From the NCBI GenBank assembly GCA_014324115.1, contig JACOMS010000001.1, positions 23,089 through 87,088 on the forward strand: DNA of 64,000 nt. The letters run 5' to 3'. A program made the position numbers and the translations under genes. This stretch comes from Hyphomonadaceae bacterium (lineage in GTDB: Bacteria > Pseudomonadota > Alphaproteobacteria > Caulobacterales > Maricaulaceae). Numbering within the stretch: position 1 is the first letter of the stretch; every line of letters starts with the position of its first letter. Positions 1 to 64,000 of this stretch are shown piece by piece. The notes beneath the pieces are model-generated. The model was not told the origin of the DNA. It saw nothing but the letters and a program-made list of their open reading frames with translations, and searched no databases.

Positions 1-42
1 TCCTAACATAGCCGTCGGGGCATTTTATATTAAATATGGATT

Positions 43-504
43 ATGTTACGCATGCTGGGCATATGGTCATGTTTGTGGCTCGCTCCCTATGCTTGGGCGC
101 AGAGCCAGAGCACGGATATTCGACCCAAGGCCAATCGCATCCTCGGCGAAGCGCTGCTCGAGGAGTTCCTCAACACCACCCACAACGGGGCGTATAATTT
201 CACCGATGACGGACAGCCCCAGCGGTTTTATACCGAGACGCATCATGATGACGGGCGCGTCACCTACCGCGAGGATGGTGTGGATTATGACGGGGTCTGG
301 ATCATTTCGAAGGAGCGGCTCTGTTTTGTTTATGCCGATGAAGAGATGAACGGCGGCTGTTTCCGCGTTTACAAGATCGGGAACTGTTTTTACTATTACA
401 GTGATTTGATCACGGAATTCGACGATGAGCTTGACCGCGACTACTGGACGGCCCGAAGTGTGAAAGACGGCGAAACCCCGAATTGCGAGCCGGGCCTGTC
501 ATAA
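43..504 (+). CDS. Secreted protein of unknown function, 153 aa
   Basis: I do not recognise a named family with certainty. The first ~20 residues (MLRMLGIWSCLWLAPYAWAQ) look like a Sec signal peptide with an AWA-Q cleavage site, so the product is probably periplasmic. The mature part is acidic and aromatic, with short beta-strand-like segments and four cysteines (in LCFVY, GGCFRVYKIGNCFYYY and TPNCEPG). The pattern of a glycine/aspartate-rich stretch followed by W-x-I and then L-C-F resembles small DUF995-like alphaproteobacterial proteins, which is a weak inference. A second ATG at 52 would shorten the signal peptide by three residues. It stands alone, about 175 bp upstream of argF on the same strand. 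Its real upstream context lies outside the window. Confidence 0.65.
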   Translation: MLRMLGIWSCLWLAPYAWAQSQSTDIRPKANRILGEALLEEFLNTTHNGAYNFTDDGQPQRFYTETHHDDGRVTYREDGVDYDGVWIISKERLCFVYADEEMNGGCFRVYKIGNCFYYYSDLITEFDDELDRDYWTARSVKDGETPNCEPGLS

Positions 505-679
505 GGGCCTTCGTCTCAGGGAATTATGTACCTGACACCTTCTGGCCAGTCGCACCGGTTCCGGCGCGGGCAGCGGGTCGCGCCTTTACTATCGGTTGGC
601 GGAGACTTTCATCCGATGCATCTTAGCGGACTTTCTGCGCCGCTTTTGATAGACACGCATTTTGACATGGACGGCAATC

Positions 680-1615
680 ATGGCTTTGACACCGCCGAAA
701 CATTTTCTTTCACTCTCCGATATTCCCGCATCCGAGCTGCGGGCTATTCTGGATGAAGCCCGTCGGCGAAAAAAAGCGCGGGCTGGACTGGCCAAAGGTA
801 TGCCGGATATTGACGCCCCCTTTCTCGGTGAATGTCTGGCCATGATATTTGAGAAAAACTCGACCCGGACACGGTTTTCCTTTGATATGGCGATGCGGCA
901 GTTAGGCGGGCAAACGATTGTCGCCGGAGTGGGAGATATGCAACTGGGGCGTGGCGAAACCGTTGAAGATACGGCCAAAGTCCTGTCGCGTTTGGTCGAT
1001 GTTATCATGATACGCGCGAAATCGCATTATGATGTGGTCACACTGGCTCGGAACGCAACCGTGCCTATCATAAACGGCCTTACGAATTACAATCACCCGT
1101 GCCAGATCATGGCCGATTTACAGACCCTTGAGGAACGCGGCAAAAATCTTTCCGATATGACCCTGACCTGGGTTGGGGACGGGAACAATGTGTCCGTGTC
1201 CTTTCTGCATGCGGCCGCCAAATTCGGCTATCATCTGCGCATGTCAACACCCACTAGTTACGGTCTGTCCGGACAGGTTCTTTCAGCGGCTGAGATGGCC
1301 GGGGCGAAAGTCTCTCTCATAGCCGATCCGGTAGATGCCTGCCGCGATACGGATGTTGTGATCACCGACACATTTGTATCCATGGGCGACGCAGATGCCG
1401 GGCGACGGCTAAGGGACCTCATGCCGTGGCAGGTCACAGACCGGTTGATGGAAGCCGCGAAACCGGATGCGCTGTTCCTGCATTGCCTGCCCGCCCATCG
1501 CGGCGAGGAAGTCTCTGCAAGTGTCATTGACGGGCCGCAATCTGTGGTTTTTGACGAGGCCGAAAACCGCCTCCATACACAAAAGGCCATCCTGACCTGG
1601 TGCCTTGACGCCTGA
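680..1615 (+). CDS. argF: Ornithine carbamoyltransferase
   Basis: Catalyses carbamoyl phosphate + ornithine to citrulline in cytoplasmic arginine biosynthesis. Family signatures are all present: STRTRFSFD (carbamoyl-phosphate loop), HPCQIMADL, and [12 protein letters not shown] containing the HCLP motif that binds the carbamoyl group and ornithine. The length from the ATG at 680 is 311 residues, normal for the anabolic enzyme. An in-frame TTG at 662 would add six residues; I prefer the ATG because [12 protein letters not shown] matches the usual short N-terminus. In many alphaproteobacteria argF follows argD, but argD is not visible here. Downstream is a decayed insertion sequence, so the gene probably ends its transcription unit. 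Confidence 0.96.
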
Positions 1616-1696
1616 GCCTGTCGTCTCACTCATGCGCAGTTTGACGGCATCAAAATGCCTGACCGTGGCACAGGATTACCATTTTATTGCATGAGT

Positions 1697-2813
1697 AAGA
1701 CTGTTGCGAGCACATGCTGAGGGTATTTTGTTGTTGTTTAATGAAGTATGATTGGCTTCAGCGATGGCATTTAACTGGAGGCTTGCATGGACCTCTTTAT
1801 GGGTTTGCTTTTGGAGCGGGTTGCATTGGACAATGTGCTGCGCAAGGTTGGGGCATTGATTGGCGGCACGTTGGCTGGAAGGTGGGCAAGGTTCGTTTGC
1901 AGCTTGGCCGGTCGGGTTATGACGTGGATTTGATGCTGCGTGTTCTTTTGCCCGGCCAAAGGCATTCTCTGTCGGATCGGAAACTGGAAGAGGCTTTGCG
2001 TGTGCGTTTGGATTTCATGTTATTTTGTGGTGCGTCGCTTTTTGAGAACGTCCCGGATCACAGGACGCTCTGCGGTTTCCGTTGTGCGCTGGTGCGGTTG
2101 GGTTTGTTTGAGGCTGTTCCGGGTGAGGTCAACCGCCATTTGTGCGCGCATGGGCTGAAAGTAGAGCATGCGGCGATGGCAGTGTGGTGACGGAGTGCCT
2201 GTGGGCGGACCCTGATGGGTGCTGGTTGAAGAAAGGTAACACATTGTACTTCGGCCACAAGGGCTTTTGGCGCAGGGATGGCTATGTGGAGGTTGTGCCT
2301 GTCCGTCCCGCGAACGCAGTTGAAGCGCCCCATCTGCCGCACCAGCTCAAGGGATGCAGGGCGGTGCGTGTTCTGGCGGACAAGGCCTGTTCCAGTGAGA
2401 CGAACGGCGCAGCGCTTGCCCGACAGGGCTTGAAATCTGGCGATCATGTACCGGGCGGGACGGAACCATCCGCCAAGCGCCTGGCAGAGGAAGTTCAACC
2501 GGCTGGTGGCGAAGCGACGCTGGATCATCGGGCGAACGCTCAAGGGTCTCTTCCATGGGGGGCGTGCCCGCTACATCACGGGGGAGAAAGTCGAGGCGGA
2601 GTTGACCTTCAAGGCAGAGGCGATGAATCTGCTCAAGGCGGCCAACCGCATTGACCTGGTGGCTGCGTGAGGGGGAGTCTGTCCAAAATTATCTGATACC
2701 GCAAATGTCAGAGCGGAAAGTGCACGCGTCAGCACCAGACACGCGCGCGCCGGGCCCGAAAACGGCGAGAATCCCAAAGTGCTGGCGAATCTGAATAAAT
2801 TCGCAACAGTCTT
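1697..2813 (+). mobile_element. IS5-family insertion sequence, complete ends, decayed
   Basis: The element is bounded by a perfect 13-bp inverted repeat: AAGACTGTTGCGA at 1697-1709 and its complement TCGCAACAGTCTT at 2801-2813, giving 1117 bp. Between them lies one transposase gene (1787-2670) broken by frameshifts, then about 130 bp of non-coding tail. I see no convincing target-site duplication at the flanks, which fits an old insertion. Two internally deleted relatives sharing end and internal sequence occur at about 26095-26336 and 63409-63629, both in the opposite orientation. The IS5 assignment rests on the transposase; the subgroup is uncertain. Confidence 0.85.
1787..2670 (+). pseudogene. 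IS5-type transposase, frameshifted
   Basis: A DDE transposase read in at least three frames. The start MDLFMGLLLERVALDNVL at 1787 runs to about 1860, where four bases appear to be missing (a GATT repeat) and the frame changes. The next segment contains WRHVGWKVGKVRLQLG, LSDRKLEEALRVRLDF, VPDHRTLCGFR and AHGLKVEHAAMAV, ending near 2190. The middle part around 2200-2440 includes WLKKGNTLYFGHKGF, which resembles the usual GYK block, and the last segment has AWQRKFNRLVAKRRWIIGRT (with the conserved Glu replaced by Gly) and VEAELTFKAEAMNLLKAANR. Several shifts and a lost catalytic Glu mean it cannot make active transposase. Confidence 0.88.
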
Positions 2814-3107
2814 GCCTTTCATGCCAACAAACCTCACAAGCATGACATCCTGTCAACGGCGCTTTGGCCCGTTGCTGCGACACTCCGCAACAGCGGCTTC
2901 GCTAACTGCGCCATGCATTTACCTCCATGTCCGACATCGCCGGATCAGATTTAGCGCATATGTGCTCCATCCCGGATGATTATACAGGCCCTTGGCGGCC
3001 ATACTGCCCCACGGGATGTAACATTGGGCAAATTCCGCAAAATACGGACCCGGGTTCCAGGTTTAATGACCCTTGACCTGAAACAGCGGGATATTAAATC
3101 CCCGCCC

Positions 3108-4019
3108 ATGACCTGTTGTGTGGCGGCTCTTTACTGTTTTACGCACCTGCCGGACTTTGAAACACTCAAGGCTCCGTTACTTGGTCTGTGCAACTCATTC
3201 CAAATGAAGGGCACGCTCCTGCTGGCGCGGGAGGGAATTAACGGGACTGTAGCGGGAACGGACACGGCCATTGCGGAGCTTTTGTCATTCCTGCGTATGG
3301 ATCCGCGCCTGGCCGATCTTGATTGCAAGGAAAGCCGGGCTGCCGGAATACCGTTTTACCGCATGAAAGTCCGCCTCAGGAAGGAAATTGTGAGCATGGG
3401 GGTGGACGGCATTGACCCAAATAGAATTGTCGGCACCTATGTGGAACCCGAACACTGGAACGCACTTATATCTGATCCCCATGTGGTGCTGATCGATACC
3501 CGCAATGATTACGAGGTTGAAATCGGCACCTTTGAGGGCGCGATCAACCCGCAAACCCGGACCTTCCGCGAATTCCCGCAATGGGTCAGGGACAATCGCG
3601 AACGGCTGAACAAGCCCAAAGTCGCCATGTTCTGTACGGGCGGGATACGCTGCGAAAAGGCGAGTTCCTATATGAAACAACAGGGTTTTGATGAGGTTTA
3701 TCACCTCAAGGGCGGCATCCTGAAATATCTTGAACACATAAAGGAAGACAACAGCTTGTGGAATGGCGACTGTTTCGTCTTCGATCAGCGAGTCGCCGTA
3801 GGGCATGGTTTGAACGAGAGCGACTATGATCAATGCTTCGCCTGTCGCTATCCTGTCACGGAAGGAGACAAACAACATCCGCTTTACATTGAGGGGGTCT
3901 CCTGCCCCCGCTGCCACAACCGGATGAGCCTGGACCGGCGGGAGCGGTTTGCCGAACGGCAAAAGCAGATCAAACTCGCAACAAAGCGGGGTGAGGTTCA
4001 TATAGGGCGGGCGGGATAG
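3108..4019 (+). CDS. trhO: tRNA uridine(34) hydroxylase, rhodanese family
   Basis: TrhO (formerly YceA/UPF0176) makes 5-hydroxyuridine at position 34 of some tRNAs. The N-terminal acylphosphatase-like part ([20 protein letters not shown], then [13 protein letters not shown]) leads into a rhodanese domain with [17 protein letters not shown], and the active-site loop [13 protein letters not shown] carries the catalytic Cys. A C-terminal cysteine cluster follows (CFACRYP, CPRCHNR). I chose the ATG at 3108 ([11 protein letters not shown]) because family members begin just before VAALY; this gives 303 aa. The frame is open further upstream (ATG at 3066), but that stretch is not conserved-looking. 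The gene lies about 290 bp downstream of the insertion sequence, and 2814-3107 shows nothing recognisable. Confidence 0.93.
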
Positions 4020-4093
4020 GCCCCCTTAAAAAACCGGCCAAGCCCTGTCAGGGCCGACAAATTCGGAAAAACAGCACAAGTACCTTTATGCGC

Positions 4094-4396
4094 TTATCGA
4101 AAATTGTCCAATCTGACAATTTTCGCCGCAGGCCCGCCACCGGATGCCCGGGGCGCGTCCGGTGGCGGCCCGGGCTTTTTATTTGCCTGCGTCACATCTG
4201 TTTGTTCCGGCATTGCGTCACCATATTGAATGCTATCTGCACAAACCCGATCCGGATACGGCTCCATACCCGCGGCCAGTTCTTCGGCCAAATCAGCGAA
4301 TTTCCTGAGTTTGTGGAATGTCCAGGGGGACTCCTCCTCTGAAGCCACCCGGGTCCGCGCCCACTCTCCCACCAGTAATAAAGTCGTTTTATCCAT
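4094..4396 (-). CDS. Small protein of unknown function, 100 aa
   Basis: A minus-strand frame starting MDKTTLLLVGEWARTRVASE. The first ~50 residues look like a helical, conserved-type domain (WTFHKLRKFADLAEELAAGM), and the rest is a low-complexity Pro/Gly/Ala tail with a basic end. I do not know its function. Against it: the 3' third overlaps a GC-rich hairpin that looks like a terminator for trhO on the other strand, and no strong ribosome-binding site is obvious. The helical N-terminal composition is unlike a random shadow frame, so I list it with moderate confidence. Confidence 0.5.
   Translation of the reverse strand: MDKTTLLLVGEWARTRVASEEESPWTFHKLRKFADLAEELAAGMEPYPDRVCADSIQYGDAMPEQTDVTQANKKPGPPPDAPRASGGGPAAKIVRLDNFR
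4146..4180 (+). terminator. Rho-independent terminator-like hairpin after trhO
   Basis: The stem GCCCGGG (4146-4152) pairs with CCCGGGC (4169-4175) and is followed directly by TTTTT and a further AT-rich stretch. A competing stem, CCACCGGA with TCCGGTGG (about 4137-4144 and 4158-4165), overlaps it. It lies 130 bp after trhO, inside the 3' part of the minus-strand small ORF. Confidence 0.5.
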
Positions 4397-4538
4397 CGGC
4401 GGGCAGGTAACACGGCAAACTTAAGACAAGGTTGCACCGGAATTAACAAACAGTGCACCTGTATTGACGCCGCGTTAAGTATATCTCTGTGCGGGCGGGG
4501 GAAGATTTACCGCATTCCCTCTCCGTAAGGGATGATTG

Positions 4539-5054
4539 TCAGTGTCGTCCCGTAAATCCCGACAAAATCGGAAAGTTACGCGACACACCATGGGGTACAA
4601 CCATCAACGTCGTCCCGTCAACGGACACCACACGCAACTCGTCCCCGGCTTTGGCATCACCGTCCCGCATGGCCGCGCGCCATTGCGTATCACCGACTCG
4701 CACACGTCCCTGCCCCGCATCAAAATCGGCAACGGCACGGACGCGCCTGCCGACCATGGAACGAGCGCGGTCATTCAGATCGGACGGTTCGCCGCCTTTC
4801 ATACGCGGACGGATATACTTGTGGCCGATCCACATCAGGGATGTTGAGAGGATAAAAAACAGCAGAAACTGCATCTGCAAACTCAAAGGCAGGAAGAAAA
4901 CCACTATGCCGACAAACAATGCAGAAAACGCAGGCCAGAGGATATAGGTCGTACCCGTTATAACTTCGAGAATGAGCAAAACAACACCGAGGATAACCCA
5001 CTTGGTGCCGTCTATCGAGGTCAGCATCGCCACCAGAAAGTTATCATCCGCCAT
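4539..5054 (-). CDS. NfeD-family membrane protein
   Basis: Short NfeD-type protein (171 aa): hydrophobic helices at about residues 17-70 (WVILGVVLLILEVITG, FSALFVGIVVFFL, FLLFFILSTSLMWIG), then a C-terminal OB-fold-like domain (SMVGRRVRAVADFDAGQGRV ending GTTLMVVPHG). Known family role: a partner of SPFH/stomatin proteins in membrane microdomains. It begins six bases after the SPFH gene ends, on the same strand, the usual pairing. The exact physiological role is not settled for the family. It lacks the ClpP-like protease domain of long NfeD proteins. Confidence 0.88.
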   Translation of the reverse strand: MADDNFLVAMLTSIDGTKWVILGVVLLILEVITGTTYILWPAFSALFVGIVVFFLPLSLQMQFLLFFILSTSLMWIGHKYIRPRMKGGEPSDLNDRARSMVGRRVRAVADFDAGQGRVRVGDTQWRAAMRDGDAKAGDELRVVSVDGTTLMVVPHGVSRNFPILSGFTGRH

Positions 5055-5059
5055 ACCGG

Positions 5060-5983
5060 CTATGCCTGTTTACCGGACTTGAGCAGAGCCTCAACACCGC
5101 CGACAGTCGCAGCGAGGCTTGATAATTCCGCCGGTACGATCAATGTCTTCTGGTTCGACGACGTGGCCAGTTTTTCAAAGGCCTGCACATACTCCCGCGC
5201 CACGAAATAGTTCACCGCATTGACGTTGCCCTCGGCAATCGCTTCCGACACCATAGTTGTGGCTGCCGCTTCGGCCTGAGCCTCGCGCTCGCGGGCTTCG
5301 GCATCCAGAAACGCAGCCTCGCGGCGCCCCTCGGCTTGGCGGATGGCCGCCTCCTTTTCGCCTTCCGCATGCAGTATCTCGCTTTGCTTTTGCCCCTCCG
5401 CCATCAGGATTTCAGCCCGTTTTTCACGCTCGGCCTTCATTTGTTTATTCATGGCCTGGGTAATATCATGGGGCGGGGACAGATCCTTGATCTCAATCCG
5501 GGTAACCTTCGTTCCCCACGGATCGGTTGCCGCATCAATAACCTTCAACAGCCTTGCATTGATATCGTCACGACGGGACAGAACCTCGTCCAGATCCATG
5601 GATCCAACCACAGTGCGCACATTGGTCAGACTCAGATTCAGAATTGCATTTTCGAGATTGTTGACCTCATAGGCGGCCCTGCGGGCATCCACGACCTGAA
5701 TGAACACCACGGCATCCGCGGTAACCATGGCGTTATCCTTGGTAATGACATCCTGTGACGGAACATCAACCACCCTCTCACGCATATTCATTTTATAGCC
5801 GACCGCCTGCGTGACCGGATTGATGAAGTTCAGACCCGGTTTCAGGGTTTTGATGTAGCGCCCGAATTGCTCAACCGTATATTCCATGCCCTGCGGCACG
5901 GTCTTGAATGAGCGCAGGAGCATGACAAGCCCCAGAATCGCTAAAACGACAAACAGAAACATCTCCAGGTTAATCCCTTCCAT
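5060..5983 (-). CDS. SPFH/Band 7 (stomatin-like, QmcA-type) protein
   Basis: An N-terminal membrane anchor (residues ~5-25, MFLFVVLAILGLVMLLRSF) is followed by the SPFH domain: VPQGMEYTVEQFGRYIKTL, PGLNFINP, RERVVDVPSQDVITKDN, GTKVTRIEIKDLSPP. Next comes an Ala/Glu-rich coiled coil (about 190-250) with repeated AEGEKEAAIRQAEGRREAA. Length 307 aa is typical. SPFH proteins form large membrane rings and scaffold microdomains; this subfamily usually pairs with NfeD, and it does here. The ribosome site AGGAAAG lies about nine bases before the ATG. It follows a peroxiredoxin gene by 14 bp, so the three genes probably form one operon. Confidence 0.92.
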   Translation of the reverse strand: MEGINLEMFLFVVLAILGLVMLLRSFKTVPQGMEYTVEQFGRYIKTLKPGLNFINPVTQAVGYKMNMRERVVDVPSQDVITKDNAMVTADAVVFIQVVDARRAAYEVNNLENAILNLSLTNVRTVVGSMDLDEVLSRRDDINARLLKVIDAATDPWGTKVTRIEIKDLSPPHDITQAMNKQMKAEREKRAEILMAEGQKQSEILHAEGEKEAAIRQAEGRREAAFLDAEAREREAQAEAAATTMVSEAIAEGNVNAVNYFVAREYVQAFEKLATSSNQKTLIVPAELSSLAATVGGVEALLKSGKQA

Positions 5984-5997
5984 AAAATTATGCTTTC

Positions 5998-6477
5998 CTA
6001 GAGGCGCTCAAGCATATAGTCTGCCGATGAGACCTTGAATTCGCCGCTTTCCTCAATGTTGAGCTGTTCGACCACGCCGTCATTGACGACCATGGAATAA
6101 CGCTGTGATCTCTGACCCATGCCGAAACCCGTAGCATCCATTACCAAACCGACGGCCTTGGCGAAATCGCCATTTCCGTCGGCCAGCATCCGGATACCGC
6201 CGACACCGGAGTGCTCCGCCCATGCCCCCATAACGAACACGTCGTTGACGGACGTGCAGGCGACGGCATCTATCCCTTTGGAGGATAACTCGGCCGCTTT
6301 TGCCTTGAAGCCGGGCAGATGTTTGGCCGAGCAGGTCGGGGTGAAAGCCCCGGGCACCGCAAACAATGCGACACGCCTGCCGTTGAAAACATCGCCGGTA
6401 GTGACGGGCTCGGGTCCATCTGCGCCGGTCGTCATGAAGTTCGCCTCCGGCAGTTTGTCGCCGACTTTAATACTCAT
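5998..6477 (-). CDS. Peroxiredoxin, Prx5-type
   Basis: Thiol peroxidase of the Prx5/AhpE-like redoxin class, 159 aa. It reduces H2O2 or alkyl hydroperoxides using the peroxidatic Cys in PGAFTPTCSAKHLPGF. Other marks are VGDKLPEANF at the N-terminus and GMGQRSQRYSMVV near the C-terminus. The frame is open further upstream, but MSIKVGDKLPE at 6477 is the family start and has AGGGAG about seven bases before it. It is cytoplasmic and probably the first gene of the prx-SPFH-NfeD operon. The usual reductant (glutaredoxin or GSH) cannot be told from the sequence. Confidence 0.93.
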   Translation of the reverse strand: MSIKVGDKLPEANFMTTGADGPEPVTTGDVFNGRRVALFAVPGAFTPTCSAKHLPGFKAKAAELSSKGIDAVACTSVNDVFVMGAWAEHSGVGGIRMLADGNGDFAKAVGLVMDATGFGMGQRSQRYSMVVNDGVVEQLNIEESGEFKVSSADYMLERL

Positions 6478-6944
6478 GGGAATCTCCCTAGTCCGGAGCG
6501 TACATAGGACAGTTGCCGCAACATTGCAAGCCGGATTCAGGCTAAAAATGTGACGGGGCAAGCCCTTGAAACTTTTCTGTCGCGTCAGTATTGCATCTTG
6601 ACCATGGACATGTATGCAGATTACCACAGCTTGGAGGCTGTGCGGAAAGAAAACTGCTACACATACATGATGTACGCATACATGATGGGATAGCTGCGTA
6701 AATTTTAATGCGCAGGGCCGCGCTTGATATCCCACTTGGCGCGGCCGGGGCTCCCGGGGTTTTACTTCTTTTCTCCGGGGGCCCCTTCGTTTTGAATGCA
6801 GTCCAGTGTAGTACTGTCAGTGATTTGTGATGGTAGATGGAATAGGAAGTCATGTGTCATGTTACCTTGGTCCCTGACGCGCCCCGGGCCGCTTCGGACG
6901 GACAAGGGACTAGGGTCGGGACTCATTAAATCCGGTATGTGACG
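6478..6944. other. Intergenic stretch, 467 bp, no gene seen
   Basis: No frame here looks coding. Two structures are visible. An inverted repeat GGCCGCGC (6716-6723) / GCGCGGCC (6740-6747) has a 16-base loop and is followed by more GC and then TTTTACTTCTTTTC. An 11-base direct repeat CATACATGATG occurs twice at about 6663-6687. A 13-mer GCTGCGTAAATTT (about 6693) recurs at about 11687, next to the palindromic repeat there. The stretch may include the outer part of the decayed insertion sequence that begins at 6945. Confidence 0.5.
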
Positions 6945-7341
6945 ATGGCCATGGGCGGCATGATAGCCCGAAGCCGTGATCTGACCCTCAAACGCTGCAA
7001 ACAGATCATCCATCACCCCTGCCTTTTTCAGATGCTCGCGAAAGGTCCAGATCGTGTTCCGATCCGCAAGCCCTGCCTTCCAAGCCCGGAAAGCGCCCAT
7101 AGCTCAACCGATCCGTAATCAGAAACTCCGCACGTTCATCGGCAAAGATCATTCAGGGCCTGCAGGATCAGTACTTGAACATCAGAACCGGATCAAACGG
7201 GGGACGACCGCCCTTGCGCCGATCCGGAACCGGGCGAAAGACTTCAAAATCAATGATGTCATTCATCACCTCAAGGGTGTCCCCCAAATCGCCAACCCGC
7301 TCAAGTCGTTCGCCCAGGTCGAATAGGTCGTGTTGTGCCAT
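6945..7341 (-). pseudogene. Second IS5-type transposase, truncated and frameshifted
   Basis: Read on the minus strand from 7341: MAQHDLFDLGERLERVGDLG, DFEVFRPV, RKGGRPPFDPVLMFK, then a stop. A frameshifted continuation (DERAEFLITDRLSYG) follows, then in another frame LADRNTIWTFREHLKKAGVM and FEGQITASGYHAAHG, after which the similarity to an IS5-family transposase ends near 6945. The catalytic core and C-terminus are missing. This transposase differs from the one at 1787-2670, so two IS types have been present. Its upstream end carries the motif described at 7382-7396. Confidence 0.87.
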
Positions 7342-7381
7342 ACAAAACAGCAATCACACTTCACACCAAAAACCCAAGGGT

Positions 7382-7396
7382 CTTGGAAGTGTCCGG
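7382..7396 (-). repeat. Probable end of the second IS type
   Basis: On the minus strand this reads CCGGACACTTCCAAG, about 40 bp upstream of the decayed transposase start at 7341. The identical 15-mer occurs on the plus strand at 11656-11670, where it forms half of a palindrome. I infer that it is an IS terminal repeat; the opposite end is not found near 6945. Confidence 0.45.
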
Positions 7397-7481
7397 TTGT
7401 ATATGGGTGCCGTGGAAGAGTAGCGCCTTCGGGAGGGGTATGCGGGTCGGGCGGAAAGGAGACCCGCCCGGACAAAACAGA

Positions 7482-7721
7482 CTAATTTCCTCCCAGCGCC
7501 TCAACCTGCGCTTTCAGGGATGCATTTTCGACCTGTAATTGATCAACGCGGAGCTTCAGCGCTTCAAACTCGTCCCGGCCAACCAGATCCATCCCAGATA
7601 TCAGCTTTTCGGCTTGGGACCGACCAACGGCAAGTACCTCATCGCCGACGCCTTTCACCGCACCGGCTGCGTTGGTCAATAGATTGGTCAGGTCATCAAA
7701 GGGTTTTGAACGGCTTTGCAT
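7482..7721 (-). CDS. UbiK/BMFP-type accessory factor
   Basis: A 79-residue protein of the BMFP (YqiC/UbiK) family: SRSKPFDDLTNLLTNAAGAV, then VGRDEFEALKLRVDQLQVEN forming a C-terminal coiled coil. In gammaproteobacteria UbiK assists aerobic ubiquinone biosynthesis; the same job is only inferred here. I start at the ATG at 7721 because GGGAG lies six bases before it and the family begins at MQSRSKPF; the longer frame from 7760 adds non-conserved residues. It is divergent from lgt, with about 100 bp between starts. A GC hairpin (7442-7448 with 7461-7467) lies just downstream but has no T-tract. Confidence 0.85.
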   Translation of the reverse strand: MQSRSKPFDDLTNLLTNAAGAVKGVGDEVLAVGRSQAEKLISGMDLVGRDEFEALKLRVDQLQVENASLKAQVEALGGN

Positions 7722-7825
7722 ACGAGCTCCCATAGCGTGGTGCCTTGATTTCACTTGCATATATGTAGGACGCCACTAGGAGAAATCCAGAGTTACATCC
7801 GAGTTTCAGAGGAGTCGTTCCCGTC

Positions 7826-8728
7826 ATGCTGATAGACCTGACCCTGAACGCAATCACTTTCCCGGACTGGATCAGCGAGACGGCTGTGACGATACCTCTG
7901 CCGGGTGGTCGGTCTCTACCCATTCGCTGGTACGGTCTTGCCTATATTTTCGGGGTTATTCTGGCTTTCCTCCATGCTTTGCGAATAACGCACATCAGGG
8001 AGCTCTGGGTGCCGGACGGCGTGACGCGCGGGGTGGACACCGTTCCCGGCAGGCAGATGCTTGAGGACTTCGCGTTTTACTGTTTGCTCGGCATCCTGAT
8101 TGGCGGGCGTGCGGGTTCCCTGATTCTTTACGATTCGCCGGATACTTTCTGGGATATTTTCAAGGTTTGGGAAGGTGGCATGGCCTTCCACGGTGGATTT
8201 CTGGGTGTGTGCGTCGCCATTTGGTTTACGTCACGGAAGTACAAGATCTCAATCTGGCGCTGGGCCGACATGGTTGCTATCGGTGCCCCATTGGGTCTGT
8301 TTCTCGGGCGCATCGCCAATTTCGTGAATCAGGAGCTCTGGGGCCGCCCGACAGAAGTGCCTTGGGCGGTTGTTTTTCCCAAAAAGGACTGGACGCCGCG
8401 CCATCCGAGCCAGATTTACGAAGCTGTGCTGGAAGGTCTGGTGATATTTCTGATTCTCTGGTATATGACGCGGAAGACGAAGGCACTGACCAGACCGGGT
8501 ATCTGCGCGGGACTGTTTGTTTTTCTCTATGGGGTTTTCCGCACTTTTGTGGAGTTTTTCCGCGAGCCGGACAATATCCCGCAAATCCACGAATACTTCA
8601 CCCGCGGCATGCTCTATTCCCTGCCGATGATCGTGGCCGGATCCCTTATCACCTTGTGGGCCTGTCGCCGCCAGCCTGTCGCCCCCCACTTTGCGAAGGG
8701 GGAGACCAAAGGGGCTGATGTCACTTAG
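7826..8728 (+). CDS. lgt: Prolipoprotein diacylglyceryl transferase
   Basis: Inner-membrane enzyme that transfers diacylglycerol from phosphatidylglycerol to the lipobox Cys of prolipoproteins, the first step of lipoprotein maturation. Visible motifs: LPIRWYGLAYIFG, AFHGGFLGV (catalytic His region), LFLGRIANFVNQELWG with the Lgt-signature Arg/Asn, and PRHPSQIYEAVLEG. About seven hydrophobic segments; 300 aa is normal. AGAGGAG precedes the ATG by 12 bases. Its 3' end overlaps the next gene's start by 11 bases, so the two are translationally coupled. It is directly relevant to the lipoproteins encoded at 26.5, 32.7, 48.2 and 62.8 kb. Confidence 0.95.
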   Translation: MLIDLTLNAITFPDWISETAVTIPLPGGRSLPIRWYGLAYIFGVILAFLHALRITHIRELWVPDGVTRGVDTVPGRQMLEDFAFYCLLGILIGGRAGSLILYDSPDTFWDIFKVWEGGMAFHGGFLGVCVAIWFTSRKYKISIWRWADMVAIGAPLGLFLGRIANFVNQELWGRPTEVPWAVVFPKKDWTPRHPSQIYEAVLEGLVIFLILWYMTRKTKALTRPGICAGLFVFLYGVFRTFVEFFREPDNIPQIHEYFTRGMLYSLPMIVAGSLITLWACRRQPVAPHFAKGETKGADVT

Positions 8729-9803
8729 GTCCCGCATTATTGAACGCATTCGCTCCCGAGGCCCAATGACGGTGGCGGAATATATGACGGTCTGTCTGCT
8801 TGATCCTGTGGATGGATATTACCCGACAAAAAATCCGCTGGGCGCAGACGGGGATTTTGTTACCGCCCCGGAAATCAGTCAGATGTTTGGGGAAATGCTG
8901 GGCCTGTGGGTTGTGCAGGGCTGGGAAGACATGGGCCAGCCGACCCGGCTCAATCTTGTCGAATACGGTCCCGGTCGCGGTGTGATGATGGATGATATTC
9001 TTCGGGCCGTGCGTGTAAAACCGGACTGTTCAGATGCGCTGAACGTCTATCTGATAGAAGTCGGCGCGGCTTTGGAAGCGGCACAGGTCAGGGCACTGTC
9101 AAACGCACCTGCACCCGTGAACTGGATAAAAACTCTCAATGATGTGCCTGATGAGCCGATACTGATTATCGGGAATGAGTATCTTGACTGCCTGCCTGTC
9201 CGGCAATTTATCCTGCGGGGTGAAAACTGGCATGAGCGCGTCGTTGTTGAAAAGAATGACGACTTGCAATTCGCGATCTCGCCGGAGCCTGTCAGTCAGG
9301 TCGTTCGGAGTGGTTTTTCGACAATGGGTCAGCAGGCCAGAGACGGCGACCTGCTCGAAGTCGGCGTTGCAGTACAGCAAGTCATTGATGATATATCTGC
9401 GCGCCTCAAATACGGAACAGGCCGTGCGCTGTTTATGGATTACGGGCCGAAACAAACCGAATTTGTGGATACGTTGCAGGCGCTGAAAAAGCATAAAAAA
9501 GTCGATGTGTTTTCCGACCCGGGAAATATGGATTTGACAGTGCGGGTCAATTTCGGGGCTTTGACAGAATTTGCCAAATCGCGGGGTCTTCACATTCACG
9601 GTCCTGTAACACAGGCTGAGTTTCTCTCACGTCTCGGCATTGAAACGCGCGCTGTCATGCTGGCGAGAGCCAGACCGGATGCCGAACCTGAACTCGCGCG
9701 GCAGCTGGCCCGGCTTATGATGCCGGATCAAATGGGAGAAATTTTCAAGTTTGTGAGTTTGCAATCGGCGAGATTACAGGTACCGCTTGGTTTTGAAGAT
9801 TGA
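8718..9803 (+). CDS. Class I SAM-dependent methyltransferase, MidA/NDUFAF7 family
   Basis: 361 aa. N-terminal PMTVAEYMTVCLLDPVDGYY, then DFVTAPEISQMFGEMLGLW, and the SAM-binding NLVEYGPGRGVMMDDILR; GNEYLDCLPVRQF is the other family signature. In mitochondria NDUFAF7 methylates an arginine of a complex I subunit. A similar protein-arginine role in bacteria is inferred from homology only. The ATG at 8718 lies inside the end of lgt (overlap 11 bp) and matches the family start MSLRSRIIERI; a TTG at 8691 is in frame but less likely. It is followed four bases later by pgeF, giving a three-gene unit with lgt. Confidence 0.92.
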   Translation: MSLRSRIIERIRSRGPMTVAEYMTVCLLDPVDGYYPTKNPLGADGDFVTAPEISQMFGEMLGLWVVQGWEDMGQPTRLNLVEYGPGRGVMMDDILRAVRVKPDCSDALNVYLIEVGAALEAAQVRALSNAPAPVNWIKTLNDVPDEPILIIGNEYLDCLPVRQFILRGENWHERVVVEKNDDLQFAISPEPVSQVVRSGFSTMGQQARDGDLLEVGVAVQQVIDDISARLKYGTGRALFMDYGPKQTEFVDTLQALKKHKKVDVFSDPGNMDLTVRVNFGALTEFAKSRGLHIHGPVTQAEFLSRLGIETRAVMLARARPDAEPELARQLARLMMPDQMGEIFKFVSLQSARLQVPLGFED

Positions 9804-9807
9804 GAGC

Positions 9808-10584
9808 ATGAGAGTTCTTTCCCACCCGTACCTTGATCATCCCGGAGTTGAACACGGCTTTTTCACGCGCAAAGGCGGGGTCTCGGAAGACGTTTATGCC
9901 AGCCTGAATGTCGGAGCAGGGTCGAAAGACAGGCCCGAAAATATCGCAGAAAATCGTCGGCGGGTGGCCGCACATATGGGGACAGAGCCTACACATCTTC
10001 TGAGCCTGTATCAGGCCCATTCGACTGAAGTCATCATTGTTGACAGGCCGTTTGCCGGGCGCCCGAAAGCAGACGGGCTTGTCACCAGAACACCCGGATT
10101 GGCCCTGTCAACCTTGGCGGCGGATTGCGGCCCGGTTCTGTTCTGTGAGCCGCGGGCCGGGGTTATCGGGGCCTGCCACGCGGGGTGGCGCGGATCCTTT
10201 TCCGGTATCATCGACAGCACGATTGATGCCATGGAGTCTATTGGCGCGAGACGCGAAGATACCTACGGGGTTCTCGGTCCTTCCATCAGCCAGGCTAATT
10301 ACGAAGTCGGCCATGATTACCGCAACAGCCTTATGGCTCTTGATGAGTCCTGTGACAGGTTTTTCCGTCCGGGGCCGGAAAAAGAGGATGGTTCACGCAA
10401 ACCGCATTTCGACCTGAAAGGCTTTATCCTGTATCGGTTGCGCACTGCAGGTCTCGGACATGTAAACATGCTTCCCAACTGCACCTATGGTGAGCCGGAC
10501 CTGTTTTTTTCCTATCGTTACAATATCCACCAGGGTGTGAACGATTATGGTCGAAATATTTCAGCCATAATGCTTACGAAATGA
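9808..10584 (+). CDS. pgeF: Purine nucleoside phosphorylase/laccase-domain protein
   Basis: 258 aa of the YfiH/LACC1 family. Motifs: GVEHGFFTRKGGVSEDVYAS, the metal/active-site ADCGPVLF and GACHAGWRGSFSGII, and the C-terminal CTYGEPDLFFSYR. E. coli YfiH (PgeF) has been linked to peptidoglycan editing, and homologues act as purine nucleoside phosphorylases or adenosine deaminases; which applies here is unknown. The ATG at 9808 follows the preceding stop by four bases; an in-frame TTG at 9787 would overlap that gene. Likely cotranscribed with lgt and the methyltransferase. Confidence 0.93.
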   Translation: MRVLSHPYLDHPGVEHGFFTRKGGVSEDVYASLNVGAGSKDRPENIAENRRRVAAHMGTEPTHLLSLYQAHSTEVIIVDRPFAGRPKADGLVTRTPGLALSTLAADCGPVLFCEPRAGVIGACHAGWRGSFSGIIDSTIDAMESIGARREDTYGVLGPSISQANYEVGHDYRNSLMALDESCDRFFRPGPEKEDGSRKPHFDLKGFILYRLRTAGLGHVNMLPNCTYGEPDLFFSYRYNIHQGVNDYGRNISAIMLTK

Positions 10585-10654
10585 TTTACATTGTTCGACG
10601 TGCCGAGTAAGAGCAATGCAGAATGTGACAGATTCCTGAGGGTGGGACAATCTC

Positions 10655-11596
10655 ATGAAAGTTATCAGCGGTACGGCCAACGTGCCTCTCACGACTGCAA
10701 TCGCCAATGTGCTTGATTTGCCTCAAACCCATGTGGATATCAAGCGCTTTCGAGATCAGGAAATTTTTGTCCGGATCAATGAAAATGTTCGCGGCGAGGA
10801 CATTTTTTTAGTGCAACCCACTTCGGCCCCGGCCAATGATCATTTAATGGAACTTCTCATCATGATTGACGCGCTTGTGCGTGCTTCCGCCAAGCGCATC
10901 ACGGCAGTCGTACCTTATTTCGGTTATGCAAGACAGGATAGAAAAACCGGAGGTCGCACGCCGATTTCAGCCAAACTTGTGGCCAATCTGATTTCGGAGG
11001 CCGGAGCCCATCGCGTTCTGACCATGGATTTGCATGCCGGACAAATACAGGGCTTTTTTGATATCCCGACAGATAACCTGTTTTCCCAGCCTGTCTTTGA
11101 AGCCGACATCCATGAGAAAATACCGCCCAAGCGCCATGATAACCTTCTCTTCGTATCACCGGATACAGGCGGTGTTGTGCGCACCCGCAGCCTCGCCAAA
11201 CAGTTTAACAGCGATATCGCTATTGTCGACAAACGCCGTCCGGTTGTTGGCGAATCCGAGGTGATGAATATCATCGGCGACGTGAAAGGTCGGGACTGCA
11301 TCCTGTTTGATGACATCATTGATTCCGGTAGCACGCTCTGTAGCGCCAGCGAAGCCTTGCTCAATCATGGGGCTACCTCCGTCTCAGCCTATATTACACA
11401 CGGGGTTCTGTCCAACCCTGCGGTGGAGCGCATTACAAAATCCATGCTGGACGAAGTGGTCATCACGGACACCATTGCCCAGCCGGACAAAGTCAAATCC
11501 TGCGAAAAAATCCGTGAAGCCAGCGTCGCGACACTGCTTGGCAAGGCCATCAAACGCATTGCCAATGATGAAAGCGTGTCCAAATTGTTTGAATGA
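10655..11596 (+). CDS. prs: Ribose-phosphate pyrophosphokinase
   Basis: Makes PRPP from ribose-5-phosphate and ATP for purine, pyrimidine, His and Trp synthesis. Signatures: [15 protein letters not shown] (ATP flexible-loop region), [14 protein letters not shown], and the PRPP loop [13 protein letters not shown]. 313 aa, standard class I length. GAGGGTGGGA is placed before the ATG. It begins 70 bp after pgeF and is followed by a 250-bp gap with a palindromic repeat before rplY. Confidence 0.97.
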
Positions 11597-11655
11597 TATG
11601 TCACATCGGGAGCGATGATCGAAATACCATCCCGCACACCCAACGGGATAGACAC

Positions 11656-11687
11656 CCGGACACTTCCAAGCCCCTGGAGGTGTCCGG
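11656..11687. repeat. Palindrome made of two IS-end-like motifs
   Basis: CCGGACACTTCCA (11656-11668) and TGGAGGTGTCCGG (11675-11687) are inverted repeats of 13 bp with one mismatch, separated by AGCCCC. The left half plus AG is identical to the motif at 7382-7396 at the edge of the second IS type. No T-tract follows, so a simple terminator for prs is less likely than an end-to-end IS remnant, although it could still act as a transcript hairpin. A second, weaker inverted repeat (CGTAAATTTCCA near 11690 and TGGAATTTACG near 11750) flanks the next 60 bp. Confidence 0.55.
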
Positions 11688-11844
11688 CTGCGTAAATTTC
11701 CACAGAGGGGACTTGCGTTTTCTGATGCAGTCCTCTAACAGCGCCGCTGGAATTTACGGGACTTTCTTCATGGTCGCCTTGCGGGCGATTGTTTTACTGG
11801 AGACTTGTCGGGTTTAACCCGGTCCCAGGCTGAGGAACGGGACA

Positions 11845-12486
11845 ATGACCTATATCTGCCTTGAAGTGGCTGTCAGAGAAAATACAGGTACAGGCTTGGC
11901 GCGTGCCGCTCGTCGCGATGGCGAGGTTCCCGGCATCCTTTATGGCGGGGGTCAGAACCCGGTGGCCATTGCCCTGCGTCGGAATGAGGTGCTGCGCGCG
12001 ATCAACTCGGGCCGGTTTCTTGCGAATATGATTGAGATTTCACACGAGGGGAAAAAGCAGAAGGTCATCACCAAGGAAGTACAGTTCCACCCCGTCAATG
12101 ACATGCCGGTTCATATTGATTTGTACCGTGTGAAAGAAACCACAGTCATTGAAGTGGAGATTTCTGTGAACTTCGTCGGTGATGATTCGGCTCCGGGTAT
12201 CAAGCGCGGCGGTATCCTCAATGTCGTGCGCTATGCTGTGGAAGTTAAATGTCCGGCAGGCTCCATTCCGGATACCATTGAAGCCGATGTGTCTCATATG
12301 GACATCGGGGACAGTCTTCACATTTCCGACGTCACATTGCCCGAGGGTGTAACTCCCGCCATAAGTGACCGTGACTTCACCATCGCGACAATCGTCAGCT
12401 CCCGTGTATCCAGGGGAGCCGGTACGGTTGAGGATGGAGAGGAAAGTACAGCTGTTGATGGAAAGGGCGAAGGTGCAGAAGCATAA
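11845..12486 (+). CDS. rplY: 50S ribosomal protein L25/Ctc
   Basis: Two-domain Ctc-type L25 (213 aa) that binds 5S rRNA. The N-terminal L25 domain has GTGLARAARRDGEVPGILYG and FHPVNDMPVHIDLYRV; the C-terminal TL5 domain has NVVRYAVEVKCPAGSIPDTI, DIGDSLHISDVTLPEGV and an acidic Gly/Glu tail. The ATG at 11845 follows GAGGAACGGGA. The next gene is pth, a very common alphaproteobacterial pair (prs-rplY-pth), so the three are probably coexpressed in part. Confidence 0.94.
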   Translation: MTYICLEVAVRENTGTGLARAARRDGEVPGILYGGGQNPVAIALRRNEVLRAINSGRFLANMIEISHEGKKQKVITKEVQFHPVNDMPVHIDLYRVKETTVIEVEISVNFVGDDSAPGIKRGGILNVVRYAVEVKCPAGSIPDTIEADVSHMDIGDSLHISDVTLPEGVTPAISDRDFTIATIVSSRVSRGAGTVEDGEESTAVDGKGEGAEA

Positions 12487-12533
12487 TTCCGGCGCGTTTG
12501 CATCGGCTTTTAGCCCCGCGAAAAATTGAACCC

Positions 12534-13142
12534 ATGCTGCTGTGGGTTGGGTTGGGAAACCCCGGCGCCAAGTATGCTGGAAACCGTCATAATGTCGGCT
12601 TTATGGCGATTGATGCTGTCGCGGGTTATTATCATTTTGACTCTGAAAAATCCAGATTTAACAGCCTTGTCCGCGACGGCGTGATCGACTTTAATGGTCA
12701 GGCGCAAAGGGTGCTGGCGCTGAAGCCGCAGACTTTCATGAACGATTCCGGTCCGGCTGTGCAAAAGTTCATGCAATTCTACAAGATTCCGCCAGGCCGG
12801 CTGACCGTATTTTATGACGAAATTGACCTCATACCCGGGAAGGTGCGCCATAAATCCGGTGGCGGCATTGCCGGCCACAACGGTTTGCGGTCAATCCGCC
12901 AACATGTGGGTGAAGGCTTTCACCGTATCCGTATCGGCATCGGTCACCCCGGACACAAAGAAAAGGTTCCAGGTCATGTTCTTTCCGATTTTGCAAAATC
13001 AGAACAGGTCTGGGTTAATGATGTATTGAATGCCTTGGCACGATCTGCGGACTTGTTGGCGGCAGGCGAGGCCGATAAATATCAGACCAGGGTTAATTTG
13101 ATGGCTCCACCACCGGGGAAAACGCGGCGGAATGACAGGTGA
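12534..13142 (+). CDS. pth: Peptidyl-tRNA hydrolase
   Basis: Recycles peptidyl-tRNA dropped from ribosomes. Signatures: VGLGNPGAKYAGNRHNVGFM with the catalytic His in NRHN, KPQTFMNDSG, and SGGGIAGHNGLRSI. From the ATG at 12534 the product is 202 aa, a usual length; the frame extends to a TTG at 12498, but LLWVGLGNPG is the normal N-terminus. It lies 47 bp after rplY. The often adjacent ychF is absent here. Confidence 0.95.
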   Translation: MLLWVGLGNPGAKYAGNRHNVGFMAIDAVAGYYHFDSEKSRFNSLVRDGVIDFNGQAQRVLALKPQTFMNDSGPAVQKFMQFYKIPPGRLTVFYDEIDLIPGKVRHKSGGGIAGHNGLRSIRQHVGEGFHRIRIGIGHPGHKEKVPGHVLSDFAKSEQVWVNDVLNALARSADLLAAGEADKYQTRVNLMAPPPGKTRRNDR

Positions 13143-13223
13143 GCCCCCGGAGAATTTCGCTTTTGATCGACCACCCCCAGGCGTGTGTCTTGGGTTTCAG
13201 TGCGTAAATCTCCGCCGTTTCAG

Positions 13224-13263
13224 TGCGGATCAAGCAGTGTGAATGCGGATCAAGCAGTGTGAA
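13224..13263 (+). repeat. Exact 20-bp tandem duplication
   Basis: TGCGGATCAAGCAGTGTGAA occurs twice head to tail (13224-13243 and 13244-13263) without a mismatch. It lies about 230 bp upstream of sucC. It could be recent slippage, or a duplicated regulator site; the unit has no obvious internal dyad. Confidence 0.9.
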
Positions 13264-13415
13264 ACTGGATTCGCCGCTGATCAATGATATGATACAGGGG
13301 TGAGCGCATTTCACGAAGAAGCAGGGGCTGGCTTGACAGGACAAGATGTTTTTATGAAACGCAGCACTCATGCCTGACGAAAGTGCAGTTTCGTCATGTG
13401 GTTTCATGTTGGTGG

Positions 13416-13444
13416 TTGCGACTCTGCTACGGGGCTTCTATACA
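13416..13444 (+). promoter_or_regulatory. Predicted sigma70-type promoter of the suc operon
   Basis: TTGCGA (13416-13421), a 17-base spacer, then TATACA (13439-13444). Transcription would begin near 13451 and leave a leader of about 40 bases before the sucC ATG at 13490. This rests on motif and spacing alone. Confidence 0.5.
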
Positions 13445-13489
13445 GGGCGTTCAAACCCGATTTATCAGTCAGAACGGACGGGAATTTCC

Positions 13490-14734
13490 ATGAACATACA
13501 TGAATACCAAGGCAAAGCTGTCCTCAAAGACATTGGTGCACCGGTCTCCAGAGGTATCGCCATTTTCGATGCATCTGAAGCAAGGGGGGCCGCAGAAGAG
13601 CTGGGCGGTCCACTCTGGGTGGTAAAATCACAAATTCATGCGGGTGGACGCGGCAAGGGGAAATTCAGGGAAGAGAAAGCCGGTGATAAAGGCGGTGTGC
13701 GCCTTACGCGGTCCGTGGAAGAAGTGGTCGAAAATGCCAAACAGATGCTCGGTAGTACTCTGGTTACGGCACAGACAGGTGATGAGGGCAAAGTTGTCAA
13801 CCGGCTCTACATTGAGGATGGCTCCGATATTGACAGGGAATTTTATATTTCGCTCCTGGTTGACCGGGCGACGTCCCGCGTCTCATTCATTGCTTCAACC
13901 GAGGGCGGGATGGATATTGAACGGGTTGCTCACGATACGCCCGAAAAAATCGTCACATTTGATATTGATCCGGCGACGGGTTTCATGCCCCACCACGGGC
14001 GTACACTGGCCAAGGCGCTTGATCTGTCCGGCGATCTGGCCAAACAGGCGCACAAGCTGGGCAAAATACTTTATGACGGCTTCCTCGCCAAGGATATGAG
14101 CCTGCTTGAGATTAATCCGCTTATTGTGACCGAAGACCAGTGTCTGCACTGTCTCGACGCGAAAGTCTCTTTCGACAATAACGCTTTGTTTCGTCATCCC
14201 GACATTGAGGAGATGCGAGACGGGACCGAGGAAGACGAAAAAGAAGTGGAAGCCGGCAGGTATGACCTGTCCTATGTGGCGCTGGATGGCAATATCGGGT
14301 GCATGGTCAACGGTGCCGGATTAGCCATGAGTACGATGGACATCATCAAACTCTACGGCAGGGAGCCTGCCAACTTCCTGGATGTCGGTGGCGGTGCGAC
14401 GACCGGGAAGGTCGCCGCGGCCTTCAAAATCATTACGTCAGATCCCGGCGTCGAAGGTATCCTGGTCAATATTTTCGGTGGTATCATGAAATGCGACGTT
14501 ATCGCAAACGGTGTGGTTCAGGCGGTAAAAGATGTTGGCCTTGAGGTTCCCCTCGTCGTCCGCCTCGAGGGCACCAATGTCGGGAGAGGCAAAGAGATCA
14601 TCAACAATTCCGGCCTCAACGTTATCGCAGCCGATGATCTGGACGACGCGGCGCAAAAGATTGTTGCGGCTTTGGATGATACCAAAACCTGCACAGGAAC
14701 CGGTCTCGACAAAATCCTCAATCAACAGAGTTAA
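13490..14734 (+). CDS. sucC: Succinate-CoA ligase, beta subunit
   Basis: ATP-grasp subunit of succinyl-CoA synthetase (succinyl-CoA + ADP/GDP + Pi to succinate + ATP/GTP). It starts with the typical [31 protein letters not shown] is the nucleotide-binding loop, [20 protein letters not shown] the Mg/ATP site, and [13 protein letters not shown] the C-terminal CoA-ligase region. 414 aa, slightly longer than the common ~390-400, with a short acidic insertion ([14 protein letters not shown]) near residue 245. The frame is open back to 13370, but the conserved start at 13490 is clear. sucD follows after three bases. Confidence 0.97.
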
Positions 14735-14737
14735 ATC

Positions 14738-15622
14738 ATGTCAGTACTTGTAGACAAACATACCAAGGTTATCACACAGGGGATGACAGGCAAGACAGGG
14801 ACCTTCCACACGGAACAGGCGCTCGCTTACGGTACGCAGGTAGTGGCAGGGGTAACGCCTGGTCGCGCCGGGCAGGAGCACATCGGCCTGCCGGTTTATG
14901 ACACGGTGGCCGAAGCCAAACATGCGACAGGTGCAACGGCTTCTGTCATCTATGTGCCGCCGCCCTTTGCTGCCGACTCAATCCTTGAAGCCATTGCCGC
15001 CGAAATGGAATTGATTGTTGCGATTACTGAAGGCATTCCTGTGCGCGATATGATCACTGTCAAGCGTGCGCTGGAGGGTTCCAAATCCCGTCTCATCGGG
15101 CCGAACTGCCCGGGTGTGTTGACGCCTGAAGAATGCAAAATCGGTATTATGCCCGGCAATATTTTCACAAAAGGCACGTGCGGTGTCGTCTCCCGCTCCG
15201 GCACACTGACCTATGAGGCCGTGTTCCAGACAACGCAGGTCGGTCTCGGTCAATCAACGGCTATCGGGATCGGCGGTGACCCGATCAACGGGACAAACTT
15301 CATTGACTGTCTTGAACTGTTCCTGTACGATGATGGCACAGATCAGATTATCATCATAGGTGAAATCGGCGGATCTGCCGAGGAAGAAGCCGCGGAATAT
15401 ATCGCTCATATGGCCAGGAAGGGCACGAAAAAACCTGTGGTGGGATTTATTGCCGGGCGTACCGCGCCTCCGGGCCGGATGATGGGCCACGCGGGTGCGA
15501 TCGTGTCCGGCGGTAAAGGTGGTGCCGAGGACAAAATCGCCGCTATGAAAGCCGCAGGTATTCGCGTATCACAGAGTCCGGCCCAACTCGGTACGACGAT
15601 GATGGATCTGCTGAAAGGGTAG
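14738..15622 (+). CDS. sucD: Succinate-CoA ligase, alpha subunit
   Basis: Alpha subunit, 294 aa, that binds CoA and carries the phosphohistidine. Visible: [20 protein letters not shown], CoA-binding Rossmann [39 protein letters not shown], and the active-site region [20 protein letters not shown] with the phosphorylated His in GHAGA. It sits between sucC and sucA, giving the operon that converts 2-oxoglutarate to succinate. Confidence 0.97.
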
Positions 15623-15636
15623 AAAGGTTGAATCAC

Positions 15637-18594
15637 ATGGAAAACCAGAGATCTGAGAAAAACCGGAACTTTCTCGACACACTTTTCCTGGACGGAGGTA
15701 ACGCTGCCTATCTTGAGCAGATGCTCGCCTGTTACATGGAAAGCCCGGACAGTGTTGACAAAAGTTGGCAGGACTATTTCGGCGCGCTCGGCGAGGATGC
15801 CGTCAATGTACGCAAAAACGCGGACGGACCCGCATGGAAAGACAAAAACTGGCCGGTGGAGTCCAACGGGGAGTGGGTAAGTGCTCTGACGGGAGATTGG
15901 GAATCTGATACGGAGGAGCGGGTCTCCGGAAAGCTCGAAAACCGCATGCCTGGCGCTTCTGCGGAACAGGTTCGTCAAGCCACGAAAGATTCCCTGCGCG
16001 CTCTGATGCTGATCCGCGCCTATCGTGTCCGGGGCCACATGATTGGCGATCTTGATCCACTGGGCCTGCGGGAGAAAAGGCGCCATCCCGAGCTGGAATA
16101 CTCAAGCTATGGTTTTACCGATGATGATCTTGAACGGCCCATATTTATTGATGGTGTTATGGGTCTTGAGACGGCGACACTGGCGCAAATAATCGAAATT
16201 ATGGAGCGCACCTATTGCTCCACTTTCGGTGTACAGTTCATGCACGTTTCCAATCCGGGTGAAAAAGCCTGGATACAGCAGCGGATCGAAGGTCCGGATA
16301 AGGAGATTTCCTTTACGCCAAAAGGCCGCAGATACATTCTCAGGAAACTGATTGAAGCTGAGGAATTCGAACAGCTCATCCACAAGCGTTATCCCGGAAC
16401 GAAACGCTTTGGCATAGACGGGGCGGAGAGCCTTTTGCCGGCGCTGGAACAGATTATCAAACGCGGCGGGCAGCTTGGCCTCAAGGATATTAACTTCGGT
16501 ATGCCGCATCGCGGCCGGCTTAACGTGATGGCCTCTGTCATGCAAAAACCCTATTCTGCCATCTTTCACGAGTTTCTCGGTGGTGTTGCGACCGGGGCGG
16601 AGGATTTTGGTTCCGGAGATGTGAAGTATCACTTGGGTGTGTCCGATGATCGTGAATTTGACGGCAATGAGGTTCACTTGTCACTCGCCCCGAATCCGTC
16701 TCACCTTGAGGTTGTTGCCCCCGTTGTAATGGGGAAAACCCGCGCAAAACAGCAAATGGTGTCCGATACGCACAGCTCTTCCGATCCGAAACAGGTTGTG
16801 GCGGTTATCATGCACGGGGATAGTGCTTTCGCCGGGCAGGGCATCGTCATGGAAAGTTTCCAGATGTCCCAACTCGCCGGGTATGGTACAGGTGGAACGA
16901 TCCACATTATCGTCAATAACCAGATCGGCTTTACGACAACACCGGAAGAGTACAGCTCCGGTCGTTATTGTTCCGATGTCGCCTTTATGGTTGAGGCGCC
17001 GGTTTTTCACGTGAACGGCAATGATCCTGAGGCTGTGGTTTACGCCGCCCGCGTGGCCACGGAATATCGCCAGAAATTCGGCAAGGATGTGGTGATTGAT
17101 ATTATCTGCTATCGCCGTTACGGCCATAATGAGGGTGATGATCCGTCATTTACACAACCGATAATGTATAGGACCATCCGTGATCTGCCTTCGGCGGCCA
17201 TGATTTACGGTGACCGTCTCGTTGCTAACGGCACTATCAAAAAAGACGAGTTACGGGCCATGGTCGATGAATTTTACGCCCATCTCGACAGCGAGTTTGA
17301 AAAAGCCAAGACCTATGAAACCAAAGAACCGGACTGGTTACAGGGCGTATGGCAGGGTATTACACTACCGCCGGAAGGTAAACGCAAGGGTGATACCTCT
17401 GTAACGGTCGACACACTTCGGAATTTGGGTCGCAAATTTACAACCGTGCCGGACGGATTCAATATTCACCCCACATTGAAACGGATTATTCAGGCCCGTG
17501 CCGGGAAAGTGGAAAGCGGTACCGACATAGACTGGGGTTTGGCTGAGCACCTTGCTTTTGCAACATTCGTCACGGAAGGTCATCCGGTGCGCCTGTCCGG
17601 GCAGGACAGTGAACGCGGGACATTCTCCCAGCGCCAATCCTGTTTTTTCGATCAGGAAGACGGATCAAAATATACACCGCTCAATAATCTGTCGGCGAGT
17701 CAGAAGTATTATCAGGTGTTGAATTCGCAACTGTCAGAAGAAGCTATACTGGGCTTTGAGTACGGGTTCTCCGGTGCAGCCCCGCACGTGCTCACAATTT
17801 GGGAAGCGCAATTTGGGGATTTCGCAAACGGTGCGCAAGTCATGGTTGATCAGTTCATCAGCTCGGCTGAGCAGAAATGGCTGCGCATGTCCGGTCTCGT
17901 GATGCTGCTACCGCACGGCTATGAGGGGCAGGGGCCGGAGCACTCCTCCGCGCGTCTTGAGCGCTACCTGCAAATTTGCGCCGAAGACAATATGCAGGTG
18001 GCAAATATTTCGACCCCCGCCAACTATTTTCATGCCTTGCGTCGGCAAATCCACCGCAAATTCCGCAAACCTCTCATTGTGATGAGTCCGAAGAGCCTGT
18101 TGCGGCACAAGCTCTGCGTCTCGACGCTCGAAGAAATGGGCGAAGGCGGTGAGTTCCGCCGCGTGCTCTGGGATGATGCTGAATACAAACCTGAAACCAG
18201 TGGCGTAAAACTGGTCGGAGACTCCGGGATCAGGCGCGTCGTCCTGTGCTCGGGAAAGGTTTACTATGATCTGTTCGAGGCTCGTGAGGCCGCCGGGCGT
18301 GACGATATTTATCTGCTGCGTGTAGAACAGCTCTATCCATATCCTGATGACGCTTTGGCTCTCGAACTCAAACGGTTCAAAAATGCGGACATGGTCTGGT
18401 GCCAGGAAGAGCCGAAAAATATGGGTGCCTGGACTTTCATCAATCCGCTTATTGAAGAAACGCTTGTCGATATCGGTGCGAAAAACTCCCGTGCTCAATA
18501 TGTGGGTCGACCCGCAAGCGCCTCGACAGCCACCGGCATTGCGTCTAAACACAAAAAGGAACAACAGGCTTTGATTAACGAAGCCTTGGCTTAG
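15637..18594 (+). CDS. sucA: 2-oxoglutarate dehydrogenase E1
   Basis: Thiamine-diphosphate decarboxylase component of the 2-oxoglutarate dehydrogenase complex, 985 aa. N-terminal E2-binding segment (FLDTLFLDGGNAAYLEQMLA), GMPHRGRLNVMASVMQKPY, the ThDP/Mg motif HGDSAFAGQGIVMESFQ with IIVNNQIGFTT, CYRRYGHNEGDDPSFTQP, and the transketolase-like half with HGYEGQGPEHSSARLERYLQ. AGAAAGG lies nine bases before the ATG at 15637; an in-frame TTG at 15628 is also possible. It is cotranscribed with sucCD upstream and sucB 15 bases downstream. Confidence 0.97.
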   Translation: MENQRSEKNRNFLDTLFLDGGNAAYLEQMLACYMESPDSVDKSWQDYFGALGEDAVNVRKNADGPAWKDKNWPVESNGEWVSALTGDWESDTEERVSGKLENRMPGASAEQVRQATKDSLRALMLIRAYRVRGHMIGDLDPLGLREKRRHPELEYSSYGFTDDDLERPIFIDGVMGLETATLAQIIEIMERTYCSTFGVQFMHVSNPGEKAWIQQRIEGPDKEISFTPKGRRYILRKLIEAEEFEQLIHKRYPGTKRFGIDGAESLLPALEQIIKRGGQLGLKDINFGMPHRGRLNVMASVMQKPYSAIFHEFLGGVATGAEDFGSGDVKYHLGVSDDREFDGNEVHLSLAPNPSHLEVVAPVVMGKTRAKQQMVSDTHSSSDPKQVVAVIMHGDSAFAGQGIVMESFQMSQLAGYGTGGTIHIIVNNQIGFTTTPEEYSSGRYCSDVAFMVEAPVFHVNGNDPEAVVYAARVATEYRQKFGKDVVIDIICYRRYGHNEGDDPSFTQPIMYRTIRDLPSAAMIYGDRLVANGTIKKDELRAMVDEFYAHLDSEFEKAKTYETKEPDWLQGVWQGITLPPEGKRKGDTSVTVDTLRNLGRKFTTVPDGFNIHPTLKRIIQARAGKVESGTDIDWGLAEHLAFATFVTEGHPVRLSGQDSERGTFSQRQSCFFDQEDGSKYTPLNNLSASQKYYQVLNSQLSEEAILGFEYGFSGAAPHVLTIWEAQFGDFANGAQVMVDQFISSAEQKWLRMSGLVMLLPHGYEGQGPEHSSARLERYLQICAEDNMQVANISTPANYFHALRRQIHRKFRKPLIVMSPKSLLRHKLCVSTLEEMGEGGEFRRVLWDDAEYKPETSGVKLVGDSGIRRVVLCSGKVYYDLFEAREAAGRDDIYLLRVEQLYPYPDDALALELKRFKNADMVWCQEEPKNMGAWTFINPLIEETLVDIGAKNSRAQYVGRPASASTATGIASKHKKEQQALINEALA

Positions 18595-18609
18595 GAGCGG
18601 GAGACCAAA

Positions 18610-20190
18610 ATGACAGATATTAGAGTTCCGAATGTAGGCGAAAGCGTTGCCGAGGTTACAATTGCAACCTGGTTCAAACAAGTCGGTGACAGTGTCAGGA
18701 AGGACGAGGCGATTGTTGAGCTGGAAACAGATAAGGCCGCGCAGGAACTGGTTGCGCCCGAAGACGGCATCCTGGAAGAGATTGTCGTGCCGGAGGGCGA
18801 AAGCGCAGAGGTCGGTGCACTGATTGCGCGTCTGGGTAACGGCACAGGGGCTGCGAAATCCACGAACAGGTCCCCAGGTGAAGAGGTCCAGGAAAAAGAG
18901 CAGATTGATGCTGCCCCGGCGGCGTCATCGGGGGGGGGCGCAAGGCTTGATATCAATGTGCCGAATGTCGGTGAAAGCGTTGCCGAGGTTACAATTGCAA
19001 CCTGGTTCAAACAAGTCGGTGACAGTGTCGGGAAGGACGAGGCGATCGTTGAGCTGGAAACAGATAAAGCCGCGCAGGAACTGGTTGCGCCGGAGCCCGG
19101 CGTGATGGGTGAAATTTTTGTCCCCGCAGGCGAAATCGCAGTCATTGGACAAACAATCTGTACCCTGATGGTGGGCGAATCTGCGGGGGCCGGTGACGAA
19201 GGTGGCAAGGCGTCCGGTTATCAGGGATATGCCGATCGCGACTCTGACCGGAAGGTCATGCCGTCGGCTCAACGTGTGATTGAAGAAAACAGTTTGGATG
19301 CTTCGGCGATTCAGGGCACGGGTAAAGGTGGTCGTGTCCGCAAGGGTGACGCGCTGGAGGCCAGAACCGGTCCGCCTGCAAAAGCACCGGCTCCCCCACC
19401 CGTATCGCCTGTGCCGCCCGTATCGCCCGTGCCGCCCGCATCGCCCGTGCCGCCCGCATCGCCCGTGCCGATGGTGCCGCGCGTGGATCATCCTCGTGAG
19501 GAAAAGGTGCGCATGACACGGATCCGGCAAACCATCGCCCGGCGCCTGAAGGATGCGCAGGATACAGCCGCCATGCTCACAACCTATAATGAGGCGGATA
19601 TGAGCGGGGTTATGGCGTTGCGCTCAAAATACAAGGAACTTTTCCTCAGAAAACACGGCGTCAAACTCGGCTTTATGAGCTTTTTCGTCAAAGCCTGTGT
19701 TCAGTCGCTCAAAGACGTACCGGCCGTGAATGCGGAAATTGACGGCGCGGATATAATCTACAAGAATTATTACGATATCAGTATTGCCGTCGGCACGGAT
19801 AAGGGTTTGGTCGTACCTGTGCTGCGTGATTGCGATGAGCTCTCCCTCGGCAGTATCGAAAAAGGCATTGCGGATCTGGGTCAGAAAGCCCGTGATGGAG
19901 ATTTGTCCATTGCTGACATGTCCGGCGGCACATTTACCATCTCCAACGGTGGGGTCTACGGTTCCCTGATGAGTTCACCCATCCTTAACCCGCCGCAATC
20001 CGGTATTCTGGGCATGCACAAAATCGAGAAACGCCCGGTCGTGATTGATGATGAAATCGTCATCCGTCCGATGATGTACCTGGCGCTGTCCTATGATCAC
20101 CGCATTGTTGACGGCAAGGAGGCCGTGACCTTCCTCGTGCGCGTGAAAGAATGTCTCGAAGATCCGGAACGGGTACTGCTCGACCTCTAG
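18610..20190 (+). CDS. sucB: 2-oxoglutarate dehydrogenase E2 with two lipoyl domains
   Basis: Dihydrolipoyllysine succinyltransferase core of the complex, 526 aa, longer than the usual ~400. Domains: lipoyl 1 (residues ~2-78) and lipoyl 2 (~113-190), each with [15 protein letters not shown] carrying the lipoylated Lys; a peripheral subunit-binding domain (~216-250, [19 protein letters not shown]); a Pro-rich linker (~258-290) with repeated SPVPP units; and the CoA-acyltransferase domain (~296-526) ending in the catalytic [12 protein letters not shown]. The two lipoyl regions are nearly identical at DNA level (18628-18762 and 18961-19095, about seven differences in 135 bases by eye), so the duplication is recent or gene-converted. 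One lipoyl domain is usual for OGDH E2. Confidence 0.96.
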
Positions 20191-20235
20191 GCCGCTTCAT
20201 ATGGCAAATGTCCCTCTGAATTTGGGGAGAGGTAT

Positions 20236-20670
20236 ATGTCATCTGATATCAAACCAGCCGTGATATTCTGGATATTGGGATGCTTTTTTGTAATCTGGAA
20301 TCTCGTCGGCTGCGCCAGCTATCTTTTTGATACAATAGCATCCGGGAAACAATATGCCAATGTGTATGGAGAGGAGATGGCGGCTTTGCGGGATGTCTAC
20401 CCGGCGTGGGCCATGGCGGGGTATGCGATAGGTGTTTGGGGTGGCTTGCTTGCGGCTGTTTTATTTCTGATACGTAAAAGGCTGGCCGTGACCATGTTCA
20501 TGATCTCTATTATCGGGGCTTTGGTTAGCAATGCCTGGACGGTGACCTCACCTGTCCTGCAGGAAGTCGCAGGCGATACCCGCTGGATTATGCCGATGGT
20601 GATTGTTGCTATCGGCCTCTTCGAAATCTGGTATTCCCGCAAACAGGTGTCCCGTGGTATCCTGACTTGA
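20236..20670 (+). CDS. Small four-helix membrane protein of unknown function
   Basis: 144 aa with four predicted transmembrane helices: VIFWILGCFFVIWNLVGCA, YAIGVWGGLLAAVLFLI, LAVTMFMISIIGALVSNA and WIMPMVIVAIGLFEIWYS. A short soluble loop (ASGKQYANVYGEEMAALRDV) lies between the first two. Similar small proteins occur in alphaproteobacteria without assigned function. It sits between sucB and lpdA on the same strand, with its own GGGGAGAGG ribosome site. This placement in the OGDH cluster may be chance; there is no evidence of a role in the complex. Confidence 0.8.
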   Translation: MSSDIKPAVIFWILGCFFVIWNLVGCASYLFDTIASGKQYANVYGEEMAALRDVYPAWAMAGYAIGVWGGLLAAVLFLIRKRLAVTMFMISIIGALVSNAWTVTSPVLQEVAGDTRWIMPMVIVAIGLFEIWYSRKQVSRGILT

Positions 20671-20783
20671 TTCGGTGAGCGTTGGCTATAATTATTCCGG
20701 GGTTGCGAATACGATGAATGTGCCAAAGTCGGCCGGTCGTCCATCACCTGCCCGGCTTCCGATGGAATGATTACAGGTTAAAG

Positions 20784-20812
20784 TTGACCCCGGGTTTGGG
20801 CCCCTCTAAACA
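20784..20812 (+). promoter_or_regulatory. Predicted promoter of lpdA
   Basis: TTGACC (20784-20789), a 17-base spacer, then TAAACA (20807-20812), 23 bases before the lpdA ATG. It implies lpdA can be expressed apart from the suc genes upstream. Motif-based only. Confidence 0.4.
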
Positions 20813-20835
20813 ACCCTGCGTAACAGGAGTCTGGC

Positions 20836-22221
20836 ATGGCAGATCAGTATGACGTAATAATTATCGGCGGCGGACCGGGAGGCTATAACGGGGCCATTCG
20901 CGCCGGGCAGCTGGGCCTGAAGGTCGCTTGTGTCGAGAAACGCAAAACCCTCGGCGGCACCTGCCTGAATGTCGGCTGCATCCCGTCCAAGGCGCTACTC
21001 CACGCCACTGAACTCTATGAAACCGCTGAAAAAGATTTCGGGGGTATGGGAATGAAGGCGTCAGTTACATTCGACCTGCCGAAAATGATGGAAGCCAAGT
21101 CCAGGACCGTATCCGGACTCACGGATGGCGTGAAGTTTCTGTTCAGGAAAAACAAAGTCGACCATATGGAAGGCACCGGCAGAATTGTTGATGCCAATAC
21201 GGTCGATGTTGACGGCAAACAGCTCAAAACCGGAAACATTGTCATCGCAACAGGCTCGGAGGTCGCCCCGCTACCCGGTGTAGAGATCGATGAAGAGCGT
21301 ATTGTCTCGTCCACAGGTGCGCTGGAACTCCATGAGGTTCCCGGCAAAATGATTGTGATTGGCGGCGGTGTTATCGGACTTGAGCTCGGCTCCGTCTGGC
21401 GACGCTTGGGGGCCGAGGTGACGGTCGTGGAATTCCTCGACCATATTCTGCCGGGTATGGATGGCGAAGTGCAGAAACAGGCCATGCGTATCTTCAGGAA
21501 GCAGGGCATGAAGTTCAAGGTTGGCCATAAAGTGACAGGTATTGAGAAGCTGAACACCGGTCTGAAAGTTTTTTGCGAACCGTCCGGAGGCGGCAGGGCG
21601 GATACGATGGACGCCGATGTTGTGCTGGTCTGTATCGGCCGTCGCCCCTACACGAACGGCCTGGGTCTGGATGCAATCGGCGTGAAAACCGACAAACGCG
21701 GCTTTATCGAAACCGATCATTTCAAGACCAATATCGACGGTATCTACGCCATTGGTGATTGCACTCACGGTCCCATGCTGGCGCACAAGGCCGAGGATGA
21801 AGGGGTGGCTGTGATGGAAATCATCGCGGGAAAAGCCGGGCATGTGAACTACGGTGTCATTCCGGGCGTAGTCTATACCAAGCCTGAAATCGCGTTTGTG
21901 GGTAAGACCGAGGAAGAACTAAAGCAGGCTGGAATTAAATACAAATCGGGGAAATTCCCTTTTACGGCCAATTCCCGGGCGCGTGTCAATCACGAAATGG
22001 ACGGCTTTTTCAAAATTCTGGCCCATGCCGAAACGGATGAAATCCTCGGTGCGCATATGGTCGCGGTCGGGGCCGGAGATATGATTCACGAAGTTTGTGT
22101 TGCCATGGAATTCCGCGCCGCCAGTGAGGATATTGCCCGCACCTGCCACGCCCACCCGACGATGAGTGAAGCTGTCCGCCAGGCCTCCATGGGCGTTGAA
22201 GGTTGGACCATGCAAATGTAA
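20836..22221 (+). CDS. lpdA: Dihydrolipoyl dehydrogenase (E3)
   Basis: FAD flavoprotein that reoxidises dihydrolipoamide with NAD+, shared by 2-oxoacid dehydrogenases. FAD-binding DVIIIGGGPGGYNGAIRAGQ, redox-active disulfide GGTCLNVGCIPSKALLH, NAD-binding MIVIGGGVIGLELGSVWRRL, second FAD motif YAIGDCTHGPMLAHKAEDEG, and the interface catalytic His-Glu in CHAHPTMSEAV. 461 aa, normal. Given the adjacent suc genes, it most likely serves the OGDH complex. It is convergent with xerC, and 93 bp separate the 3' ends. Confidence 0.97.
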   Translation: MADQYDVIIIGGGPGGYNGAIRAGQLGLKVACVEKRKTLGGTCLNVGCIPSKALLHATELYETAEKDFGGMGMKASVTFDLPKMMEAKSRTVSGLTDGVKFLFRKNKVDHMEGTGRIVDANTVDVDGKQLKTGNIVIATGSEVAPLPGVEIDEERIVSSTGALELHEVPGKMIVIGGGVIGLELGSVWRRLGAEVTVVEFLDHILPGMDGEVQKQAMRIFRKQGMKFKVGHKVTGIEKLNTGLKVFCEPSGGGRADTMDADVVLVCIGRRPYTNGLGLDAIGVKTDKRGFIETDHFKTNIDGIYAIGDCTHGPMLAHKAEDEGVAVMEIIAGKAGHVNYGVIPGVVYTKPEIAFVGKTEEELKQAGIKYKSGKFPFTANSRARVNHEMDGFFKILAHAETDEILGAHMVAVGAGDMIHEVCVAMEFRAASEDIARTCHAHPTMSEAVRQASMGVEGWTMQM

Positions 22222-22314
22222 TTTGGGCGGAGGTTCGAAAACGACATCGTGAGCCCGCAGTGTGCCGACGCGGTTGGCGCAATCGCGGTCCTTGCAGCCC
22301 ATCTGGTCGTGCGA

Positions 22315-23244
22315 CTAGCCTCGCGGGTGTGCCGCCTTGTGCACACGGCGCAGGGTGCCCGCATCGACGTCCGTATATCTCTGCGTCGTTGACAGGCTTT
22401 CGTGACCGAGGAGTTGCTGGATTGTACGCAGGTCACCTCCACCCGAGAGGAGATGTGTGGCAAAACTGTGCCGGAGCGCATGCGGTGTCGCACTGTCCGG
22501 CAGGCCGAGATAGTCGCGCATGATCTGCATGTCTTTTTGCACGTGTCGGGCTGATAATTCACCGCCGCGGATGGCGCGGAAGATACTTTCACCGTCCGCA
22601 ATAACATGAGGATTGAGGGATAAATAATGCTCAACCGCCTGCCTGACCTGCGGCAGGACAGGAACAAGACGGGATTTGTTACCTTTACCCGTAATCACGA
22701 GGCGATCCGACAGGGGCATATCGTCGGTGGTCAGGGATAATGCTTCCGAAATGCGCAAACCTGCCCCGTAGAGCAGCATCATGACCGCCCTGTTTCGAGC
22801 AAGTACCCATGGCCGTTCATCTGTCGCTGAACCTGCCGCCACCATTTCCGTGGCGCCGGAGATTGATAGCGGTTTCGGGATGGGCGCTTTGGCTTTGGGG
22901 GCCCGAATCTGCGCAAGGACCGGATTGTTGACGTCCCAGCGTCTGTCCATATAACGAAAAAATGTCCGCAAAGCCGAGAGGGTTCGGGCTATGGATGCGT
23001 TAGACAGAGACGAGTCCCGCCGCCGCAAATGGGCCAGAAATGCTCGAAAATCCCTGACTTGGAGGGTTTGAAAGTCGATCAGTTTCGGCGGTTTTCCGAT
23101 ATGCTCGCCTGTAAACGTGATAAAGCCGCGGATATCCCGTCCGTAAGCCTCAACGGTTCGTTCCGATAAACGCCGTTCACCGGACAGGTGTTCACAAAAC
23201 ATGCAAAGCGCATCCTTTGCCAAGGGTTGATCACTGCAGGACAT
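22315..23244 (-). CDS. xerC: Tyrosine recombinase XerC
   Basis: Chromosome-dimer resolution recombinase acting at dif. N-terminal SAM-like core-binding domain (FCEHLSGERRLSERTVEAYG) and C-terminal catalytic domain with all residues: Arg in YGAGLRISEAL, Lys in ITGKGNKSRLVP, HALRHSFATHLL, His in LLGHESLSTTQ and nucleophile Tyr in QRYTDVD. I use the ATG at 23244 (MSCSDQPLAKDAL, 309 aa); ATG at 23265 or further upstream is possible, and no start has a clear Shine-Dalgarno. XerC rather than an integrase: the length and motif spacing are those of the housekeeping protein and there are no phage genes around. Confidence 0.92.
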   Translation of the reverse strand: MSCSDQPLAKDALCMFCEHLSGERRLSERTVEAYGRDIRGFITFTGEHIGKPPKLIDFQTLQVRDFRAFLAHLRRRDSSLSNASIARTLSALRTFFRYMDRRWDVNNPVLAQIRAPKAKAPIPKPLSISGATEMVAAGSATDERPWVLARNRAVMMLLYGAGLRISEALSLTTDDMPLSDRLVITGKGNKSRLVPVLPQVRQAVEHYLSLNPHVIADGESIFRAIRGGELSARHVQKDMQIMRDYLGLPDSATPHALRHSFATHLLSGGGDLRTIQQLLGHESLSTTQRYTDVDAGTLRRVHKAAHPRG

Positions 23245-23435
23245 GGATGAAATCTGGCAGCCCATTGTTAAGAAAGTCTTGATTAAGAAAGTCTTGGCAG
23301 TGTCTAGCCGGTGTCTGCGTAAAATTATGCACATGCTCTGACTTCAGAATCCCGATGAATGCGTCGTGCTCTTCCTTTTGTAATTTTAACGCGGCATCAC
23401 TGGCAAATGTGTGCGTTGATGTATAACTGACCCGT

Positions 23436-23996
23436 ATGAAAGACTGGCTTTTTTATCCCGTGTGTACGCTTGTTGTCGGGGCGATAATCGTCTTTGCCAT
23501 GTCCTTTTCCACAGAGTATGATGTCGACCCTTCGGGCGGTTTGGTGGTTGAAGGTGAAGCGCTGCGAAACCTGACAGCGGCGCCGGGTACATTGATTGAG
23601 CTTGATAGCGACCTGTCGGGTTCTGATGTGTATGCCGTCATGTCGGCCAATGCGCGCAAGGAAGATGCCCCCTCCGCCGGAATATTTGTGGCTTTGTCAC
23701 CGGGTTACCAAAAGGTGTTTTTTGGCCATCCTGTGCGGTTTTCCGTTGAGGCGCGGTCGGGAACCGACAATGGATCGGACAGTTTCGAATTCGCATTTTT
23801 CTCCCCGAAATCCGCATCGGGCTGGCGCAAATTTGAGCTTACAGATGAGTTCAAGCGTTACGGGTTCGAATTTACCCCCGAAAATATTCAAATTGATTAT
23901 CGCGGGGCCTATTTCGGCATCTGGCCGGATGAAACCGGGGACGGCCGCACGGTTCACGTCCGGCGCATGTGGATTGAGCGGATTAATCCTGAATAG
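23436..23996 (+). CDS. Membrane-anchored protein of unknown function, 186 aa
   Basis: Starts MKDWLFYPVCTLVVGAIIVF, one N-terminal transmembrane helix with a short cytoplasmic end, followed by a ~160-residue periplasmic domain of beta-sandwich character (VRFSVEARSGTDNGSDSFEF, GWRKFELTDEFKRYGFEF, YRGAYFGIWPDETGDG). The DEFKRYGFEF... YFGIWPDE pattern resembles carbohydrate-binding-module-like jelly rolls, but I cannot name a family. Its 3' end overlaps the convergent epimerase gene by 14 bp. Its neighbours galU and the AGE epimerase suggest, weakly, an envelope-glycan role. Confidence 0.78.
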   Translation: MKDWLFYPVCTLVVGAIIVFAMSFSTEYDVDPSGGLVVEGEALRNLTAAPGTLIELDSDLSGSDVYAVMSANARKEDAPSAGIFVALSPGYQKVFFGHPVRFSVEARSGTDNGSDSFEFAFFSPKSASGWRKFELTDEFKRYGFEFTPENIQIDYRGAYFGIWPDETGDGRTVHVRRMWIERINPE

Positions 23997-25101
23997 TGGC
24001 GATGCGGTCGACCTCGGCAATCATGCAGATGATGTGATAGAGCGTGCTGGTCGGAATTGTTGTAGCGATATTTGCGTTGCAGGCATCAAGCTGATCATTC
24101 CAGCAGCCTCCCGGCATCAGGTAGTGGGCCATCAGACCGTCGATTAATGCTGCCGCAGCGTCAACGGCTCCCTTGATCCCGCGTTCGCCCTGCGCCAGAT
24201 GGGCTTTGACGAGTTCCGTCTGGCACCACAATCGACGTGTCCGCCGTCGAACTTCACCGGATACACCCTCCTCGTCATACAGGAAAAAATCCGGACCCTT
24301 GAGGACGCGGTCATATAGGGTGTTGGCATAAAAAGATGTGTCTGTTCCGGTCTGTCGCTCATATTGCCACAGCAGCCAGACCCATTCCGCCATATGGCCC
24401 GGCTCGACCGTGTCGCCTTTTTCGCCATCGGCAATGGTCCAGTCATCACCAAAGAATTCACGGATAATGTGGTGTCTGGCGTCAAAGAAACAGTTTTGAA
24501 AAAGCCCGAACACGTGATCGGCCATGTTTCGCCAGATACGAGTCTCCGGGATTTTCATCCATACCAGCGAGGTTTCGAACAGGTGCATATGCGGGTTTTG
24601 CCGCCGGGGAAGGGTAACAGGCCGCCCCTCGACCCAGCCTCCGTATGGAGACGCCCATTTATTGAGCAAGGTCAAAATATCACTTGATACGGGTTCTGCA
24701 TCATCCACATGCTCTTTTGCAAAGGCCGCGGACAACAGGTAAAAGGCATGGTCGTAGAGATCGCGGCGTTCATCATTGACGCTGTAATCCGGGTTCAGGA
24801 GATGAATAAACCCGTCCTCGCCGTCCGGCATATACCCGATCCGAAGCATGGCGTCCCATGTTTTGCGGACAATATCCGCCGCGTCATACCAGCCTAGTTG
24901 TGTCGCAAGACCATAAGTGTAGATCTGACGCGCTTGAACCCGTAACCTGCGAACGGCGTTAACGGCAGGTGTGCAATCATGGTTGAGATATTCGTAAAAC
25001 AGTCCTTGATCATCGCGAGCGTTTTCAGCCCAAAACGGCAGCGCCGCATCAATCAACCAGGATTTCAGGTGTTGGGCCTGTGATGTCAGAGGGTGTGGCA
25101 T
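23983..25101 (-). CDS. AGE-family epimerase/isomerase
   Basis: N-acylglucosamine 2-epimerase superfamily, an (alpha/alpha)6-barrel of 372 aa. Typical positions: RRLRVQARQIYTYGLA, DLYDHAFYLLSAAFA, NPHMHLFETSLVW, VEPGHMAEWVWLLW (catalytic-type His), RRLWCQTELVKAHLA and TSTLYHIICMIAEVDRI. Substrates in the family include GlcNAc/ManNAc, cellobiose, and mannose/fructose (or their 6-phosphates); the sequence does not decide among them. It starts ten bases after galU ends on the same strand, so it is in an operon with galU, and a mannose/fructose-type activity feeding GDP-mannose is an attractive but untested idea, as no manA is seen here. Confidence 0.9.
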   Translation of the reverse strand: MPHPLTSQAQHLKSWLIDAALPFWAENARDDQGLFYEYLNHDCTPAVNAVRRLRVQARQIYTYGLATQLGWYDAADIVRKTWDAMLRIGYMPDGEDGFIHLLNPDYSVNDERRDLYDHAFYLLSAAFAKEHVDDAEPVSSDILTLLNKWASPYGGWVEGRPVTLPRRQNPHMHLFETSLVWMKIPETRIWRNMADHVFGLFQNCFFDARHHIIREFFGDDWTIADGEKGDTVEPGHMAEWVWLLWQYERQTGTDTSFYANTLYDRVLKGPDFFLYDEEGVSGEVRRRTRRLWCQTELVKAHLAQGERGIKGAVDAAAALIDGLMAHYLMPGGCWNDQLDACNANIATTIPTSTLYHIICMIAEVDRIATIQD

Positions 25102-25111
25102 GACGCCTCTA

Positions 25112-25987
25112 TCAGGCCTGTTGGAGGCGTTTCAAAAGCGCACGGGCTTCCTCGCCGATTTCCGGATGGTCAATGGCGAAGGCGACATTGGCTTCAAAAT
25201 AGCCATATTTCGACCCGCAGTCATAATCCTGCCCGTCATACTTCAAAGCGTGGAAAGTCTGTTGTTTCATCAGGCGGGTCATGGCGTCTGTAAGTTGAAT
25301 TTCTCCACTGGCCCCTGCGGCCTGGTCAGAGAGAAGCTTCATCACCTCGGGTTGTAGAATATAGCGCCCCGTGATTTTCAGGTTGGAAGGGGCCCTGTCA
25401 GTGGGCGGCTTCTCAACCATGGCGGACATTTCAACAAGATTGCCGTCGGCCCGTCCCTTCGGCGCAATCACGCCGTAGGACGAGATTCGCTCCATCGGCA
25501 CTTCGTCCACGGCAACGATGTTACCGCCGACTCTCTCATAAGCCTCAACCATCTGCGCAAGGCAGCTTTTCTCGGCTTTTACGAGGACATCCGGCAACAA
25601 AATCGCGAATGGCTCATTCCCGATTACGTCACGGGCACACCAGATCGCATGTCCCAATCCCAGCGGGCTTTGCTGGCGCACAAAGCTGGTTGACCCGGCT
25701 TCGGGGAGTTCCGAGGTGATACGATCAAGAAGCCCGGTCTTATTCCTGTCGCGAAGTGTCGCCTCAAGCTCGTAGGCCCGGTCAAAATAATCCTCAATCG
25801 AGCCTTTATTTCGACCTGTAACAAAGACAATATGCTCAATCCCGGCTTCGCAGGCCTCATCAACCACATATTGCAGAGCGGGGCGATCAACCACCGGCAT
25901 CATTTCTTTCGGGGTGGATTTTGTGGCCGGCAGGACGCGCGTGCCAAGTCCGGCAACAGGGAGTACAGCTTTACGGATTTTCTTCAT
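25112..25987 (-). CDS. galU: UTP-glucose-1-phosphate uridylyltransferase
   Basis: Forms UDP-glucose from glucose-1-P and UTP for LPS, capsule and glycan synthesis. Nucleotide-binding VLPVAGLGTRVLPATKSTPK with KEMMPVVDRPALQYVVDEA, FVTGRNKGSIEDYFD, SSYGVIAPKG, MVEKPPTDRAPSNLKITGRY and DYDCGSKYGYFEANV. 291 aa, the regular bacterial length. First gene of a two-gene minus-strand unit with the AGE epimerase. Confidence 0.97.
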   Translation of the reverse strand: MKKIRKAVLPVAGLGTRVLPATKSTPKEMMPVVDRPALQYVVDEACEAGIEHIVFVTGRNKGSIEDYFDRAYELEATLRDRNKTGLLDRITSELPEAGSTSFVRQQSPLGLGHAIWCARDVIGNEPFAILLPDVLVKAEKSCLAQMVEAYERVGGNIVAVDEVPMERISSYGVIAPKGRADGNLVEMSAMVEKPPTDRAPSNLKITGRYILQPEVMKLLSDQAAGASGEIQLTDAMTRLMKQQTFHALKYDGQDYDCGSKYGYFEANVAFAIDHPEIGEEARALLKRLQQA

Positions 25988-26094
25988 CGTTTTTTCGGAT
26001 GTATTCGACCTTAACGGGCTAGACTTGGACCGGTCACCACTCTCCGCTATTTTGCAGGTTTTGTAAAGGGTCAGGGGTTGGGTGGATGACTCTG

Positions 26095-26336
26095 ACAGGT
26101 AATACCCGTCAATTAGTTACGGCGAGCAACCTCTGAAACTGTCTTGAGGATCAGTTCCGCCTCGACTTTCTCCCGCGTGATGTAAACGCACTGCCAATCA
26201 ATCAGCACCCGCTCCGGGAGCAAATTCATAAACAAAGTCCATGTAAGCCTCCGGTCCGGTGCCATTTCTGAAGCCGGTCACACTCCATATAAACAGGAAC
26301 AGAAAATTCCCATCTCCGCGTTTTTGCAACGGTTTT
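26095..26336 (-). mobile_element. Internally deleted relative of the 1.1-kb IS
   Basis: Read on the minus strand from about 26336, a degenerate end (AAAACCGTTGCAA, 10 of 13 bases matching the IS end at 1697) is followed by leader sequence alignable to 1710-1786, including CGGCTTCAGAAATGGCAC. A start like MDLFMNLLPERV then continues to the equivalent of IDW and jumps directly to the transposase C-terminal region (YIT-EKVEAEL). About 700 bp of the transposase are missing. The other end near 26095 is blurred. It lies in the 523-bp gap between galU and the giant lipoprotein gene. Confidence 0.8.
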
Positions 26337-26402
26337 GCCAACAGGCTTGCGCGGCGGTTTTATGTTCCATGAAAAAAAATCCATATATTTTGAAAATAGG
26401 TG

Positions 26403-26431
26403 TTGACCGCGCACGCTGCATGTCCGATATG
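26403..26431 (+). promoter_or_regulatory. Possible promoter of the giant lipoprotein gene
   Basis: TTGACC (26403-26408), 17 bases, GATATG (26426-26431), about 80 bp before the ATG at 26511. The -35 is good and the -10 poor; motif-based only. An A-rich tract precedes it (26367-26400). Confidence 0.3.
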
Positions 26432-26510
26432 GCGACGGTCAGCGGCTTGAGTCGGCGAGGTTTGTGTTGCTGCGAACAGAAACATTATTCCATACAGTGA
26501 GGGAAACCTG

Positions 26511-29500
26511 ATGAAAAAAGTAATTCGGAACATTATGGCGGCATCGGTTGCCGGTTTGGCCCTGGCCGCCTGTAGCGACAGTGACGACGACGTCGTTACG
26601 CCACCGCCTCCCCCGCCGCCTCCCCCGGCCGATACGGCTATGCCTGCGGTGAGCTTCAGTCCGGCGACGCTGACCGTAGATTCCGGCGGTACGGGGTCAT
26701 CAACCCTCGCCGCGACGGATAATGTGGGTGTTACAACCGGACCCACGGTGACATGTGATCAGGGTACCTTTGCTGACGATACCTACACCGCGCCTGTGGT
26801 CAGTGCCGATACCATGGCGACGTGTACCGCGACGGCTTCCGATGCTGCCAACAATGAAGGTACCGGCACGCTCACAATTTCCATCACCAGGGAAATGACA
26901 GCGCCGGTTGTCGCCTTCAGCCCGGATGCCCTTGTTGACGTGGCCTCCGGCGCGACGGTGGAATTGACAGTCACCGCCATGGATGATGTGGATGGTGACC
27001 TCGTCCCCGAGGTGACGTGTAAGTACGGTTCCTTTGACAGTGATAACAACACCTACACTGCGCCTGTGTTAAGTGCTGATACCGATGATGTGACGTGTAC
27101 CGCGACGGCAACTGACGCGGCCGGCAATGCAGGCACCGCCACAATCACGATTTCCGTTGCCGCGGAAACAGAACCGCCGGTTATCACCTTCACTCCTGCG
27201 ACTCTTGACGTGGCCTCCGGCGCGACGGGTATGTCAACCCTCGCTGCGACGGATAATCTGGATGATACGGTCGCCCCCGAGGTGACGTGTGATGCGGGTT
27301 CTTTTGCCGACAACACTTACACCGCGCCTGTGGTCAGTGTGGATACCGAGGCAACGTGTACCGCGATGGCAACTGACGCGGCCGGGAATGAAGGCGAAGC
27401 CGAACTCACAATTTCCGTCGCCAGGGAGATGACAGCGCCGGAAGTCGCCTTCGAACCGAACAGTGTTCCCGTGCAATCCGGCGAGACGGTTTCGGTGACA
27501 CTCACCGCGACGGATGATGTGGATGGTACGGTTGTCCCCACGGTGACGTGTACGAACGGTTCGTTTGATGTGGATGCCGGTACCTACACCGCACCTGACC
27601 TCAGTGCTGTTACCACGGCGACGTGTACCGCGACGGCCACTGACGCGGCCGGGAATGAAAGCGCCGCCGCCACGCTCTCGGTTATCATTGCCGCGGAAAC
27701 AACACCGCCGGTTATCACCTTCAGCCGGGATACTCTCGGCAGTGTGGCCTCCGGCGCGACGGCGGCGTTGACAGTCACCGCGACGGATAATGTGGATGGT
27801 GAGCTCGTCCCCGTGGTGACGTGTGATGCGGGTTCCTTTAATCTGGAGACCAACACCTACACTGCGCCTGTCGTCAGTGTGGATACCGAGGTGACCTGTA
27901 CCGCGACGGCAACTGACGCGGTCGGCAATGAAGGCACCGGGACACTCACATTTACTGTCGCCGCGGAAACGACGCAACCGGTCGTCACCTTCGAAGAACC
28001 GGTCCTTGTCCTGGCTTCCGGTGGAACGGATGTGTCGGTGGTCACGGTAACGGATAATGTGGATGGTATGATCGTCCCCGTGGTGACGTGTGATGGGGGC
28101 GGTTCCTTTAACGTGGAGACCAACACCTACACCGCACCTGACCTCAGTGCCGATTCCACGTTGACGTGTACCGCGACGGCAACTGACGCGGCCGGCAATG
28201 CAGGCACCGCCACGCTTAGAATTACCGTTGCCAGGGAACTGGTACGGCCGGTTGTATCCTTCGCCCCGGCGACCCTTGAAGTGGCCTCCGGCGCGACGGC
28301 TACGTCAATCCTTGCAGTGCAGGATAATGTGTCTATTGTTCCGGGAAGCGCCGCTGTGACGTGTGATCGGGGTCGCGTTGAACGGAGTGACTTTAGTCCG
28401 GATCCGGATAACGATAATCCGGATGTCGAAGCCTACGTCGCCACCATCACCTACAGCGCGCCCGTATTGAGTGCTGATGCCATGGCCACGTGTACCGCGA
28501 CGGTTTCTGATGGTGCCGGGAATACGGGCACCGGAACGCTCGCGATTTCCATCGCCAGGGAGACAGAGCCGCCGACGGTCACTTTCAGCCCGGATACCCT
28601 GACTGTGGATTCGGGCGGGGCGGTTGTGTCAACCCTCACCGCGATGGATAATCTGGATAGTGTGGTCGTCCCCGTGGTGACGTGTACGGATGGCGGTTCC
28701 TTTGCGAACGGCACCTATACCGCACCTCTCGTCAATGCTGATACGGAGGTGACGTGTACCGCGACGGCGACTGACGCGGCCGGGAATGAGGGCACCGCCA
28801 CACTCACAGTTTCCGTCGCCAGGGAAACAATGCCGCCGGTTATCACCTTCAGCCCGGACCTCCTTGAGGTGCTGTCGGGCATGACGGTGGAGAATGTGAC
28901 GGTCACGGCGAGAGACCCTGACGGCACGGAGGATGGTGACAAGGGGGTTGTGGAAACAGGAGCGGGCCGCCTCACGGTGGAATGTGATCAGGAGGGTTTC
29001 CTCAACACCAATACCAACACCTACACAGCGCCTGTCGTCAATGCTCCTACCACGGCGACGTGTACGGCGACGGTAACTGATCTTGCCGGGAATGAGGGCA
29101 CAGCCACACTCACAGTTCTCATCACGCTGACCTCTCCTCCCACTCCTCCCACTCCTCCCTCTCCCGACTCCTATGTTCGGAACATTTCTCCAGATCCGGT
29201 GTATTTCTTTGTCAGGGGTAGCGTGGTCTCCTCTGGTTTTTACGACGAGTTGAGACCAGGACAGACCTTGACCCCGGTGCAGGTCAGTGCGAGTAGAGAT
29301 GATCTTGTGCTGATCCGTGGTGCTGATGGGGCGGTTGCTCCCCCGCAGGTTGAGTGCACCAATGGCGGCAGGTTTCGGGGAACCACTTTTATTGCGCCGA
29401 GAGTCACTGAAACCACATACAGTGTCTGTACTGCGACGACTCCCGCAATTGGCGGTGTTTCCCGTGAGGCTACGCTTGTATTTGAGATCACTCCCGCCCC

Positions 29501-32180
29501 ACGGACGCCAACCTGCCCCGCCGGCTTTAGTAGAAATGCCGACTTGTCAGGAGAATTGTCAGATATAAATGATCCGAAGGTGGTCTGCACAATCAGGGCA
29601 CCCGGGGGTGTGCTGACTGGAACAACGGAGCTTAGGTATATTGAGGGTGTTGTTTATGAGCTGGACGGCCGTGTTGACGTGGGCGCAGCGGATGCCGATA
29701 GCGCTACTTGCGCAGGCGTGACGTCGGCCAGGCTGGTTATCCGGCCCGGTGTCACGGTTGTGGCTGATCAAAGGCGGGACCTTCTGGTCGTGAACCGCTG
29801 TCACCGGATTGAAGCTGTGGGAACGCAGGACCGTCCGATCCGCTTCTGGTCGAACGGGTCCGACACATGGGGCGGTATTGTTATCCTGGGTAATGCCGGG
29901 ATCGGTGTCTGTAATGTTGAGGATGCAACCCCTGGAACTGCCGGATGTCAGAATGCTGTCAGTGGCGTAACCGCAGCCGCAGGGGGAGCGTTGTGGTATG
30001 GCGGTGCCGGTGAGATGTCCAACAGCGGGATGCTTCAGTATGTGACCGTAAGCGGGGCCACGGGTCGTTTCGATAGGCGTAACGAGCAAGACGAGGCTGT
30101 TTCCTTCACCCCGGGCGGCGTTATATTCGCCGGTGTCGGTAACGGTACGACGGTGGACCGCATGCAGGTTGAACTCGAATGGAGTGGCGATAACGCCTCC
30201 AACGTCGCGGGTATGACGCTCCTCGGTGGGAATGTAAACATGAGTCGCGTTGTTCTCGCGGGGACCAGCAGTTCATACGAATACCTTGACGCAGAGGACA
30301 ACATGACTAGAACTGGTGCATATCTGGACATACGCAACGGTTACAGTGGTCGGATTCAGCGTCTGTTGATTGACGGGAGGGGCTCTTCGCAGGGCCAGTC
30401 CATCAGGGTCAACGCTTCCAATCCTGTCATCCGTAACTTCACCTTGGTGGAAGACGCCCGTGACAATACTCGCTGGATTGGTGGGGTAGGTACGTACCGG
30501 GACGGTGTTGTGATCAACACCTCCACGGATGGTGGCGACGCTTGTGTGGGGGGACCGGAAGAAGCCACGCTTGTCATCAGCTCCGTGCATTTTTACTGCA
30601 ATAATATGACTCCGCCAAGTATACTGACTGAGCGAGATGTGACTACTGGTATTGCTAACGGCGTCAATGGTAATGTTGTTAGTAGCACCATTCCGGACTT
30701 TGTAGACCCCCCCTCTCCGTACGCGGTATTCCTCCCGGTTCCGGAGACCATCAGTGTTTCCGCTGGTCGTTACCCTGGTGCTTTCAATCCGGACACGGAA
30801 ACGCTGACCGGGAACTGGACGACCGGTTGGGTGCGGTCATCGGGGACGAATTATCTGTCGCCGCGGATTGAGTGCCCGATGGGTACCAGTGAAGCCCCTT
30901 ATGATATTTTCGACCACAATGTCTGTGTGGTCAGCGCTACTTCCGTCCGTTCTAATTCTGGAGTCAACGAAATCAGCGACGCGGATGCTCTTGTGCGACT
31001 GACCCGCGGTAATCTGTACCGTCTTGACGGTCGTGTCGACATCGGTGTTGATGGCGGCGATACAGCTGAGCTTGTCATCGAACCGGGTGTTACAGTCTTC
31101 GGTCGCAACAATACGGATTACCTTGTGGTGAATGGCGGCTCTACAATCACAGCCAATGGTACGGCAGCCAACCCGATCATCTTTACGTCTGAAGAGGACG
31201 TCACAGGTGCCCGGGGTGGTCGCGATACGGCCGCCGGTGACTGGGGCGGTCTGGTCATTCTGGGCTCTGCGCCCATCACCAACTGTGATCTTGATGGCGT
31301 AACTCCCCGCACTGTCGGCTGCCAAAGCAGTATCTATGCGTCTGGTTACGGCGGCGGTGACGTTGACGACGATTCGGGTTCCTTAAGCTATGTCCAGGTC
31401 AGGTATGCCGGTTTTGGACCTTTCGACAGCGGTATCACCTTGGCCGGTGTCGGTAGGGGTACGACGGTTAAGAGCGTTCAGGTTCACAACACCGAAGGGA
31501 ACGGTATCCGCTACCTTGGCGGTACAGTGGACCCGGAGCGGATTGTTTTAACCGGTAATACCGGCCGGCAGCTTCACATTGACGGTGGTTATCTGGGCGG
31601 TATTCAACGCCTTGTCGGTGTTCAGAACGGGGTCGGGGTCGGCGGTATAGAGGTCGGCGGCAATCTCTCCAATCCGTATATCGCTAACTTCACTCTCGTC
31701 GGTACGGGCGACGAAGGTCCCGGTATCCGCGTGCGCGATGGTGCAATCGGAACCTGGCTGAATGGTGTTGTCACCAGTGATGGCGCCTGCCTTGACTATC
31801 AGCCGACAGCCGGTGACGGTATTGAGGGCCTTGAATCGAGGTCTGATCCGGAGTTCTGGTCTGTGCTGTTTGACTGTGCAGGCGGGCTGTTGACGCCGGG
31901 CAGTGACAGAACAACGGCTCTGGCCGCTGTTAATTCCGCCAGTGCCAATAATGAGACCGAGGAGGCCAACACCCTTGTCAACGGGTTTTTCAGAGGCAGG
32001 GCCGAGAGGGGAGTTCGTGCAACTCCGATTCCGCTTCCTCCCCCGCCTGCAAACGCTCCTGCTTCTCCTCCTGACGCAGCTTTGGAGGGAGGACTTGACT
32101 ACATCGGTGCTGTCGAGAATGCCTCTGATACCTGGTGGCAGGGATGGACGTATGGTCTGGAAAATTCAGACTCTGAATAA
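26511..32180 (+). CDS. Giant multi-repeat surface lipoprotein, 1889 aa
   Basis: Signal peptide with lipobox LALAAC, lipidated Cys21; +2 is Ser, so outer-membrane sorting is expected. A run of nine prolines (31-39) then leads to nine tandem Ig-like/cadherin-like repeats (~41-873) of about 88-110 aa, each with a FSPDTL.V.SG start, a TDNVDG-type turn, VTC, TYTAPVVSADT and CTATATDAAGN; two Cys per repeat suggest one disulfide each. A divergent tenth unit follows a Pro/Thr linker. Then come two beta-helix-like modules (roughly 985-1440 and 1450-1889) with VIEPGVTV, a YLVVN motif and GDWGGLVILGSAPI. The end has DTWWQGWTYGLE. Function unknown; an adhesin or substrate-capture role is inferred from its paralogue, the TonB-dependent receptor and T2SS nearby. 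GAGGGAAACC precedes the ATG. Confidence 0.9.
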   Translation: MKKVIRNIMAASVAGLALAACSDSDDDVVTPPPPPPPPPADTAMPAVSFSPATLTVDSGGTGSSTLAATDNVGVTTGPTVTCDQGTFADDTYTAPVVSADTMATCTATASDAANNEGTGTLTISITREMTAPVVAFSPDALVDVASGATVELTVTAMDDVDGDLVPEVTCKYGSFDSDNNTYTAPVLSADTDDVTCTATATDAAGNAGTATITISVAAETEPPVITFTPATLDVASGATGMSTLAATDNLDDTVAPEVTCDAGSFADNTYTAPVVSVDTEATCTAMATDAAGNEGEAELTISVAREMTAPEVAFEPNSVPVQSGETVSVTLTATDDVDGTVVPTVTCTNGSFDVDAGTYTAPDLSAVTTATCTATATDAAGNESAAATLSVIIAAETTPPVITFSRDTLGSVASGATAALTVTATDNVDGELVPVVTCDAGSFNLETNTYTAPVVSVDTEVTCTATATDAVGNEGTGTLTFTVAAETTQPVVTFEEPVLVLASGGTDVSVVTVTDNVDGMIVPVVTCDGGGSFNVETNTYTAPDLSADSTLTCTATATDAAGNAGTATLRITVARELVRPVVSFAPATLEVASGATATSILAVQDNVSIVPGSAAVTCDRGRVERSDFSPDPDNDNPDVEAYVATITYSAPVLSADAMATCTATVSDGAGNTGTGTLAISIARETEPPTVTFSPDTLTVDSGGAVVSTLTAMDNLDSVVVPVVTCTDGGSFANGTYTAPLVNADTEVTCTATATDAAGNEGTATLTVSVARETMPPVITFSPDLLEVLSGMTVENVTVTARDPDGTEDGDKGVVETGAGRLTVECDQEGFLNTNTNTYTAPVVNAPTTATCTATVTDLAGNEGTATLTVLITLTSPPTPPTPPSPDSYVRNISPDPVYFFVRGSVVSSGFYDELRPGQTLTPVQVSASRDDLVLIRGADGAVAPPQVECTNGGRFRGTTFIAPRVTETTYSVCTATTPAIGGVSREATLVFEITPAPRTPTCPAGFSRNADLSGELSDINDPKVVCTIRAPGGVLTGTTELRYIEGVVYELDGRVDVGAADADSATCAGVTSARLVIRPGVTVVADQRRDLLVVNRCHRIEAVGTQDRPIRFWSNGSDTWGGIVILGNAGIGVCNVEDATPGTAGCQNAVSGVTAAAGGALWYGGAGEMSNSGMLQYVTVSGATGRFDRRNEQDEAVSFTPGGVIFAGVGNGTTVDRMQVELEWSGDNASNVAGMTLLGGNVNMSRVVLAGTSSSYEYLDAEDNMTRTGAYLDIRNGYSGRIQRLLIDGRGSSQGQSIRVNASNPVIRNFTLVEDARDNTRWIGGVGTYRDGVVINTSTDGGDACVGGPEEATLVISSVHFYCNNMTPPSILTERDVTTGIANGVNGNVVSSTIPDFVDPPSPYAVFLPVPETISVSAGRYPGAFNPDTETLTGNWTTGWVRSSGTNYLSPRIECPMGTSEAPYDIFDHNVCVVSATSVRSNSGVNEISDADALVRLTRGNLYRLDGRVDIGVDGGDTAELVIEPGVTVFGRNNTDYLVVNGGSTITANGTAANPIIFTSEEDVTGARGGRDTAAGDWGGLVILGSAPITNCDLDGVTPRTVGCQSSIYASGYGGGDVDDDSGSLSYVQVRYAGFGPFDSGITLAGVGRGTTVKSVQVHNTEGNGIRYLGGTVDPERIVLTGNTGRQLHIDGGYLGGIQRLVGVQNGVGVGGIEVGGNLSNPYIANFTLVGTGDEGPGIRVRDGAIGTWLNGVVTSDGACLDYQPTAGDGIEGLESRSDPEFWSVLFDCAGGLLTPGSDRTTALAAVNSASANNETEEANTLVNGFFRGRAERGVRATPIPLPPPPANAPASPPDAALEGGLDYIGAVENASDTWWQGWTYGLENSDSE
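26631..29131 (+). repeat. Nine tandem ~270-bp repeats encoding Ig-like domains
   Basis: Blocks such as ACGTGTACCGCGACGGC and ACCTACACCGCGCCTGT recur roughly every 260-300 bp. Units keep nearly identical cores with more divergent edges. Repeat 7 carries an extra ~20-residue acidic insertion (around 28382-28445), and repeat 9 has an Asp/Gly-rich insertion (around 28911-28970). Such DNA can expand or contract by recombination and may be misassembled from short reads. Confidence 0.92.
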
Positions 32181-32201
32181 CCCTGATCACATCAACACAC
32201 G

Positions 32202-32235
32202 CAGGGCCGCGCAAACTGCGCGGCCCTGTCGTTTT
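32202..32235 (+). terminator. Strong Rho-independent terminator
   Basis: A perfect 11-bp stem CAGGGCCGCGC / GCGCGGCCCTG with loop AAACT, followed by TCGTTTT, 22 bp after the giant lipoprotein stop. It should separate that gene from the paralogue downstream. Confidence 0.88.
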
Positions 32236-32725
32236 AGCTCCTACAAATCTGAATAAAACGTCGCCCCGTATCAGCCTCGACAGGGCATCGGCCCCGGCAG
32301 GCCGACCGGAGGAAGACCGGGTACACAGCAACCCCTCCCTCCAAACGGGACATAAACGGTCGTTTTCCGAACAAAAACCCAAACACAGGCCCCGATGCGG
32401 AACGTTGAGGATATATGCTGCGTGCCCGGCGTGGGTGTCTGCAGCCCGCGCACCGGTTGTCCGGACAAGGCCGGAACCCGCCGCGTCATCCCGTTGCCTC
32501 ATCCCCTTGCGTTCGGGGCCTCACCCAAGGGCACGTGTGAATTCCCGTATGTATGTTTTGTGACAAAAAAGACCCATTTTCGTCATGAAAAAATCAGAAT
32601 TCCGACATCCAAAAATAAAAATTCTGTCACAACTCTCTGTCACAAGAACGGCCAAATCAGGCGGGAAAGACGAGCCCCTCGTCCTGTTCGCCAAAACAGA
32701 TCGTTCCTGTTGATGGAGGAAACCC
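32236..32725. other. Intergenic region before the second lipoprotein gene
   Basis: No coding frame is convincing over these ~490 bp. The last 160 bp are AT-rich compared with the surroundings and include the direct repeat CTGTCACAA (about 32633 and 32638-32646 region) and A-tracts, which suggests a promoter/regulator region for the lipoprotein gene at 32726, although I see no clean -35/-10 pair. Confidence 0.5.
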
Positions 32726-34717
32726 GTGAGACCAACTCTCCGCCACATGGCGTCAGCATCAGCTGTCGGCCTGGCCTTGGCCGCCTGCAGCCAGGGCAGT
32801 GAAATCATATCACCGGGTCTGACCGAAGTTACACGGGATACGATCCGCCCCGCAGTGAGCTTCAGTCCGGCGGTTATTACCGTAAATTCGGCCTCCACGG
32901 GTGTATCAACACTTACCGCGACGGATAATGTGGGTGTCACGGGCGGGCCTGACGTGACATGCACGCGGGGGTCTTTTGCGGGCAACACCTACACCGCCCC
33001 CGCAGTCAGTGTTAATACGGATATTGTGTGCACCGCGACGGCAACTGACGCGGCCGGGAATGCAGGCAGCGCCACACTCACGGTGTCCATCATCGCCCCG
33101 GACGAAACGGCCCCTGTTGTATCCTTCAATCCTGTGTCACTCACCCTGCCGTCCGGCGACACCGGAATGTCACAGGTTTCGGCAACCGACGCCGTTGACG
33201 GTGCGGTGACGCCGACCGTGTCCTGCACCAATGGCGGCAGCTATAACGTCGGTACAGGTGTGTTTACGGCGCCGACGGTCCCTGACAGCACAACCAGTGT
33301 GTGTACCGCGACAGCCACAGATTCAGAAGGCAACTCCGGTTCAGGTACGCTGACGGTCAACATCACATCCGCCACGGCGGCATCCTGCCCCGGGGATGGT
33401 GCGGGCTCTGCACTGGGTGAGCAGACACTCTGCAGTGTGCCACTCGGCAACCTTTCGGAATTCAGGGGTGTTTTGACCCAATCGGCAACGATTCCCTTTG
33501 TGGAGGGTGTTGTCTATGAATTGAGCGGTCGTCTTGACGTCGGCCGGGATGGCGGCAGTACCTGCGCGGATGTGACACCGGTTGTGCTGACCATAGAGCC
33601 CGGTGTCACGATTGCCGGTGATGCGGGCTCGGACTATCTGGTTGTCAACCGCTGTCACCGGATTGAAGCTTCGGGGACGCGGGAGGCTCCGATCATGTTC
33701 ACCAGCCGGAATGACATTGCCGGGGCCGGTGCACGCGAAAACGCCATCGGTGAATGGGGCGGTGTTGTTATTCTCGGCAATGCCCCGATTAATCGCTGTA
33801 ATGTTCCGGGTCGAACCGGCGGAACAACCGGATGTGAAAACATCATTGAAGGCGTGACTGAGCCGGATGCGCTGTATGGCGGTGCCGACGGGAATTCCAA
33901 TAGCGGGACCCTTCGATATGTGACTGTGCGCCATGCCGGTAATGAAGTTGCAACAGACGTTGAGCTGAACGGCATCACCTTCGGTGGTGTCGGTGACGGC
34001 ACAACGGTTGCGTACATTCAGGTTCACAACAGTTCTGACGATGGTATGGAATTCTTCGGTGGGACTGTAGACGCGCGTTACGTCGTTCTTACAGGTAACG
34101 ACGACGAGCAACTGGACACAGACAGCGGTTATCAGGGCAGCATTCAATATGTTATCGGTCTTCAGCGCGGCGGCGACACGTCTGACAACAGTATTGAGGC
34201 CAGTTCTGTTGCACCGGGCGTAACACCGGCGTCCGATGCGACCATTGCCAACTTCACGCTCATCGGTGCGGGCAACACGGACAGTCACGGTATCCGCGTC
34301 AACTCGGGCACAATCGGAACATACCTGAATGGTGTGTTGACTGACGGAAATGCCTGTCTTGACTATGAGGACGACGCCGGGGACGGTATTGAGGGCTTCA
34401 CGGCGGGGTCTGATCCGGCATTCCGGTCTGTGCTGTTTGACTGTGCAGGCGGGGTTTTGACAACAGATACGGATGATGACGCTGATCCGGTAACCGGCCA
34501 GGCCGCCGTTGACGCCGATGCAAACAATGTGACTGACGTAGACAACACGCTTGACGGGTTCGTCAACGGCACGGTCGAGGCTGCCGTGATTGCCGCCGCG
34601 GTTCCCCAAGGCAACACCTTCCTTGAGAGTGTTGATTACATCGGTGCTGTCAGGGATGCGTCCGATACCTGGTGGCAGGGCTGGACATGCGGTCTGGAAA
34701 CCTCCGATCCCTGTTGA
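32726..34717 (+). CDS. Paralogous surface lipoprotein, 663 aa
   Basis: Starts with GTG at 32726, with GGAGGAAACCC just before it, much like the leader of the giant gene. The lipobox LALAAC again puts the lipid on Cys21, with Ser at +2. Two Ig-like repeats (~45-225; RPAVSFSPAVITVNS..., APVVSFNPVSLTLPS...) are followed by one beta-helix-like module (~228-663): VVLTIEPGVTIAGDAGSDYL, GEWGGVVILGNAPINRC, FTLIGAGNTDSHGIRV and the C-terminal DTWWQGWTCGLETSDPC. It looks like a compact version of the 1889-aa protein. Function unknown; it is the gene immediately upstream of the TonB-dependent receptor, so it is the better candidate for a direct receptor partner. Confidence 0.9.
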   Translation: MRPTLRHMASASAVGLALAACSQGSEIISPGLTEVTRDTIRPAVSFSPAVITVNSASTGVSTLTATDNVGVTGGPDVTCTRGSFAGNTYTAPAVSVNTDIVCTATATDAAGNAGSATLTVSIIAPDETAPVVSFNPVSLTLPSGDTGMSQVSATDAVDGAVTPTVSCTNGGSYNVGTGVFTAPTVPDSTTSVCTATATDSEGNSGSGTLTVNITSATAASCPGDGAGSALGEQTLCSVPLGNLSEFRGVLTQSATIPFVEGVVYELSGRLDVGRDGGSTCADVTPVVLTIEPGVTIAGDAGSDYLVVNRCHRIEASGTREAPIMFTSRNDIAGAGARENAIGEWGGVVILGNAPINRCNVPGRTGGTTGCENIIEGVTEPDALYGGADGNSNSGTLRYVTVRHAGNEVATDVELNGITFGGVGDGTTVAYIQVHNSSDDGMEFFGGTVDARYVVLTGNDDEQLDTDSGYQGSIQYVIGLQRGGDTSDNSIEASSVAPGVTPASDATIANFTLIGAGNTDSHGIRVNSGTIGTYLNGVLTDGNACLDYEDDAGDGIEGFTAGSDPAFRSVLFDCAGGVLTTDTDDDADPVTGQAAVDADANNVTDVDNTLDGFVNGTVEAAVIAAAVPQGNTFLESVDYIGAVRDASDTWWQGWTCGLETSDPC

Positions 34718-34743
34718 TCACATATGACTGGAGCGGGCCGCGC

Positions 34744-34764
34744 ACGGGTGCGACCCCGTCGTTT
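34744..34764 (+). terminator. Weak hairpin after the second lipoprotein gene
   Basis: ACGGG (34744-34748) pairs with CCCGT (34755-34759), followed by CGTTT. The stem is only five base pairs, so it may allow readthrough into the receptor gene 40 bp downstream. Confidence 0.3.
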
Positions 34765-34803
34765 CAAATCCTGTCGGCACAGACATGACCCGGGGTTTTA
34801 TCC

Positions 34804-37395
34804 ATGAACAACAGCACATCACTCAAAACATCATTCAGGGCCGCATTGGCTGTGTCGGTCGCCGTTTCGGGTTTGGGCACGGGGGCTCAGGCACAGGACG
34901 GCGCAGCAGCAATCCCCGGGGATGAGGTCATTGCCACCGGCCGTTTCATTCCCGATCCACAGCGTGCGACATCACAGATTGCCTCCTTTCTGCGTCCGGA
35001 AGATCTGGTCAGACAGGGTGACGCAAATGCCGCTCTGGCCCTGACCCGTGTGAGCGGTCTGAGTGTCATCGGTGGACGTTTTGCCTATGTCCGCGGTTTG
35101 GGGGATCGCTATTCATCCGCCCTGCTGAACGGCTCGCCGTTGCCCAGTCCGCAACCCCTGCGCCGGACAGTGCCGCTGGATCTGTTCCCGTCCGCCATTC
35201 TGAACAACATAACGGTTCAGAAAACTTTCTCACCCGACTACCCGGGTGAATTCGGTGGCGGTATCATTGATCTGCGCACGCTGAAGTCACCTCCGGAAGA
35301 CTTTTTGAAATTCAGGATTGGAACGGGTGTAAATACCGAAACCACAGGGAAGCAGAGCATTTTCGTCCGCGGCGGTGATCATGACACAACGGGGTTTGAC
35401 GACGGTACCCGTGACATCCCCGCTCCGCTTCTGGCTGTATTGGAAGCGGGTCAGGCGCTCAATGTACAAACGGATTTCGACAGGGAAGTTATCGGTGAGT
35501 TTCTGGCTGATCCGAACCTTATGGTCATTCAGTCGGATGACGACACACGGCCGGACCTGGATATTTCGGTTGATGCGGGTAAAATTATCCCTACCCGTTT
35601 TGGAGACATAGGTTTTGTCGGAACCGTCGGTTTTGAAAACGGCTGGTCCACGAAACAAAAGATCCGGCAGAAACAGGCCAACGGCCGGGTCGTGGGCGCC
35701 TTGGATACACTGGAATCGACGTTTGAGACGACATTGAACGCGCTGGCGTCAACTTCGGTCACGTTTGACTCCGGTGAATCTGTCCAGGGGACGGTCTTTT
35801 ATGTTCACGACACATCAAAGGAAGCCCAGATTGATGAAGGCCGCAGCGTTAATGAAGAAATTCTCGTCGAGAAAAACGGGTACTATGAAAGAGAGCTCTT
35901 TTTCGCGCAACTCAACGGTGAGCATTTCTTCGGTGATCTGACAGCAAACTGGCGCGGCGCCTATTCTGTCGCGACACGCGACGCCCCGTTCGAGAGAGAA
36001 TTTGAACGGGAAAGGAATGACGCCTCGGGACAATTCCTGTTCCCGGGTGATAATGCGCACCGAATCAGGTTTACCGAAGTTGAAGATGAGGTCCGTAGCG
36101 GCGGGATAGACTTCAATTACTTCACACTGCTGCGCGGATCGTGGGAAACCGACTTTTCCATTGGTGTGGATTATGCCGGGACGGACCGCGAGTTTGCTGT
36201 CCTGAATCTGAAGTATGACGCCCTGACCCAACTGGATCCTCATATTGCGGCGACCCGCGTTGATGTCCTCTTTGATGCTGCAACCATCGGTCCCCTGTTT
36301 CAAATTCAGGAAGAACAGATCAGAACCACCGATAACTATAGCGGCGAGCTCAATGTCCTGGGGGTTTACGGCAAGGTCGACATTGAGTTCTCCCCGACTG
36401 TCCGGGCCGATGTCGGTGTACGTTACGAGGAATCCAGACTGGATGTGATCGCTTTTGACCGGTTCAGCCGGACGAACGCGCAGGGGCTTGGCCGGGCCTC
36501 ACTGGAGAATGATTACCTTCTGCCTTCAGCATCGTTTACGTGGAATTTCATGCCTGATACACAGCTGCGCCTGGGCTATTCGAACACGATTACACGTCCC
36601 CAGTTCCGTGAGCTTGCCCTGTCACGGTTTCTGGATCCGGAAAATGATCGTCTCTATAACGGGAACCCCAATCTGGTGGATTCCGGGTTCACGAATCTGG
36701 ATGCACGTATTGAGCATTATTTCGGGCGCGACCAGTTTTTTGCCTTTGCCGGTTTTTACAAGGACATTGAAAACCCGATTGAGGAATCAACATTTGAAAC
36801 GTCCGCGAACAATTTCGAAACCTCCTTTATTAACGCGCCCGCTGCCGTGCTGTCCGGTTTTGAAGCCGAGTTCAGAACGAATTTTGACATGCCGTTCGGC
36901 GGAGAGTTTTTCGACGTGCGCGACTGGTTCTTCACCGTAAACTATACCTATACGGATGCAACCGTGAAGGCGGGGCCAGATGACACAATCACTGATGCAC
37001 GCGGCAAGCGTACGCCTGCGAATCTGTTTGGTATTGACGGTCAGCCCCTGCAGGGCACCCCTGAAAATATCGCGAACGGCCAGTTCGGCTGGGAGACAGA
37101 CAATGAGCAGTTTACAATACTCGCAGGTTGGGTGGATGATCGCGTGTCTCGCCGGGGTATACGCGGCAGCAGCGCTGTTCCGGACGTGATTGAAAGTCCG
37201 GGCGTGCAACTGGATCTGGTTTATCGCCGTAAATTCAGGCTGCACAACCGGCGCTTCAGTTTGGGGTTGAGTGCCAGAAACTTTTTGAATATGGATTTTG
37301 AAGAGTTTCAGACGAGTGAAGAGGCGGGCCGCACCGAGTTTAATACCTACAGGCGCGGCGTGTCTTTCTCGGTTTCCCTGTCAACCGGGTTGTGA
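34804..37395 (+). CDS. TonB-dependent outer-membrane receptor
   Basis: 863 aa. Signal peptide ending GAQAQ, then a plug domain: RFAYVRGLGDRYSSALLNG, PLPSPQPLRRTVPLDLFPS, NNITVQKTFSPDYPGEFGGG with DLRTL. A 22-strand barrel is suggested by alternating aromatic/polar stretches such as NYTYTDATVKAG and LRLGYSNTITRPQFRELALS; the last strand is GVSFSVSLSTGL, ending in Leu rather than Phe. No Fe-siderophore signature or N-terminal signalling domain is evident, and the substrate is unknown. The VRGLGDRYSS/PEFGGG type is widespread in alphaproteobacteria, and this copy lies between two lipoproteins and the T2SS operon. No strong ribosome site stands before the ATG. Confidence 0.95.
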   Translation: MNNSTSLKTSFRAALAVSVAVSGLGTGAQAQDGAAAIPGDEVIATGRFIPDPQRATSQIASFLRPEDLVRQGDANAALALTRVSGLSVIGGRFAYVRGLGDRYSSALLNGSPLPSPQPLRRTVPLDLFPSAILNNITVQKTFSPDYPGEFGGGIIDLRTLKSPPEDFLKFRIGTGVNTETTGKQSIFVRGGDHDTTGFDDGTRDIPAPLLAVLEAGQALNVQTDFDREVIGEFLADPNLMVIQSDDDTRPDLDISVDAGKIIPTRFGDIGFVGTVGFENGWSTKQKIRQKQANGRVVGALDTLESTFETTLNALASTSVTFDSGESVQGTVFYVHDTSKEAQIDEGRSVNEEILVEKNGYYERELFFAQLNGEHFFGDLTANWRGAYSVATRDAPFEREFERERNDASGQFLFPGDNAHRIRFTEVEDEVRSGGIDFNYFTLLRGSWETDFSIGVDYAGTDREFAVLNLKYDALTQLDPHIAATRVDVLFDAATIGPLFQIQEEQIRTTDNYSGELNVLGVYGKVDIEFSPTVRADVGVRYEESRLDVIAFDRFSRTNAQGLGRASLENDYLLPSASFTWNFMPDTQLRLGYSNTITRPQFRELALSRFLDPENDRLYNGNPNLVDSGFTNLDARIEHYFGRDQFFAFAGFYKDIENPIEESTFETSANNFETSFINAPAAVLSGFEAEFRTNFDMPFGGEFFDVRDWFFTVNYTYTDATVKAGPDDTITDARGKRTPANLFGIDGQPLQGTPENIANGQFGWETDNEQFTILAGWVDDRVSRRGIRGSSAVPDVIESPGVQLDLVYRRKFRLHNRRFSLGLSARNFLNMDFEEFQTSEEAGRTEFNTYRRGVSFSVSLSTGL

Positions 37396-37475
37396 TACGC
37401 CTTTGTGACAAATGGGAAAGGTTGGAAATTCGGTCTTTCTCTTTTTGCGTGGCCTGTGTTACACGGCGAAAAATA

Positions 37476-37481
37476 TATAAT
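37476..37481 (+). promoter_or_regulatory. Candidate -10 box of the gsp operon
   Basis: A perfect TATAAT at 37476-37481, 16 bp before the gspC ATG; the -35 region (CTGTGT about 16-17 bases upstream) is weak. The resulting leader would be very short. It may mean a regulated promoter or chance in an AT-rich spot. Confidence 0.35.
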
Positions 37482-37497
37482 GTGAGCCAGGAAATCC

Positions 37498-38337
37498 ATG
37501 AACAGGCGTGTCAACATTCCCGTAATCCCTTATGCACTGACGGTCGTGCAGGCAGTCGCGCTGTTTGCACTTGGATTTTTTATATTTCGCAGCGTTGTCG
37601 GGGCCATATCGCCTGACAGTCTCTGGCAGGATGTGCAGATCCGGCAGGTGAACCAGACGGGTTCCCGGCCGGGGCAGGACAGCCGACCGGAAGCATTTGA
37701 ACATGATCCGTTTCACCGCGAGGAGGTGGTTGCTGTCGCTGAGGATGCACAACCCGAGGCAAATGCACCGGAAACGACACTCAACCTTAAACTTACAGGT
37801 CGCCGATCTGTAAATGGAAGAGGAACAGCCGTTATCCGGACACCCGACGGCACGGAAAAAACCTATGTGACCGGTGACGAAATCCTCAACGGTGTCAGGT
37901 TGAGGTCCGTGTTTCCGGCCTATGTAGTATTGTCCCGTGCCGACGGTACGTCTGAACGTCTGACATTTGCCGAAAATGATCGCCAGTCGGTCATCCGGAC
38001 GATCGAAAGACCGGCCCCCCAGCTCCAGCAGACCTCCCGCCCGTCCGCCCCGGATACACAGGTGGAGGCGTCTTTGCTGGATTTTCTGAATGAGGCCGGT
38101 TTGCGTCGAAAAGTGACCGACGGCAGAGTCGAAGGGTATGAAATTACCAGGGAATTGGAAAAGTTCAAAGCCACGGGGTTGAATTCCGGCGACATACTCA
38201 CACATATTAACGGCACGGATTTGCGCCAGGGTATCCCGGATTTTGCTGCGATGTCCGGGGTCGGTGCGGATGCAGGGTCCATGTCTGTCCAGTTAATCCG
38301 GAACGGTCAATCTCAAACACTTGAAGTTGGATTATGA
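37498..38337 (+). CDS. gspC: Type II secretion protein C
   Basis: Inner-membrane connector linking the assembly platform to the secretin. One N-terminal transmembrane helix (residues ~13-37, LTVVQAVALFALGFFIFRSV), a periplasmic HR domain (~85-165, LNLKLTGRRSVNGRGTAVIR ... YVTGDEILNGVRLRSV), and a C-terminal PDZ domain (~190-279, GYEITRELEKFKATGLNSGD, DILTHINGTDL). 279 aa is typical. AGGA precedes the ATG. The stop overlaps the gspD start by four bases (ATGA), the first of many such overlaps in this operon. Confidence 0.93.
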   Translation: MNRRVNIPVIPYALTVVQAVALFALGFFIFRSVVGAISPDSLWQDVQIRQVNQTGSRPGQDSRPEAFEHDPFHREEVVAVAEDAQPEANAPETTLNLKLTGRRSVNGRGTAVIRTPDGTEKTYVTGDEILNGVRLRSVFPAYVVLSRADGTSERLTFAENDRQSVIRTIERPAPQLQQTSRPSAPDTQVEASLLDFLNEAGLRRKVTDGRVEGYEITRELEKFKATGLNSGDILTHINGTDLRQGIPDFAAMSGVGADAGSMSVQLIRNGQSQTLEVGL

Positions 38338-40253
38338 AAAAATCAGTAGCAGCGCTTCTGGCCGGAGCCGCCATGTGTCTTGCGGCTCCGCTTACCGCCA
38401 GCGCCCAGGGCGATCATATTATCACGATGCAGGGAGCCAATATCCGCGCCTTTATTGACGATGTCTCCAAAGTCACAGGCCGCACCTTCCTCGTCGATCC
38501 GCGGGTGCGGGGCGAGGTGACCATATCATCTGAACAGGGGTTGTCTCCGGAGGAGGTTTTCGATGTCTTCGCGAATGTCATGCGTGTACACGGTTATACG
38601 GTGATTCCCACACCAACGGGTGAGTACCGGATCACCCTTATCCAAGGTGCGGCACAGGAGTCCCCCTTTGTTACGGGTTCGGGGCCGGAGGGACAGTTTG
38701 CCACGGCCATTATCACGCTCGAACACGTTGATGCAGCTGAGGCGGCCAAGCTCATCAAGCCTGCAATGCATGCGCAGGGTGTCCTGACGGGCAATCCCGG
38801 GGGCAGGATTATTGTGGTTTCGGATTTTCCGGAAAATCTGCGCAAGGCCCGGGAAATTGTTGCGGCCATGGATGTCAGGAAGGCTGTCATTGAAGTCGTT
38901 CGGCTCGAAAATCTTGATCCGGCCGAGGTTGAGGGCGCCATCAGGTCCCTGGCCGGTTCGCGTCCGCCCTATCGCATCGCCGCTGTTCCCGGCACAAAGA
39001 ACCTGATGCTGGAAGGTGAACCTGCCGAGCTTGAGCGGGTACGCAAGGTGATTGTCCAAATTGATGCCCAGGGCGTTATGCAGCGCGGACCGGTCACAAT
39101 TGTCCCTTTGCGCCATTCAAACGGAGAGAACCTGATCGGGCTTCTTAACACGCTTTTACCGAATTATGAGCGGGAAGGGGAGCCTGCTCCGACCGTGGCC
39201 CATGAGCCCGGGAGCAATACGATCGTCATCAGTGCCACACCGGAAACACAGCGGGCGCTGGAACAGACTATTCGTCAAATTGATGTCCGCCGCCCCCAGG
39301 TTCTGGTCGAAGCCATTATTGTTGAAGTCAGCGATATGGCCGCACGGGATCTCGGTGTCCAATTCGCACTCAGCGGTGCACAGGGAAGTTCCGTTCCGTT
39401 TATAGGAACAAATTTCACGGGTCAGGGCCGCCCCAACCTGTTGGCTTTGACCGGTGCCGTAGTCGGATCACAGGGTACTGCGGGCGATTCGGGGGGTGAA
39501 AATGGTACTGCGGGGAGGCTCCTGAGCGGTGAGCAACTTGGTGAACTTCGGACACAGGCGATTAATTCGTTGACGGGAACGAGGGGTATCGGCATTGGTG
39601 GTGTGGGTCGACAGGGTGATGTTGTGTTCGGCGCCATTGTTAATGCGCTGGAAAGCGACACGGACTCCAATGTCCTCTCAACACCCTTTGTGACGACCCT
39701 CGACAATGTCCCGGCCAGTTTTCTTGTGGGCCAGGACATTCCGATCAGGACAGGGTCTTCCCTCGGCTCGGCTAATCAAAACCCGTTCCAGACTTTTGAG
39801 CGCAGGGAGGTCGGTATCAAGCTGGAAGTGCTGCCGCAAATCAGCACGGACGACGTCATCCGCCTTGAAATTAAACAGGAAGTCTCTTCACTTAACACGA
39901 CCGCCAGTGCCGGCTTCAATGATACCATTACCAACCAGCGCACCATAGAGGCGACCGTTCTGGTTGATGACGGCGAGATTATTGTTTTAGGCGGCCTGAT
40001 ACAGGATGATGAAGAGATTACTGTGGACAGAGTCCCCGTTCTGGGCGACGTTCCCCTGATCGGAAATCTCTTCAAGAGCGAAAATAAATCCCGCGACAAA
40101 ACCAATCTGATGGTTTTTCTGCGCCCGACAATTATCCGTGACAAGGATGATGCCATGCACCTGACGCAGGATAGGCTTGATCAAATGCGCCAGCATGACA
40201 TGCTCCAGTCCGGGCGAGATTATTCAAAAATCGACACACTTGTGAAGCCCTGA
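38334..40253 (+). CDS. gspD: Type II secretion secretin D
   Basis: Outer-membrane channel, 639 aa. Signal peptide ending LTASAQ; N0 domain (GANIRAFIDDVSKVTGRTFL), then N1-N3 (AAKLIKPAMHAQG, VEVVRLENLDPAEVEGAI-like repeat, IVPLRHSNGENLIGLLNTLL), and the secretin core with VLVEAIIVEVSDMAARDLGV, SNVLSTPFVTTLDNVPASF and VPVLGDVPLIGNLFKSENKS. A Gly/Ser-rich stretch (about 370-400) matches the variable N3 or gate loop. The C-terminal S-domain for pilotin is short, so it may use a pilotin-independent route or the small lipoprotein at 48193. Confidence 0.96.
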   Translation: MKKSVAALLAGAAMCLAAPLTASAQGDHIITMQGANIRAFIDDVSKVTGRTFLVDPRVRGEVTISSEQGLSPEEVFDVFANVMRVHGYTVIPTPTGEYRITLIQGAAQESPFVTGSGPEGQFATAIITLEHVDAAEAAKLIKPAMHAQGVLTGNPGGRIIVVSDFPENLRKAREIVAAMDVRKAVIEVVRLENLDPAEVEGAIRSLAGSRPPYRIAAVPGTKNLMLEGEPAELERVRKVIVQIDAQGVMQRGPVTIVPLRHSNGENLIGLLNTLLPNYEREGEPAPTVAHEPGSNTIVISATPETQRALEQTIRQIDVRRPQVLVEAIIVEVSDMAARDLGVQFALSGAQGSSVPFIGTNFTGQGRPNLLALTGAVVGSQGTAGDSGGENGTAGRLLSGEQLGELRTQAINSLTGTRGIGIGGVGRQGDVVFGAIVNALESDTDSNVLSTPFVTTLDNVPASFLVGQDIPIRTGSSLGSANQNPFQTFERREVGIKLEVLPQISTDDVIRLEIKQEVSSLNTTASAGFNDTITNQRTIEATVLVDDGEIIVLGGLIQDDEEITVDRVPVLGDVPLIGNLFKSENKSRDKTNLMVFLRPTIIRDKDDAMHLTQDRLDQMRQHDMLQSGRDYSKIDTLVKP

Positions 40254-40256
40254 TCC

Positions 40257-41753
40257 GTGAGTGACACTGATACGATAACCCTGCCGCGTCTGTCTTACAG
40301 TTTTGCGCGAAAATTCGGCCTTGTTGCCTTTGAGCACGCGGGCGAAGCCGTTTTGGCCCGGCGTCCCGGTGTGCCCTTGTCGGCGTTGCTGGAAGCCCGT
40401 CGCGTTATTGATCGGCCGGTAACCTGCAGGGACATTGACGGCTCCGAATTTGAAAGCCTGATGGCACAGGTTTATGCCAATGCCGATCTGTCACAGACGG
40501 CCGAGACGGCCCTGGGGGGTGACGATGATCTGAGTACGCTGGCCGACAATCTGCCGCACTCATCCGACCTTTTGGACAGTGATGACGATGCGCCGGTGAT
40601 CAAGCTGATCAACGGTATTTTGCAGGAAGCCATCAAGATGCGTGCCTCTGATATTCACATTGAATCTTATGAGAAACGCCTCGCCATCCGGTTCAGAATT
40701 GACGGGGCCCTGCGTGACACATTGATGCTTTCGGCGCGTTTGTCACCGGTTCTCGTCAGTCGCGTGAAAGTTATGGCGCAGCTTGACATTGCTAAAAAAC
40801 GTGTGCCGCAGGACGGGCGCTTCTCGCTCAATCTCGGCGAGCGGGCCGTCGATGTCCGTGTATCAACCCTGCCGTCTCAGCACGGTGAACGGGTTGTGAT
40901 GCGGATTTTGGAAAAAACCAGCTCGCTGTTAAACCTCTCCGACCTCGGAATGGACACCGGTGAGCTGGCGGCGTTTGAGAATTCTCTCAAATGTCCCAAC
41001 GGAATCATTCTGGTCACAGGTCCGACGGGTTCGGGCAAGACGACGACACTCTATGCGTCCCTGACCGGGCTTAATAACGGCTCCCGCAATATTCTGACCG
41101 TCGAGGATCCGGTGGAATACGCACTTGACGGCATCGGCCAGACCCAAGTCAATAACCGTGTCGGGATGAGCTTTGCCGCAGGGCTGCGAGCGATCCTGCG
41201 TCAGGATCCGGACGTGGTTATGGTCGGGGAAATCCGTGACCCGGAAACGGCTGAAATCGCGGTGCAGGCCTCGCTCACGGGTCACCTCGTATTGTCCACC
41301 GTTCACACCAATTCCGCCATCGCTGCGATTACGCGGCTGCGGGATATGGGTGTGGAACCGTTTCTTCTGGCTTCAACGGTCACATCTATTGTGGCTCAAC
41401 GTCTGGTCCGTCGCCTGTGTCCCCATTGCCGTGAACCCTACACCTTGACGGCCGGGGAGTGCGAGGAACTGGGCCTGTCGCAGCCTGACACCCCTGTGTT
41501 CAGGTCCAAAGGCTGTCAAATCTGCCACCATATAGGCTACACCGGACGCCTCGGGCTTTACGAAATTGTGGTGATGGATGACACACTTCGCGCCATGATT
41601 CACGATGGCGCCCGTGAGATAGACATGGCCGCCCATGCTTTTATCCATCGTGATACACTGCTTCAGAGCGGTGCAAGTCATGTTTTGGCCGGTAATACGT
41701 CCGTGGAGGAAGTGCTGCGGGTCTGCCGGACCGGCGCAGGCGAAGGTGGCTAG
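40257..41753 (+). CDS. gspE: Type II secretion ATPase E
   Basis: Cytoplasmic hexameric ATPase that powers pseudopilus assembly. N-terminal N1/N2 (residues ~1-110), then PVIKLINGILQEAIKMRASD (Asp/His boxes), Walker A GPTGSGKTTTLYASL, Walker B RQDPDVVMVGEIRDPETAEI, LSTVHTNSA and the tetracysteine zinc motif CPHC ... CQIC. 498 aa. The start is GTG at 40257, three bases after the gspD stop, and the family length supports it. Confidence 0.96.
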   Translation: MSDTDTITLPRLSYSFARKFGLVAFEHAGEAVLARRPGVPLSALLEARRVIDRPVTCRDIDGSEFESLMAQVYANADLSQTAETALGGDDDLSTLADNLPHSSDLLDSDDDAPVIKLINGILQEAIKMRASDIHIESYEKRLAIRFRIDGALRDTLMLSARLSPVLVSRVKVMAQLDIAKKRVPQDGRFSLNLGERAVDVRVSTLPSQHGERVVMRILEKTSSLLNLSDLGMDTGELAAFENSLKCPNGIILVTGPTGSGKTTTLYASLTGLNNGSRNILTVEDPVEYALDGIGQTQVNNRVGMSFAAGLRAILRQDPDVVMVGEIRDPETAEIAVQASLTGHLVLSTVHTNSAIAAITRLRDMGVEPFLLASTVTSIVAQRLVRRLCPHCREPYTLTAGECEELGLSQPDTPVFRSKGCQICHHIGYTGRLGLYEIVVMDDTLRAMIHDGAREIDMAAHAFIHRDTLLQSGASHVLAGNTSVEEVLRVCRTGAGEGG

Positions 41754-42959
41754 ATGGAGACGTTTGATTACGCTGCTTTCGACGCGGACGGCAATCGTTT
41801 GCGGGGGTCTGTTCCGGCCAATAATGCACGTGAAGCGCGCGATATACTGCGCGCCCGCCGCCTGACGCCGATTGATCTCAAGGCTTCAAAGGCCGGGGCG
41901 GGACAATCCTTTACCCTTGAACGCAAGGCGAGCCACAAGGACCTGACCCAGGCGACACGCCAGTTGAGCATATTGATTGATGCAGCCACGCCGGTCGAAC
42001 AATCGCTCAAAATTGTGGCTGTCCAGTTTGACCGCTCCGCCATGCGGCAAATCCTCCTGGACGTGCAGGCCCAGGTCCTGGAGGGGGCGCGGCTTTCCGA
42101 TGCCATGGGCAGACATTCCAAAACCTTTTCAAGTCTTTATACGGGCATGGTGGCGTCCGGGGAAACATCGGGCCGTCTCGCCGAGGTTCTTGATCGCCTC
42201 GCCACGGACCTTGAGGCCGCGCAAAAGGTGCGCCGCAGAATCCTTGCCGCTACCGTCTATCCCATGGTTCTCTTTGTGGTTGCATTGGTTGTTACCACAA
42301 TTTTGATGATTTTTGTTGTTCCCAAGGTTGTCGAGCAGTTTGACACATTCGGGCAGGAACTACCCGGCTTGACCAGGTTCGTGATAGGTATGTCCGAATG
42401 GATGCAGAATTATGGGCTGATTTTTCTGATTATGGTTTTGGCCTTTATGTTCGGTTTCAGCCGTGCGTTGAAAAAACCGGCAATGAGGCTGTGGTGGCAC
42501 GAACGGCTGTTATCCCTGCCGCTTGTCGGGCGCCTGATCCGTGATCTGAATGCGGCCCGATTCGCCCGCACCATGGCCGGGCTGATTGACAGCGGCACGC
42601 CGGCCCTGACGGCCATGGAAACGTCCAGACATACCCTTCGCAACCGGGTTATATATGATGCGGTTTCAGGCGCCGCTGCAAAGGTACGGGAAGGAGCCAC
42701 GGTCAGCGCCTCCCTGCGCCAGACAGGTGTTTTCCCGCCAATGGTGACACAGATGGTGGCGGGGGGCGAAGCCAGTGGTGATATCGGTAAAATGTTCAGC
42801 AAGTCGGCGGATTATCTTGAGGGCGAGTTTGATGCGGCGACCTCTATCTTTCTTTCACTTCTCGAACCTTTAATTATCATAATGATGTCGATTGTTGTAT
42901 TATTGATTATTGGTGCTATATTCATGCCGATCCTGCAAATGAACACACTGGCACTTTAG
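41754..42959 (+). CDS. gspF: Type II secretion platform protein F
   Basis: Polytopic inner-membrane platform protein, 401 aa. Two T2SSF domains: RQLSILIDAATPVEQSLKIV...GETSGRLAEVLDRLA, and ARFARTMAGLIDSGTPALTA...GGEASGDIGKMFSKSA, with three membrane helices (ILAATVYPMVLFVVALVVTT, GLIFLIMVLAFMFG, PLIIIMMSIVVLLIIGAIFM). Its ATG directly abuts the gspE stop codon (TAG-ATG). Confidence 0.96.
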   Translation: METFDYAAFDADGNRLRGSVPANNAREARDILRARRLTPIDLKASKAGAGQSFTLERKASHKDLTQATRQLSILIDAATPVEQSLKIVAVQFDRSAMRQILLDVQAQVLEGARLSDAMGRHSKTFSSLYTGMVASGETSGRLAEVLDRLATDLEAAQKVRRRILAATVYPMVLFVVALVVTTILMIFVVPKVVEQFDTFGQELPGLTRFVIGMSEWMQNYGLIFLIMVLAFMFGFSRALKKPAMRLWWHERLLSLPLVGRLIRDLNAARFARTMAGLIDSGTPALTAMETSRHTLRNRVIYDAVSGAAAKVREGATVSASLRQTGVFPPMVTQMVAGGEASGDIGKMFSKSADYLEGEFDAATSIFLSLLEPLIIIMMSIVVLLIIGAIFMPILQMNTLAL

Positions 42960-42962
42960 GAG

Positions 42963-43466
42963 ATGACTATGGTTGCAGAATGCGAAAATACCCAACCCGC
43001 GAATGAAAGGCCGGGTGCCAGAAAACCTGCAGCTAGAAAACGAAGCGGGGAAGCAGGTTTTACACTTGTCGAGATCATGATCGTCATGGTCATTATCTCC
43101 CTGCTCGCAACCGCCGTTGTTTTAAACCTCGGCGGCGTATTACCCGATGCCCAGGCCAAAAAGGCGAGAGCCGATATAAGCACCATTGATATGGCCCTTG
43201 AGCTGTATCGCCTTGACATGTATGATTACCCGGATGAAAGTTACGGCCTGAGGGCGCTCACGGAAGTACCGGCAGGTGCACCGAACGAGCAGAATTATTC
43301 TAAAGATGGATACATCAAAGGCGGTCTCCCGAATGATCCATGGGGCCGTCCCTATGTTTACCGTTATCCCGGTGAGTATGGTGTTTATGACATAATGTCC
43401 TACGGAGCGGACGGTGCTCCCGGTGGCGAGGGTAGGGATGCCGATATTACCAACTGGAACAAGTAG
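42963..43466 (+). CDS. gspG: Major pseudopilin G, long leader
   Basis: Core pseudopilin, 167 aa. The prepilin cleavage site is G32|FTLVE with Glu37 at +5, followed by the hydrophobic helix (IMIVMVIISLLATAVVLNLG). The globular part ends in the conserved Ca-binding-type loop region (NDPWGRPYVYRYPGEYGVYD, SYGADGAPGGEGRDADI). The leader is unusual: about 30 mostly polar and basic residues instead of the common 6-10. An ATG two codons in (42969) would not change this much; no start sits close to the cleavage site in frame. Confidence 0.95.
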   Translation: MTMVAECENTQPANERPGARKPAARKRSGEAGFTLVEIMIVMVIISLLATAVVLNLGGVLPDAQAKKARADISTIDMALELYRLDMYDYPDESYGLRALTEVPAGAPNEQNYSKDGYIKGGLPNDPWGRPYVYRYPGEYGVYDIMSYGADGAPGGEGRDADITNWNK

Positions 43467-43483
43467 GTCTTGTCACCTCCGCC

Positions 43484-43957
43484 ATGGGTGGCCATCGGAA
43501 ATCTGAGGCAGGGTTCACGCTCATAGAGCTTCTGGCGGTTCTGGTCATTATCGGCCTTGTGTCCGGCACTGTGGTCCTGAGCCTGTCGGGGCCAAAGGCC
43601 GCGGCCCGGACGGAAACGGAAGAACTGGTCCGGCAGTTTCGCCTGGCGGCAGAGGAAGCCATTATCACAGGCCGCCCCCACGCCTGGGGCCTGTCGGGTA
43701 CGGAGCACGTCTTTTTCCGGTTTCATGACACGGAATGGGTGCCTCTCTCCGAGCCTAGATTGAATCCCGGTTCACGTATTAAACTGACCCGCGAGGCCCG
43801 GAACGTCAAACTGACCGAGGAGATCATTCCGCTGGTGATATTCGAACCCATCGGCATGACAACGCGGTTTTCCCTGCGGATTGAAGCGGACGACCGGACG
43901 GTCACGATTGAAGGGCCGGGAGATGGACGCATTGAGCGCACGGAGACGGCCAAATGA
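43484..43957 (+). CDS. gspH: Minor pseudopilin H
   Basis: 157 aa. Short basic leader, then G|FTLIELLAVLVIIGLVSG with Glu at +5, followed by the GspH globular domain (ETEELVRQFRLAAEEAIITG, HAWGLSGTEHVFFRF). The ATG is 17 bp after gspG. It overlaps gspI by four bases. Confidence 0.93.
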   Translation: MGGHRKSEAGFTLIELLAVLVIIGLVSGTVVLSLSGPKAAARTETEELVRQFRLAAEEAIITGRPHAWGLSGTEHVFFRFHDTEWVPLSEPRLNPGSRIKLTREARNVKLTEEIIPLVIFEPIGMTTRFSLRIEADDRTVTIEGPGDGRIERTETAK

Positions 43958-44373
43958 CAAAATCGCCAAAGAAGGATAGGGGCTTTACCCTTATTGAAGT
44001 CCTGGCGGCACTGATCGTGTTCAGCATTGCGATATTGGGCCTGTCGCAGGCCGGTTCGCAAAGCGTGCGTTCCGTCGGTGTTTTGGAAAACCGGATGCTC
44101 GCCGGCATTGTGGCGGATAATGTATTGGTCCTGGCGCGCACGCGCGAGCCGGTACTGGGCCGCCAAGACGGCGAACAGACCCAGATGGGTCGCAAATTTG
44201 ACTGGGAGCTCGATATTGAGCGCACAGATGTGCCGGGGTTTTTGGAACTGACAGTGAACGTGCGTGCACAAGACACGTCGCAAGTGCTCATAACCCGAAC
44301 AGCCTATCTGTCACAGCAAAGGCGCACCGCACCCGCTAGCGGGACCTCGCCGGGTCAAGGGGCTAAACCATGA
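43954..44373 (+). CDS. gspI: Minor pseudopilin I
   Basis: 139 aa. MTKSPKKDRG|FTLIEVLAALIVFS, class III signal; GspI pattern RMLAGIVADNVLVLARTREP and MGRKFDWELDIERTDVPG, close to the GspI C-terminal consensus. Part of the I-J-K-H tip complex. Four-base overlaps with gspH and gspJ. Confidence 0.93.
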   Translation: MTKSPKKDRGFTLIEVLAALIVFSIAILGLSQAGSQSVRSVGVLENRMLAGIVADNVLVLARTREPVLGRQDGEQTQMGRKFDWELDIERTDVPGFLELTVNVRAQDTSQVLITRTAYLSQQRRTAPASGTSPGQGAKP

Positions 44374-44984
44374 CCGCAGAATCGAGTGTTTTACGTCACG
44401 ATGCCGGGTTCACGCTGGTTGAGGTGCTTGTCGCGATGTTTATTTTTTCCCTGATTTCCGTCGGCACATTTTACGCCATGACATCGGCCGTTGACAGTCA
44501 TGACCGCGTAAAAGCGGCCAATCAGCGTCTGGCCGGGATTGAAACCGCCCGCACCCTGATCAAATCCGATCTCGCCAATGTTGTTCTGACACCAACCCGT
44601 GATCCCTACGGCACACAAAGCCTGTATGTCTTTTCGGGCGGTGTGGATGATCTGTTCAACCTGACCCGCACGTCACGGGACAATCCCGGCGGTCTTGACA
44701 GGCGCGGAGACCTGCAACGGGTCGTTTACCGGGTCGAGGATGCCGCGTTGATCCGCGAAGTCCTGGCCCAGACCAACCCGGCCCCCCGGACGGATACAAT
44801 CCGGCAAACCCTGTTATCCGGCGTTGAACGCGCTGTTGTCGAGTTCTTCGAAAACGATCTATCCTACAACCAGCTTTATATTGGGAATGATCCGGATGCG
44901 ACTTTCTCTCATAACCGCGTCCGGCTGACACTGACCTTCACAGACGGTGATCAGCTGTCACAGGATTTCGAGCTCGCCCCATGA
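44370..44984 (+). CDS. gspJ: Minor pseudopilin J
   Basis: 204 aa. Leader MTAESSVLRHDAG|FTLVEVLVAMFIFS, then GspJ-like segments NQRLAGIETARTLIKSDLAN and RDNPGGLDRRGDLQRVVYRV. The C-terminal FSHNRVRLTLTFTDGDQL matches the family's edge strands. Four-base overlaps on both sides. Confidence 0.93.
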   Translation: MTAESSVLRHDAGFTLVEVLVAMFIFSLISVGTFYAMTSAVDSHDRVKAANQRLAGIETARTLIKSDLANVVLTPTRDPYGTQSLYVFSGGVDDLFNLTRTSRDNPGGLDRRGDLQRVVYRVEDAALIREVLAQTNPAPRTDTIRQTLLSGVERAVVEFFENDLSYNQLYIGNDPDATFSHNRVRLTLTFTDGDQLSQDFELAP

Positions 44985-46000
44985 GGCGGCCGGGCAAAGA
45001 TCGCGGTGCTGTTCTGCTGACCACATTACTGGTCATGACCGTTATGGCATCCCTGGCCGTATTGGTACTGGATGACATCCGGGTCTCGGTGAGGCGGGCG
45101 ACGAACATGTCCGATTATGCCCAGGCTGATTGGTATGTTCGCGCCTCCGAGGATTATGCCTCGTCCCATCTGGTCCAGAAAATGGCAGGTCAATCCGAAG
45201 CCGCCCTGAATGCCGCCCTTCTCCGCCCGCAGAACCTGTCCTTCCCCATCAAAGGCGGGGTTATCAGTTTCAACGCTCGTGACGGCAGTCACTGTCTGGT
45301 CGTCTCGACCATCGGCGAGGGGTCCGGGCCTGAACATTTGCGCAGGCTTCTGGAATATCTCGGTTGGGATCGTTCTGAAGCCATCAGTTTTGTCTCGGCC
45401 CTGCGCGACTGGCAGGACGTGGACTCGACGACTTTGCCGGGTGGGGCGGAGGATTTTGTCTATCTCGGCCTGGATCCGGCCTATCGTACCCCCAACCGTC
45501 CGATCATCTCCCTGACAGAGCTTCGCGCCATTGTCGGCATGACCGAAGACCGGTTTCAGGCATTACGCCCGTTTTTATGTGTCGGCGACGGGGTTGCCAA
45601 GACCCGGTTCAATATCAACACGGCCCATATGGGACATGCAATTCTCGTCGCCGCACTGCTGGGAGACGGTCGGCTTTTGACGGCGCAAAAGCTCATTGAG
45701 AATCGCCCCGGCGGCGGCTATGACGAAGAGAGCCTCCGTGAGGCGGCCAGCACTCTCGCTCCGGACGAACAGAAAGAAGACACGACCAGGAATATGGATT
45801 TGCAGGATTTCAGTTTTGCACCGGATACTGTCTGGATCGAAGCAAATATTTTCTACCGCAAGGCCCATCGTGCCGCCGTTTTTGAATTCCGGATTGACAA
45901 GAATCGGGTTTTACGCACCTATCGCCGCCTGTCGGCGGAGGCTAGGCGCCCTGACATAGCCGATCCCGGGCTGGAAACTGATACGGTGCTGACACAATGA
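44981..46000 (+). CDS. gspK: Minor pseudopilin K
   Basis: 339 aa, the largest pseudopilin and tip cap. Leader MRRPGKDRG|AVLLTTLLVMTVMA: the +5 Glu is absent, as is characteristic of GspK. The insertion domain with helix-hairpin repeats shows LLEYLGWDRSEAISFVSALR DWQDVD-type text and TELRAIVGMTEDRFQALRPF. Overlaps gspL by four bases. Confidence 0.93.
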   Translation: MRRPGKDRGAVLLTTLLVMTVMASLAVLVLDDIRVSVRRATNMSDYAQADWYVRASEDYASSHLVQKMAGQSEAALNAALLRPQNLSFPIKGGVISFNARDGSHCLVVSTIGEGSGPEHLRRLLEYLGWDRSEAISFVSALRDWQDVDSTTLPGGAEDFVYLGLDPAYRTPNRPIISLTELRAIVGMTEDRFQALRPFLCVGDGVAKTRFNINTAHMGHAILVAALLGDGRLLTAQKLIENRPGGGYDEESLREAASTLAPDEQKEDTTRNMDLQDFSFAPDTVWIEANIFYRKAHRAAVFEFRIDKNRVLRTYRRLSAEARRPDIADPGLETDTVLTQ

Positions 46001-47046
46001 GTTCGACGCCTTTCATATGGATGCCGGAGCGTCCCGATGCTGCGTGGGCGTGGCTTGACGACACGGGACAGCACGGCTGGGCCGTGACCCGCGAGGATAA
46101 GCAGGGCCTGGCAACCCGTCTCGGCCCGACTGCGAACATTGTCATTCCCGGCCAATGGGTACGCATATTCGCCCATGACCTTCCGAAAATGCGAAGTTCG
46201 GATCGCCTGAGTGCTGCCGGATTCAGCGTTGAGGATGATCTGGCCGCACCGGTCGCCGGTCAGCATGTCATCCTTGGCAAGGGTGAGGATAAACGTATCG
46301 GTGTTATCGCCGAAAACAAGATGGAGGCCGTCTGGACAGATGTGTCCGCGGCTAACATAGTTCCTTTGGCAATATACGCGGATTTCGATATCCTGCGCGG
46401 TGAAAAAGCCGTCGAGGTCATGGACCGTACGATCCAGCCCGGCCCCACAGGATATACAACTGACAACAGGGACGTGAAAGAGGTTCATCCAGTCGCGCTT
46501 GCGGAGCTTGTGGATATATCCTCTGCACTGAATTTCGGGCAGGGTGCCTACGCCTCGCGCCGAACTTTATCACTGGCCGACGGTCCGTGGCTTCGAATCG
46601 CGGCCATGCTGGTTGTGACCGCCTTGGCATGGTTGACCTGGCAGGGGGTTCAGGCCCGGGGGGTCAGTGCACAGGCGGAAGCGCTTCGAAATGAAATGAA
46701 CACCATGTATACACAGGCTACAGGTGAACCGGCCCCGGCCAATCTGGCGGCGACAGTGACTCGCGCCGCGCGTTCCGGTCAGGTCGGCGAAAGAGATTTT
46801 TTGTCTTTGTCGCGCGCCCTGTTTGAGGGCCTGTCCACCACCGATGAAGTTGTCATTGACACCCTGCGTTATGACAGCCGCCGCAACGAAATCTCGCTAC
46901 GTCTGATCTATTCGGATTTTGAAACTGCGGGGCAAATCGAGACCACATTCAGGGAACGCGGGGAGCGTTTTGTCTCCGGTGCGGTACGCGAACAGGGTGG
47001 CGCTCTCCTGGGTGAGGCTGTCTTTTCCAGTGGAGGCGAGTCATGA
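45997..47046 (+). CDS. gspL: Type II secretion protein L
   Basis: 349 aa. Cytoplasmic actin-like N-terminal domain (residues ~1-185) that binds GspE, one transmembrane helix (~198-215, IAAMLVVTALAWLTWQGVQA), and a periplasmic ferredoxin-like domain (DFLSLSRALFEGLSTTDEVV, LRYDSRRNEISLRLIYSDFE). Sequence similarity in the first domain is low; placement and architecture carry the assignment. Four-base overlaps with gspK and gspM. Confidence 0.9.
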   Translation: MSSTPFIWMPERPDAAWAWLDDTGQHGWAVTREDKQGLATRLGPTANIVIPGQWVRIFAHDLPKMRSSDRLSAAGFSVEDDLAAPVAGQHVILGKGEDKRIGVIAENKMEAVWTDVSAANIVPLAIYADFDILRGEKAVEVMDRTIQPGPTGYTTDNRDVKEVHPVALAELVDISSALNFGQGAYASRRTLSLADGPWLRIAAMLVVTALAWLTWQGVQARGVSAQAEALRNEMNTMYTQATGEPAPANLAATVTRAARSGQVGERDFLSLSRALFEGLSTTDEVVIDTLRYDSRRNEISLRLIYSDFETAGQIETTFRERGERFVSGAVREQGGALLGEAVFSSGGES

Positions 47047-47495
47047 AGTTTCTGGCCGACCGCTCACCCCGCGAACGTCTCCTGATCCTCATTATGCTGG
47101 TCCTGTTGGGGACATTCCTGATCTGGCAATTCCTGGTTTCACCGGTTCTGGGGATGCGTGCTGTTGCCGAAAGTGACCGGCAGGCTGCGATCCGGGATTA
47201 TGAAATCGTTGCGCAGAATCTGTCCGCCATGGAAGTCGACGGGTCTGAGAAAGCCGCGTTTACACGCAACATCCTTATTCAGGAAGCGCGGGCGGCGGGC
47301 ATCAGGATTTCCCGTGTCCAGCCACAAGGCGAAGATGCTATCAAGGTCTGGTTTGAGGATGCTCCTGCGTTGCAGGTTTTTACCTTTCTCGACGACCTCT
47401 CCGGGCGCTTTGATGTATCTGTCACCAACGCCCAGATCAATCGTCGCGACGGCGGAACCGTTGGCGCACAATTCACCTTGCTTGTCAGTGAATGA
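47043..47495 (+). CDS. gspM: Type II secretion protein M
   Basis: 150 aa. Short basic N-terminus (KFLADRSPRERLLILIMLVL), one transmembrane helix (~15-36), coiled-coil-like segment, then a ferredoxin-like periplasmic domain (NAQINRRDGGTVGAQFTLLV). It partners GspL. Four-base overlap with gspN. Confidence 0.88.
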   Translation: MKFLADRSPRERLLILIMLVLLGTFLIWQFLVSPVLGMRAVAESDRQAAIRDYEIVAQNLSAMEVDGSEKAAFTRNILIQEARAAGIRISRVQPQGEDAIKVWFEDAPALQVFTFLDDLSGRFDVSVTNAQINRRDGGTVGAQFTLLVSE

Positions 47496-48196
47496 AAACC
47501 ATCCTGATCATCACTGTTTTTGTCATTGGCGGGCTGACAGGCCTGTTGACCCAACTGCCTTTATCGTGGGTGGCGGGGTCTGCACTCAGATGGGGGCCGA
47601 CACAGCCGGTCGCCTCCGGCACGGTCTGGAAAGGACAGATTACCAACCTGCCGAGCCTGCAAACCCTCAGGATCACAACCCGTCCACTTAGTATATTGAC
47701 CCCGCAGAGCCTGTTTATTTTTGATGGGCAGGGGGTAGGTGTGTCCCTGAAAGGCGAAGCGGGACTGCGGCACATCAGGGATGTGGTCTATAGTGCCAAA
47801 CTGTCATCCATTCCCATAACCGATGGTCGCCTGCGTGAGTTGGCGGGCGACGTGCGTCTGACCGTGCGCTCGGCGACATTCGGTAAGCAATGTAAAACTT
47901 TGGGCGGCCGTGTCTGGACGAATTTGCTTGCATCCAATACGGCGCGCCTGAATTGGCGCGGTCCCGAATTATCCGGGCCGGTAACATGCGAGGACGGCAC
48001 CATCAGGGTAACCGTTTCCGGGCGTGATGATCAAACGGATGTCAATGCGACTATTGATCTGTTGCCGGAAGGAAACTATCAGTCCGATATTACTGTCAAT
48101 AGTCGTGATCCCGCGGCAGCGCTTGTTCTGCCCCTGTACGGTTTCGATGAAACGTCACAAGGTTTTCGCCTTGCCGAGCGGGGGCGGTGGCTATGA
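47492..48196 (+). CDS. gspN: Type II secretion protein N
   Basis: 234 aa with an N-terminal membrane anchor (ILIITVFVIGGLTGLLTQLP) and a beta-rich domain (TVWKGQITNLPSLQTLRITT, LSSIPITDGRLRELAGDVRL, LNWRGPELSGPVTCEDGTIR). GspN is a variable member of T2SS operons with an uncertain role. It overlaps the following lipoprotein gene by four bases (ATGA), so that gene is translationally coupled. Confidence 0.88.
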   Translation: MKTILIITVFVIGGLTGLLTQLPLSWVAGSALRWGPTQPVASGTVWKGQITNLPSLQTLRITTRPLSILTPQSLFIFDGQGVGVSLKGEAGLRHIRDVVYSAKLSSIPITDGRLRELAGDVRLTVRSATFGKQCKTLGGRVWTNLLASNTARLNWRGPELSGPVTCEDGTIRVTVSGRDDQTDVNATIDLLPEGNYQSDITVNSRDPAAALVLPLYGFDETSQGFRLAERGRWL

Positions 48197-48684
48197 GATG
48201 GATGAAGCTGCTCCTGGCTTTTTCGTTGTCGGCCTGTGCCACAGCGGACGATGCGCCCCCGTCCCAAAGTTCTGTGCCCTCGTCCCAAAGTTCTGCGCCG
48301 TCGGTTTCGTCCCGGCAGCCGGGACAATTAGGCCCGCGCGAGCTTGCTTCCGGTCAGTGCGGCCTGTTTGTCTGGACAGGAGATGCAAGACGGCGGTTTA
48401 TTCTGTTTTCGGATAGCCAGCGCAGTCAGGCCGCCCTTGCGACCGCATCCGGAGAAATCCCCTTGCAAATCACGTCCGAAACCGGTTCCGACGCCTATTT
48501 TCAATATCCGGTAACATCCTACCGGACTGAAACGGGCGAAACGGTCAATCTGGCTCTTGGGGATTATCGGGACACTACCTCCGGACGAAGCTACAGATCC
48601 GGTACCCTCAAAACTACGCGCGGTGACGGCTGGGAACAGGTCACGCCGGTCATTGGCCTTGCCGTCTGTCAGCCACCTGCATAA
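48193..48684 (+). CDS. Small lipoprotein coupled to the gsp operon
   Basis: 163 aa from the ATG at 48193, which overlaps the gspN stop. Signal peptide with lipobox FSLSAC (Cys13), then a Ser/Pro/Gln-rich spacer with a duplicated PSSQSSAP-type unit, and a globular domain with paired Cys (SGQCGLFVWTGDARRRFILF ... GLAVCQPP). Similar SGQCGLFLW-type domains occur in small alphaproteobacterial lipoproteins of unknown function. Its coupling to gspN and outer-membrane sorting (+2 Ala) make it a candidate T2SS accessory protein, such as a secretin pilotin or substrate. That is inference; no pilotin family signature is visible. Confidence 0.75.
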   Translation: MRWMKLLLAFSLSACATADDAPPSQSSVPSSQSSAPSVSSRQPGQLGPRELASGQCGLFVWTGDARRRFILFSDSQRSQAALATASGEIPLQITSETGSDAYFQYPVTSYRTETGETVNLALGDYRDTTSGRSYRSGTLKTTRGDGWEQVTPVIGLAVCQPPA

Positions 48685-48688
48685 GCCA

Positions 48689-49138
48689 TCATCTCCTGGC
48701 AAAATGTCCTGCCGCCCAGACGATAAAAATTGCCAGGGCCAGAAACGGGCCGAAAGGAATATGCCCCGACCCGGTCCGGTTGCGCATGGAAGGGAACATT
48801 GCTGCTATCAGTCCCAGACTGCTGCCGATCATCACGATAAAGGGTAGAAACATCCAGCCGACCCAGGCCCCGCCTGCGGCCAGTAATTTCGCATCGCCGC
48901 GCCCCAGTCCGTCTTTTTTGCGGATGCGTTTGAATAATAGTTCAATGCCGACAAAAACAGAATACCCCGCTACCGCGCCAATCAGGCCTGCCAGAAAGAA
49001 TCCGCCTGAATATGCCTGCACCAAGCCTGCGGCGATCAGGGGTAATGTCAGAATATCCGGCAGGCGACAGGTGCGAAAATCAACCCATGACAGACAGGTC
49101 AATAAAGCCAGCAGAATAAGTCCAAACACAACAACCAT
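48689..49138 (-). CDS. gspO: Prepilin peptidase, short type
   Basis: Membrane aspartic peptidase that processes pseudopilin leaders, 149 aa with about five helices. Active-site Asp residues: SWVDFRTCRLPD and the GxGD-type GLGRGDAKLLAAGG. It lacks the N-terminal Cys-rich methyltransferase domain of full-size PilD/GspO, like CpaA-type A24 peptidases. The frame is open far upstream, but membrane-type sequence begins at MVVVFGLILLALL (49138). It is convergent with the gsp operon (4 bp from the lipoprotein gene) and divergent from mgtE. It presumably processes GspG-K; the conserved site in those genes fits. Confidence 0.9.
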   Translation of the reverse strand: MVVVFGLILLALLTCLSWVDFRTCRLPDILTLPLIAAGLVQAYSGGFFLAGLIGAVAGYSVFVGIELLFKRIRKKDGLGRGDAKLLAAGGAWVGWMFLPFIVMIGSSLGLIAAMFPSMRNRTGSGHIPFGPFLALAIFIVWAAGHFARR

Positions 49139-49231
49139 GCCGTGCCATACATGGGGCGCCCATTTTTCTCTACACAAATCCCGCCCGCCCGTGTATAAGC
49201 GCACCCACACAAAATGGCGTTGAAGGGTGGT

Positions 49232-50602
49232 ATGACCGACAGCATAGATGTACAGCCGCCTGCGGAGGGTCTTTCGCCTGACAATTACAACCTGCTTGTC
49301 GATGTGTTGGCCCTGGATGATGCGGGTTTGCGGCATCTGGCCGCTGATATTCACCCCGCGGATTTCTCCGATTATTTCGAACAGCTCTCTCCGGAACAGC
49401 GCCATGAGCTGATCGAACGCGCAGGCGATCTTATAACTGCCGATGTCCTGGCCGAAATGGAAGACGAGGTCGTTGAGGAGACACTGCCGCTTCTTCCATG
49501 CCCCCAGATTGTCGAGGCCATTACCGCGCTTGATAATAATGACGCTACCCAGATTGTCGAGGAAATGGAGGCGAACCAGCGCGAGGAAGTCCTTGAAGAG
49601 CTCAGGCCCGAGGATCGCGCTACGCTTGAAGCCAGTTTTGCCTGTGATGAGGAGACTATCGGCCGTCTCATGCAGCGCGAATTCGTTGCCGCACCACCGT
49701 TCTGGACGGTCGGCGACACGATTGACCATATGCGCAACACGGGCGGGGATCTTCCGGATCTGTTCTACGATATCTGGATTGTCGATACGGCCTTCCACCC
49801 CGTCGGGTATGTCCCGGTTTCCTACCTGATGCGCAATCCGCCAGATGCGAAACTGGAAACCCTTGCTTATGAGAAGCTAACCGTCATCACGCAGGATATG
49901 GATCAGGAAGAGGCCGCCTATCTGTTCGAGAAATATAACCTCATATCCGCCCCCGTGGTGGACGCGGAAGGCCGCCTGACCGGGATGATGGCGGTGGATG
50001 ATATTATCGAGATTATTCAGGACGAGAACAAGGAAGACATCCTTGCCCTTGCCTGCGTGTCGGAGGCCGGCCTGACGGACACAGCCGTGTCGACGGTCAA
50101 GGCCCGTGCGCCGTGGTTGTTTATCAATCTTTTGACAGCCATTCTGGCCTCCCTTGTCATCGCATGGTTTGACTATGTGATTTCTGAATTTGTGCAGCTC
50201 GCTATCCTCATGCCGATTGTGGCTTCAATGGGTGGGAATGCAGGGACCCAGGCCTTGGCAGTGGCCGTACGCGGTATTGCCGAACGCGATCTTACGGGGC
50301 AGAACGCGCGCCGTGCCGTTGTACGCGAAGGTCTGGCTGCGCTGATTAACGGGATCATTTTTGCCGTTGTGCTTGCCCTCGTCACCTACGTCTGGTTCGG
50401 GCGACAGGACATTGCCATGGTTGCCTTCGTTGCCATGATCATCAATCATTTTTTTGCCGGGTTGGCGGGTATCCTGGTTCCCCTTGCTCTCAAAAAGTCC
50501 GGTGCCGACCCGGCCGTGTCATCTGCGGTTTTTGTCACAACTGTCACGGATGTTGTCGGGTTTTTCGCCTTCCTGGGGTTTGCTGCGGTGATGCTGTTAT
50601 AG
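49232..50602 (+). CDS. mgtE: Magnesium transporter MgtE
   Basis: Mg2+ channel/transporter, 456 aa from the ATG at 49232 (AGGGTGG before it; a second ATG at 49214 is in frame). Cytoplasmic N-domain of superhelical repeats (FSDYFEQLSPEQRHELIERA, DATQIVEEMEANQREEVLEE), two CBS domains (YDIWIVDTAFHPVGYVPVSY, NLISAPVVDAEGRLTGMMAV), then five membrane helices with the pore motif MPIVASMGGNAGTQALAVAV. It is expressed on its own; no M-box leader is visible in the short upstream region. Confidence 0.96.
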   Translation: MTDSIDVQPPAEGLSPDNYNLLVDVLALDDAGLRHLAADIHPADFSDYFEQLSPEQRHELIERAGDLITADVLAEMEDEVVEETLPLLPCPQIVEAITALDNNDATQIVEEMEANQREEVLEELRPEDRATLEASFACDEETIGRLMQREFVAAPPFWTVGDTIDHMRNTGGDLPDLFYDIWIVDTAFHPVGYVPVSYLMRNPPDAKLETLAYEKLTVITQDMDQEEAAYLFEKYNLISAPVVDAEGRLTGMMAVDDIIEIIQDENKEDILALACVSEAGLTDTAVSTVKARAPWLFINLLTAILASLVIAWFDYVISEFVQLAILMPIVASMGGNAGTQALAVAVRGIAERDLTGQNARRAVVREGLAALINGIIFAVVLALVTYVWFGRQDIAMVAFVAMIINHFFAGLAGILVPLALKKSGADPAVSSAVFVTTVTDVVGFFAFLGFAAVMLL

Positions 50603-50691
50603 GTAACACGGGGCCTTGCACATTCCCTGTGCGTGGAAAGCCGGATATCCTCCATTGGAAATCTGTTCCAAAAGGGTTACATCGCCGAACC

Positions 50692-51423
50692 ATGTCCAAT
50701 GTCATTGACAGCTCTCCCTGGACGGCCACGGTCCTGACCCTGTTTCCGGAAGCCTTTGCGGGAGTACTGGATACATCTGTAATCGGAACGGCAAAAAAGA
50801 ATCATATCTGGGCACTGGAAACGGTAGACATACGAAAATTTGCTGATAATAGACGCCGGAATGTTGACGGCACCCCTGCGGGCGGCGGGCCGGGTATGGT
50901 GCTCCGGGCCGACATCGCGGCCAGGGCCGTCGACAGTGTGATTGATGACCACCGCCCGCTGATTTATCTCACCCCGCGCGGAATGCCTTTAACACAAAAA
51001 CGTGTCAGTGAGTTGGCGGCCGGACAGGGAGCTGTCTTGGTGTGTGGACGGTTTGAAGGCTTGGATCAACGGGTTATAGACGCCCGCCAGATGGAGGAAA
51101 TATCCATTGGCGACTTCGTTTTGGCCGGGGGCGAGGTGGCGGCTCAGGCCCTGATAGAAGCCTGTGTGAGACTGCTGCCCGGTGTTTTGGGAGCGACGGA
51201 GAGCACAGCAGAGGAAAGTTTTGAGAACGGTCTGCTGGAGTATCCGCTCTATACGCAGCCGAGGGAATGGGAAGGCCGGAGGATTCCGGAGGTCCTGCTG
51301 GTCGGCAATCACGGCAGGGTCGCGGATTGGCGCCGGGCCCGACAGATAGAGATAACAAAGTCCCGACGGCCTGAGTTGTATGAGGCTTGGCTGGCAAATG
51401 GAGGCGACCATGAATGTGATTGA
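50692..51423 (+). CDS. trmD: tRNA (guanine37-N1)-methyltransferase
   Basis: SPOUT methyltransferase making m1G37, 243 aa from ATG 50692. Motifs: [61 protein letters not shown] and [16 protein letters not shown] (trefoil-knot SAM site). The usual rpsP-rimM genes are not next to it; only rplS follows, overlapping by 14 bases. Confidence 0.96.
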
Positions 51424-51820
51424 AATATTAAACAGGGAAGAAGAAACCCGCCTGATTGAGGCCGGGAAGGTCGTGCCCGAATTTTCACCCGGCGACACAC
51501 TGGTAGTGCAGGTGCGAATTTCCGAGGGAACCCGCACGCGGTTGCAAGCTTTTGAAGGCGTATGTATCGGCCGCTCCGGGTCCGGCCTGAATGAAAGCTT
51601 CACAGTTCGGAAGATTTCCTACGGTGAGGGCGTTGAGCGTGTCTTCCCCGTCTATTCCCCGCTGGTCGAAGCCATCGAGGTCAAGCGCAGGGGTAAGGTC
51701 CGTCGCGCCAAATTGTATTATCTGCGCGAGCGTCGCGGAAAATCCGCTCGTATCGCCGAGCGCAACACAGGTCGGGGTATTGACGCCCCCCGTAAAAAAA
51801 AGGAAGCCGGAAAGACGTAG
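51410..51820 (+). CDS. rplS: 50S ribosomal protein L19
   Basis: 136 aa from ATG 51410 with GGAGGCGACC as ribosome site. [80 protein letters not shown] and [11 protein letters not shown] are typical. Starts inside the end of trmD, so translation is coupled. Confidence 0.97.
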
Positions 51821-52002
51821 GTCCTCCGGACTCCTGCAGGTTTCAAGGAGCTCTGGTTCTTTGAGTGGGCCCGGTTGCATTGCGCCCCCCGCAATCGGGC
51901 CCTCCCGCGCCGGAATGTTCGTGTTTGCACGAGGGCTTGACGTTCGCCTTGCGAATCCGTGTTTTCACTCCTATGTCCGTATGGCAGATTTACGGGACTC
52001 GT

Positions 52003-52971
52003 ATGGCAGGAACGATCCATCACAAGGTCACGATTATTGGTTCGGGGCCGGCCGGATATGCTGCGGCCGTCTACGGGGCTCGGGCCATGCTCGAACCGGC
52101 CATTATCGCCGGGTTACAGCCCGGCGGGCAGTTGACGATTACGACCGAAGTCGAAAACTATCCCGGTTTTCCCATGATTATGGGGCCGGAACTGATGGAA
52201 CATTTCAAGGAACATGCCCTGAAATTCGGAACCGGATTTTACGAGGATGTCATCATTGATGTCGACTTTTCCCGTCACCCATTCCTCATGAAAGGTTCCG
52301 GCGGCGTTGCATATACGGCGGATTCCGTGATTATCGCGACAGGCGCACAGGCTAGGTGGTTGGGACTGCCGTCAGAGGCGCGGTTCAAGGGCTTTGGTGT
52401 TTCGGCTTGTGCCACCTGTGACGGATTTTTCTATCGCGGCAAACAGGTCATGGTTGTCGGCGGTGGCAATACGGCTGTCGAGGAGGCGTTGTTCCTGACC
52501 AAATTTGCCTCCAAAGTCATACTCGTGCATCGCCGGGACAGCTTGCGGGCTGAAAAAATTCTGCAGCGGCGTTTATTTGACAATGAAAAAGTCGACATTC
52601 TCTGGGACACAACCCTGGAGGAAGTGCTGGGCACAGACAGCCCGACCGCGGTGACGGCTGCGCGACTCAAAAATGTGAAAACCGGCGAAATCTCCGACCG
52701 GGACGTTCAGGGTATTTTCATCGCGGTTGGGCATAAACCGGCCACGGAAGTCTTCAGGGGTCACGTTAAAATGAACGAGGGCGGTTATATTGAAACCGCC
52801 CACGACAGTACGGCAACCAGCGTCCCCGGCGTATTCGCGGCGGGAGATGTGTCAGATGAGACCTACCGACAGGCGGTAACGGCTGCAGGTTTGGGCTGCA
52901 TGAGTGCCCTTGAGGCTGAGCGCTGGCTTGCGGAGCAGGCGGCGGAAATGTCTGTATCCGACGCAGCATGA
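52003..52971 (+). CDS. trxB: Thioredoxin-disulfide reductase
   Basis: NADPH-dependent flavoprotein, 322 aa from ATG 52003 (MAGTIHHKVTIIGSGPAG). FAD-binding IIGSGPAGYAAAVYGARAML, ENYPGFP, redox-active SACATCDGFFYRGKQ with the CATC disulfide, NADPH VVGGGNTAVEEALFLTKFA, and FAAGDVSDETYRQAVTAAGL. An ATG at 51973 would add ten residues. It is followed ten bases later by a LysR regulator, a pairing seen in several alphaproteobacteria. Confidence 0.95.
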   Translation: MAGTIHHKVTIIGSGPAGYAAAVYGARAMLEPAIIAGLQPGGQLTITTEVENYPGFPMIMGPELMEHFKEHALKFGTGFYEDVIIDVDFSRHPFLMKGSGGVAYTADSVIIATGAQARWLGLPSEARFKGFGVSACATCDGFFYRGKQVMVVGGGNTAVEEALFLTKFASKVILVHRRDSLRAEKILQRRLFDNEKVDILWDTTLEEVLGTDSPTAVTAARLKNVKTGEISDRDVQGIFIAVGHKPATEVFRGHVKMNEGGYIETAHDSTATSVPGVFAAGDVSDETYRQAVTAAGLGCMSALEAERWLAEQAAEMSVSDAA

Positions 52972-52981
52972 TTTTTGATGT

Positions 52982-53881
52982 ATGGCCGACAATCTCGACT
53001 GGGATAAACTCAAGACCTTTCACGCCGCCGCCGATGCCGGGTCACTTACGGCGGCGGCGGAACATTTGAAAATATCCCAATCCGCGGCCAGCCGCCAGAT
53101 TACGGCATTGGAGGAGCAGCTTGATACGCCGCTGTTTCGCCGCCATACCCGGGGCCTGACACTCACCGAGGAGGGGCATATTTTGTTCAGTGCTGCGCGA
53201 GATATGGCCCTGCGCATTGCTCTGGCCGAATCAAGTGTCCTGGACAGTCGCGGCAAGCCGCAGGGGAAGCTCCGCGTTTCGGCCCCTATTTCCCTGGGCT
53301 CCAACTGGCTGATGGCGGTTTTGCCACCTTTTCTGGCCGAATATCCAAAAGTCAATCTGCAACTTATTCTGGAAGATCGGGAACATGACCTCTCGGCCAT
53401 GGATATTGACTGTGCCTTGCGTCCCAACCCCTCGACGCAGGGCGATGTCATTGAGCGGCGTCTCGGGACGATCTCCCAAGGCCTGTATGCGTCAAATACC
53501 TACCTCACCCGGCATGGTGCCCCGCAATCACTTGAGGACCTGGATCACCATGACATTGTCGCCTTCGGCGAGTTGATACCGATGCGTCTGCATAGTACAA
53601 ACTGGGTCCTGACAGCCGGGCGGAAGGATGACAATCCCCGCGCGCCGGTTCTGGAGATCAATAATCTGCACGGAATTATGCGGGCGGCAGAGGCAGGTCT
53701 CGGCATTGTCGGCCTTCCCGACTACATGATTTCCATGTCCCGTCGTCTGGTCAGGGTGTTGCCGAAAATCACCGGAGAGCCGTTCGATCTCTATCTGGCT
53801 TATCCAACCGAGATGCGCGGTTCTGTCCGGGTGCGCATATTTCGTGATTATTTACAAAGAGTTACGCAGAATTGGGGCTGA
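52982..53881 (+). CDS. LysR-family transcriptional regulator
   Basis: 299 aa. N-terminal winged HTH (LKTFHAAADAGSLTAAAEHL, SQSAASRQITALEEQL, FRRHTRGLTLTEEG) and a periplasmic-binding-like effector domain (LRVSAPISLGSNWLMAVLPP, FLAEYPKVNLQLILEDREHD). It starts ten bases after trxB and could be cotranscribed. The effector and targets are unknown; regulation of trxB by it is plausible but not shown. Confidence 0.93.
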   Translation: MADNLDWDKLKTFHAAADAGSLTAAAEHLKISQSAASRQITALEEQLDTPLFRRHTRGLTLTEEGHILFSAARDMALRIALAESSVLDSRGKPQGKLRVSAPISLGSNWLMAVLPPFLAEYPKVNLQLILEDREHDLSAMDIDCALRPNPSTQGDVIERRLGTISQGLYASNTYLTRHGAPQSLEDLDHHDIVAFGELIPMRLHSTNWVLTAGRKDDNPRAPVLEINNLHGIMRAAEAGLGIVGLPDYMISMSRRLVRVLPKITGEPFDLYLAYPTEMRGSVRVRIFRDYLQRVTQNWG

Positions 53882-54062
53882 AATTATACAGGGTTCGCCT
53901 TAGTGAGTTATGCGTTTGTGCATAGGTACAATGCGTAATAGTCACTACCAATCCCGGTTTTAAGGTTTACATTGATAGTGACACGCAGCGGTTGTCCTCC
54001 CTTTTTTCCGCGCGTGTTGCATAGCGTGCGATCTTATCCCCAAGTGCACGCGAAAACTCCGC

Positions 54063-54095
54063 GCCGGGGCCGCTTTTGCGGCCTCGGCCTTTCTT
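54063..54095 (+). terminator. Hairpin between LysR gene and aminotransferase
   Basis: GCCGGGGCCGC (54063-54073), TTTT loop, GCGGCCTCGGC (54078-54088) with one mismatch, then CTTTCTT. It lies between two convergent genes (53882-54194 is otherwise empty of genes) and could terminate the plus-strand transcript, and perhaps the other. Confidence 0.7.
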
Positions 54096-54194
54096 CCTGC
54101 CCCGGGGTGGCAAAATGTTTCGACCGGTTGACTTCGGGCGGTCAGAGGCGCCGTTGCAGCGCCCTTGGCTCGAAAGCGGGTCATCGCCGCCGGT

Positions 54195-55385
54195 TCAGGG
54201 TCGCGCAACCCGGCTAAAAAACGCGTCCATACGATTCATGGCACATTCCAATATCTCTATGTCGGCTGCATAGGACAGGCGAAACGCATCTGGTCCGTGA
54301 AAGGCGGATCCGGGCACGACGGAGACATGTGCCTCTGTCAAAAGTCGGTCGCATAGCTGGATGTCAGATTGAATGCCGAGGTGTTTCATGGCCTCACAGG
54401 CAGGGATAAAGGCATAAAAGGCGCCGTCCGGCGTTTCACACCTGAGACCCTCCAGCGCCACCAGCCTTTCCACGACGAAATCACGTCTTTGTCTGAACGC
54501 CGCCCGCCTTTCGATGAGATAATCCTGTGGTCCGTCAAGGGCTTCGACACTCGCCCATTGGCTGATAGAACCAGCATTGGACGTGGTTTGCATCATGACT
54601 TTTGCCATACCCTTGACGAGCCATTCCGGCCCGCCCGCATACCCGATTCGCCAACCGGTCATGGCATAGGCTTTGGAAACACCGTTCATGGTCAGTGTGC
54701 GATCATGGAATTGGGGCAGGGCCTGGGCGAAGCTGATGAAGTTGCCGGAGTAATCCAGATGCTCATAAATCTCGTCACTCAAAATCATCAGATTGGGATA
54801 CGCGGTCATGACATCGGCTAGTGCGGCATAATCCGCCCGTTCATAAACTGTGCCGGTCGGATTCCCCGGCGAGTTCAGAACCAGCCAGCGGGTTTTGTCT
54901 GTGATATGGGCTGCCAGATCTTCCGCCTTCAGACGATATCCATTATTTGCAGGGCAGGGCACCGTTACCGGAGTGCCGCCGAGCAGTCTGACCATTTGCG
55001 GATAGGAAACCCAGCAGGGTGTGGGGATGACCACCTCGTCGCCCGGATCAAGGGTTGCGGCGAGGGCATTGTAAATGACGGCCTTGCCACCCGGTGAGAC
55101 ATTGATCTGTGACGGCGTGTAATCCAGCCGGTTATTGCGCCTGAAACTTTTGGAAATCGCCAGTTTCAATTCCGGAATACCGTCAACCGCGGTGTAACCT
55201 GTTTTTCCCGCGTCGATGGCCGCTATTGCGGCATTTTTGATGTTGTCCGGGGTGTCGAAATTCGGTTCTCCGGCCGCGAGACTTATCACATTGATACCTT
55301 GTGCGCGCATATCCCGCGCTTTTTGACTCATGGCCATCGTCGCGGATGGGGCCATATTTGCAAGTGCTTCAGACAACAGGGTCAT
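54195..55385 (-). CDS. aatA: Aspartate aminotransferase, class I
   Basis: PLP-dependent aminotransferase of the 1-beta/gamma aspartate subgroup, 396 aa. MSQKARDMRAQGINVISLAA, NSPGNPTGTVYERADY, and the PLP-lysine motif NGVSKAYAMTGWRIGYAGGP. Aspartate/2-oxoglutarate specificity is the common annotation; related prephenate activity cannot be excluded. It is convergent with the LysR gene and divergent from the small ORF/TonB-like pair (117 bp to 55503). Confidence 0.94.
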   Translation of the reverse strand: MTLLSEALANMAPSATMAMSQKARDMRAQGINVISLAAGEPNFDTPDNIKNAAIAAIDAGKTGYTAVDGIPELKLAISKSFRRNNRLDYTPSQINVSPGGKAVIYNALAATLDPGDEVVIPTPCWVSYPQMVRLLGGTPVTVPCPANNGYRLKAEDLAAHITDKTRWLVLNSPGNPTGTVYERADYAALADVMTAYPNLMILSDEIYEHLDYSGNFISFAQALPQFHDRTLTMNGVSKAYAMTGWRIGYAGGPEWLVKGMAKVMMQTTSNAGSISQWASVEALDGPQDYLIERRAAFRQRRDFVVERLVALEGLRCETPDGAFYAFIPACEAMKHLGIQSDIQLCDRLLTEAHVSVVPGSAFHGPDAFRLSYAADIEILECAMNRMDAFFSRVARP

Positions 55386-55508
55386 GGGGTGTTCCTGTGG
55401 CCAGGATGTTTTTCAATGGCAAGCCCAAACACTCGTAAAAATGCCCCAATTCGGCCTGCGGCCAACCCTGATGAGCTCCTGTGACGATGTTATTGAAGGA
55501 GAATGAAA

Positions 55509-55700
55509 ATGCGGGGTTATAGTCCCGGGAAATGGATGTTACTCACGCGTCCGTCAGTTCGGGCGGGTTCTGACAACCTTTTCGCAATGTTCACATTCCG
55601 GACGTCACTGTCCCCTTGGCAAGAGCGTTTCAGGGTCTTAATGGATAGAAGTGGTTTAAGCCTCAAACGAAGCCGGATATCCCGGTCAGCCCCGGGGTGA
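55509..55700 (+). CDS. Possible small ORF ahead of the TonB-like gene
   Basis: 63 codons beginning at ATG 55509, with AAGGAG about eight bases before it, an unusually good site. It ends TGA at 55698-55700, one base before the TTG start of the TonB-like gene, so coupled translation would be possible. The product is basic and shows no recognised domain. It may instead be only a translated leader or a chance frame; 55386-55701 holds no other gene. Confidence 0.35.
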
Positions 55701-55701
55701 G

Positions 55702-57225
55702 TTGAGACCGTCTTACGTGAGATCACCGAATCCATTGCACACTGGCGCATTCCGGACCGGATTTTCACCCTATCGGGATCCGGAGCCTTGGGCCGATTTC
55801 TTTGATGACACCTCATCCCGCGGAACCACGGCCATCAGTATTGCCCTTGCCCTGCATTTTGCCATATTCGTTTTTCTGCAACCCTCCCTTCGCCTGCCGG
55901 ATATCATCCCAAGGCCGCCCGAAACCATTCCGGTGCAGATCATCGCCAATGAAAAGGTCACGGAAGCGGAAATTCAGCCTGAGCCTGGACCAGTCCCGCC
56001 CCGCCCCGCGACGTCGCCCCTCGCTCCCCGGCCCGTAGAGGTCGAGCCGGAACCCGAGCCGGAACCCGAGCCGGAACCTGAACCGGAACCGGAACCTGAA
56101 CCGGAACCTGATCCCGAGCCGGAACCTGAACCGGAGCCCGAGCCCGAGCCTGAACCGGAACCTGATCCCGAGCCGGAGCCTGAACCCGAGCCGGAACCTG
56201 AGCCGGAACCTGAGCCGGAGCCCGAGCCGGAACTTGAGCCGGAACCCGATCCCGAGCCTGAACCGGAGCCTAATCCCAAGCCGGAACTTGAACCAGAGCC
56301 TGAGCTAGAGCCCAAACAGGAGCCGGAACCGGAGCCCGAGCCGGAACTTGAACCAGAGCCCAAACAGGAGCCGGAACCAGAGCCCGGGCCGGGACCGCTT
56401 GAGGAGGCGTTACCCTCTGCAACGACTGAGTCTGTTGAAGCCGATCCCTTGTCCGGTGCTGTCACGGAAGAGGAAATTCCGGACCTTGTCATTGAAGAGC
56501 CGGACTTGCCCGCGCCGGTCATACCGCAACCGGAAATGATAGAGCCGGAGTCATTGGGGGAAGTACCGATCATGACAACTGTGCCGACCATTCTGGCATC
56601 CCCTGATGCGCCGACTACGGCGCAAGAGGCCGAACGTGCCGTTCCGCCATCACAGGTCGATACCTCGCTTGATGCCCTGCCCGATCTCTTGCAGGAACCG
56701 GGCGGCTTGAGCGCCAGTAATCCGGCCCTCTCCGGCGGGACGCAGCGATCCAGTCCCGGCGCGAGCGGATGGACGCTGGCCCCCGATGTTCTGGCCGGGC
56801 AGGAGGGCGCGGGTTATGGCGGGCTGATACTTGATATGCGTTGTCGGGAAGCTGGACGCACCCACGGAGACTGCCCGGAATATCTGCGCCGGTTCCGGGG
56901 CCGTAATACTGCCGGGTTCGAAAATTTCAACCCGCATTCCACTGGCAAGGCACCGTCATCAGCCCGGGTGGTCGGTGGTAGCAGCAGTTTGTGGCAATCT
57001 CGCGTGGGGCGTCAGGCTGGCGGTATAGGTAATAACAGCATCAATGCAGGCGGGCCGTCCACGACGGTACTGGATGATGCCGACTTCGGGCGGGAGTTCC
57101 TGAGTACGCCTCTGGGTGACGGATCGCAGCCGAAACGCCTGCGGGATCTGTTGACCGAGCCGGAAAAAGACCCCTGGGAGGAACCTATTGAGCTTGTACC
57201 GCCGCCGGATGAGGACGGGAATTAG
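55702..57225 (+). CDS. TonB/TolA-like protein with Glu-Pro spacer, no known C-domain
   Basis: 507 aa. A cytoplasmic N-terminus is followed by one transmembrane helix (~43-60, [20 protein letters not shown]) containing Ser46 and His52, reminiscent of the Ser-His pair of TonB/TolA helices but with two extra residues between them. Next is a Pro-rich region with about 118 residues of almost pure Glu-Pro repeat (115-232), long enough to cross the periplasm. The C-terminal ~130 residues ([20 protein letters not shown]..., two Cys) do not look like a TonB C-terminal domain. Start: TTG 55702; GTG 55717 is the main alternative. Energy transfer from a proton-driven motor is possible but inferred; no exbBD/tolQR is next to it. 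Confidence 0.8.
56044..56397 (+). repeat. Glu-Pro codon repeat (GAGCCGGAACCT type)
   Basis: About 350 bases of six-base Glu-Pro units with synonymous drift and a few interruptions (Asp, Lys-Gln, Asn). The reverse strand reads as Gly-Ser repeats without meaning. Copy number is likely to vary between strains. Confidence 0.93.
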
Positions 57226-57307
57226 ATGTCCGATGTGGCTTTGATCTGCGACTTCGGGGATGTCATTGCCTTGTTATGGTATGCCTGGACTCAGGGCAGG
57301 CGGCAGG

Positions 57308-58666
57308 TCAACCCCGCGGGCCGTCATCGGTGAGTTGTGCGACAATTTCAACGAGGGCGCCAACAATATCCTGCACCTGCGCGGCATGTTTGCCTTCGGC
57401 CATGACCCGGATGAGAGGCTCCGTGCCGGAGGCGCGGACAAGAATGCGTCCGTCAACTCCAAGTGCGTCCTGCGCTGCAAGAATGGCGGTGTTGAGCTCC
57501 GGCGTGCCGATCGGGCTGGCACCGGAATAGGGGATATTTTTGAGAATTTGCGGCACCGGTTCGAACACGTTCAGGAACTTGCTCGCCCTGGCATCGGCTT
57601 GAGTCAAGGCAGCCAGTATCCGGAGTGCTGCCAACATCGCATCGCTGGTCGGGCCGAAATCGGTAAGCAGGATGTGTCCGGATTGTTCTCCGCCGACATT
57701 TTGGCCAAACTTGTGCATGTGTGCGGCAACATGTTTGTCCCCGACAGGGGTACGGATGAAATCCAGGCCAAGGGATTTGACATAACGTTCAAGCCCCAGA
57801 TTGGACATGACGGTCGCGACCACCGCACCGCCCTTGAGAGTGTTGTTTTCATACGCCTGCCGGGCTAGAACGGCCATAATCTGGTCGCCGTCGATGAGCT
57901 TACCGGTTTCATCGCAGAACAAAACCCGATCAGCGTCGCCGTCAAGGCCTATGCCCAGATCCGCCTGATGAGATAGCACCGCTGTAATCATGGCATCAGG
58001 GTGGGTGGAGCCGACCCCCGCATTGATGTTGGTGCCGTCGGGTTGGGTGCCGATAAATATGACATCTTTGAGGCCAAGTCTGTCCCCGAGCATTTGTGTC
58101 GTTTCAAATGCCGCACCGTGAGCGCAATCTACAACGATTTTCAGATCGCCCATCAGCATGCCTTGCGGCCATGCGGACACAAGGTGATCCACATAGGCCG
58201 GTTGCGAGTCGCTTAAAATTTGTATGCGTGCAGGCCGCTCGCACAGGGCCGCGTCGGACAAATTCCCTGTGACCGCCGCCTCAATGGCGGCCTGATCCGC
58301 TTCGCCGATCTTGCAACCGTGTTCGTCAAAAAGTTTGATACCGTTGTCGTGGTGCGGATTGTGCGAAGCCGTGATCATTGCCCCCATATCCGCGTGGTGC
58401 CGTTGCGTCATAAAAGACACGCCCGGCGTCGGGAGGGTCCCCGCATCCAGCACCCCCACGCCTGCACCTGTCAGCCCGGCTGTCAGCGCCGCGACCAGCG
58501 CGTCCCCGGATCCTCGCGTATCCCGCCCCAAAACCAGCTTTGGAGCATGGACCCGTTTCCGCAAAACAGTTCCAATAGCCAGTCCCAGCGCCAATACGCG
58601 CTGCGGCGCCAGCTTGCCGACATTGGCGCGCCCGCGAATACCGTCTGTTCCGAAATATCTGGTCAT
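57308..58666 (-). CDS. glmM: Phosphoglucosamine mutase
   Basis: Converts GlcN-6-P to GlcN-1-P for peptidoglycan and LPS. RYFGTDGIRGRANVGKLAPQ, active Ser in AMITASHNPHHDNGIKLF, Mg loop GIGLDGDADRVLFCD, sugar-binding GGEQSGHIL and phosphate loop VRASGTEPLIRVMAEG. 452 aa. Divergent from gmd with 60 bp between starts. Confidence 0.97.
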   Translation of the reverse strand: MTRYFGTDGIRGRANVGKLAPQRVLALGLAIGTVLRKRVHAPKLVLGRDTRGSGDALVAALTAGLTGAGVGVLDAGTLPTPGVSFMTQRHHADMGAMITASHNPHHDNGIKLFDEHGCKIGEADQAAIEAAVTGNLSDAALCERPARIQILSDSQPAYVDHLVSAWPQGMLMGDLKIVVDCAHGAAFETTQMLGDRLGLKDVIFIGTQPDGTNINAGVGSTHPDAMITAVLSHQADLGIGLDGDADRVLFCDETGKLIDGDQIMAVLARQAYENNTLKGGAVVATVMSNLGLERYVKSLGLDFIRTPVGDKHVAAHMHKFGQNVGGEQSGHILLTDFGPTSDAMLAALRILAALTQADARASKFLNVFEPVPQILKNIPYSGASPIGTPELNTAILAAQDALGVDGRILVRASGTEPLIRVMAEGKHAAQVQDIVGALVEIVAQLTDDGPRG

Positions 58667-58726
58667 GCAGCCTCATAAACCTGATTCCCCTACCAATACA
58701 TGAATGAAATGCCTAAGAAATACCGC

Positions 58727-59782
58727 ATGACCAAAACCGCACTTATTACCGGCGTGACAGGGCAGGACGGCGCCTATCTGGCGCGGCTGCTGCTTGACAA
58801 GGGTTATAATGTTCACGGTATCAAACGTCGCTCGTCCAGCTTTAATACGGCCCGCATAAACTCCCTTTATGTGGATCCGCATGTGGAGAATGCGAGGTTT
58901 TTCCTGCATTACGGCGATCTGACCGACGGCCTCAATCTGATTCGTATTATTGAAGAGGTGAAACCGGACGAGATCTATAATCTCGGTGCCCAGAGTCATG
59001 TGCAGGTGAGTTTCGAAACGCCGGAATATACCGCCAATGCCGATGCCGTCGGGACATTGCGCCTGCTTGAGGCCGTTCGCATTCTGGGCATGGAAGGGAC
59101 GTGCCGGTTTTATCAGGCGTCCACATCGGAGATTTACGGCCGGGCCCTGGAAGTTCCGCAGTCGGAAACGACGCCCTTTTACCCGCGCAGTCCCTACGGT
59201 GCCGCCAAGCTCTATGCCTACTGGATCACGGTGAACTACCGCGAAAGTTACGGAATGTTTGCCGCCAATGGCATTCTGTTCAATCATGAAAGCCCGTTGC
59301 GCGGAGAGACCTTTGTGACGCGCAAAATTACCCGCGCCGCCGCACGTATCCACCACGGTTTGGAACAGGTGGTCTATCTCGGCAATCTCGAAGCCCGCCG
59401 CGACTGGGGTCATGCCCGCGATTATGTCGAAGGCATGTGGCGGATTTTACAACAGGACGGACCCGATGATTTTGTATTGGGCACAGGGGAGAGCCATTCT
59501 GTTCGTGAAATGACGCAAAAGGCCTTTTCCCATGCGGGTATCGACATTATCTGGGACGGCAAGGGCGAGGATGAAACCGGCCGGAATGCAAAAACCGGCC
59601 ATGTGCATGTTCGTGTTGATCCGCGCTATTTTCGCCCGGTCGAGGTGGACTGGCTTGTGGCCGACCCAAGTAAAGCGAAGGATATTCTGGGATGGGAAGC
59701 CACAACCGGTTTTGATGACCTGATCCGGGAGATGGTTGTCAGCGATCTGGCTGAGGCCGGAGCGGCGGCCCGTGCCCTATAA
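58727..59782 (+). CDS. gmd: GDP-mannose 4,6-dehydratase
   Basis: SDR enzyme making GDP-4-keto-6-deoxymannose, 351 aa from ATG 58727 (58700 ATG adds nine residues). NADP motif [33 protein letters not shown], catalytic [17 protein letters not shown], and [19 protein letters not shown]. The next gene, fcl, completes GDP-fucose synthesis. Confidence 0.95.
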
Positions 59783-60725
59783 TCTGTCCGGCAAGCGCGT
59801 CTGGGTGGCGGGCCATCGCGGTATGGTCGGGAGCGCCATCGTTCGCAGACTTGAACAGGAAAACCCGGCGGAGATTTTGACCGTTCATCGCCAGGCTCTT
59901 GACCTGGGAAATCAATCTGCCGTGTTTGACTGGATGATGGACACCCGGCCCGACGCGGTATTTATGGCGGCTGCCAGGGTTGGCGGTATTCATGCCAACC
60001 ATACCTGTCCGGCGCAATTTCTCCATGACAATCTGGTCATGGCCACCCACGTTATTGAAGGCGCGCGCCGGGCCGGAGTTGAAAAACTCCTCTTTCTCGG
60101 TTCGTCCTGTATCTATCCCGGACTGGCCGTTCAGCCGATTCGTGAAGACAGCCTGATGACAGGGCCCCTGGAACCGACCAATGCGCCCTACGCTGTGGCC
60201 AAAATTGCCGGAGTCTATCTCTGCGAGGCTTACCGCCGCCAGTATGGATGTGATTTTGTCTCCGCCATGCCGACCAATCTTTACGGCCCCGGAGATAATT
60301 ATCATCCCGACAACTCTCATGTGATCCCCGGCCTCATTCGCCGCGCCCATGAAGCTAAAACCGGCGGGGCGGCGACCCTCACGGTCTGGGGTACAGGAAC
60401 GCCGCGGCGGGAAATTTTGCATGTCAGTGATTGCTCTGATGCACTCGTGCATGTGATGCAGCATTACTCGGACGGTGCGCCAATCAACATAGGGTCAGGT
60501 ACAGATCTGCCGATTGCAGAACTGGCCGGTCTTGTGTGTGAGGTAGTCGGGTTTGAGGGCGATATCGTGTTTGACACATCCAGGCCCGACGGTACACCGC
60601 GCAAGCTGATGAGTGGGGATAAACTCAAGTCGCTGGGATGGAACCCGACAATTGGCTTGCGCGAGGGGTTGGAGAGCACTTACGCGGATTTCCTTGAACA
60701 TCACGTCCGGGGGCGCTGTTTTTGA
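59772..60725 (+). CDS. fcl: GDP-L-fucose synthase
   Basis: Epimerase-reductase that turns the Gmd product into GDP-L-fucose, 317 aa from the GTG at 59772. [20 protein letters not shown] (NADP), [40 protein letters not shown] (YxxxK), and [17 protein letters not shown]. It overlaps the gmd end by 11 bases; an upstream TTG (59736) is a less likely start. Its 3' end overlaps convergent manC by 25 bases. Confidence 0.93.
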
Positions 60726-61789
60726 TCCGTCTCCCCGAGGCGGGTCACGACCTGTTTTATATCCTGCGCCTTATCCAGATTGAGCACCAGAACCTCACCT
60801 TCATTAACGATGACCCCCACATTATCAAGCCCGAGGACTGTCACATGATGGCTGTCGGATTGAACCAGACAATCCCTCGAATCCTGCACATGCACAGGGC
60901 CCTTGACGGCGTTGCTCTCAGGTCCTGATGCGATGGTGTCGCGCAGGGACTTCCAGGAGCCCACATCCGTCCAGTCCGTATGGACAGGAACGATGGCGGC
61001 CTTGTCCGTGTGTTCCATGACAGCGTGATCAATAGACTCCGCTGGGCAGGTTGCGAAAATATCTGCGTCGAGGTTGAAAACAGAGTCTGTGCGATTGGCT
61101 TTCTCAAAGGCCTGTGAGGCGGCCGTGCCGATTTCAGGCACAAACCGCTCAATTTCGTTCAGGAAAGCCTGCGGTGAAAATAGAAACAGTCCGGTATTCC
61201 AGAAAAAACTGCCCCGCTCCATACAGGCTTTCGCCGTTTCCCGGTCCGGTTTTTCGCGAAAAGAGTTGACGGCGTAGACCCCTTCAAAAATCAGTGCACC
61301 CTGCTCAATATAGGCATAGCCTGTTTGCGGGTGATCCGGTGTGATACCGAATGTGACAATCCTGCCGTTCTTCGCAGCGGGCAGGGCGGTCCGGATCGCG
61401 TCACAAAGGGCCTGCGGTTTTTTCACATGGTGGTCGGCGGGCACCAGCAGGACCGGAGCGTCCCCGTCCGCCGCCATCGCATATCGCGCCGCCACCACGG
61501 CGCAGGCCGCCGTGTCCCGTCCCGCGGGTTCGACAATGATGGCACCGATGTCACGTCCGGTCGCGGCCATTTGCGCCTGTGTCGCCTCAACATGAAATGC
61601 GTTACAAACAAGGACCGGCGCCGTGAAAACCGGCGGATCGAACCGGGCGACGGTCTCCTGCAGCATGGTTTTTTCAGTCACCAACGGTAGCAGCTGTTTC
61701 GGCCGGGTTCGTCGCGAGAGGGGCCATAAACGGCTGCCGGTCCCGCCGCACATGATGACAGGAATGATACGTGTTTCGGTCATGGACAT
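60701..61789 (-). CDS. manC: Mannose-1-phosphate guanylyltransferase
   Basis: Makes GDP-mannose, the substrate of Gmd. VIMCGGTGSRLWPLSRRTRP and KQLLPLVTEKTMLQETVARF, VEPAGRDTAACAVVAARYAM, VNSFREKPDRETAKACM, and VPVHTDWTDVGSWKSLRDTI. 362 aa (360 from the second ATG): nucleotidyltransferase plus beta-helix only, without the C-terminal phosphomannose isomerase domain that many ManC/AlgA proteins have. Transcribed against gmd-fcl, although in the same pathway. Confidence 0.95.
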   Translation of the reverse strand: MSMTETRIIPVIMCGGTGSRLWPLSRRTRPKQLLPLVTEKTMLQETVARFDPPVFTAPVLVCNAFHVEATQAQMAATGRDIGAIIVEPAGRDTAACAVVAARYAMAADGDAPVLLVPADHHVKKPQALCDAIRTALPAAKNGRIVTFGITPDHPQTGYAYIEQGALIFEGVYAVNSFREKPDRETAKACMERGSFFWNTGLFLFSPQAFLNEIERFVPEIGTAASQAFEKANRTDSVFNLDADIFATCPAESIDHAVMEHTDKAAIVPVHTDWTDVGSWKSLRDTIASGPESNAVKGPVHVQDSRDCLVQSDSHHVTVLGLDNVGVIVNEGEVLVLNLDKAQDIKQVVTRLGETDQKQRPRT

Positions 61790-61825
61790 ATTGCGACGAA
61801 TCAGGTTGAAGATCGGGTCAGGCGA

Positions 61826-62794
61826 TCAGTCCGCAGGATTGATCGAAAGCTCAATGGTGTGGATGACATTCTCGCCCTGGAACGCGTAATAACGGGAGAC
61901 CGTGTACCCCTGATCCCGGAGCATATGCTGGATGCTGTCCTCACCGAGCAGGTGTGCGATACCGACAGCGGCCAGGCCCGTGCCGCCGCCTTCGAGGAAT
62001 TTCCGGAATTTCCGGGTCCAGTCCTGATTGCGTTCCCTGATCAGGCTTGAGTAAAGCTGCGGCGATTTCTGCCGGATGGTATCAACCGTGTGGGTCCTGA
62101 CCCTGTCCGTGTCCCCTGCTGCCCAGGCCTCGGCAATGCGGCGCAGGTCCGGGCCCATGGTGTTGAACCGCTCCAGCGCTTCGGTGAGCAGGATCATCTG
62201 CACAAACTCCGGCTGATCGGCGCTGGCCCGGATTTGCCGCTCGGTATCGTCAAGATAAATCACATTTTTACGCAGGCGTTCGGCCCGGTTTTTAAGTGCT
62301 TCATCCGCAGCCAGATCCGGCAAGAGGCCTTCACCGGCCGCCGCTGCGACCGTGAGAAATTCACTGGCCAGCCACGGCGCCATACTGTCCAGCGCGACGT
62401 AAGGAATATTGCCGTTATTCGCCGCCGCTTCGAGGAGTTTCAGCTCATAGGGATCAAGCCGGTCCGAGAGTCGTTGTCCGGGTGACAGCTGCCCCAGATC
62501 CCGGGTCAGGATACCGGCTTCAAGACGGGCATGGGGGCCCGTATCCAGCTCGAAAAATATCGTCCCGGCGCGGTCGAACACCTCGCGCATGTCGTCGCGC
62601 TGCCAGTCCAGTTCCGGCGGCAGGAGATGCACGGTGCCGTAGAGATAGAGCTCGCTGTCAGGATCGCGCACAACCCATATGGGCGGCCCGTCATTGCGTG
62701 TGCGGGCCCCGGACACGCGCTCATCAACGCTGCCGCCGACCCCGCAGGCAGCGGTAAGCAGGTAACACATGGTCAGAAGAGCAAAGCGCCACAT
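61826..62794 (-). CDS. TraB/GumN-family lipoprotein
   Basis: 322 aa. Lipobox LLTAAC (Cys17) after a short signal peptide; then the TraB/GumN domain: YLYGTVHLLPPELDWQRDD with the conserved GT-H, RAGTIFFELDTG (Glu), GNIPYVALDSMAPW and TGLAAVGIAHLLGEDSIQ with a GxxH motif. The family is related to metal-dependent hydrolases of Tiki type; the bacterial substrate is unknown. It lies 36 bp upstream of manC on the same strand, and the two may be cotranscribed. Confidence 0.9.
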   Translation of the reverse strand: MWRFALLTMCYLLTAACGVGGSVDERVSGARTRNDGPPIWVVRDPDSELYLYGTVHLLPPELDWQRDDMREVFDRAGTIFFELDTGPHARLEAGILTRDLGQLSPGQRLSDRLDPYELKLLEAAANNGNIPYVALDSMAPWLASEFLTVAAAAGEGLLPDLAADEALKNRAERLRKNVIYLDDTERQIRASADQPEFVQMILLTEALERFNTMGPDLRRIAEAWAAGDTDRVRTHTVDTIRQKSPQLYSSLIRERNQDWTRKFRKFLEGGGTGLAAVGIAHLLGEDSIQHMLRDQGYTVSRYYAFQGENVIHTIELSINPAD

Positions 62795-62942
62795 GTATGC
62801 AGTCTGTGCGATGACGTGATATTATACAATAAAAAACGCATTTGAATAACGGGCGCGGTGCCGATTGTGATATGCACCCGTGTGGATCAGGTTATGATTG
62901 CCGATTCGGAAGAGGTGGTCTATGGGTGTGCTCCGACACCTT

Positions 62943-63010
62943 GGCCCCCGTAGATCAGCCGGGTAGAGCGTCGGCCTCCGGAGCAGGATGTCGAGCGCTG
63001 GTTCAGAAAG
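62943..63010 (+). pseudogene. Degenerate tRNA-Arg(CCG)-like sequence
   Basis: Keeps a D-arm-like GATCAGCCGGGTAGAGC and an anticodon region TCGGCCTCCGGAGC (anticodon CCG, as in the intact gene 180 bp downstream) and a partial T-arm (GCGCTGGTTCAG). The acceptor stem has no 3' partner and the anticodon stem has a mismatch. Probably a dead duplicate or a remnant of an attachment site. A fragment of 78 codons across it is not a convincing protein. The rest of 62795-63123 has no gene, apart from a short direct repeat AGGTATCAC near 63090-63105. Confidence 0.6.
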
Positions 63011-63123
63011 TTAGGGCACGGAAAAAGGAGTTGAGTTTCAGGGGCTTGCCCAAGACCCAAATTTGGATGAAGACTTGAAGAAAATCGCCAGGTATCACAT
63101 AGGTATCACCGTTCTACGGTTGT

Positions 63124-63200
63124 GGTCCCTTAGCTCAGCTGGATAGAGCGCCGCCCTCCGAAGGCGGAGGCCAGAGGTTCGAATCCTCTAGGGACCGCCA
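63124..63200 (+). tRNA. tRNA-Arg, anticodon CCG
   Basis: 77 nt with encoded CCA. Acceptor GGTCCCT pairs with AGGGACC; D-arm GCTCAGCTGGATAGAGC; anticodon stem CCGCC/GGCGG with loop CTCCGAA (CCG, reads CGG); T-arm AGAGGTTCGAATCCTCT; discriminator G. tRNA-Arg genes are frequent island insertion sites, and the sequence downstream changes to mobile-element remnants and restriction genes. Confidence 0.97.
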
Positions 63201-63408
63201 TTCTTCTCTAAAAAATGCAAAAGCAACCGGTCTTGGACGTACCGATAGCTTAGCGTACTGACATCAAGAGCGTCCCCAACCGTCACTGGCGGTTCAGCAC
63301 CGGTATCCGGGAGCAGACTTTTTCCTGCCTGATTTAATCCGGTAGCATCATGTCCGGTGACACCGCCGCCCCATGGCCATAATGCGTCGTCAATACGATG
63401 GCCTATTG
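63201..63408. other. Unassigned stretch after the tRNA
   Basis: I see no gene, repeat or tRNA-end duplication in these 208 bp. A minus-strand frame (63188-63625) crosses it and the tRNA end, but its sequence is not protein-like. Confidence 0.5.
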
Positions 63409-63629
63409 AAGACTGTTGCGAATTTATTCGGATTCGCCGGGGGTTCGGGGTTTGCACCGTTTCCGGTCCCGGCGCGCGGGTGTCTTCTGGTGCTGATGAC
63501 CGTATTATCCGGTCCGAAACCTTGCTTAATGATCCAGCATTGCTTCGCGACCGGCCGGTTGAACCTCTTCTGCCAGGCAGTCGGTGCCCCCAACAGAAAA
63601 TCCCACCCCCGCGCTTTCGCAACAATCCT
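63409..63629 (-). mobile_element. Internally deleted IS derivative, 221 bp
   Basis: Ends AAGACTGTTGCGA (63409-63421, exact match to the 1.1-kb IS end) and TCGCAACAATCCT (63617-63629, two differences from the complement). Read on the minus strand: left-end leader GAAAGCGCGGGGGTGGGATT; the fragment AWQKRFNRPVAKQCWII of the transposase C-terminal region; then a jump to the non-coding tail, alignable with 2725-2813. The element lacks most of the transposase, resembling a MITE made from the same IS family. Confidence 0.82.
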
Positions 63630-63732
63630 CCGTTTGATTCTCCCTGATTTCCTGCTATCTGTCAGGTACAGACAGGAAAGCTGCGTGCAGGAATTACCCG
63701 CTGAATTCGACCGCAATTCGGCGTTGTGTTTT

Positions 63733-63849
63733 ATGCCTGAAAGCCGCATCACGGAACATGTGCAGACGACGAGGGAGCCGGAGTTGATGCAGGACCTCAT
63801 CCCGCTTCTGCGCCGCAAGGGGAAACTGGAGGCTTATGAAGAGCGGTGA
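63733..63849 (+). pseudogene. Unrecognised ORF tail before hsdS
   Basis: Frame continuing from the IS derivative to a stop at 63847-63849. The last 38 codons (from ATG 63733: MPESRITEHVQTTREPELMQ and LRRKGKLEAYEER) look protein-like and overlap the hsdS start by 14 bases, the typical arrangement of restriction operons. It could be the 3' end of a gene, for example an hsdM-like one, cut by the IS insertion, or a small independent gene. I cannot name it. Confidence 0.4.
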
Positions 63850-64000
63850 TAACAGGCCCGAGAGGCTGGTCCCGGCCCTGCGCTTTCCCGAGTTCCGGGA
63901 TGCCCCGCCGTGGCAGGTGAAGCGGCTGGGGGAGGTGGTGCAGTGGGTTCGTACAAACAATTTTCCGCGGGCTCGTCTAACCGATTCCGGCGGCGAGGTT
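63836..64000 (+). CDS. hsdS: Type I restriction specificity subunit HsdS (5' part)
   Basis: 55 codons, running off the window end. The product begins MKSGDNRPERLVPALRFPEF, then WQVKRLGEVVQWVRTNN, which matches the common HsdS N-terminus (PxLRFPEF...W...LGEV, first target-recognition domain). HsdS sets the DNA target of the HsdMR methyltransferase/endonuclease. The ATG at 63836 overlaps the upstream ORF end. Whether hsdM and hsdR exist beyond the window is unknown. Confidence 0.8.
   Translation, partial: MKSGDNRPERLVPALRFPEFRDAPPWQVKRLGEVVQWVRTNNFPRARLTDSGGEV

What the first reader, a model, noticed from the sequence alone, without database searches (positions are those of the whole stretch)
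26511..49138. Two paralogous giant/compact lipoproteins and a TonB-dependent receptor next to a complete type II secretion operon
Directly seen: two lipoprotein genes with the same LALAAC-Cys21 start, Ig-like repeats, beta-helix-like module and a C-terminal DTWWQGWT motif, then a TonB-dependent receptor, then gspC-N, a coupled small lipoprotein and gspO. Known: the T2SS can export lipoproteins to the surface (for example ElpS of Caulobacter). Inference: the lipoproteins are surface-exposed T2SS clients working with the receptor to capture or process a substrate.
Basis: partly seen in the sequence, partly recalled or inferred. Interest (0 to 1): 0.85.

Follow-up and report, generated by a model that had tools for sequence, protein, structure and literature searches.

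The report
Phosphate-starvation surface lipoprotein locus, expanded
The window holds a known bacterial locus (a surface lipoprotein called ElpS, its partner receptor and a protein-secretion machine, linked to phosphate shortage), and the unusual part is that this one species has multiplied the lipoprotein into roughly sixteen patchwork copies, while nearly all its relatives have one or none.

Summary
The genes are there as described. The core is a known arrangement: Caulobacter cc0170 (elpS) - cc0171 (TonB-dependent receptor) - gspC-N - gspO in reverse, published in 2010. P2 (32726-34717) is the ElpS-like gene of this locus. P1 (26511-32180) is a diverged paralogue with nine Ig repeats.

The lipoprotein-receptor pair is the conserved unit. 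The receptor lies directly downstream in 79 of 80 named loci. In 137 genomes of the same family, both genes occur in exactly the same 64. The T2SS is linked more loosely: gspC is present in 63 of those 64, but adjacent in only 45. Pho boxes lie upstream of many ElpS genes.

Caulobacter ElpS reaches the cell surface without the T2SS, which is needed only for its later release.

What is new is an expansion in this genome. It carries about 16 ElpS-like genes and at least 10 remnants, against one gene or none in nearly all of the other 136 family genomes. The copies are mosaic, carry Ig repeats, and show signs of local gene conversion. Only one cognate receptor and one T2SS were found. Composition and dS argue against mis-binning and strain variants. 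The function of the extra copies is unknown.

The parts
26511..32180 (+). P1: giant ElpS-like lipoprotein (1889 aa): SPII signal (Cys21), Pro-rich linker, nine Ig-like repeats, two beta-helix modules, C-terminal DTWWQGWT
   Evidence: homologous to P2 and to ElpS-like proteins of relatives
29607..30827 (+). P1 beta-helix module 1 (the usual ElpS-like protein of the family has two such modules)
30987..32171 (+). P1 beta-helix module 2
32201..32229 (+). terminator-like hairpin after P1 (13 pairs)
32549..32566 (-). weak Pho-box-like site TTGTCACAAAACATACAT (9 of 14 to the strict consensus; above the 99th percentile of a PWM refit on ElpS upstream regions); inconclusive
32624..32643 (+). direct repeat CTGTCAC-N6-CTGTCAC, 13-bp period (canonical Pho box has 11); inconclusive
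32726..34717 (+). P2: ElpS-like lipoprotein of this locus (663 aa, GTG start): Cys21, SEIISPG motif after Cys, two Ig-like repeats, one beta-helix module
   Evidence: 64-67% identical to the ElpS-like modules of G017
33419..34714 (+). P2 beta-helix module incl. DTWWQGWTCGL end; right-handed beta-helix model, pLDDT 93
34804..37395 (+). cognate TonB-dependent receptor (CC0171-like)
37498..38337 (+). gspC
38334..40253 (+). gspD secretin
40257..41753 (+). gspE
41754..42959 (+). gspF
42963..43466 (+). gspG
43484..43957 (+). gspH
43954..44373 (+). gspI
44370..44984 (+). gspJ
44981..46000 (+). gspK
45997..47046 (+). gspL
47043..47495 (+). gspM
47492..48196 (+). gspN
48187..48684 (+). small lipoprotein coupled to gspN; homologues follow gspN in sister species
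48689..49138 (-). gspO prepilin peptidase (Peptidase_A24), opposite strand, as in Caulobacter

Best explanation
This is the ElpS-CC0171-T2SS phosphate-starvation locus in an uncultured Maricaulaceae species, with the lipoprotein gene duplicated. SHOWN HERE: P2 is the ElpS-like protein next to the receptor; lipoprotein and receptor are an inseparable gene pair; the lipoprotein module is modelled as a right-handed beta-helix; Pho boxes precede many homologues; this genome has about 16 mosaic, Ig-repeat-bearing copies instead of one. SHOWN IN CAULOBACTER BY OTHERS: ElpS is induced by phosphate limitation, sits on the outer face of the outer membrane without help from T2SS, is released when T2SS works, and raises extracellular phosphatase activity when overproduced. 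INFERRED: the beta-helix lipoprotein binds a phosphorus-containing polymer or glycoconjugate at the surface and hands it, or its products, to the receptor for TonB-driven uptake, as SusD or TbpB do for their receptors. The T2SS next door secretes the hydrolases and protease of the same starvation response. The extra copies, with one receptor and one T2SS found for all, have probably moved to other surface-binding tasks (different ligands, adhesion, or decoys), with Ig repeats serving as stalks.
For: Same gene order and gspO orientation as cc0170-cc0171-gspC-N-gspO. Receptor directly downstream in 79/80 loci, the 80th being at a contig end. Identical presence/absence of lipoprotein and receptor in 137 genomes, 64 both and 73 neither, all 64 adjacent. 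Pho box upstream (at least 11 of 14 matches) in 37/75 against 1.7 expected from shuffles. In two sister species the T2SS adjoins what read as phoU-pstBACS and a phosphate-porin-like gene (by eye, not HMM-tested). T2SS and several TonB-dependent receptors belong to the Caulobacter PhoB regulon (PMC11208175). In Flavobacterium, lipoproteins with modest homology to the Caulobacter low-phosphate lipoprotein are strongly induced by Pi depletion, one beside a TonB-dependent transporter (PMC8115612). Surface exposure independent of T2SS (PMC2996285). Beta-helix model with pLDDT 93, nearest solved fold pectate lyase Pel9A, E = 9e-4. Expansion. Only one orthologous receptor in this genome.
Against: No Pho box stands before P1 (shuffle p = 0.37), and the P2 site is only suggestive, so phosphate control in this species is unproven; G017 also lacks a clear box. 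Deleting cc0171 did not stop ElpS production, and no change in phosphate content was detected in Caulobacter, so the uptake role is untested. Purified ElpS had no phosphatase activity. C. vibrioides CC0170 itself could not be compared by sequence here; the link rests on gene order and on single-module homologues with receptor and gsp genes in Phenylobacterium and Brevundimonas. The Foldseek matches are generic for the fold class (TM 0.3).
Confidence: 0.68

Rival explanations
1. One reading: P1 and P2 are direct T2SS substrates, carried to the surface by the adjacent secretion system, where they feed the receptor.
For: Adjacency in 45/64 family genomes and T2SS present in 63/64 that have the lipoprotein. 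A lipoprotein, pullulanase of Klebsiella, is an accepted T2SS substrate (PMC7857515).
Against: Caulobacter ElpS is on the surface in the gspC-N deletion. gspC is elsewhere in 18 family genomes and not found in one. In the named set, 51 of 80 pairs have no gsp cluster within the 10 kb flank fetched, though some contigs end early.
Confidence: 0.15
2. The expanded family, P1 included, is no longer a nutrient system. It is a set of adhesins or surface-coat proteins that diversify by duplication and gene conversion, perhaps against phage, predators or a host.
For: About 16 copies in 2.3 Mb with one receptor and one T2SS. Ig-like arrays are typical stalk domains. Copies share near-identical or exact stretches inside otherwise diverged genes. 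Contigs end inside these genes far more often than chance (about 22 of 250 ends, p about 2e-10).
Against: dN/dS is 0.14-0.59 in the closest pairs, so purifying selection dominates. No promoter switch or recombinase was found. No population data.
Confidence: 0.3
3. The extra copies are mostly decaying by-products of repeat-driven duplication, with P2 the only functional gene.
For: At least ten fragments or frame-broken copies (C2, C5, C15, C19, C21, C23, C27, C32, C72). One copy on C2 fuses a signal peptide directly to the C-terminal tail.
Against: Long intact frames (P1 1889 aa, C99 1596 aa, C10 and C117 over 1000 aa), signal peptides and C-terminal motif kept, dN/dS below 1.
Confidence: 0.2
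4. The expansion is an artefact of a composite metagenome bin or of strain variants.
For: The genome is a 125-contig assembly and many copies lie at contig ends.
Against: Tetranucleotide distances of most copy-bearing contigs to the window (12-21; C99 22.8 and C75 26.1 are higher and have little unmasked sequence) match those within the window contig (12.5-18.5) and are below sister species (22-47). Estimated contamination is 0.27%. dS between copies is at least 0.18. P1, P2 and the long C99 gene are complete inside contigs.
Confidence: 0.07

Closest known systems
ElpS (CC_0170) - CC_0171 - gspC-N - gspO locus of Caulobacter crescentus (PMC2996285)
   Same: Gene order, gspO orientation, lipoprotein followed directly by a TonB-dependent receptor and T2SS
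   Different: Two tandem lipoproteins instead of one, Ig-like repeats inserted after the signal peptide, no clear Pho box at P1, and many further copies elsewhere in the genome
PUSIII / FI-FII-FIII lipoproteins of Flavobacterium johnsoniae (PMC8115612)
   Same: Low-phosphate-induced lipoproteins modelled like polygalacturonase (beta-helix), one beside a TonB-dependent transporter; the authors report 31-36% identity over 50-54% coverage to the Caulobacter low-phosphate lipoprotein
   Different: Bacteroidota, three forms, no adjacent gsp operon reported
SusCD and TbpAB/HpuAB bipartite receptors
   Same: Surface lipoprotein paired with a TonB-dependent transporter
   Different: Unrelated lipoprotein folds: here a right-handed beta-helix with no Pfam family. 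TbpB and HpuA use Slam for export
Pullulanase (PulA), a T2SS-exported lipoprotein
   Same: A surface lipoprotein connected with a T2SS
   Different: ElpS reaches the surface without T2SS in the only case tested

Membership tests
ElpS / CC0170 family | SPII lipoprotein signal | tested here: met
   P1 and P2 have LALAAC with Cys21, by sequence pattern only
ElpS / CC0170 family | Beta-helix module homologous to the single lipoprotein encoded before TBDR-gspC-N in Caulobacterales | tested here: met
   P2 module matches Phenylobacterium, Brevundimonas and Maricaulis homologues at 39-45% identity and G017 of the same family at 64-67%
ElpS / CC0170 family | CC0171-like TonB-dependent receptor directly downstream | tested here: met
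   (P2 only; P1 is followed by P2)
ElpS / CC0170 family | Phosphate-starvation control (Pho box) | tested here: inconclusive
   37/75 homologues have a box; the window's P2 has only a weak site, P1 none
ElpS / CC0170 family | Direct sequence match to CC_0170 itself | not tested
   Named C. vibrioides sequence not retrieved; identity inferred from synteny
T2SS substrate lipoprotein (PulA-like) | Surface display lost without T2SS | not testable with these tools
   Published result for Caulobacter ElpS is negative
Type II secretion system | gspC-N plus prepilin peptidase | tested here: met
SusCD-type pair | SusD-family lipoprotein | tested here: not met
   No SusD Pfam match in P1 or P2; module has no Pfam family
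Slam-dependent surface lipoprotein | Neighbouring Slam gene | tested here: inconclusive
   No Slam-like gene was recognised among the genes examined at the locus, but no dedicated Slam search was made

The most novel reading that the evidence does not exclude
One Maricaulaceae species has turned the single-copy phosphate-starvation lipoprotein ElpS into a multigene family of about 16 Ig-stalked, mosaic beta-helix surface proteins that exchange segments by gene conversion: a variable surface-receptor or coat repertoire that grew out of a nutrient-uptake pair.
Probability: 0.2. Interest if true: 0.62.

Novelty: new variant of a known kind. Interest (0 to 1): 0.42.

Why it matters
It turns a loose 'T2SS plus lipoproteins' story into a sharper one. 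The widespread, unnamed beta-helix lipoprotein and its receptor behave as one inseparable unit, tied to phosphate stress, with T2SS as a usual companion rather than as its exporter. That leaves open how ElpS crosses the outer membrane and what it binds. The one-species expansion gives a natural experiment: if the extra copies bind different ligands or vary between strains, a nutrient-uptake lipoprotein can evolve into a diversified surface repertoire.

Tried and rejected
Pfam and PDB sequence searches for the module: nothing. Foldseek with the full P2 model: no match below E = 0.001, confused by low-confidence Ig domains, hence repeated with the module alone. PADLOC: nothing. The idea that dispersed copies sit next to their own dedicated receptors was rejected: only one P0003 orthologue in the genome, and the next best match has E = 2e-14; other TonB receptors near copies (C15, C63, C75) sit among carbohydrate-type or unrelated genes (by eye). 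The idea that copies are carried by a mobile element was rejected for now: homology stops within about ten bases after the stop codon and no shared terminal repeats were seen, although upstream stretches of 150-350 bp are shared in small groups. The idea that loss of T2SS explains the absence of elpS in the sister species was rejected: they keep T2SS genes. Assembly or binning artefact was largely rejected. The copy count is an estimate (about 5 genes complete or nearly so plus 11 split genes, from 11 N-terminal and 11 C-terminal ends at contig edges), not an assembly-proven number. In the order-wide search only four candidates per genome were scored, so it is not a full census of copy number; in the family-wide search up to twelve were scored.

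Full report
OBSERVATION. P1 (26511-32180) carries a lipobox Cys at 21, nine Ig-like repeat ends, two beta-helix modules and a terminal DTWWQGWT. P2 (32726-34717, GTG start) carries the same signal type, two Ig-like repeats and one module. The receptor has Plug and barrel domains. gspC to gspN are each supported by their Pfam family, gspH only just. gspO is on the opposite strand. A strong terminator-like hairpin separates P1 from P2.

KNOWN ARRANGEMENT. Le Blastier et al. 2010 (PMC2996285) describe cc0170 (ElpS), cc0171 (TonB-dependent receptor), gspC-N and an opposite gspO in Caulobacter, and the same tandem in Xanthomonas campestris, Sphingomonas alaskensis and Hyphomonas neptunium. The window matches this. 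P2 is the ElpS-like gene of the locus: its module is 64-67% identical to both modules of the ElpS-like protein of G017, a genome of another genus of the family, and it keeps the SEIISPG stretch after the Cys that G017 has. A related C..[IV].SPG motif is found in 52 of 76 named homologues by a strict pattern. P1 lacks it and its modules are more distant from P2's (36-53%).

THE PAIR IS THE UNIT. A scan of 84,980 species genomes with the module profile gave 80 named loci. A homologue of the receptor lies downstream in 79, and the 80th is cut by a contig end. Two or more gsp genes lie within 10 kb in 29 of them, a lower bound because some contigs end early. In 137 genomes of the window's family, lipoprotein and receptor occur in exactly the same 64 genomes and are adjacent in all 64 (Fisher p about 1e-40). 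GspC is found in 63 of these 64 and in 36 of the 73 others (p = 6e-12), and is adjacent in 45. These p-values treat genomes as independent, which they are not; the identity of the two sets is the point. The family is Maricaulaceae: member G103 has the same contig coordinates as L097, Maricaulis sp. HXMU1422-2.

PHOSPHATE LINK. A strict Pho-box search (CTGTCAT-N4-CTGTCAT, at least 11 of 14) within 350 bp upstream succeeds in 37 of 75 homologues against 1.7 expected from shuffles. In the window, P1 has none and P2 only a weak site. In sister species G001, G002 and G006 the genes upstream of gspC start with a nudix-like gene; in G002 and G006 they continue with genes that read as phoU, pstB, pstA, pstC, pstS and a porin, while in G001 only the porin-like gene follows (identified by eye from the sequences, not by HMM). 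The T2SS and several TonB receptors are in the Caulobacter PhoB regulon (PMC11208175). Flavobacterium FI-FIII lipoproteins, with modest homology to the Caulobacter protein and strong induction by Pi depletion, extend the theme to Bacteroidota (PMC8115612).

The cited precedent says the reverse: ElpS is proteinase-K accessible in both wild type and the gspC-N deletion, 'independently of T2SS'. Its release needs T2SS and is blocked by protease inhibitors. So the best model is surface lipoprotein plus receptor, with T2SS as a co-regulated secretion arm that includes a releasing protease. That P2 behaves like ElpS in this respect is inference.

STRUCTURE. AlphaFold2 models the module as a right-handed beta-helix (mean pLDDT 93). 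The full P2 model has poor Ig domains. Nearest solved folds are pectate lyase Pel9A (E = 9e-4, TM 0.3), tailspikes and alginate epimerases, i.e. the fold class only. There is no Pfam family and no PDB sequence relative. Invariant or near-invariant acids D207, D208, E211, D229, D233 and E260 recur at about one-coil spacing. A metal- or ligand-binding ladder is inference.

THE EXPANSION. In this 2.3 Mb, 90%-complete genome P2 matches 86 places. Open-frame mapping gives about five genes complete or nearly so (P1, P2, C99, and C65 and C2 with broken frames) and eleven N-terminal plus eleven C-terminal ends cut by contig edges. That suggests about 16 genes, plus at least ten fragments. Both SPII and SPI-type signal peptides occur. 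Nearly every other match-bearing genome in the family has one bimodular gene of about 940 aa (G075 has two loci in a 6%-contaminated bin; a few are contig-cut or split), and nine species of the same genus have none. The highest number of scored matches elsewhere in the order was three, with only four candidates scored per genome.

IS THE EXPANSION REAL? Most copy-bearing contigs have the composition of the window contig (12-21, against 12.5-18.5 within the contig and 22-47 for sister species); C99 (22.8) and C75 (26.1) are outliers with little sequence left after masking. dS between copies is at least 0.18 and dN/dS 0.14-0.59 in the closest 30 comparisons, so these are paralogues under constraint, not strain variants. 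Identity along pairs is uneven (C98 vs C2: 85-98% over the first 600 bp, then 33-97%), and three contig ends share exact 99-mers with otherwise diverged copies. This suggests gene conversion, but the 99-mers may also reflect the assembler's graph, so it is not proof.

VERDICT. The locus itself is known; the two-lipoprotein, Ig-extended form and the one-species expansion make it a new variant of a known kind. The pairing with the receptor is very strong, the phosphate link strong for the family and weak for this species, T2SS-dependent surface export contradicted in the homologue, and the role of the expansion open.

Noticed in passing
L155 and L156 (also L157 in part): genes upstream of gspC in sister species: In sister species of the genus, the T2SS without elpS adjoins a nudix-like gene and, in L155 and L156, genes that read as phoU-pstBACS and a phosphate-porin-like gene, another link between T2SS and phosphate.
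   Followed up: partly
window 48187-48684: Small lipoprotein overlapping gspN has homologues at the same place in sister species (29-40% identity) and one in Sandarakinorhabdus L087; it may be a pilotin-like T2SS factor. No Pfam match.
   Followed up: partly
L013 about 4640-4800 (G000:C72, before the copy at 20799): A short tandem repeat (GGCGTCGGAGTAAT units) stands just upstream of one dispersed copy, a possible length-variable promoter.
   Followed up: no
L034 7331-7567 (G000:C27): A C-terminal fragment of the lipoprotein family runs in frame into an ankyrin-like repeat sequence, and an ankyrin-like gene lies nearby.
   Followed up: no
L010 3967-4327 (G000:C2): A copy reduced to a signal peptide fused to the C-terminal tail, as if the middle had been deleted, then frame-shifted.
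   Followed up: partly
window 26571-26592: P1's mature start CSDSDDD resembles the acidic surface-export signal of Bacteroidota lipoproteins (own knowledge); P2 lacks it.
   Followed up: no
L012, L018, L019, L033 (contigs C99, C21, C5): Several short dispersed repeats outside the lipoprotein genes (for example 186 bp shared by C99 and C5 at 93%, 225 bp within C21 at 93%) suggest a repeat-rich genome.
   Followed up: no

What the first reader, a model, noticed from the sequence alone, without database searches (positions are those of the whole stretch)
62943..64000. tRNA-Arg duplicate, IS derivative and hsdS: probable start of an accessory island
A degenerate tRNA-Arg(CCG) lies 180 bp before the intact gene, and mobile-element and restriction sequence follows. 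tRNA-Arg genes are common integration sites. The remnant may mark an older attachment event.
Basis: inference. Interest (0 to 1): 0.5.

Follow-up and report, generated by a model that had tools for sequence, protein, structure and literature searches.

The report
Scattered type I specificity hsdS genes
The window ends inside one of at least a dozen related "target-choosing" genes of DNA restriction systems that this bacterium has scattered, one by one, beside housekeeping genes and that seem to swap their recognition parts; it is not clearly the start of a tRNA-anchored gene island.

Summary
In detail: intact tRNA-Arg(CCG) 63124-63200, a decayed 5' part of a second copy 62944-63005, an internally deleted IS5-family element with both ends 63411-63627, and an hsdS start at 63836. 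Position 64000 is also the end of the assembly contig. The TraB/tRNA-Arg(CCG) pair is ancestral (eight of nine congeners). No integrase, hsdM, hsdR or tRNA 3'-end repeat is present, so the island reading is unproven. The better explanation lies genome-wide. Methylase_S matches 24 times on about 19 contigs; 60 relatives have at most 3 each. Only two hsdR and two type I hsdM loci were found. About 13 solitary hsdS loci sit beside housekeeping genes (hslV, alaS, rpoC, lysA, argG). Most carry one of two shared leaders, one ending in an hsdR tail. Identical recognition-domain stretches recur at loci with diverged flanks; spacer-helix pN/pS is 0.15; IS ends are over-represented at cassette borders. 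I infer a dispersed specificity repertoire serving two R-M systems, like those of Helicobacter and Mycoplasma, but large, in an alphaproteobacterium, with two systems exchanging parts. Expression and methylation are untested.

The parts
61826..62794 (-). TraB/PrgY/GumN-family gene, conserved neighbour of the tRNA-Arg
   Evidence: Pfam PF01963 E 3.7e-59; neighbour of tRNA-Arg(CCG) in congeners
62944..63005 (+). decayed tRNA-Arg(CCG)-like copy, 5' two thirds only
   Evidence: local alignment score 52-56 vs shuffles at most 37; not called by ARAGORN or Rfam
63124..63200 (+). intact tRNA-Arg(CCG)
   Evidence: related genes next to TraB in congeners, 86-90% identity
63411..63627 (.). internally deleted IS5-family-like element (217 bp) with both terminal inverted repeats (GACTGTTGCGA...)
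   Evidence: same internal deletion junction as beside hsdS at the left end of C47
63632..63835 (+). leader shared with other dispersed hsdS copies (C47L, C47R, C67, C28; partly C31)
   Evidence: 78-91% identity to the window
63774..63849 (+). vestige of the last ~25 codons of hsdR, overlapping the hsdS start by 14 nt as in the hsdR-hsdS operon on C11
   Evidence: tblastn and alignment to C11 hsdR
63836..64000 (+). hsdS, first 55 codons, cut by the contig end
   Evidence: ORF; contig length
63871..63938 (+). conserved hsdS repeat 'x' (PALRFPEFRDAPPWQVKRLGEV), about 90-98% identical at about a dozen other places

Best explanation
The feature at the window end is one member of a genome-wide set of solitary hsdS genes. 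Each encodes a specificity subunit with target recognition domains set between repeats (x-TRD1-y-x-TRD2-y), and most are preceded by one of two shared leaders. Shown: the set is dispersed, its members stand without hsdM or hsdR, only two hsdR and two type I hsdM loci were found, reading frames are mostly open, and recognition-domain sequence is shared between loci whose flanks have diverged. Inferred: the subunits combine in trans with the HsdM/HsdR of two type I systems (one EcoR124-like on C11/C38, one HindI-like on C33/C64), giving many modification specificities, and recombination at the repeats moves domains between loci. Inferred more weakly: copies were spread with the help of the IS whose ends lie at several cassette borders.
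For: 24 Methylase_S matches on about 19 contigs against 0-3 in 60 relatives and at most 12 in a class sample of 192 genomes; that 12-match genome has mostly hsdS linked to hsdM/hsdR. Different housekeeping flanks at each copy. In two congeners lonN-Trm112-(102 aa gene)-hslV is contiguous, while here hsdS parts lie after Trm112 (C89) and before hslV (C70); alaS/tRNA-Asn gives a second such site (C65/C72). Shared leaders. Contig pairs C31/C47, C70/C84, C55/C101 and C64/C96 end in identical 99-mers inside hsdS while sequence further inward falls away. TRD2 of C116 (family 1) matches TRD1 of C5 (family 2), 67% aa over 163 residues. pN/pS 0.15 in the spacer helix. hsdR x2, type I hsdM x2. IS right-end fragments: 6 of 16 places lie beside hsdS, in about 5% of the sampled DNA.
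Against: All solitary copies but C5 are cut by contig ends, so no intact two-domain solitary gene is seen on one contig, and C5 itself is split by a frameshift. The C89 and C70 parts carry domains that do not fit one two-domain gene. No convincing promoter in the leader. No expression or methylation data. Purifying selection on the helix could partly reflect gene conversion. No single cassette shows IS ends on both sides, and the IS-enrichment test used a sample that was not random.
Confidence: 0.7

Rival explanations
1. One reading: a genomic island integrated at tRNA-Arg begins here and carries an hsdRMS system; the degenerate tRNA marks an older integration.
For: tRNA genes are frequent integration targets (general knowledge); downstream DNA is not shared with congeners; contigs of five congeners also end just past this tRNA.
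Against: The remnant keeps the 5', not the 3', part of the tRNA; no 3'-end repeat; no integrase on any hsdS contig end; hsdR and hsdM elsewhere; the same cassette occurs at many sites without a tRNA.
Confidence: 0.12
2. Silent cassette archive: dispersed hsdS copies are donors that feed recognition domains by gene conversion into the operon hsdS on C11 (and C33/C64), as pilS feeds pilE.
For: Domain sharing between loci; copies lack their own hsdM/hsdR; no clear promoter.
Against: Most copies have a conserved leader and start codon and stay open; the C11 operon copy has a different spacer helix (DCLQTWDEAIEK...) from most dispersed copies, so it is not being homogenised with them.
Confidence: 0.3
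3. Assembly or binning artefact: strain variants of one phase-variable hsdS locus, or contaminant contigs, were binned together.
For: Nearly all copies lie at contig ends of a 125-contig assembly with 99-bp overlaps.
Against: Flanks are different housekeeping genes, several syntenic with congeners; leaders differ by 10-38%; contamination 0.27%; shared repeats explain why the assembler stops there.
Confidence: 0.07
4. Selfish dispersal: hsdS is a passenger of a non-autonomous IS-derived element and is of no use to the host.
For: IS right-end fragments upstream (C65, C5, C101, direct) and downstream (C37, C84, inverted) of hsdS; the IS remnant plus leader occurs as one unit at C1 and C47L.
Against: IS copies are frameshifted whereas hsdS frames are mostly open with helix pN/pS 0.15; no cassette has both IS ends.
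Confidence: 0.2

Closest known systems
Helicobacter pylori type I Group 2/3 S genes and domain movement (DOMO), Furuta et al. 2011 (PMC3077401)
   Same: x-(TRD1)-y-x-(TRD2)-y repeats; S genes at multiple chromosomal loci with R and M linked at only one; TRDs move between positions and loci; one- and three-TRD forms.
   Different: More loci per genome here (about 13 solitary), two R-M families sharing TRDs and leaders, a leader carrying an hsdR tail, IS ends at some borders, and a different class of bacteria.
Mycoplasma pneumoniae / M. haemofelis scattered hsdS (PMC4537597)
   Same: 10 (M. pneumoniae) or 21 (M. haemofelis) hsdS genes in one genome, few hsdM; proposed to act in trans.
   Different: In M. 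pneumoniae variation is by 12-bp tandem repeats in the helix and hsdR is broken; here both hsdR frames are open and recognition domains are shared among loci.
Inverting hsdS loci (SpnIII type) and the REBASE survey of duplicated hsdS (PMC7394358)
   Same: Several hsdS copies with shared repeats permit switching of specificity.
   Different: Those copies lie within one locus (survey limited to 30 kb); here copies are dispersed and no recombinase gene is near.
EcoR124-like type I operon of Devosia sp. HyVt-528 (L052)
   Same: hsdR directly followed by hsdS; 76% identity in the HsdS central region.
   Different: One operon hsdR-hsdS-ATPase-hsdM there.

Membership tests
Type I R-M specificity subunit (HsdS) | Methylase_S domains separated by conserved helical regions | tested here: met
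   Two Methylase_S stretches in the C72 and C70 copies, one in C11; PADLOC Specificity_I. The 55 codons in the window are too short for a Pfam hit.
Type I R-M specificity subunit (HsdS) | HsdM and HsdR in the same genome | tested here: met
   HsdR on C11 and C64; type I HsdM on C38 (partial, contig end) and C33 (with an N run)
Multi-locus S genes with domain movement (DOMO type) | Repeats x and y flank TRDs: x-TRD1-y-x-TRD2-y | tested here: met
   Repeat positions in C11, C89, C72, C84, C70, C116
Multi-locus S genes with domain movement (DOMO type) | S genes at several loci, R and M linked at only one | tested here: met
Multi-locus S genes with domain movement (DOMO type) | Same TRD at different loci and in different positions | tested here: met
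   Identical termini C31/C47, C70/C84, C55/C101, C64/C96; C116 TRD2 vs C5 TRD1
Inverting phase-variable hsdS locus | hsdS copies within one locus, inverted repeats, often a recombinase | tested here: not met
   Copies on separate contigs beside unrelated genes; tyrosine recombinases only on C82, C1 (about 40 kb away) and C100
tRNA-integrated genomic island | Repeat of the tRNA 3' end | tested here: inconclusive
   None within the window at up to 5 mismatches; DNA beyond 64000 not available
tRNA-integrated genomic island | Integrase beside the tRNA | tested here: inconclusive
   None in the 800 bp before the contig ends
IS5-family insertion sequence | DDE transposase and terminal inverted repeats | tested here: met
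   DDE_Tnp_1; both ends GACTGTTGCGA in several copies. The assignment to IS5 itself rests on resemblance from memory.

The most novel reading that the evidence does not exclude
The genome carries a mobile, IS-associated repertoire of specificity-subunit cassettes shared by two type I R-M systems: cassettes insert next to housekeeping genes, are expressed from common leaders, exchange recognition domains and leaders across families, and give one cell many restriction and methylation specificities at once while also driving chromosomal rearrangement.
Probability: 0.3. Interest if true: 0.72.

Novelty: new variant of a known kind. Interest (0 to 1): 0.48.

Why it matters
Scattered hsdS genes with domain exchange are known from Helicobacter and Mycoplasma. 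A set this large, mostly with open frames, shared leaders and IS ends at several borders, in an alphaproteobacterium whose relatives mostly have none, offers a testable case of how specificity subunits are copied and spread. It also shows why short-read assemblies break at hsdS, so that such repertoires may be undercounted.

Tried and rejected
A tRNA attachment scar was rejected. Phage, plasmid or viral origin of 63201-64000 or of hsdS: no match. A second genome with many hsdS (G121) looked like a parallel case, but most of its hsdS are linked to hsdM/hsdR. The idea that every cassette is bracketed by inverted IS ends failed at C5, the only solitary copy held on one contig. The idea that C11 is the direct parent of all copies is weakened by its different spacer helix. 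A 43-codon frame between the two tRNAs and the leader's protein reading gave no Pfam match. Literature searches for dispersed hsdS outside Mycoplasma/Helicobacter found nothing closer. The species could not be named (records near the window's genome may be left out of the named collection); alpha_tmRNA places it in Alphaproteobacteria.

Full report
What was checked. The window is bases 23089-87088 of contig C1 of a 2.32 Mb, 125-contig assembly (90% complete, 0.27% contamination), and C1 ends at 87088. The finding therefore sits on an assembly break. The genome is alphaproteobacterial: it carries the alpha_tmRNA family, which rings only in Caulobacter among 14 controls.

The tRNA part. ARAGORN and Rfam find one intact tRNA-Arg(CCG) at 63124-63200. 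A decayed copy at 62944-63005 aligns with tRNA-Arg(CCG) at scores of 52-56 against at most 37 in 500 shuffles, but it lacks the 3' third. Seven of nine congeners have an intact tRNA-Arg(CCG) beside the same TraB/GumN and mannose-1-phosphate guanylyltransferase genes, and in an eighth (G002) the tRNA is cut by the contig end, so the pair TraB-tRNA-Arg is ancestral. Which of the window's two copies is the ancestral one is open: the decayed copy has the congeners' CCCGTAG near its 5' end, whereas the intact one has CCCTTAG and a different acceptor stem. A second intact tRNA-Arg(CCG) is on C7. No repeat of the tRNA 3' end exists in the window. In five of nine congeners the contig ends within about 270 bp of this tRNA's 3' end (G002, G005, G006, G007, G009), a hint that the site is variable in the genus.

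The IS part. 63411-63627 carries both ends of an IS with one mismatch each and has lost its middle. The same deletion junction is seen next to hsdS at the left end of C47, so IS remnant and hsdS leader appear to have been copied together. A longer copy lies at 1699-2811 and an end fragment at 26135-26333. Dozens of copies are in the genome, many at contig ends, and none was found in nine congeners.

The hsdS part. The first 55 codons of hsdS (63836-64000) include PALRFPEFRDAPPWQVKRLGEV, a repeat found at about a dozen other places, nearly all within a few hundred bases of contig ends. Pfam Methylase_S matches the genome 24 times. Sixty relatives, including nine congeners, have 0-3 matches. In 192 genomes of the class, 57 have any, and the next highest count is 12; that genome (G121) holds mostly hsdS linked to hsdM or hsdR. 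Counting copies whose 5' side is seen: family 1 has C1, C47L, C47R, C31, C89, C65, leader-only ends C67 and C28, and the operon copy on C11; family 2 has C5, C53, C55, C101, C80 and the operon copy on C33/C64; a third small group is C24/C29 and C41. That gives 13 solitary loci in families 1 and 2 if the two leader-only ends are counted, 11 if not. Only two HSDR_N genes (C11, C64) and two type I HsdM genes (C38, partial; C33, with an N run) were found.

Separate loci, not strain variants. The flanking genes differ at each copy: rpoC, lysA, alaS, ksgA/sulfotransferase, a short-chain dehydrogenase, uvrC, hslV, eno with tRNA-Asn, argG, proC/proA and fatty-acid oxidation genes (gene names from resemblance, several confirmed by orthology). 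In two congeners lonN, Trm112, a 102-aa gene and hslV are contiguous; here an hsdS 5' part follows Trm112 on C89 and an hsdS 3' part precedes hslV on C70, the 102-aa gene being absent from both ends. In one congener alaS is followed by a short gene and tRNA-Asn; here C65 ends with alaS-hsdS, and C72 begins with what reads as the rest of the same recognition domain, then tRNA-Asn and eno. The C65/C72 join is inferred from the domain sequence, not from overlapping reads.

Leaders. In family 1 a leader of about 200 bp is shared by C1, C47L, C47R, C67, C28 and partly C31 (78-99% identity). It ends with the last 25-30 codons of hsdR, overlapping the hsdS start by 14 nt just as hsdR and hsdS overlap in the C11 operon. 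In family 2 a different leader of about 250 bp is shared by C5, C53, C55 and C101. Its last part resembles the sequence before the family 1 copies C65 and C89, so leader sequence seems to have moved between families. No convincing promoter was found, but the scan is only a sigma-70 consensus.

Domain exchange. Assembly contigs overlap by 99 bp. C31 and C47, C70 and C84, C55 and C101, and C64 and C96 end in identical 99-mers inside hsdS, while sequence further inward falls to unrelated or 40-80% identity. C70 and C84 share the end of a first recognition domain and the central region at 96.6% over 325 bp and then carry different second domains. The second domain of C116 (family 1) matches the first domain of C5 (family 2) at 67% amino-acid identity. 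The two parts flanking the Trm112-hslV site carry domains that do not fit one two-domain gene; a three-domain gene or a rearrangement through hsdS would explain it, and three-domain forms are known for such repeats (PMC3077401). In the spacer helix of the dispersed copies pN/pS is 0.15, and all solitary family 1 frames are open to the contig end, in contrast to the frameshifted IS copies.

How the copies may have spread. A profile built only from IS right ends away from hsdS finds right-end fragments upstream of hsdS at C65, C5 and C101 in direct orientation, downstream at C37 in inverted orientation, and beside C1; a second round adds C84 downstream, inverted. Six of 16 places lie near hsdS, in roughly 5% of the DNA examined (binomial about 8e-5). 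The sample was not random, the 5% is my estimate, and no cassette shows both ends, so IS-assisted spread is a hypothesis.

Comparison with what is known. S genes at several loci with R and M at one, x-TRD1-y-x-TRD2-y repeats and domain movement between loci are described in H. pylori (PMC3077401), and hsdS sets of 10 and 21 in Mycoplasma (PMC4537597). The present case works like these. It differs in the number of solitary loci for an alphaproteobacterial genome, in having two systems that share parts, in the copied leader with an hsdR tail, and in the IS ends. It does not meet the definition of an inverting hsdS locus, and the island definition cannot be tested beyond the contig end.

Verdict. 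Ordinary parts (tRNA, IS, hsdS) were correctly seen; the island reading is only partly supported; the real interest is the dispersed hsdS repertoire, of which the window shows the first 165 bases of one member.

Noticed in passing
window 1699-2811: Longer, frameshifted copy of the same IS (both ends GACTGTTGCGA...), of which 63411-63627 is a deleted form.
   Followed up: partly
window 26135-26333: Isolated right-end fragment of the same IS.
   Followed up: no
window 63124-63200 and loci L109, L110, L170, L172, L175: Contigs of five of nine congeners end within about 270 bp after the 3' end of the same tRNA-Arg(CCG), suggesting a variable or repeat-bounded site in this genus.
   Followed up: partly
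L177 1493-1568 (contig C7): A second tRNA-Arg(CCG) in the genome, with an unusual sequence (GTACCCGCAGCCCAGCCGGATGG...).
   Followed up: no
L070 7776-9075 (contig C5): A solitary hsdS split into two frames between its TRDs, with a 5-bp gap against related copies; split HsdS halves can sometimes work as two polypeptides.
   Followed up: partly
L071, L132, L116 (contigs C33, C64, C96): The left end of C33 (hsdM-hsdS operon) overlaps both C64 (operon with hsdR) and C96 (beside a dienelactone-hydrolase-like gene) by 99 bp: the operon hsdS 3' half has a 95-98% identical copy elsewhere, or the population is mixed.
   Followed up: partly
L187-L193 (genome G121): Another alphaproteobacterial genome with 12 Methylase_S matches, here mostly linked to hsdM/hsdR genes.
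   Followed up: partly
L143, L144: A 102-aa gene between Trm112 and hslV in congeners is missing where hsdS sits in this genome.
   Followed up: no
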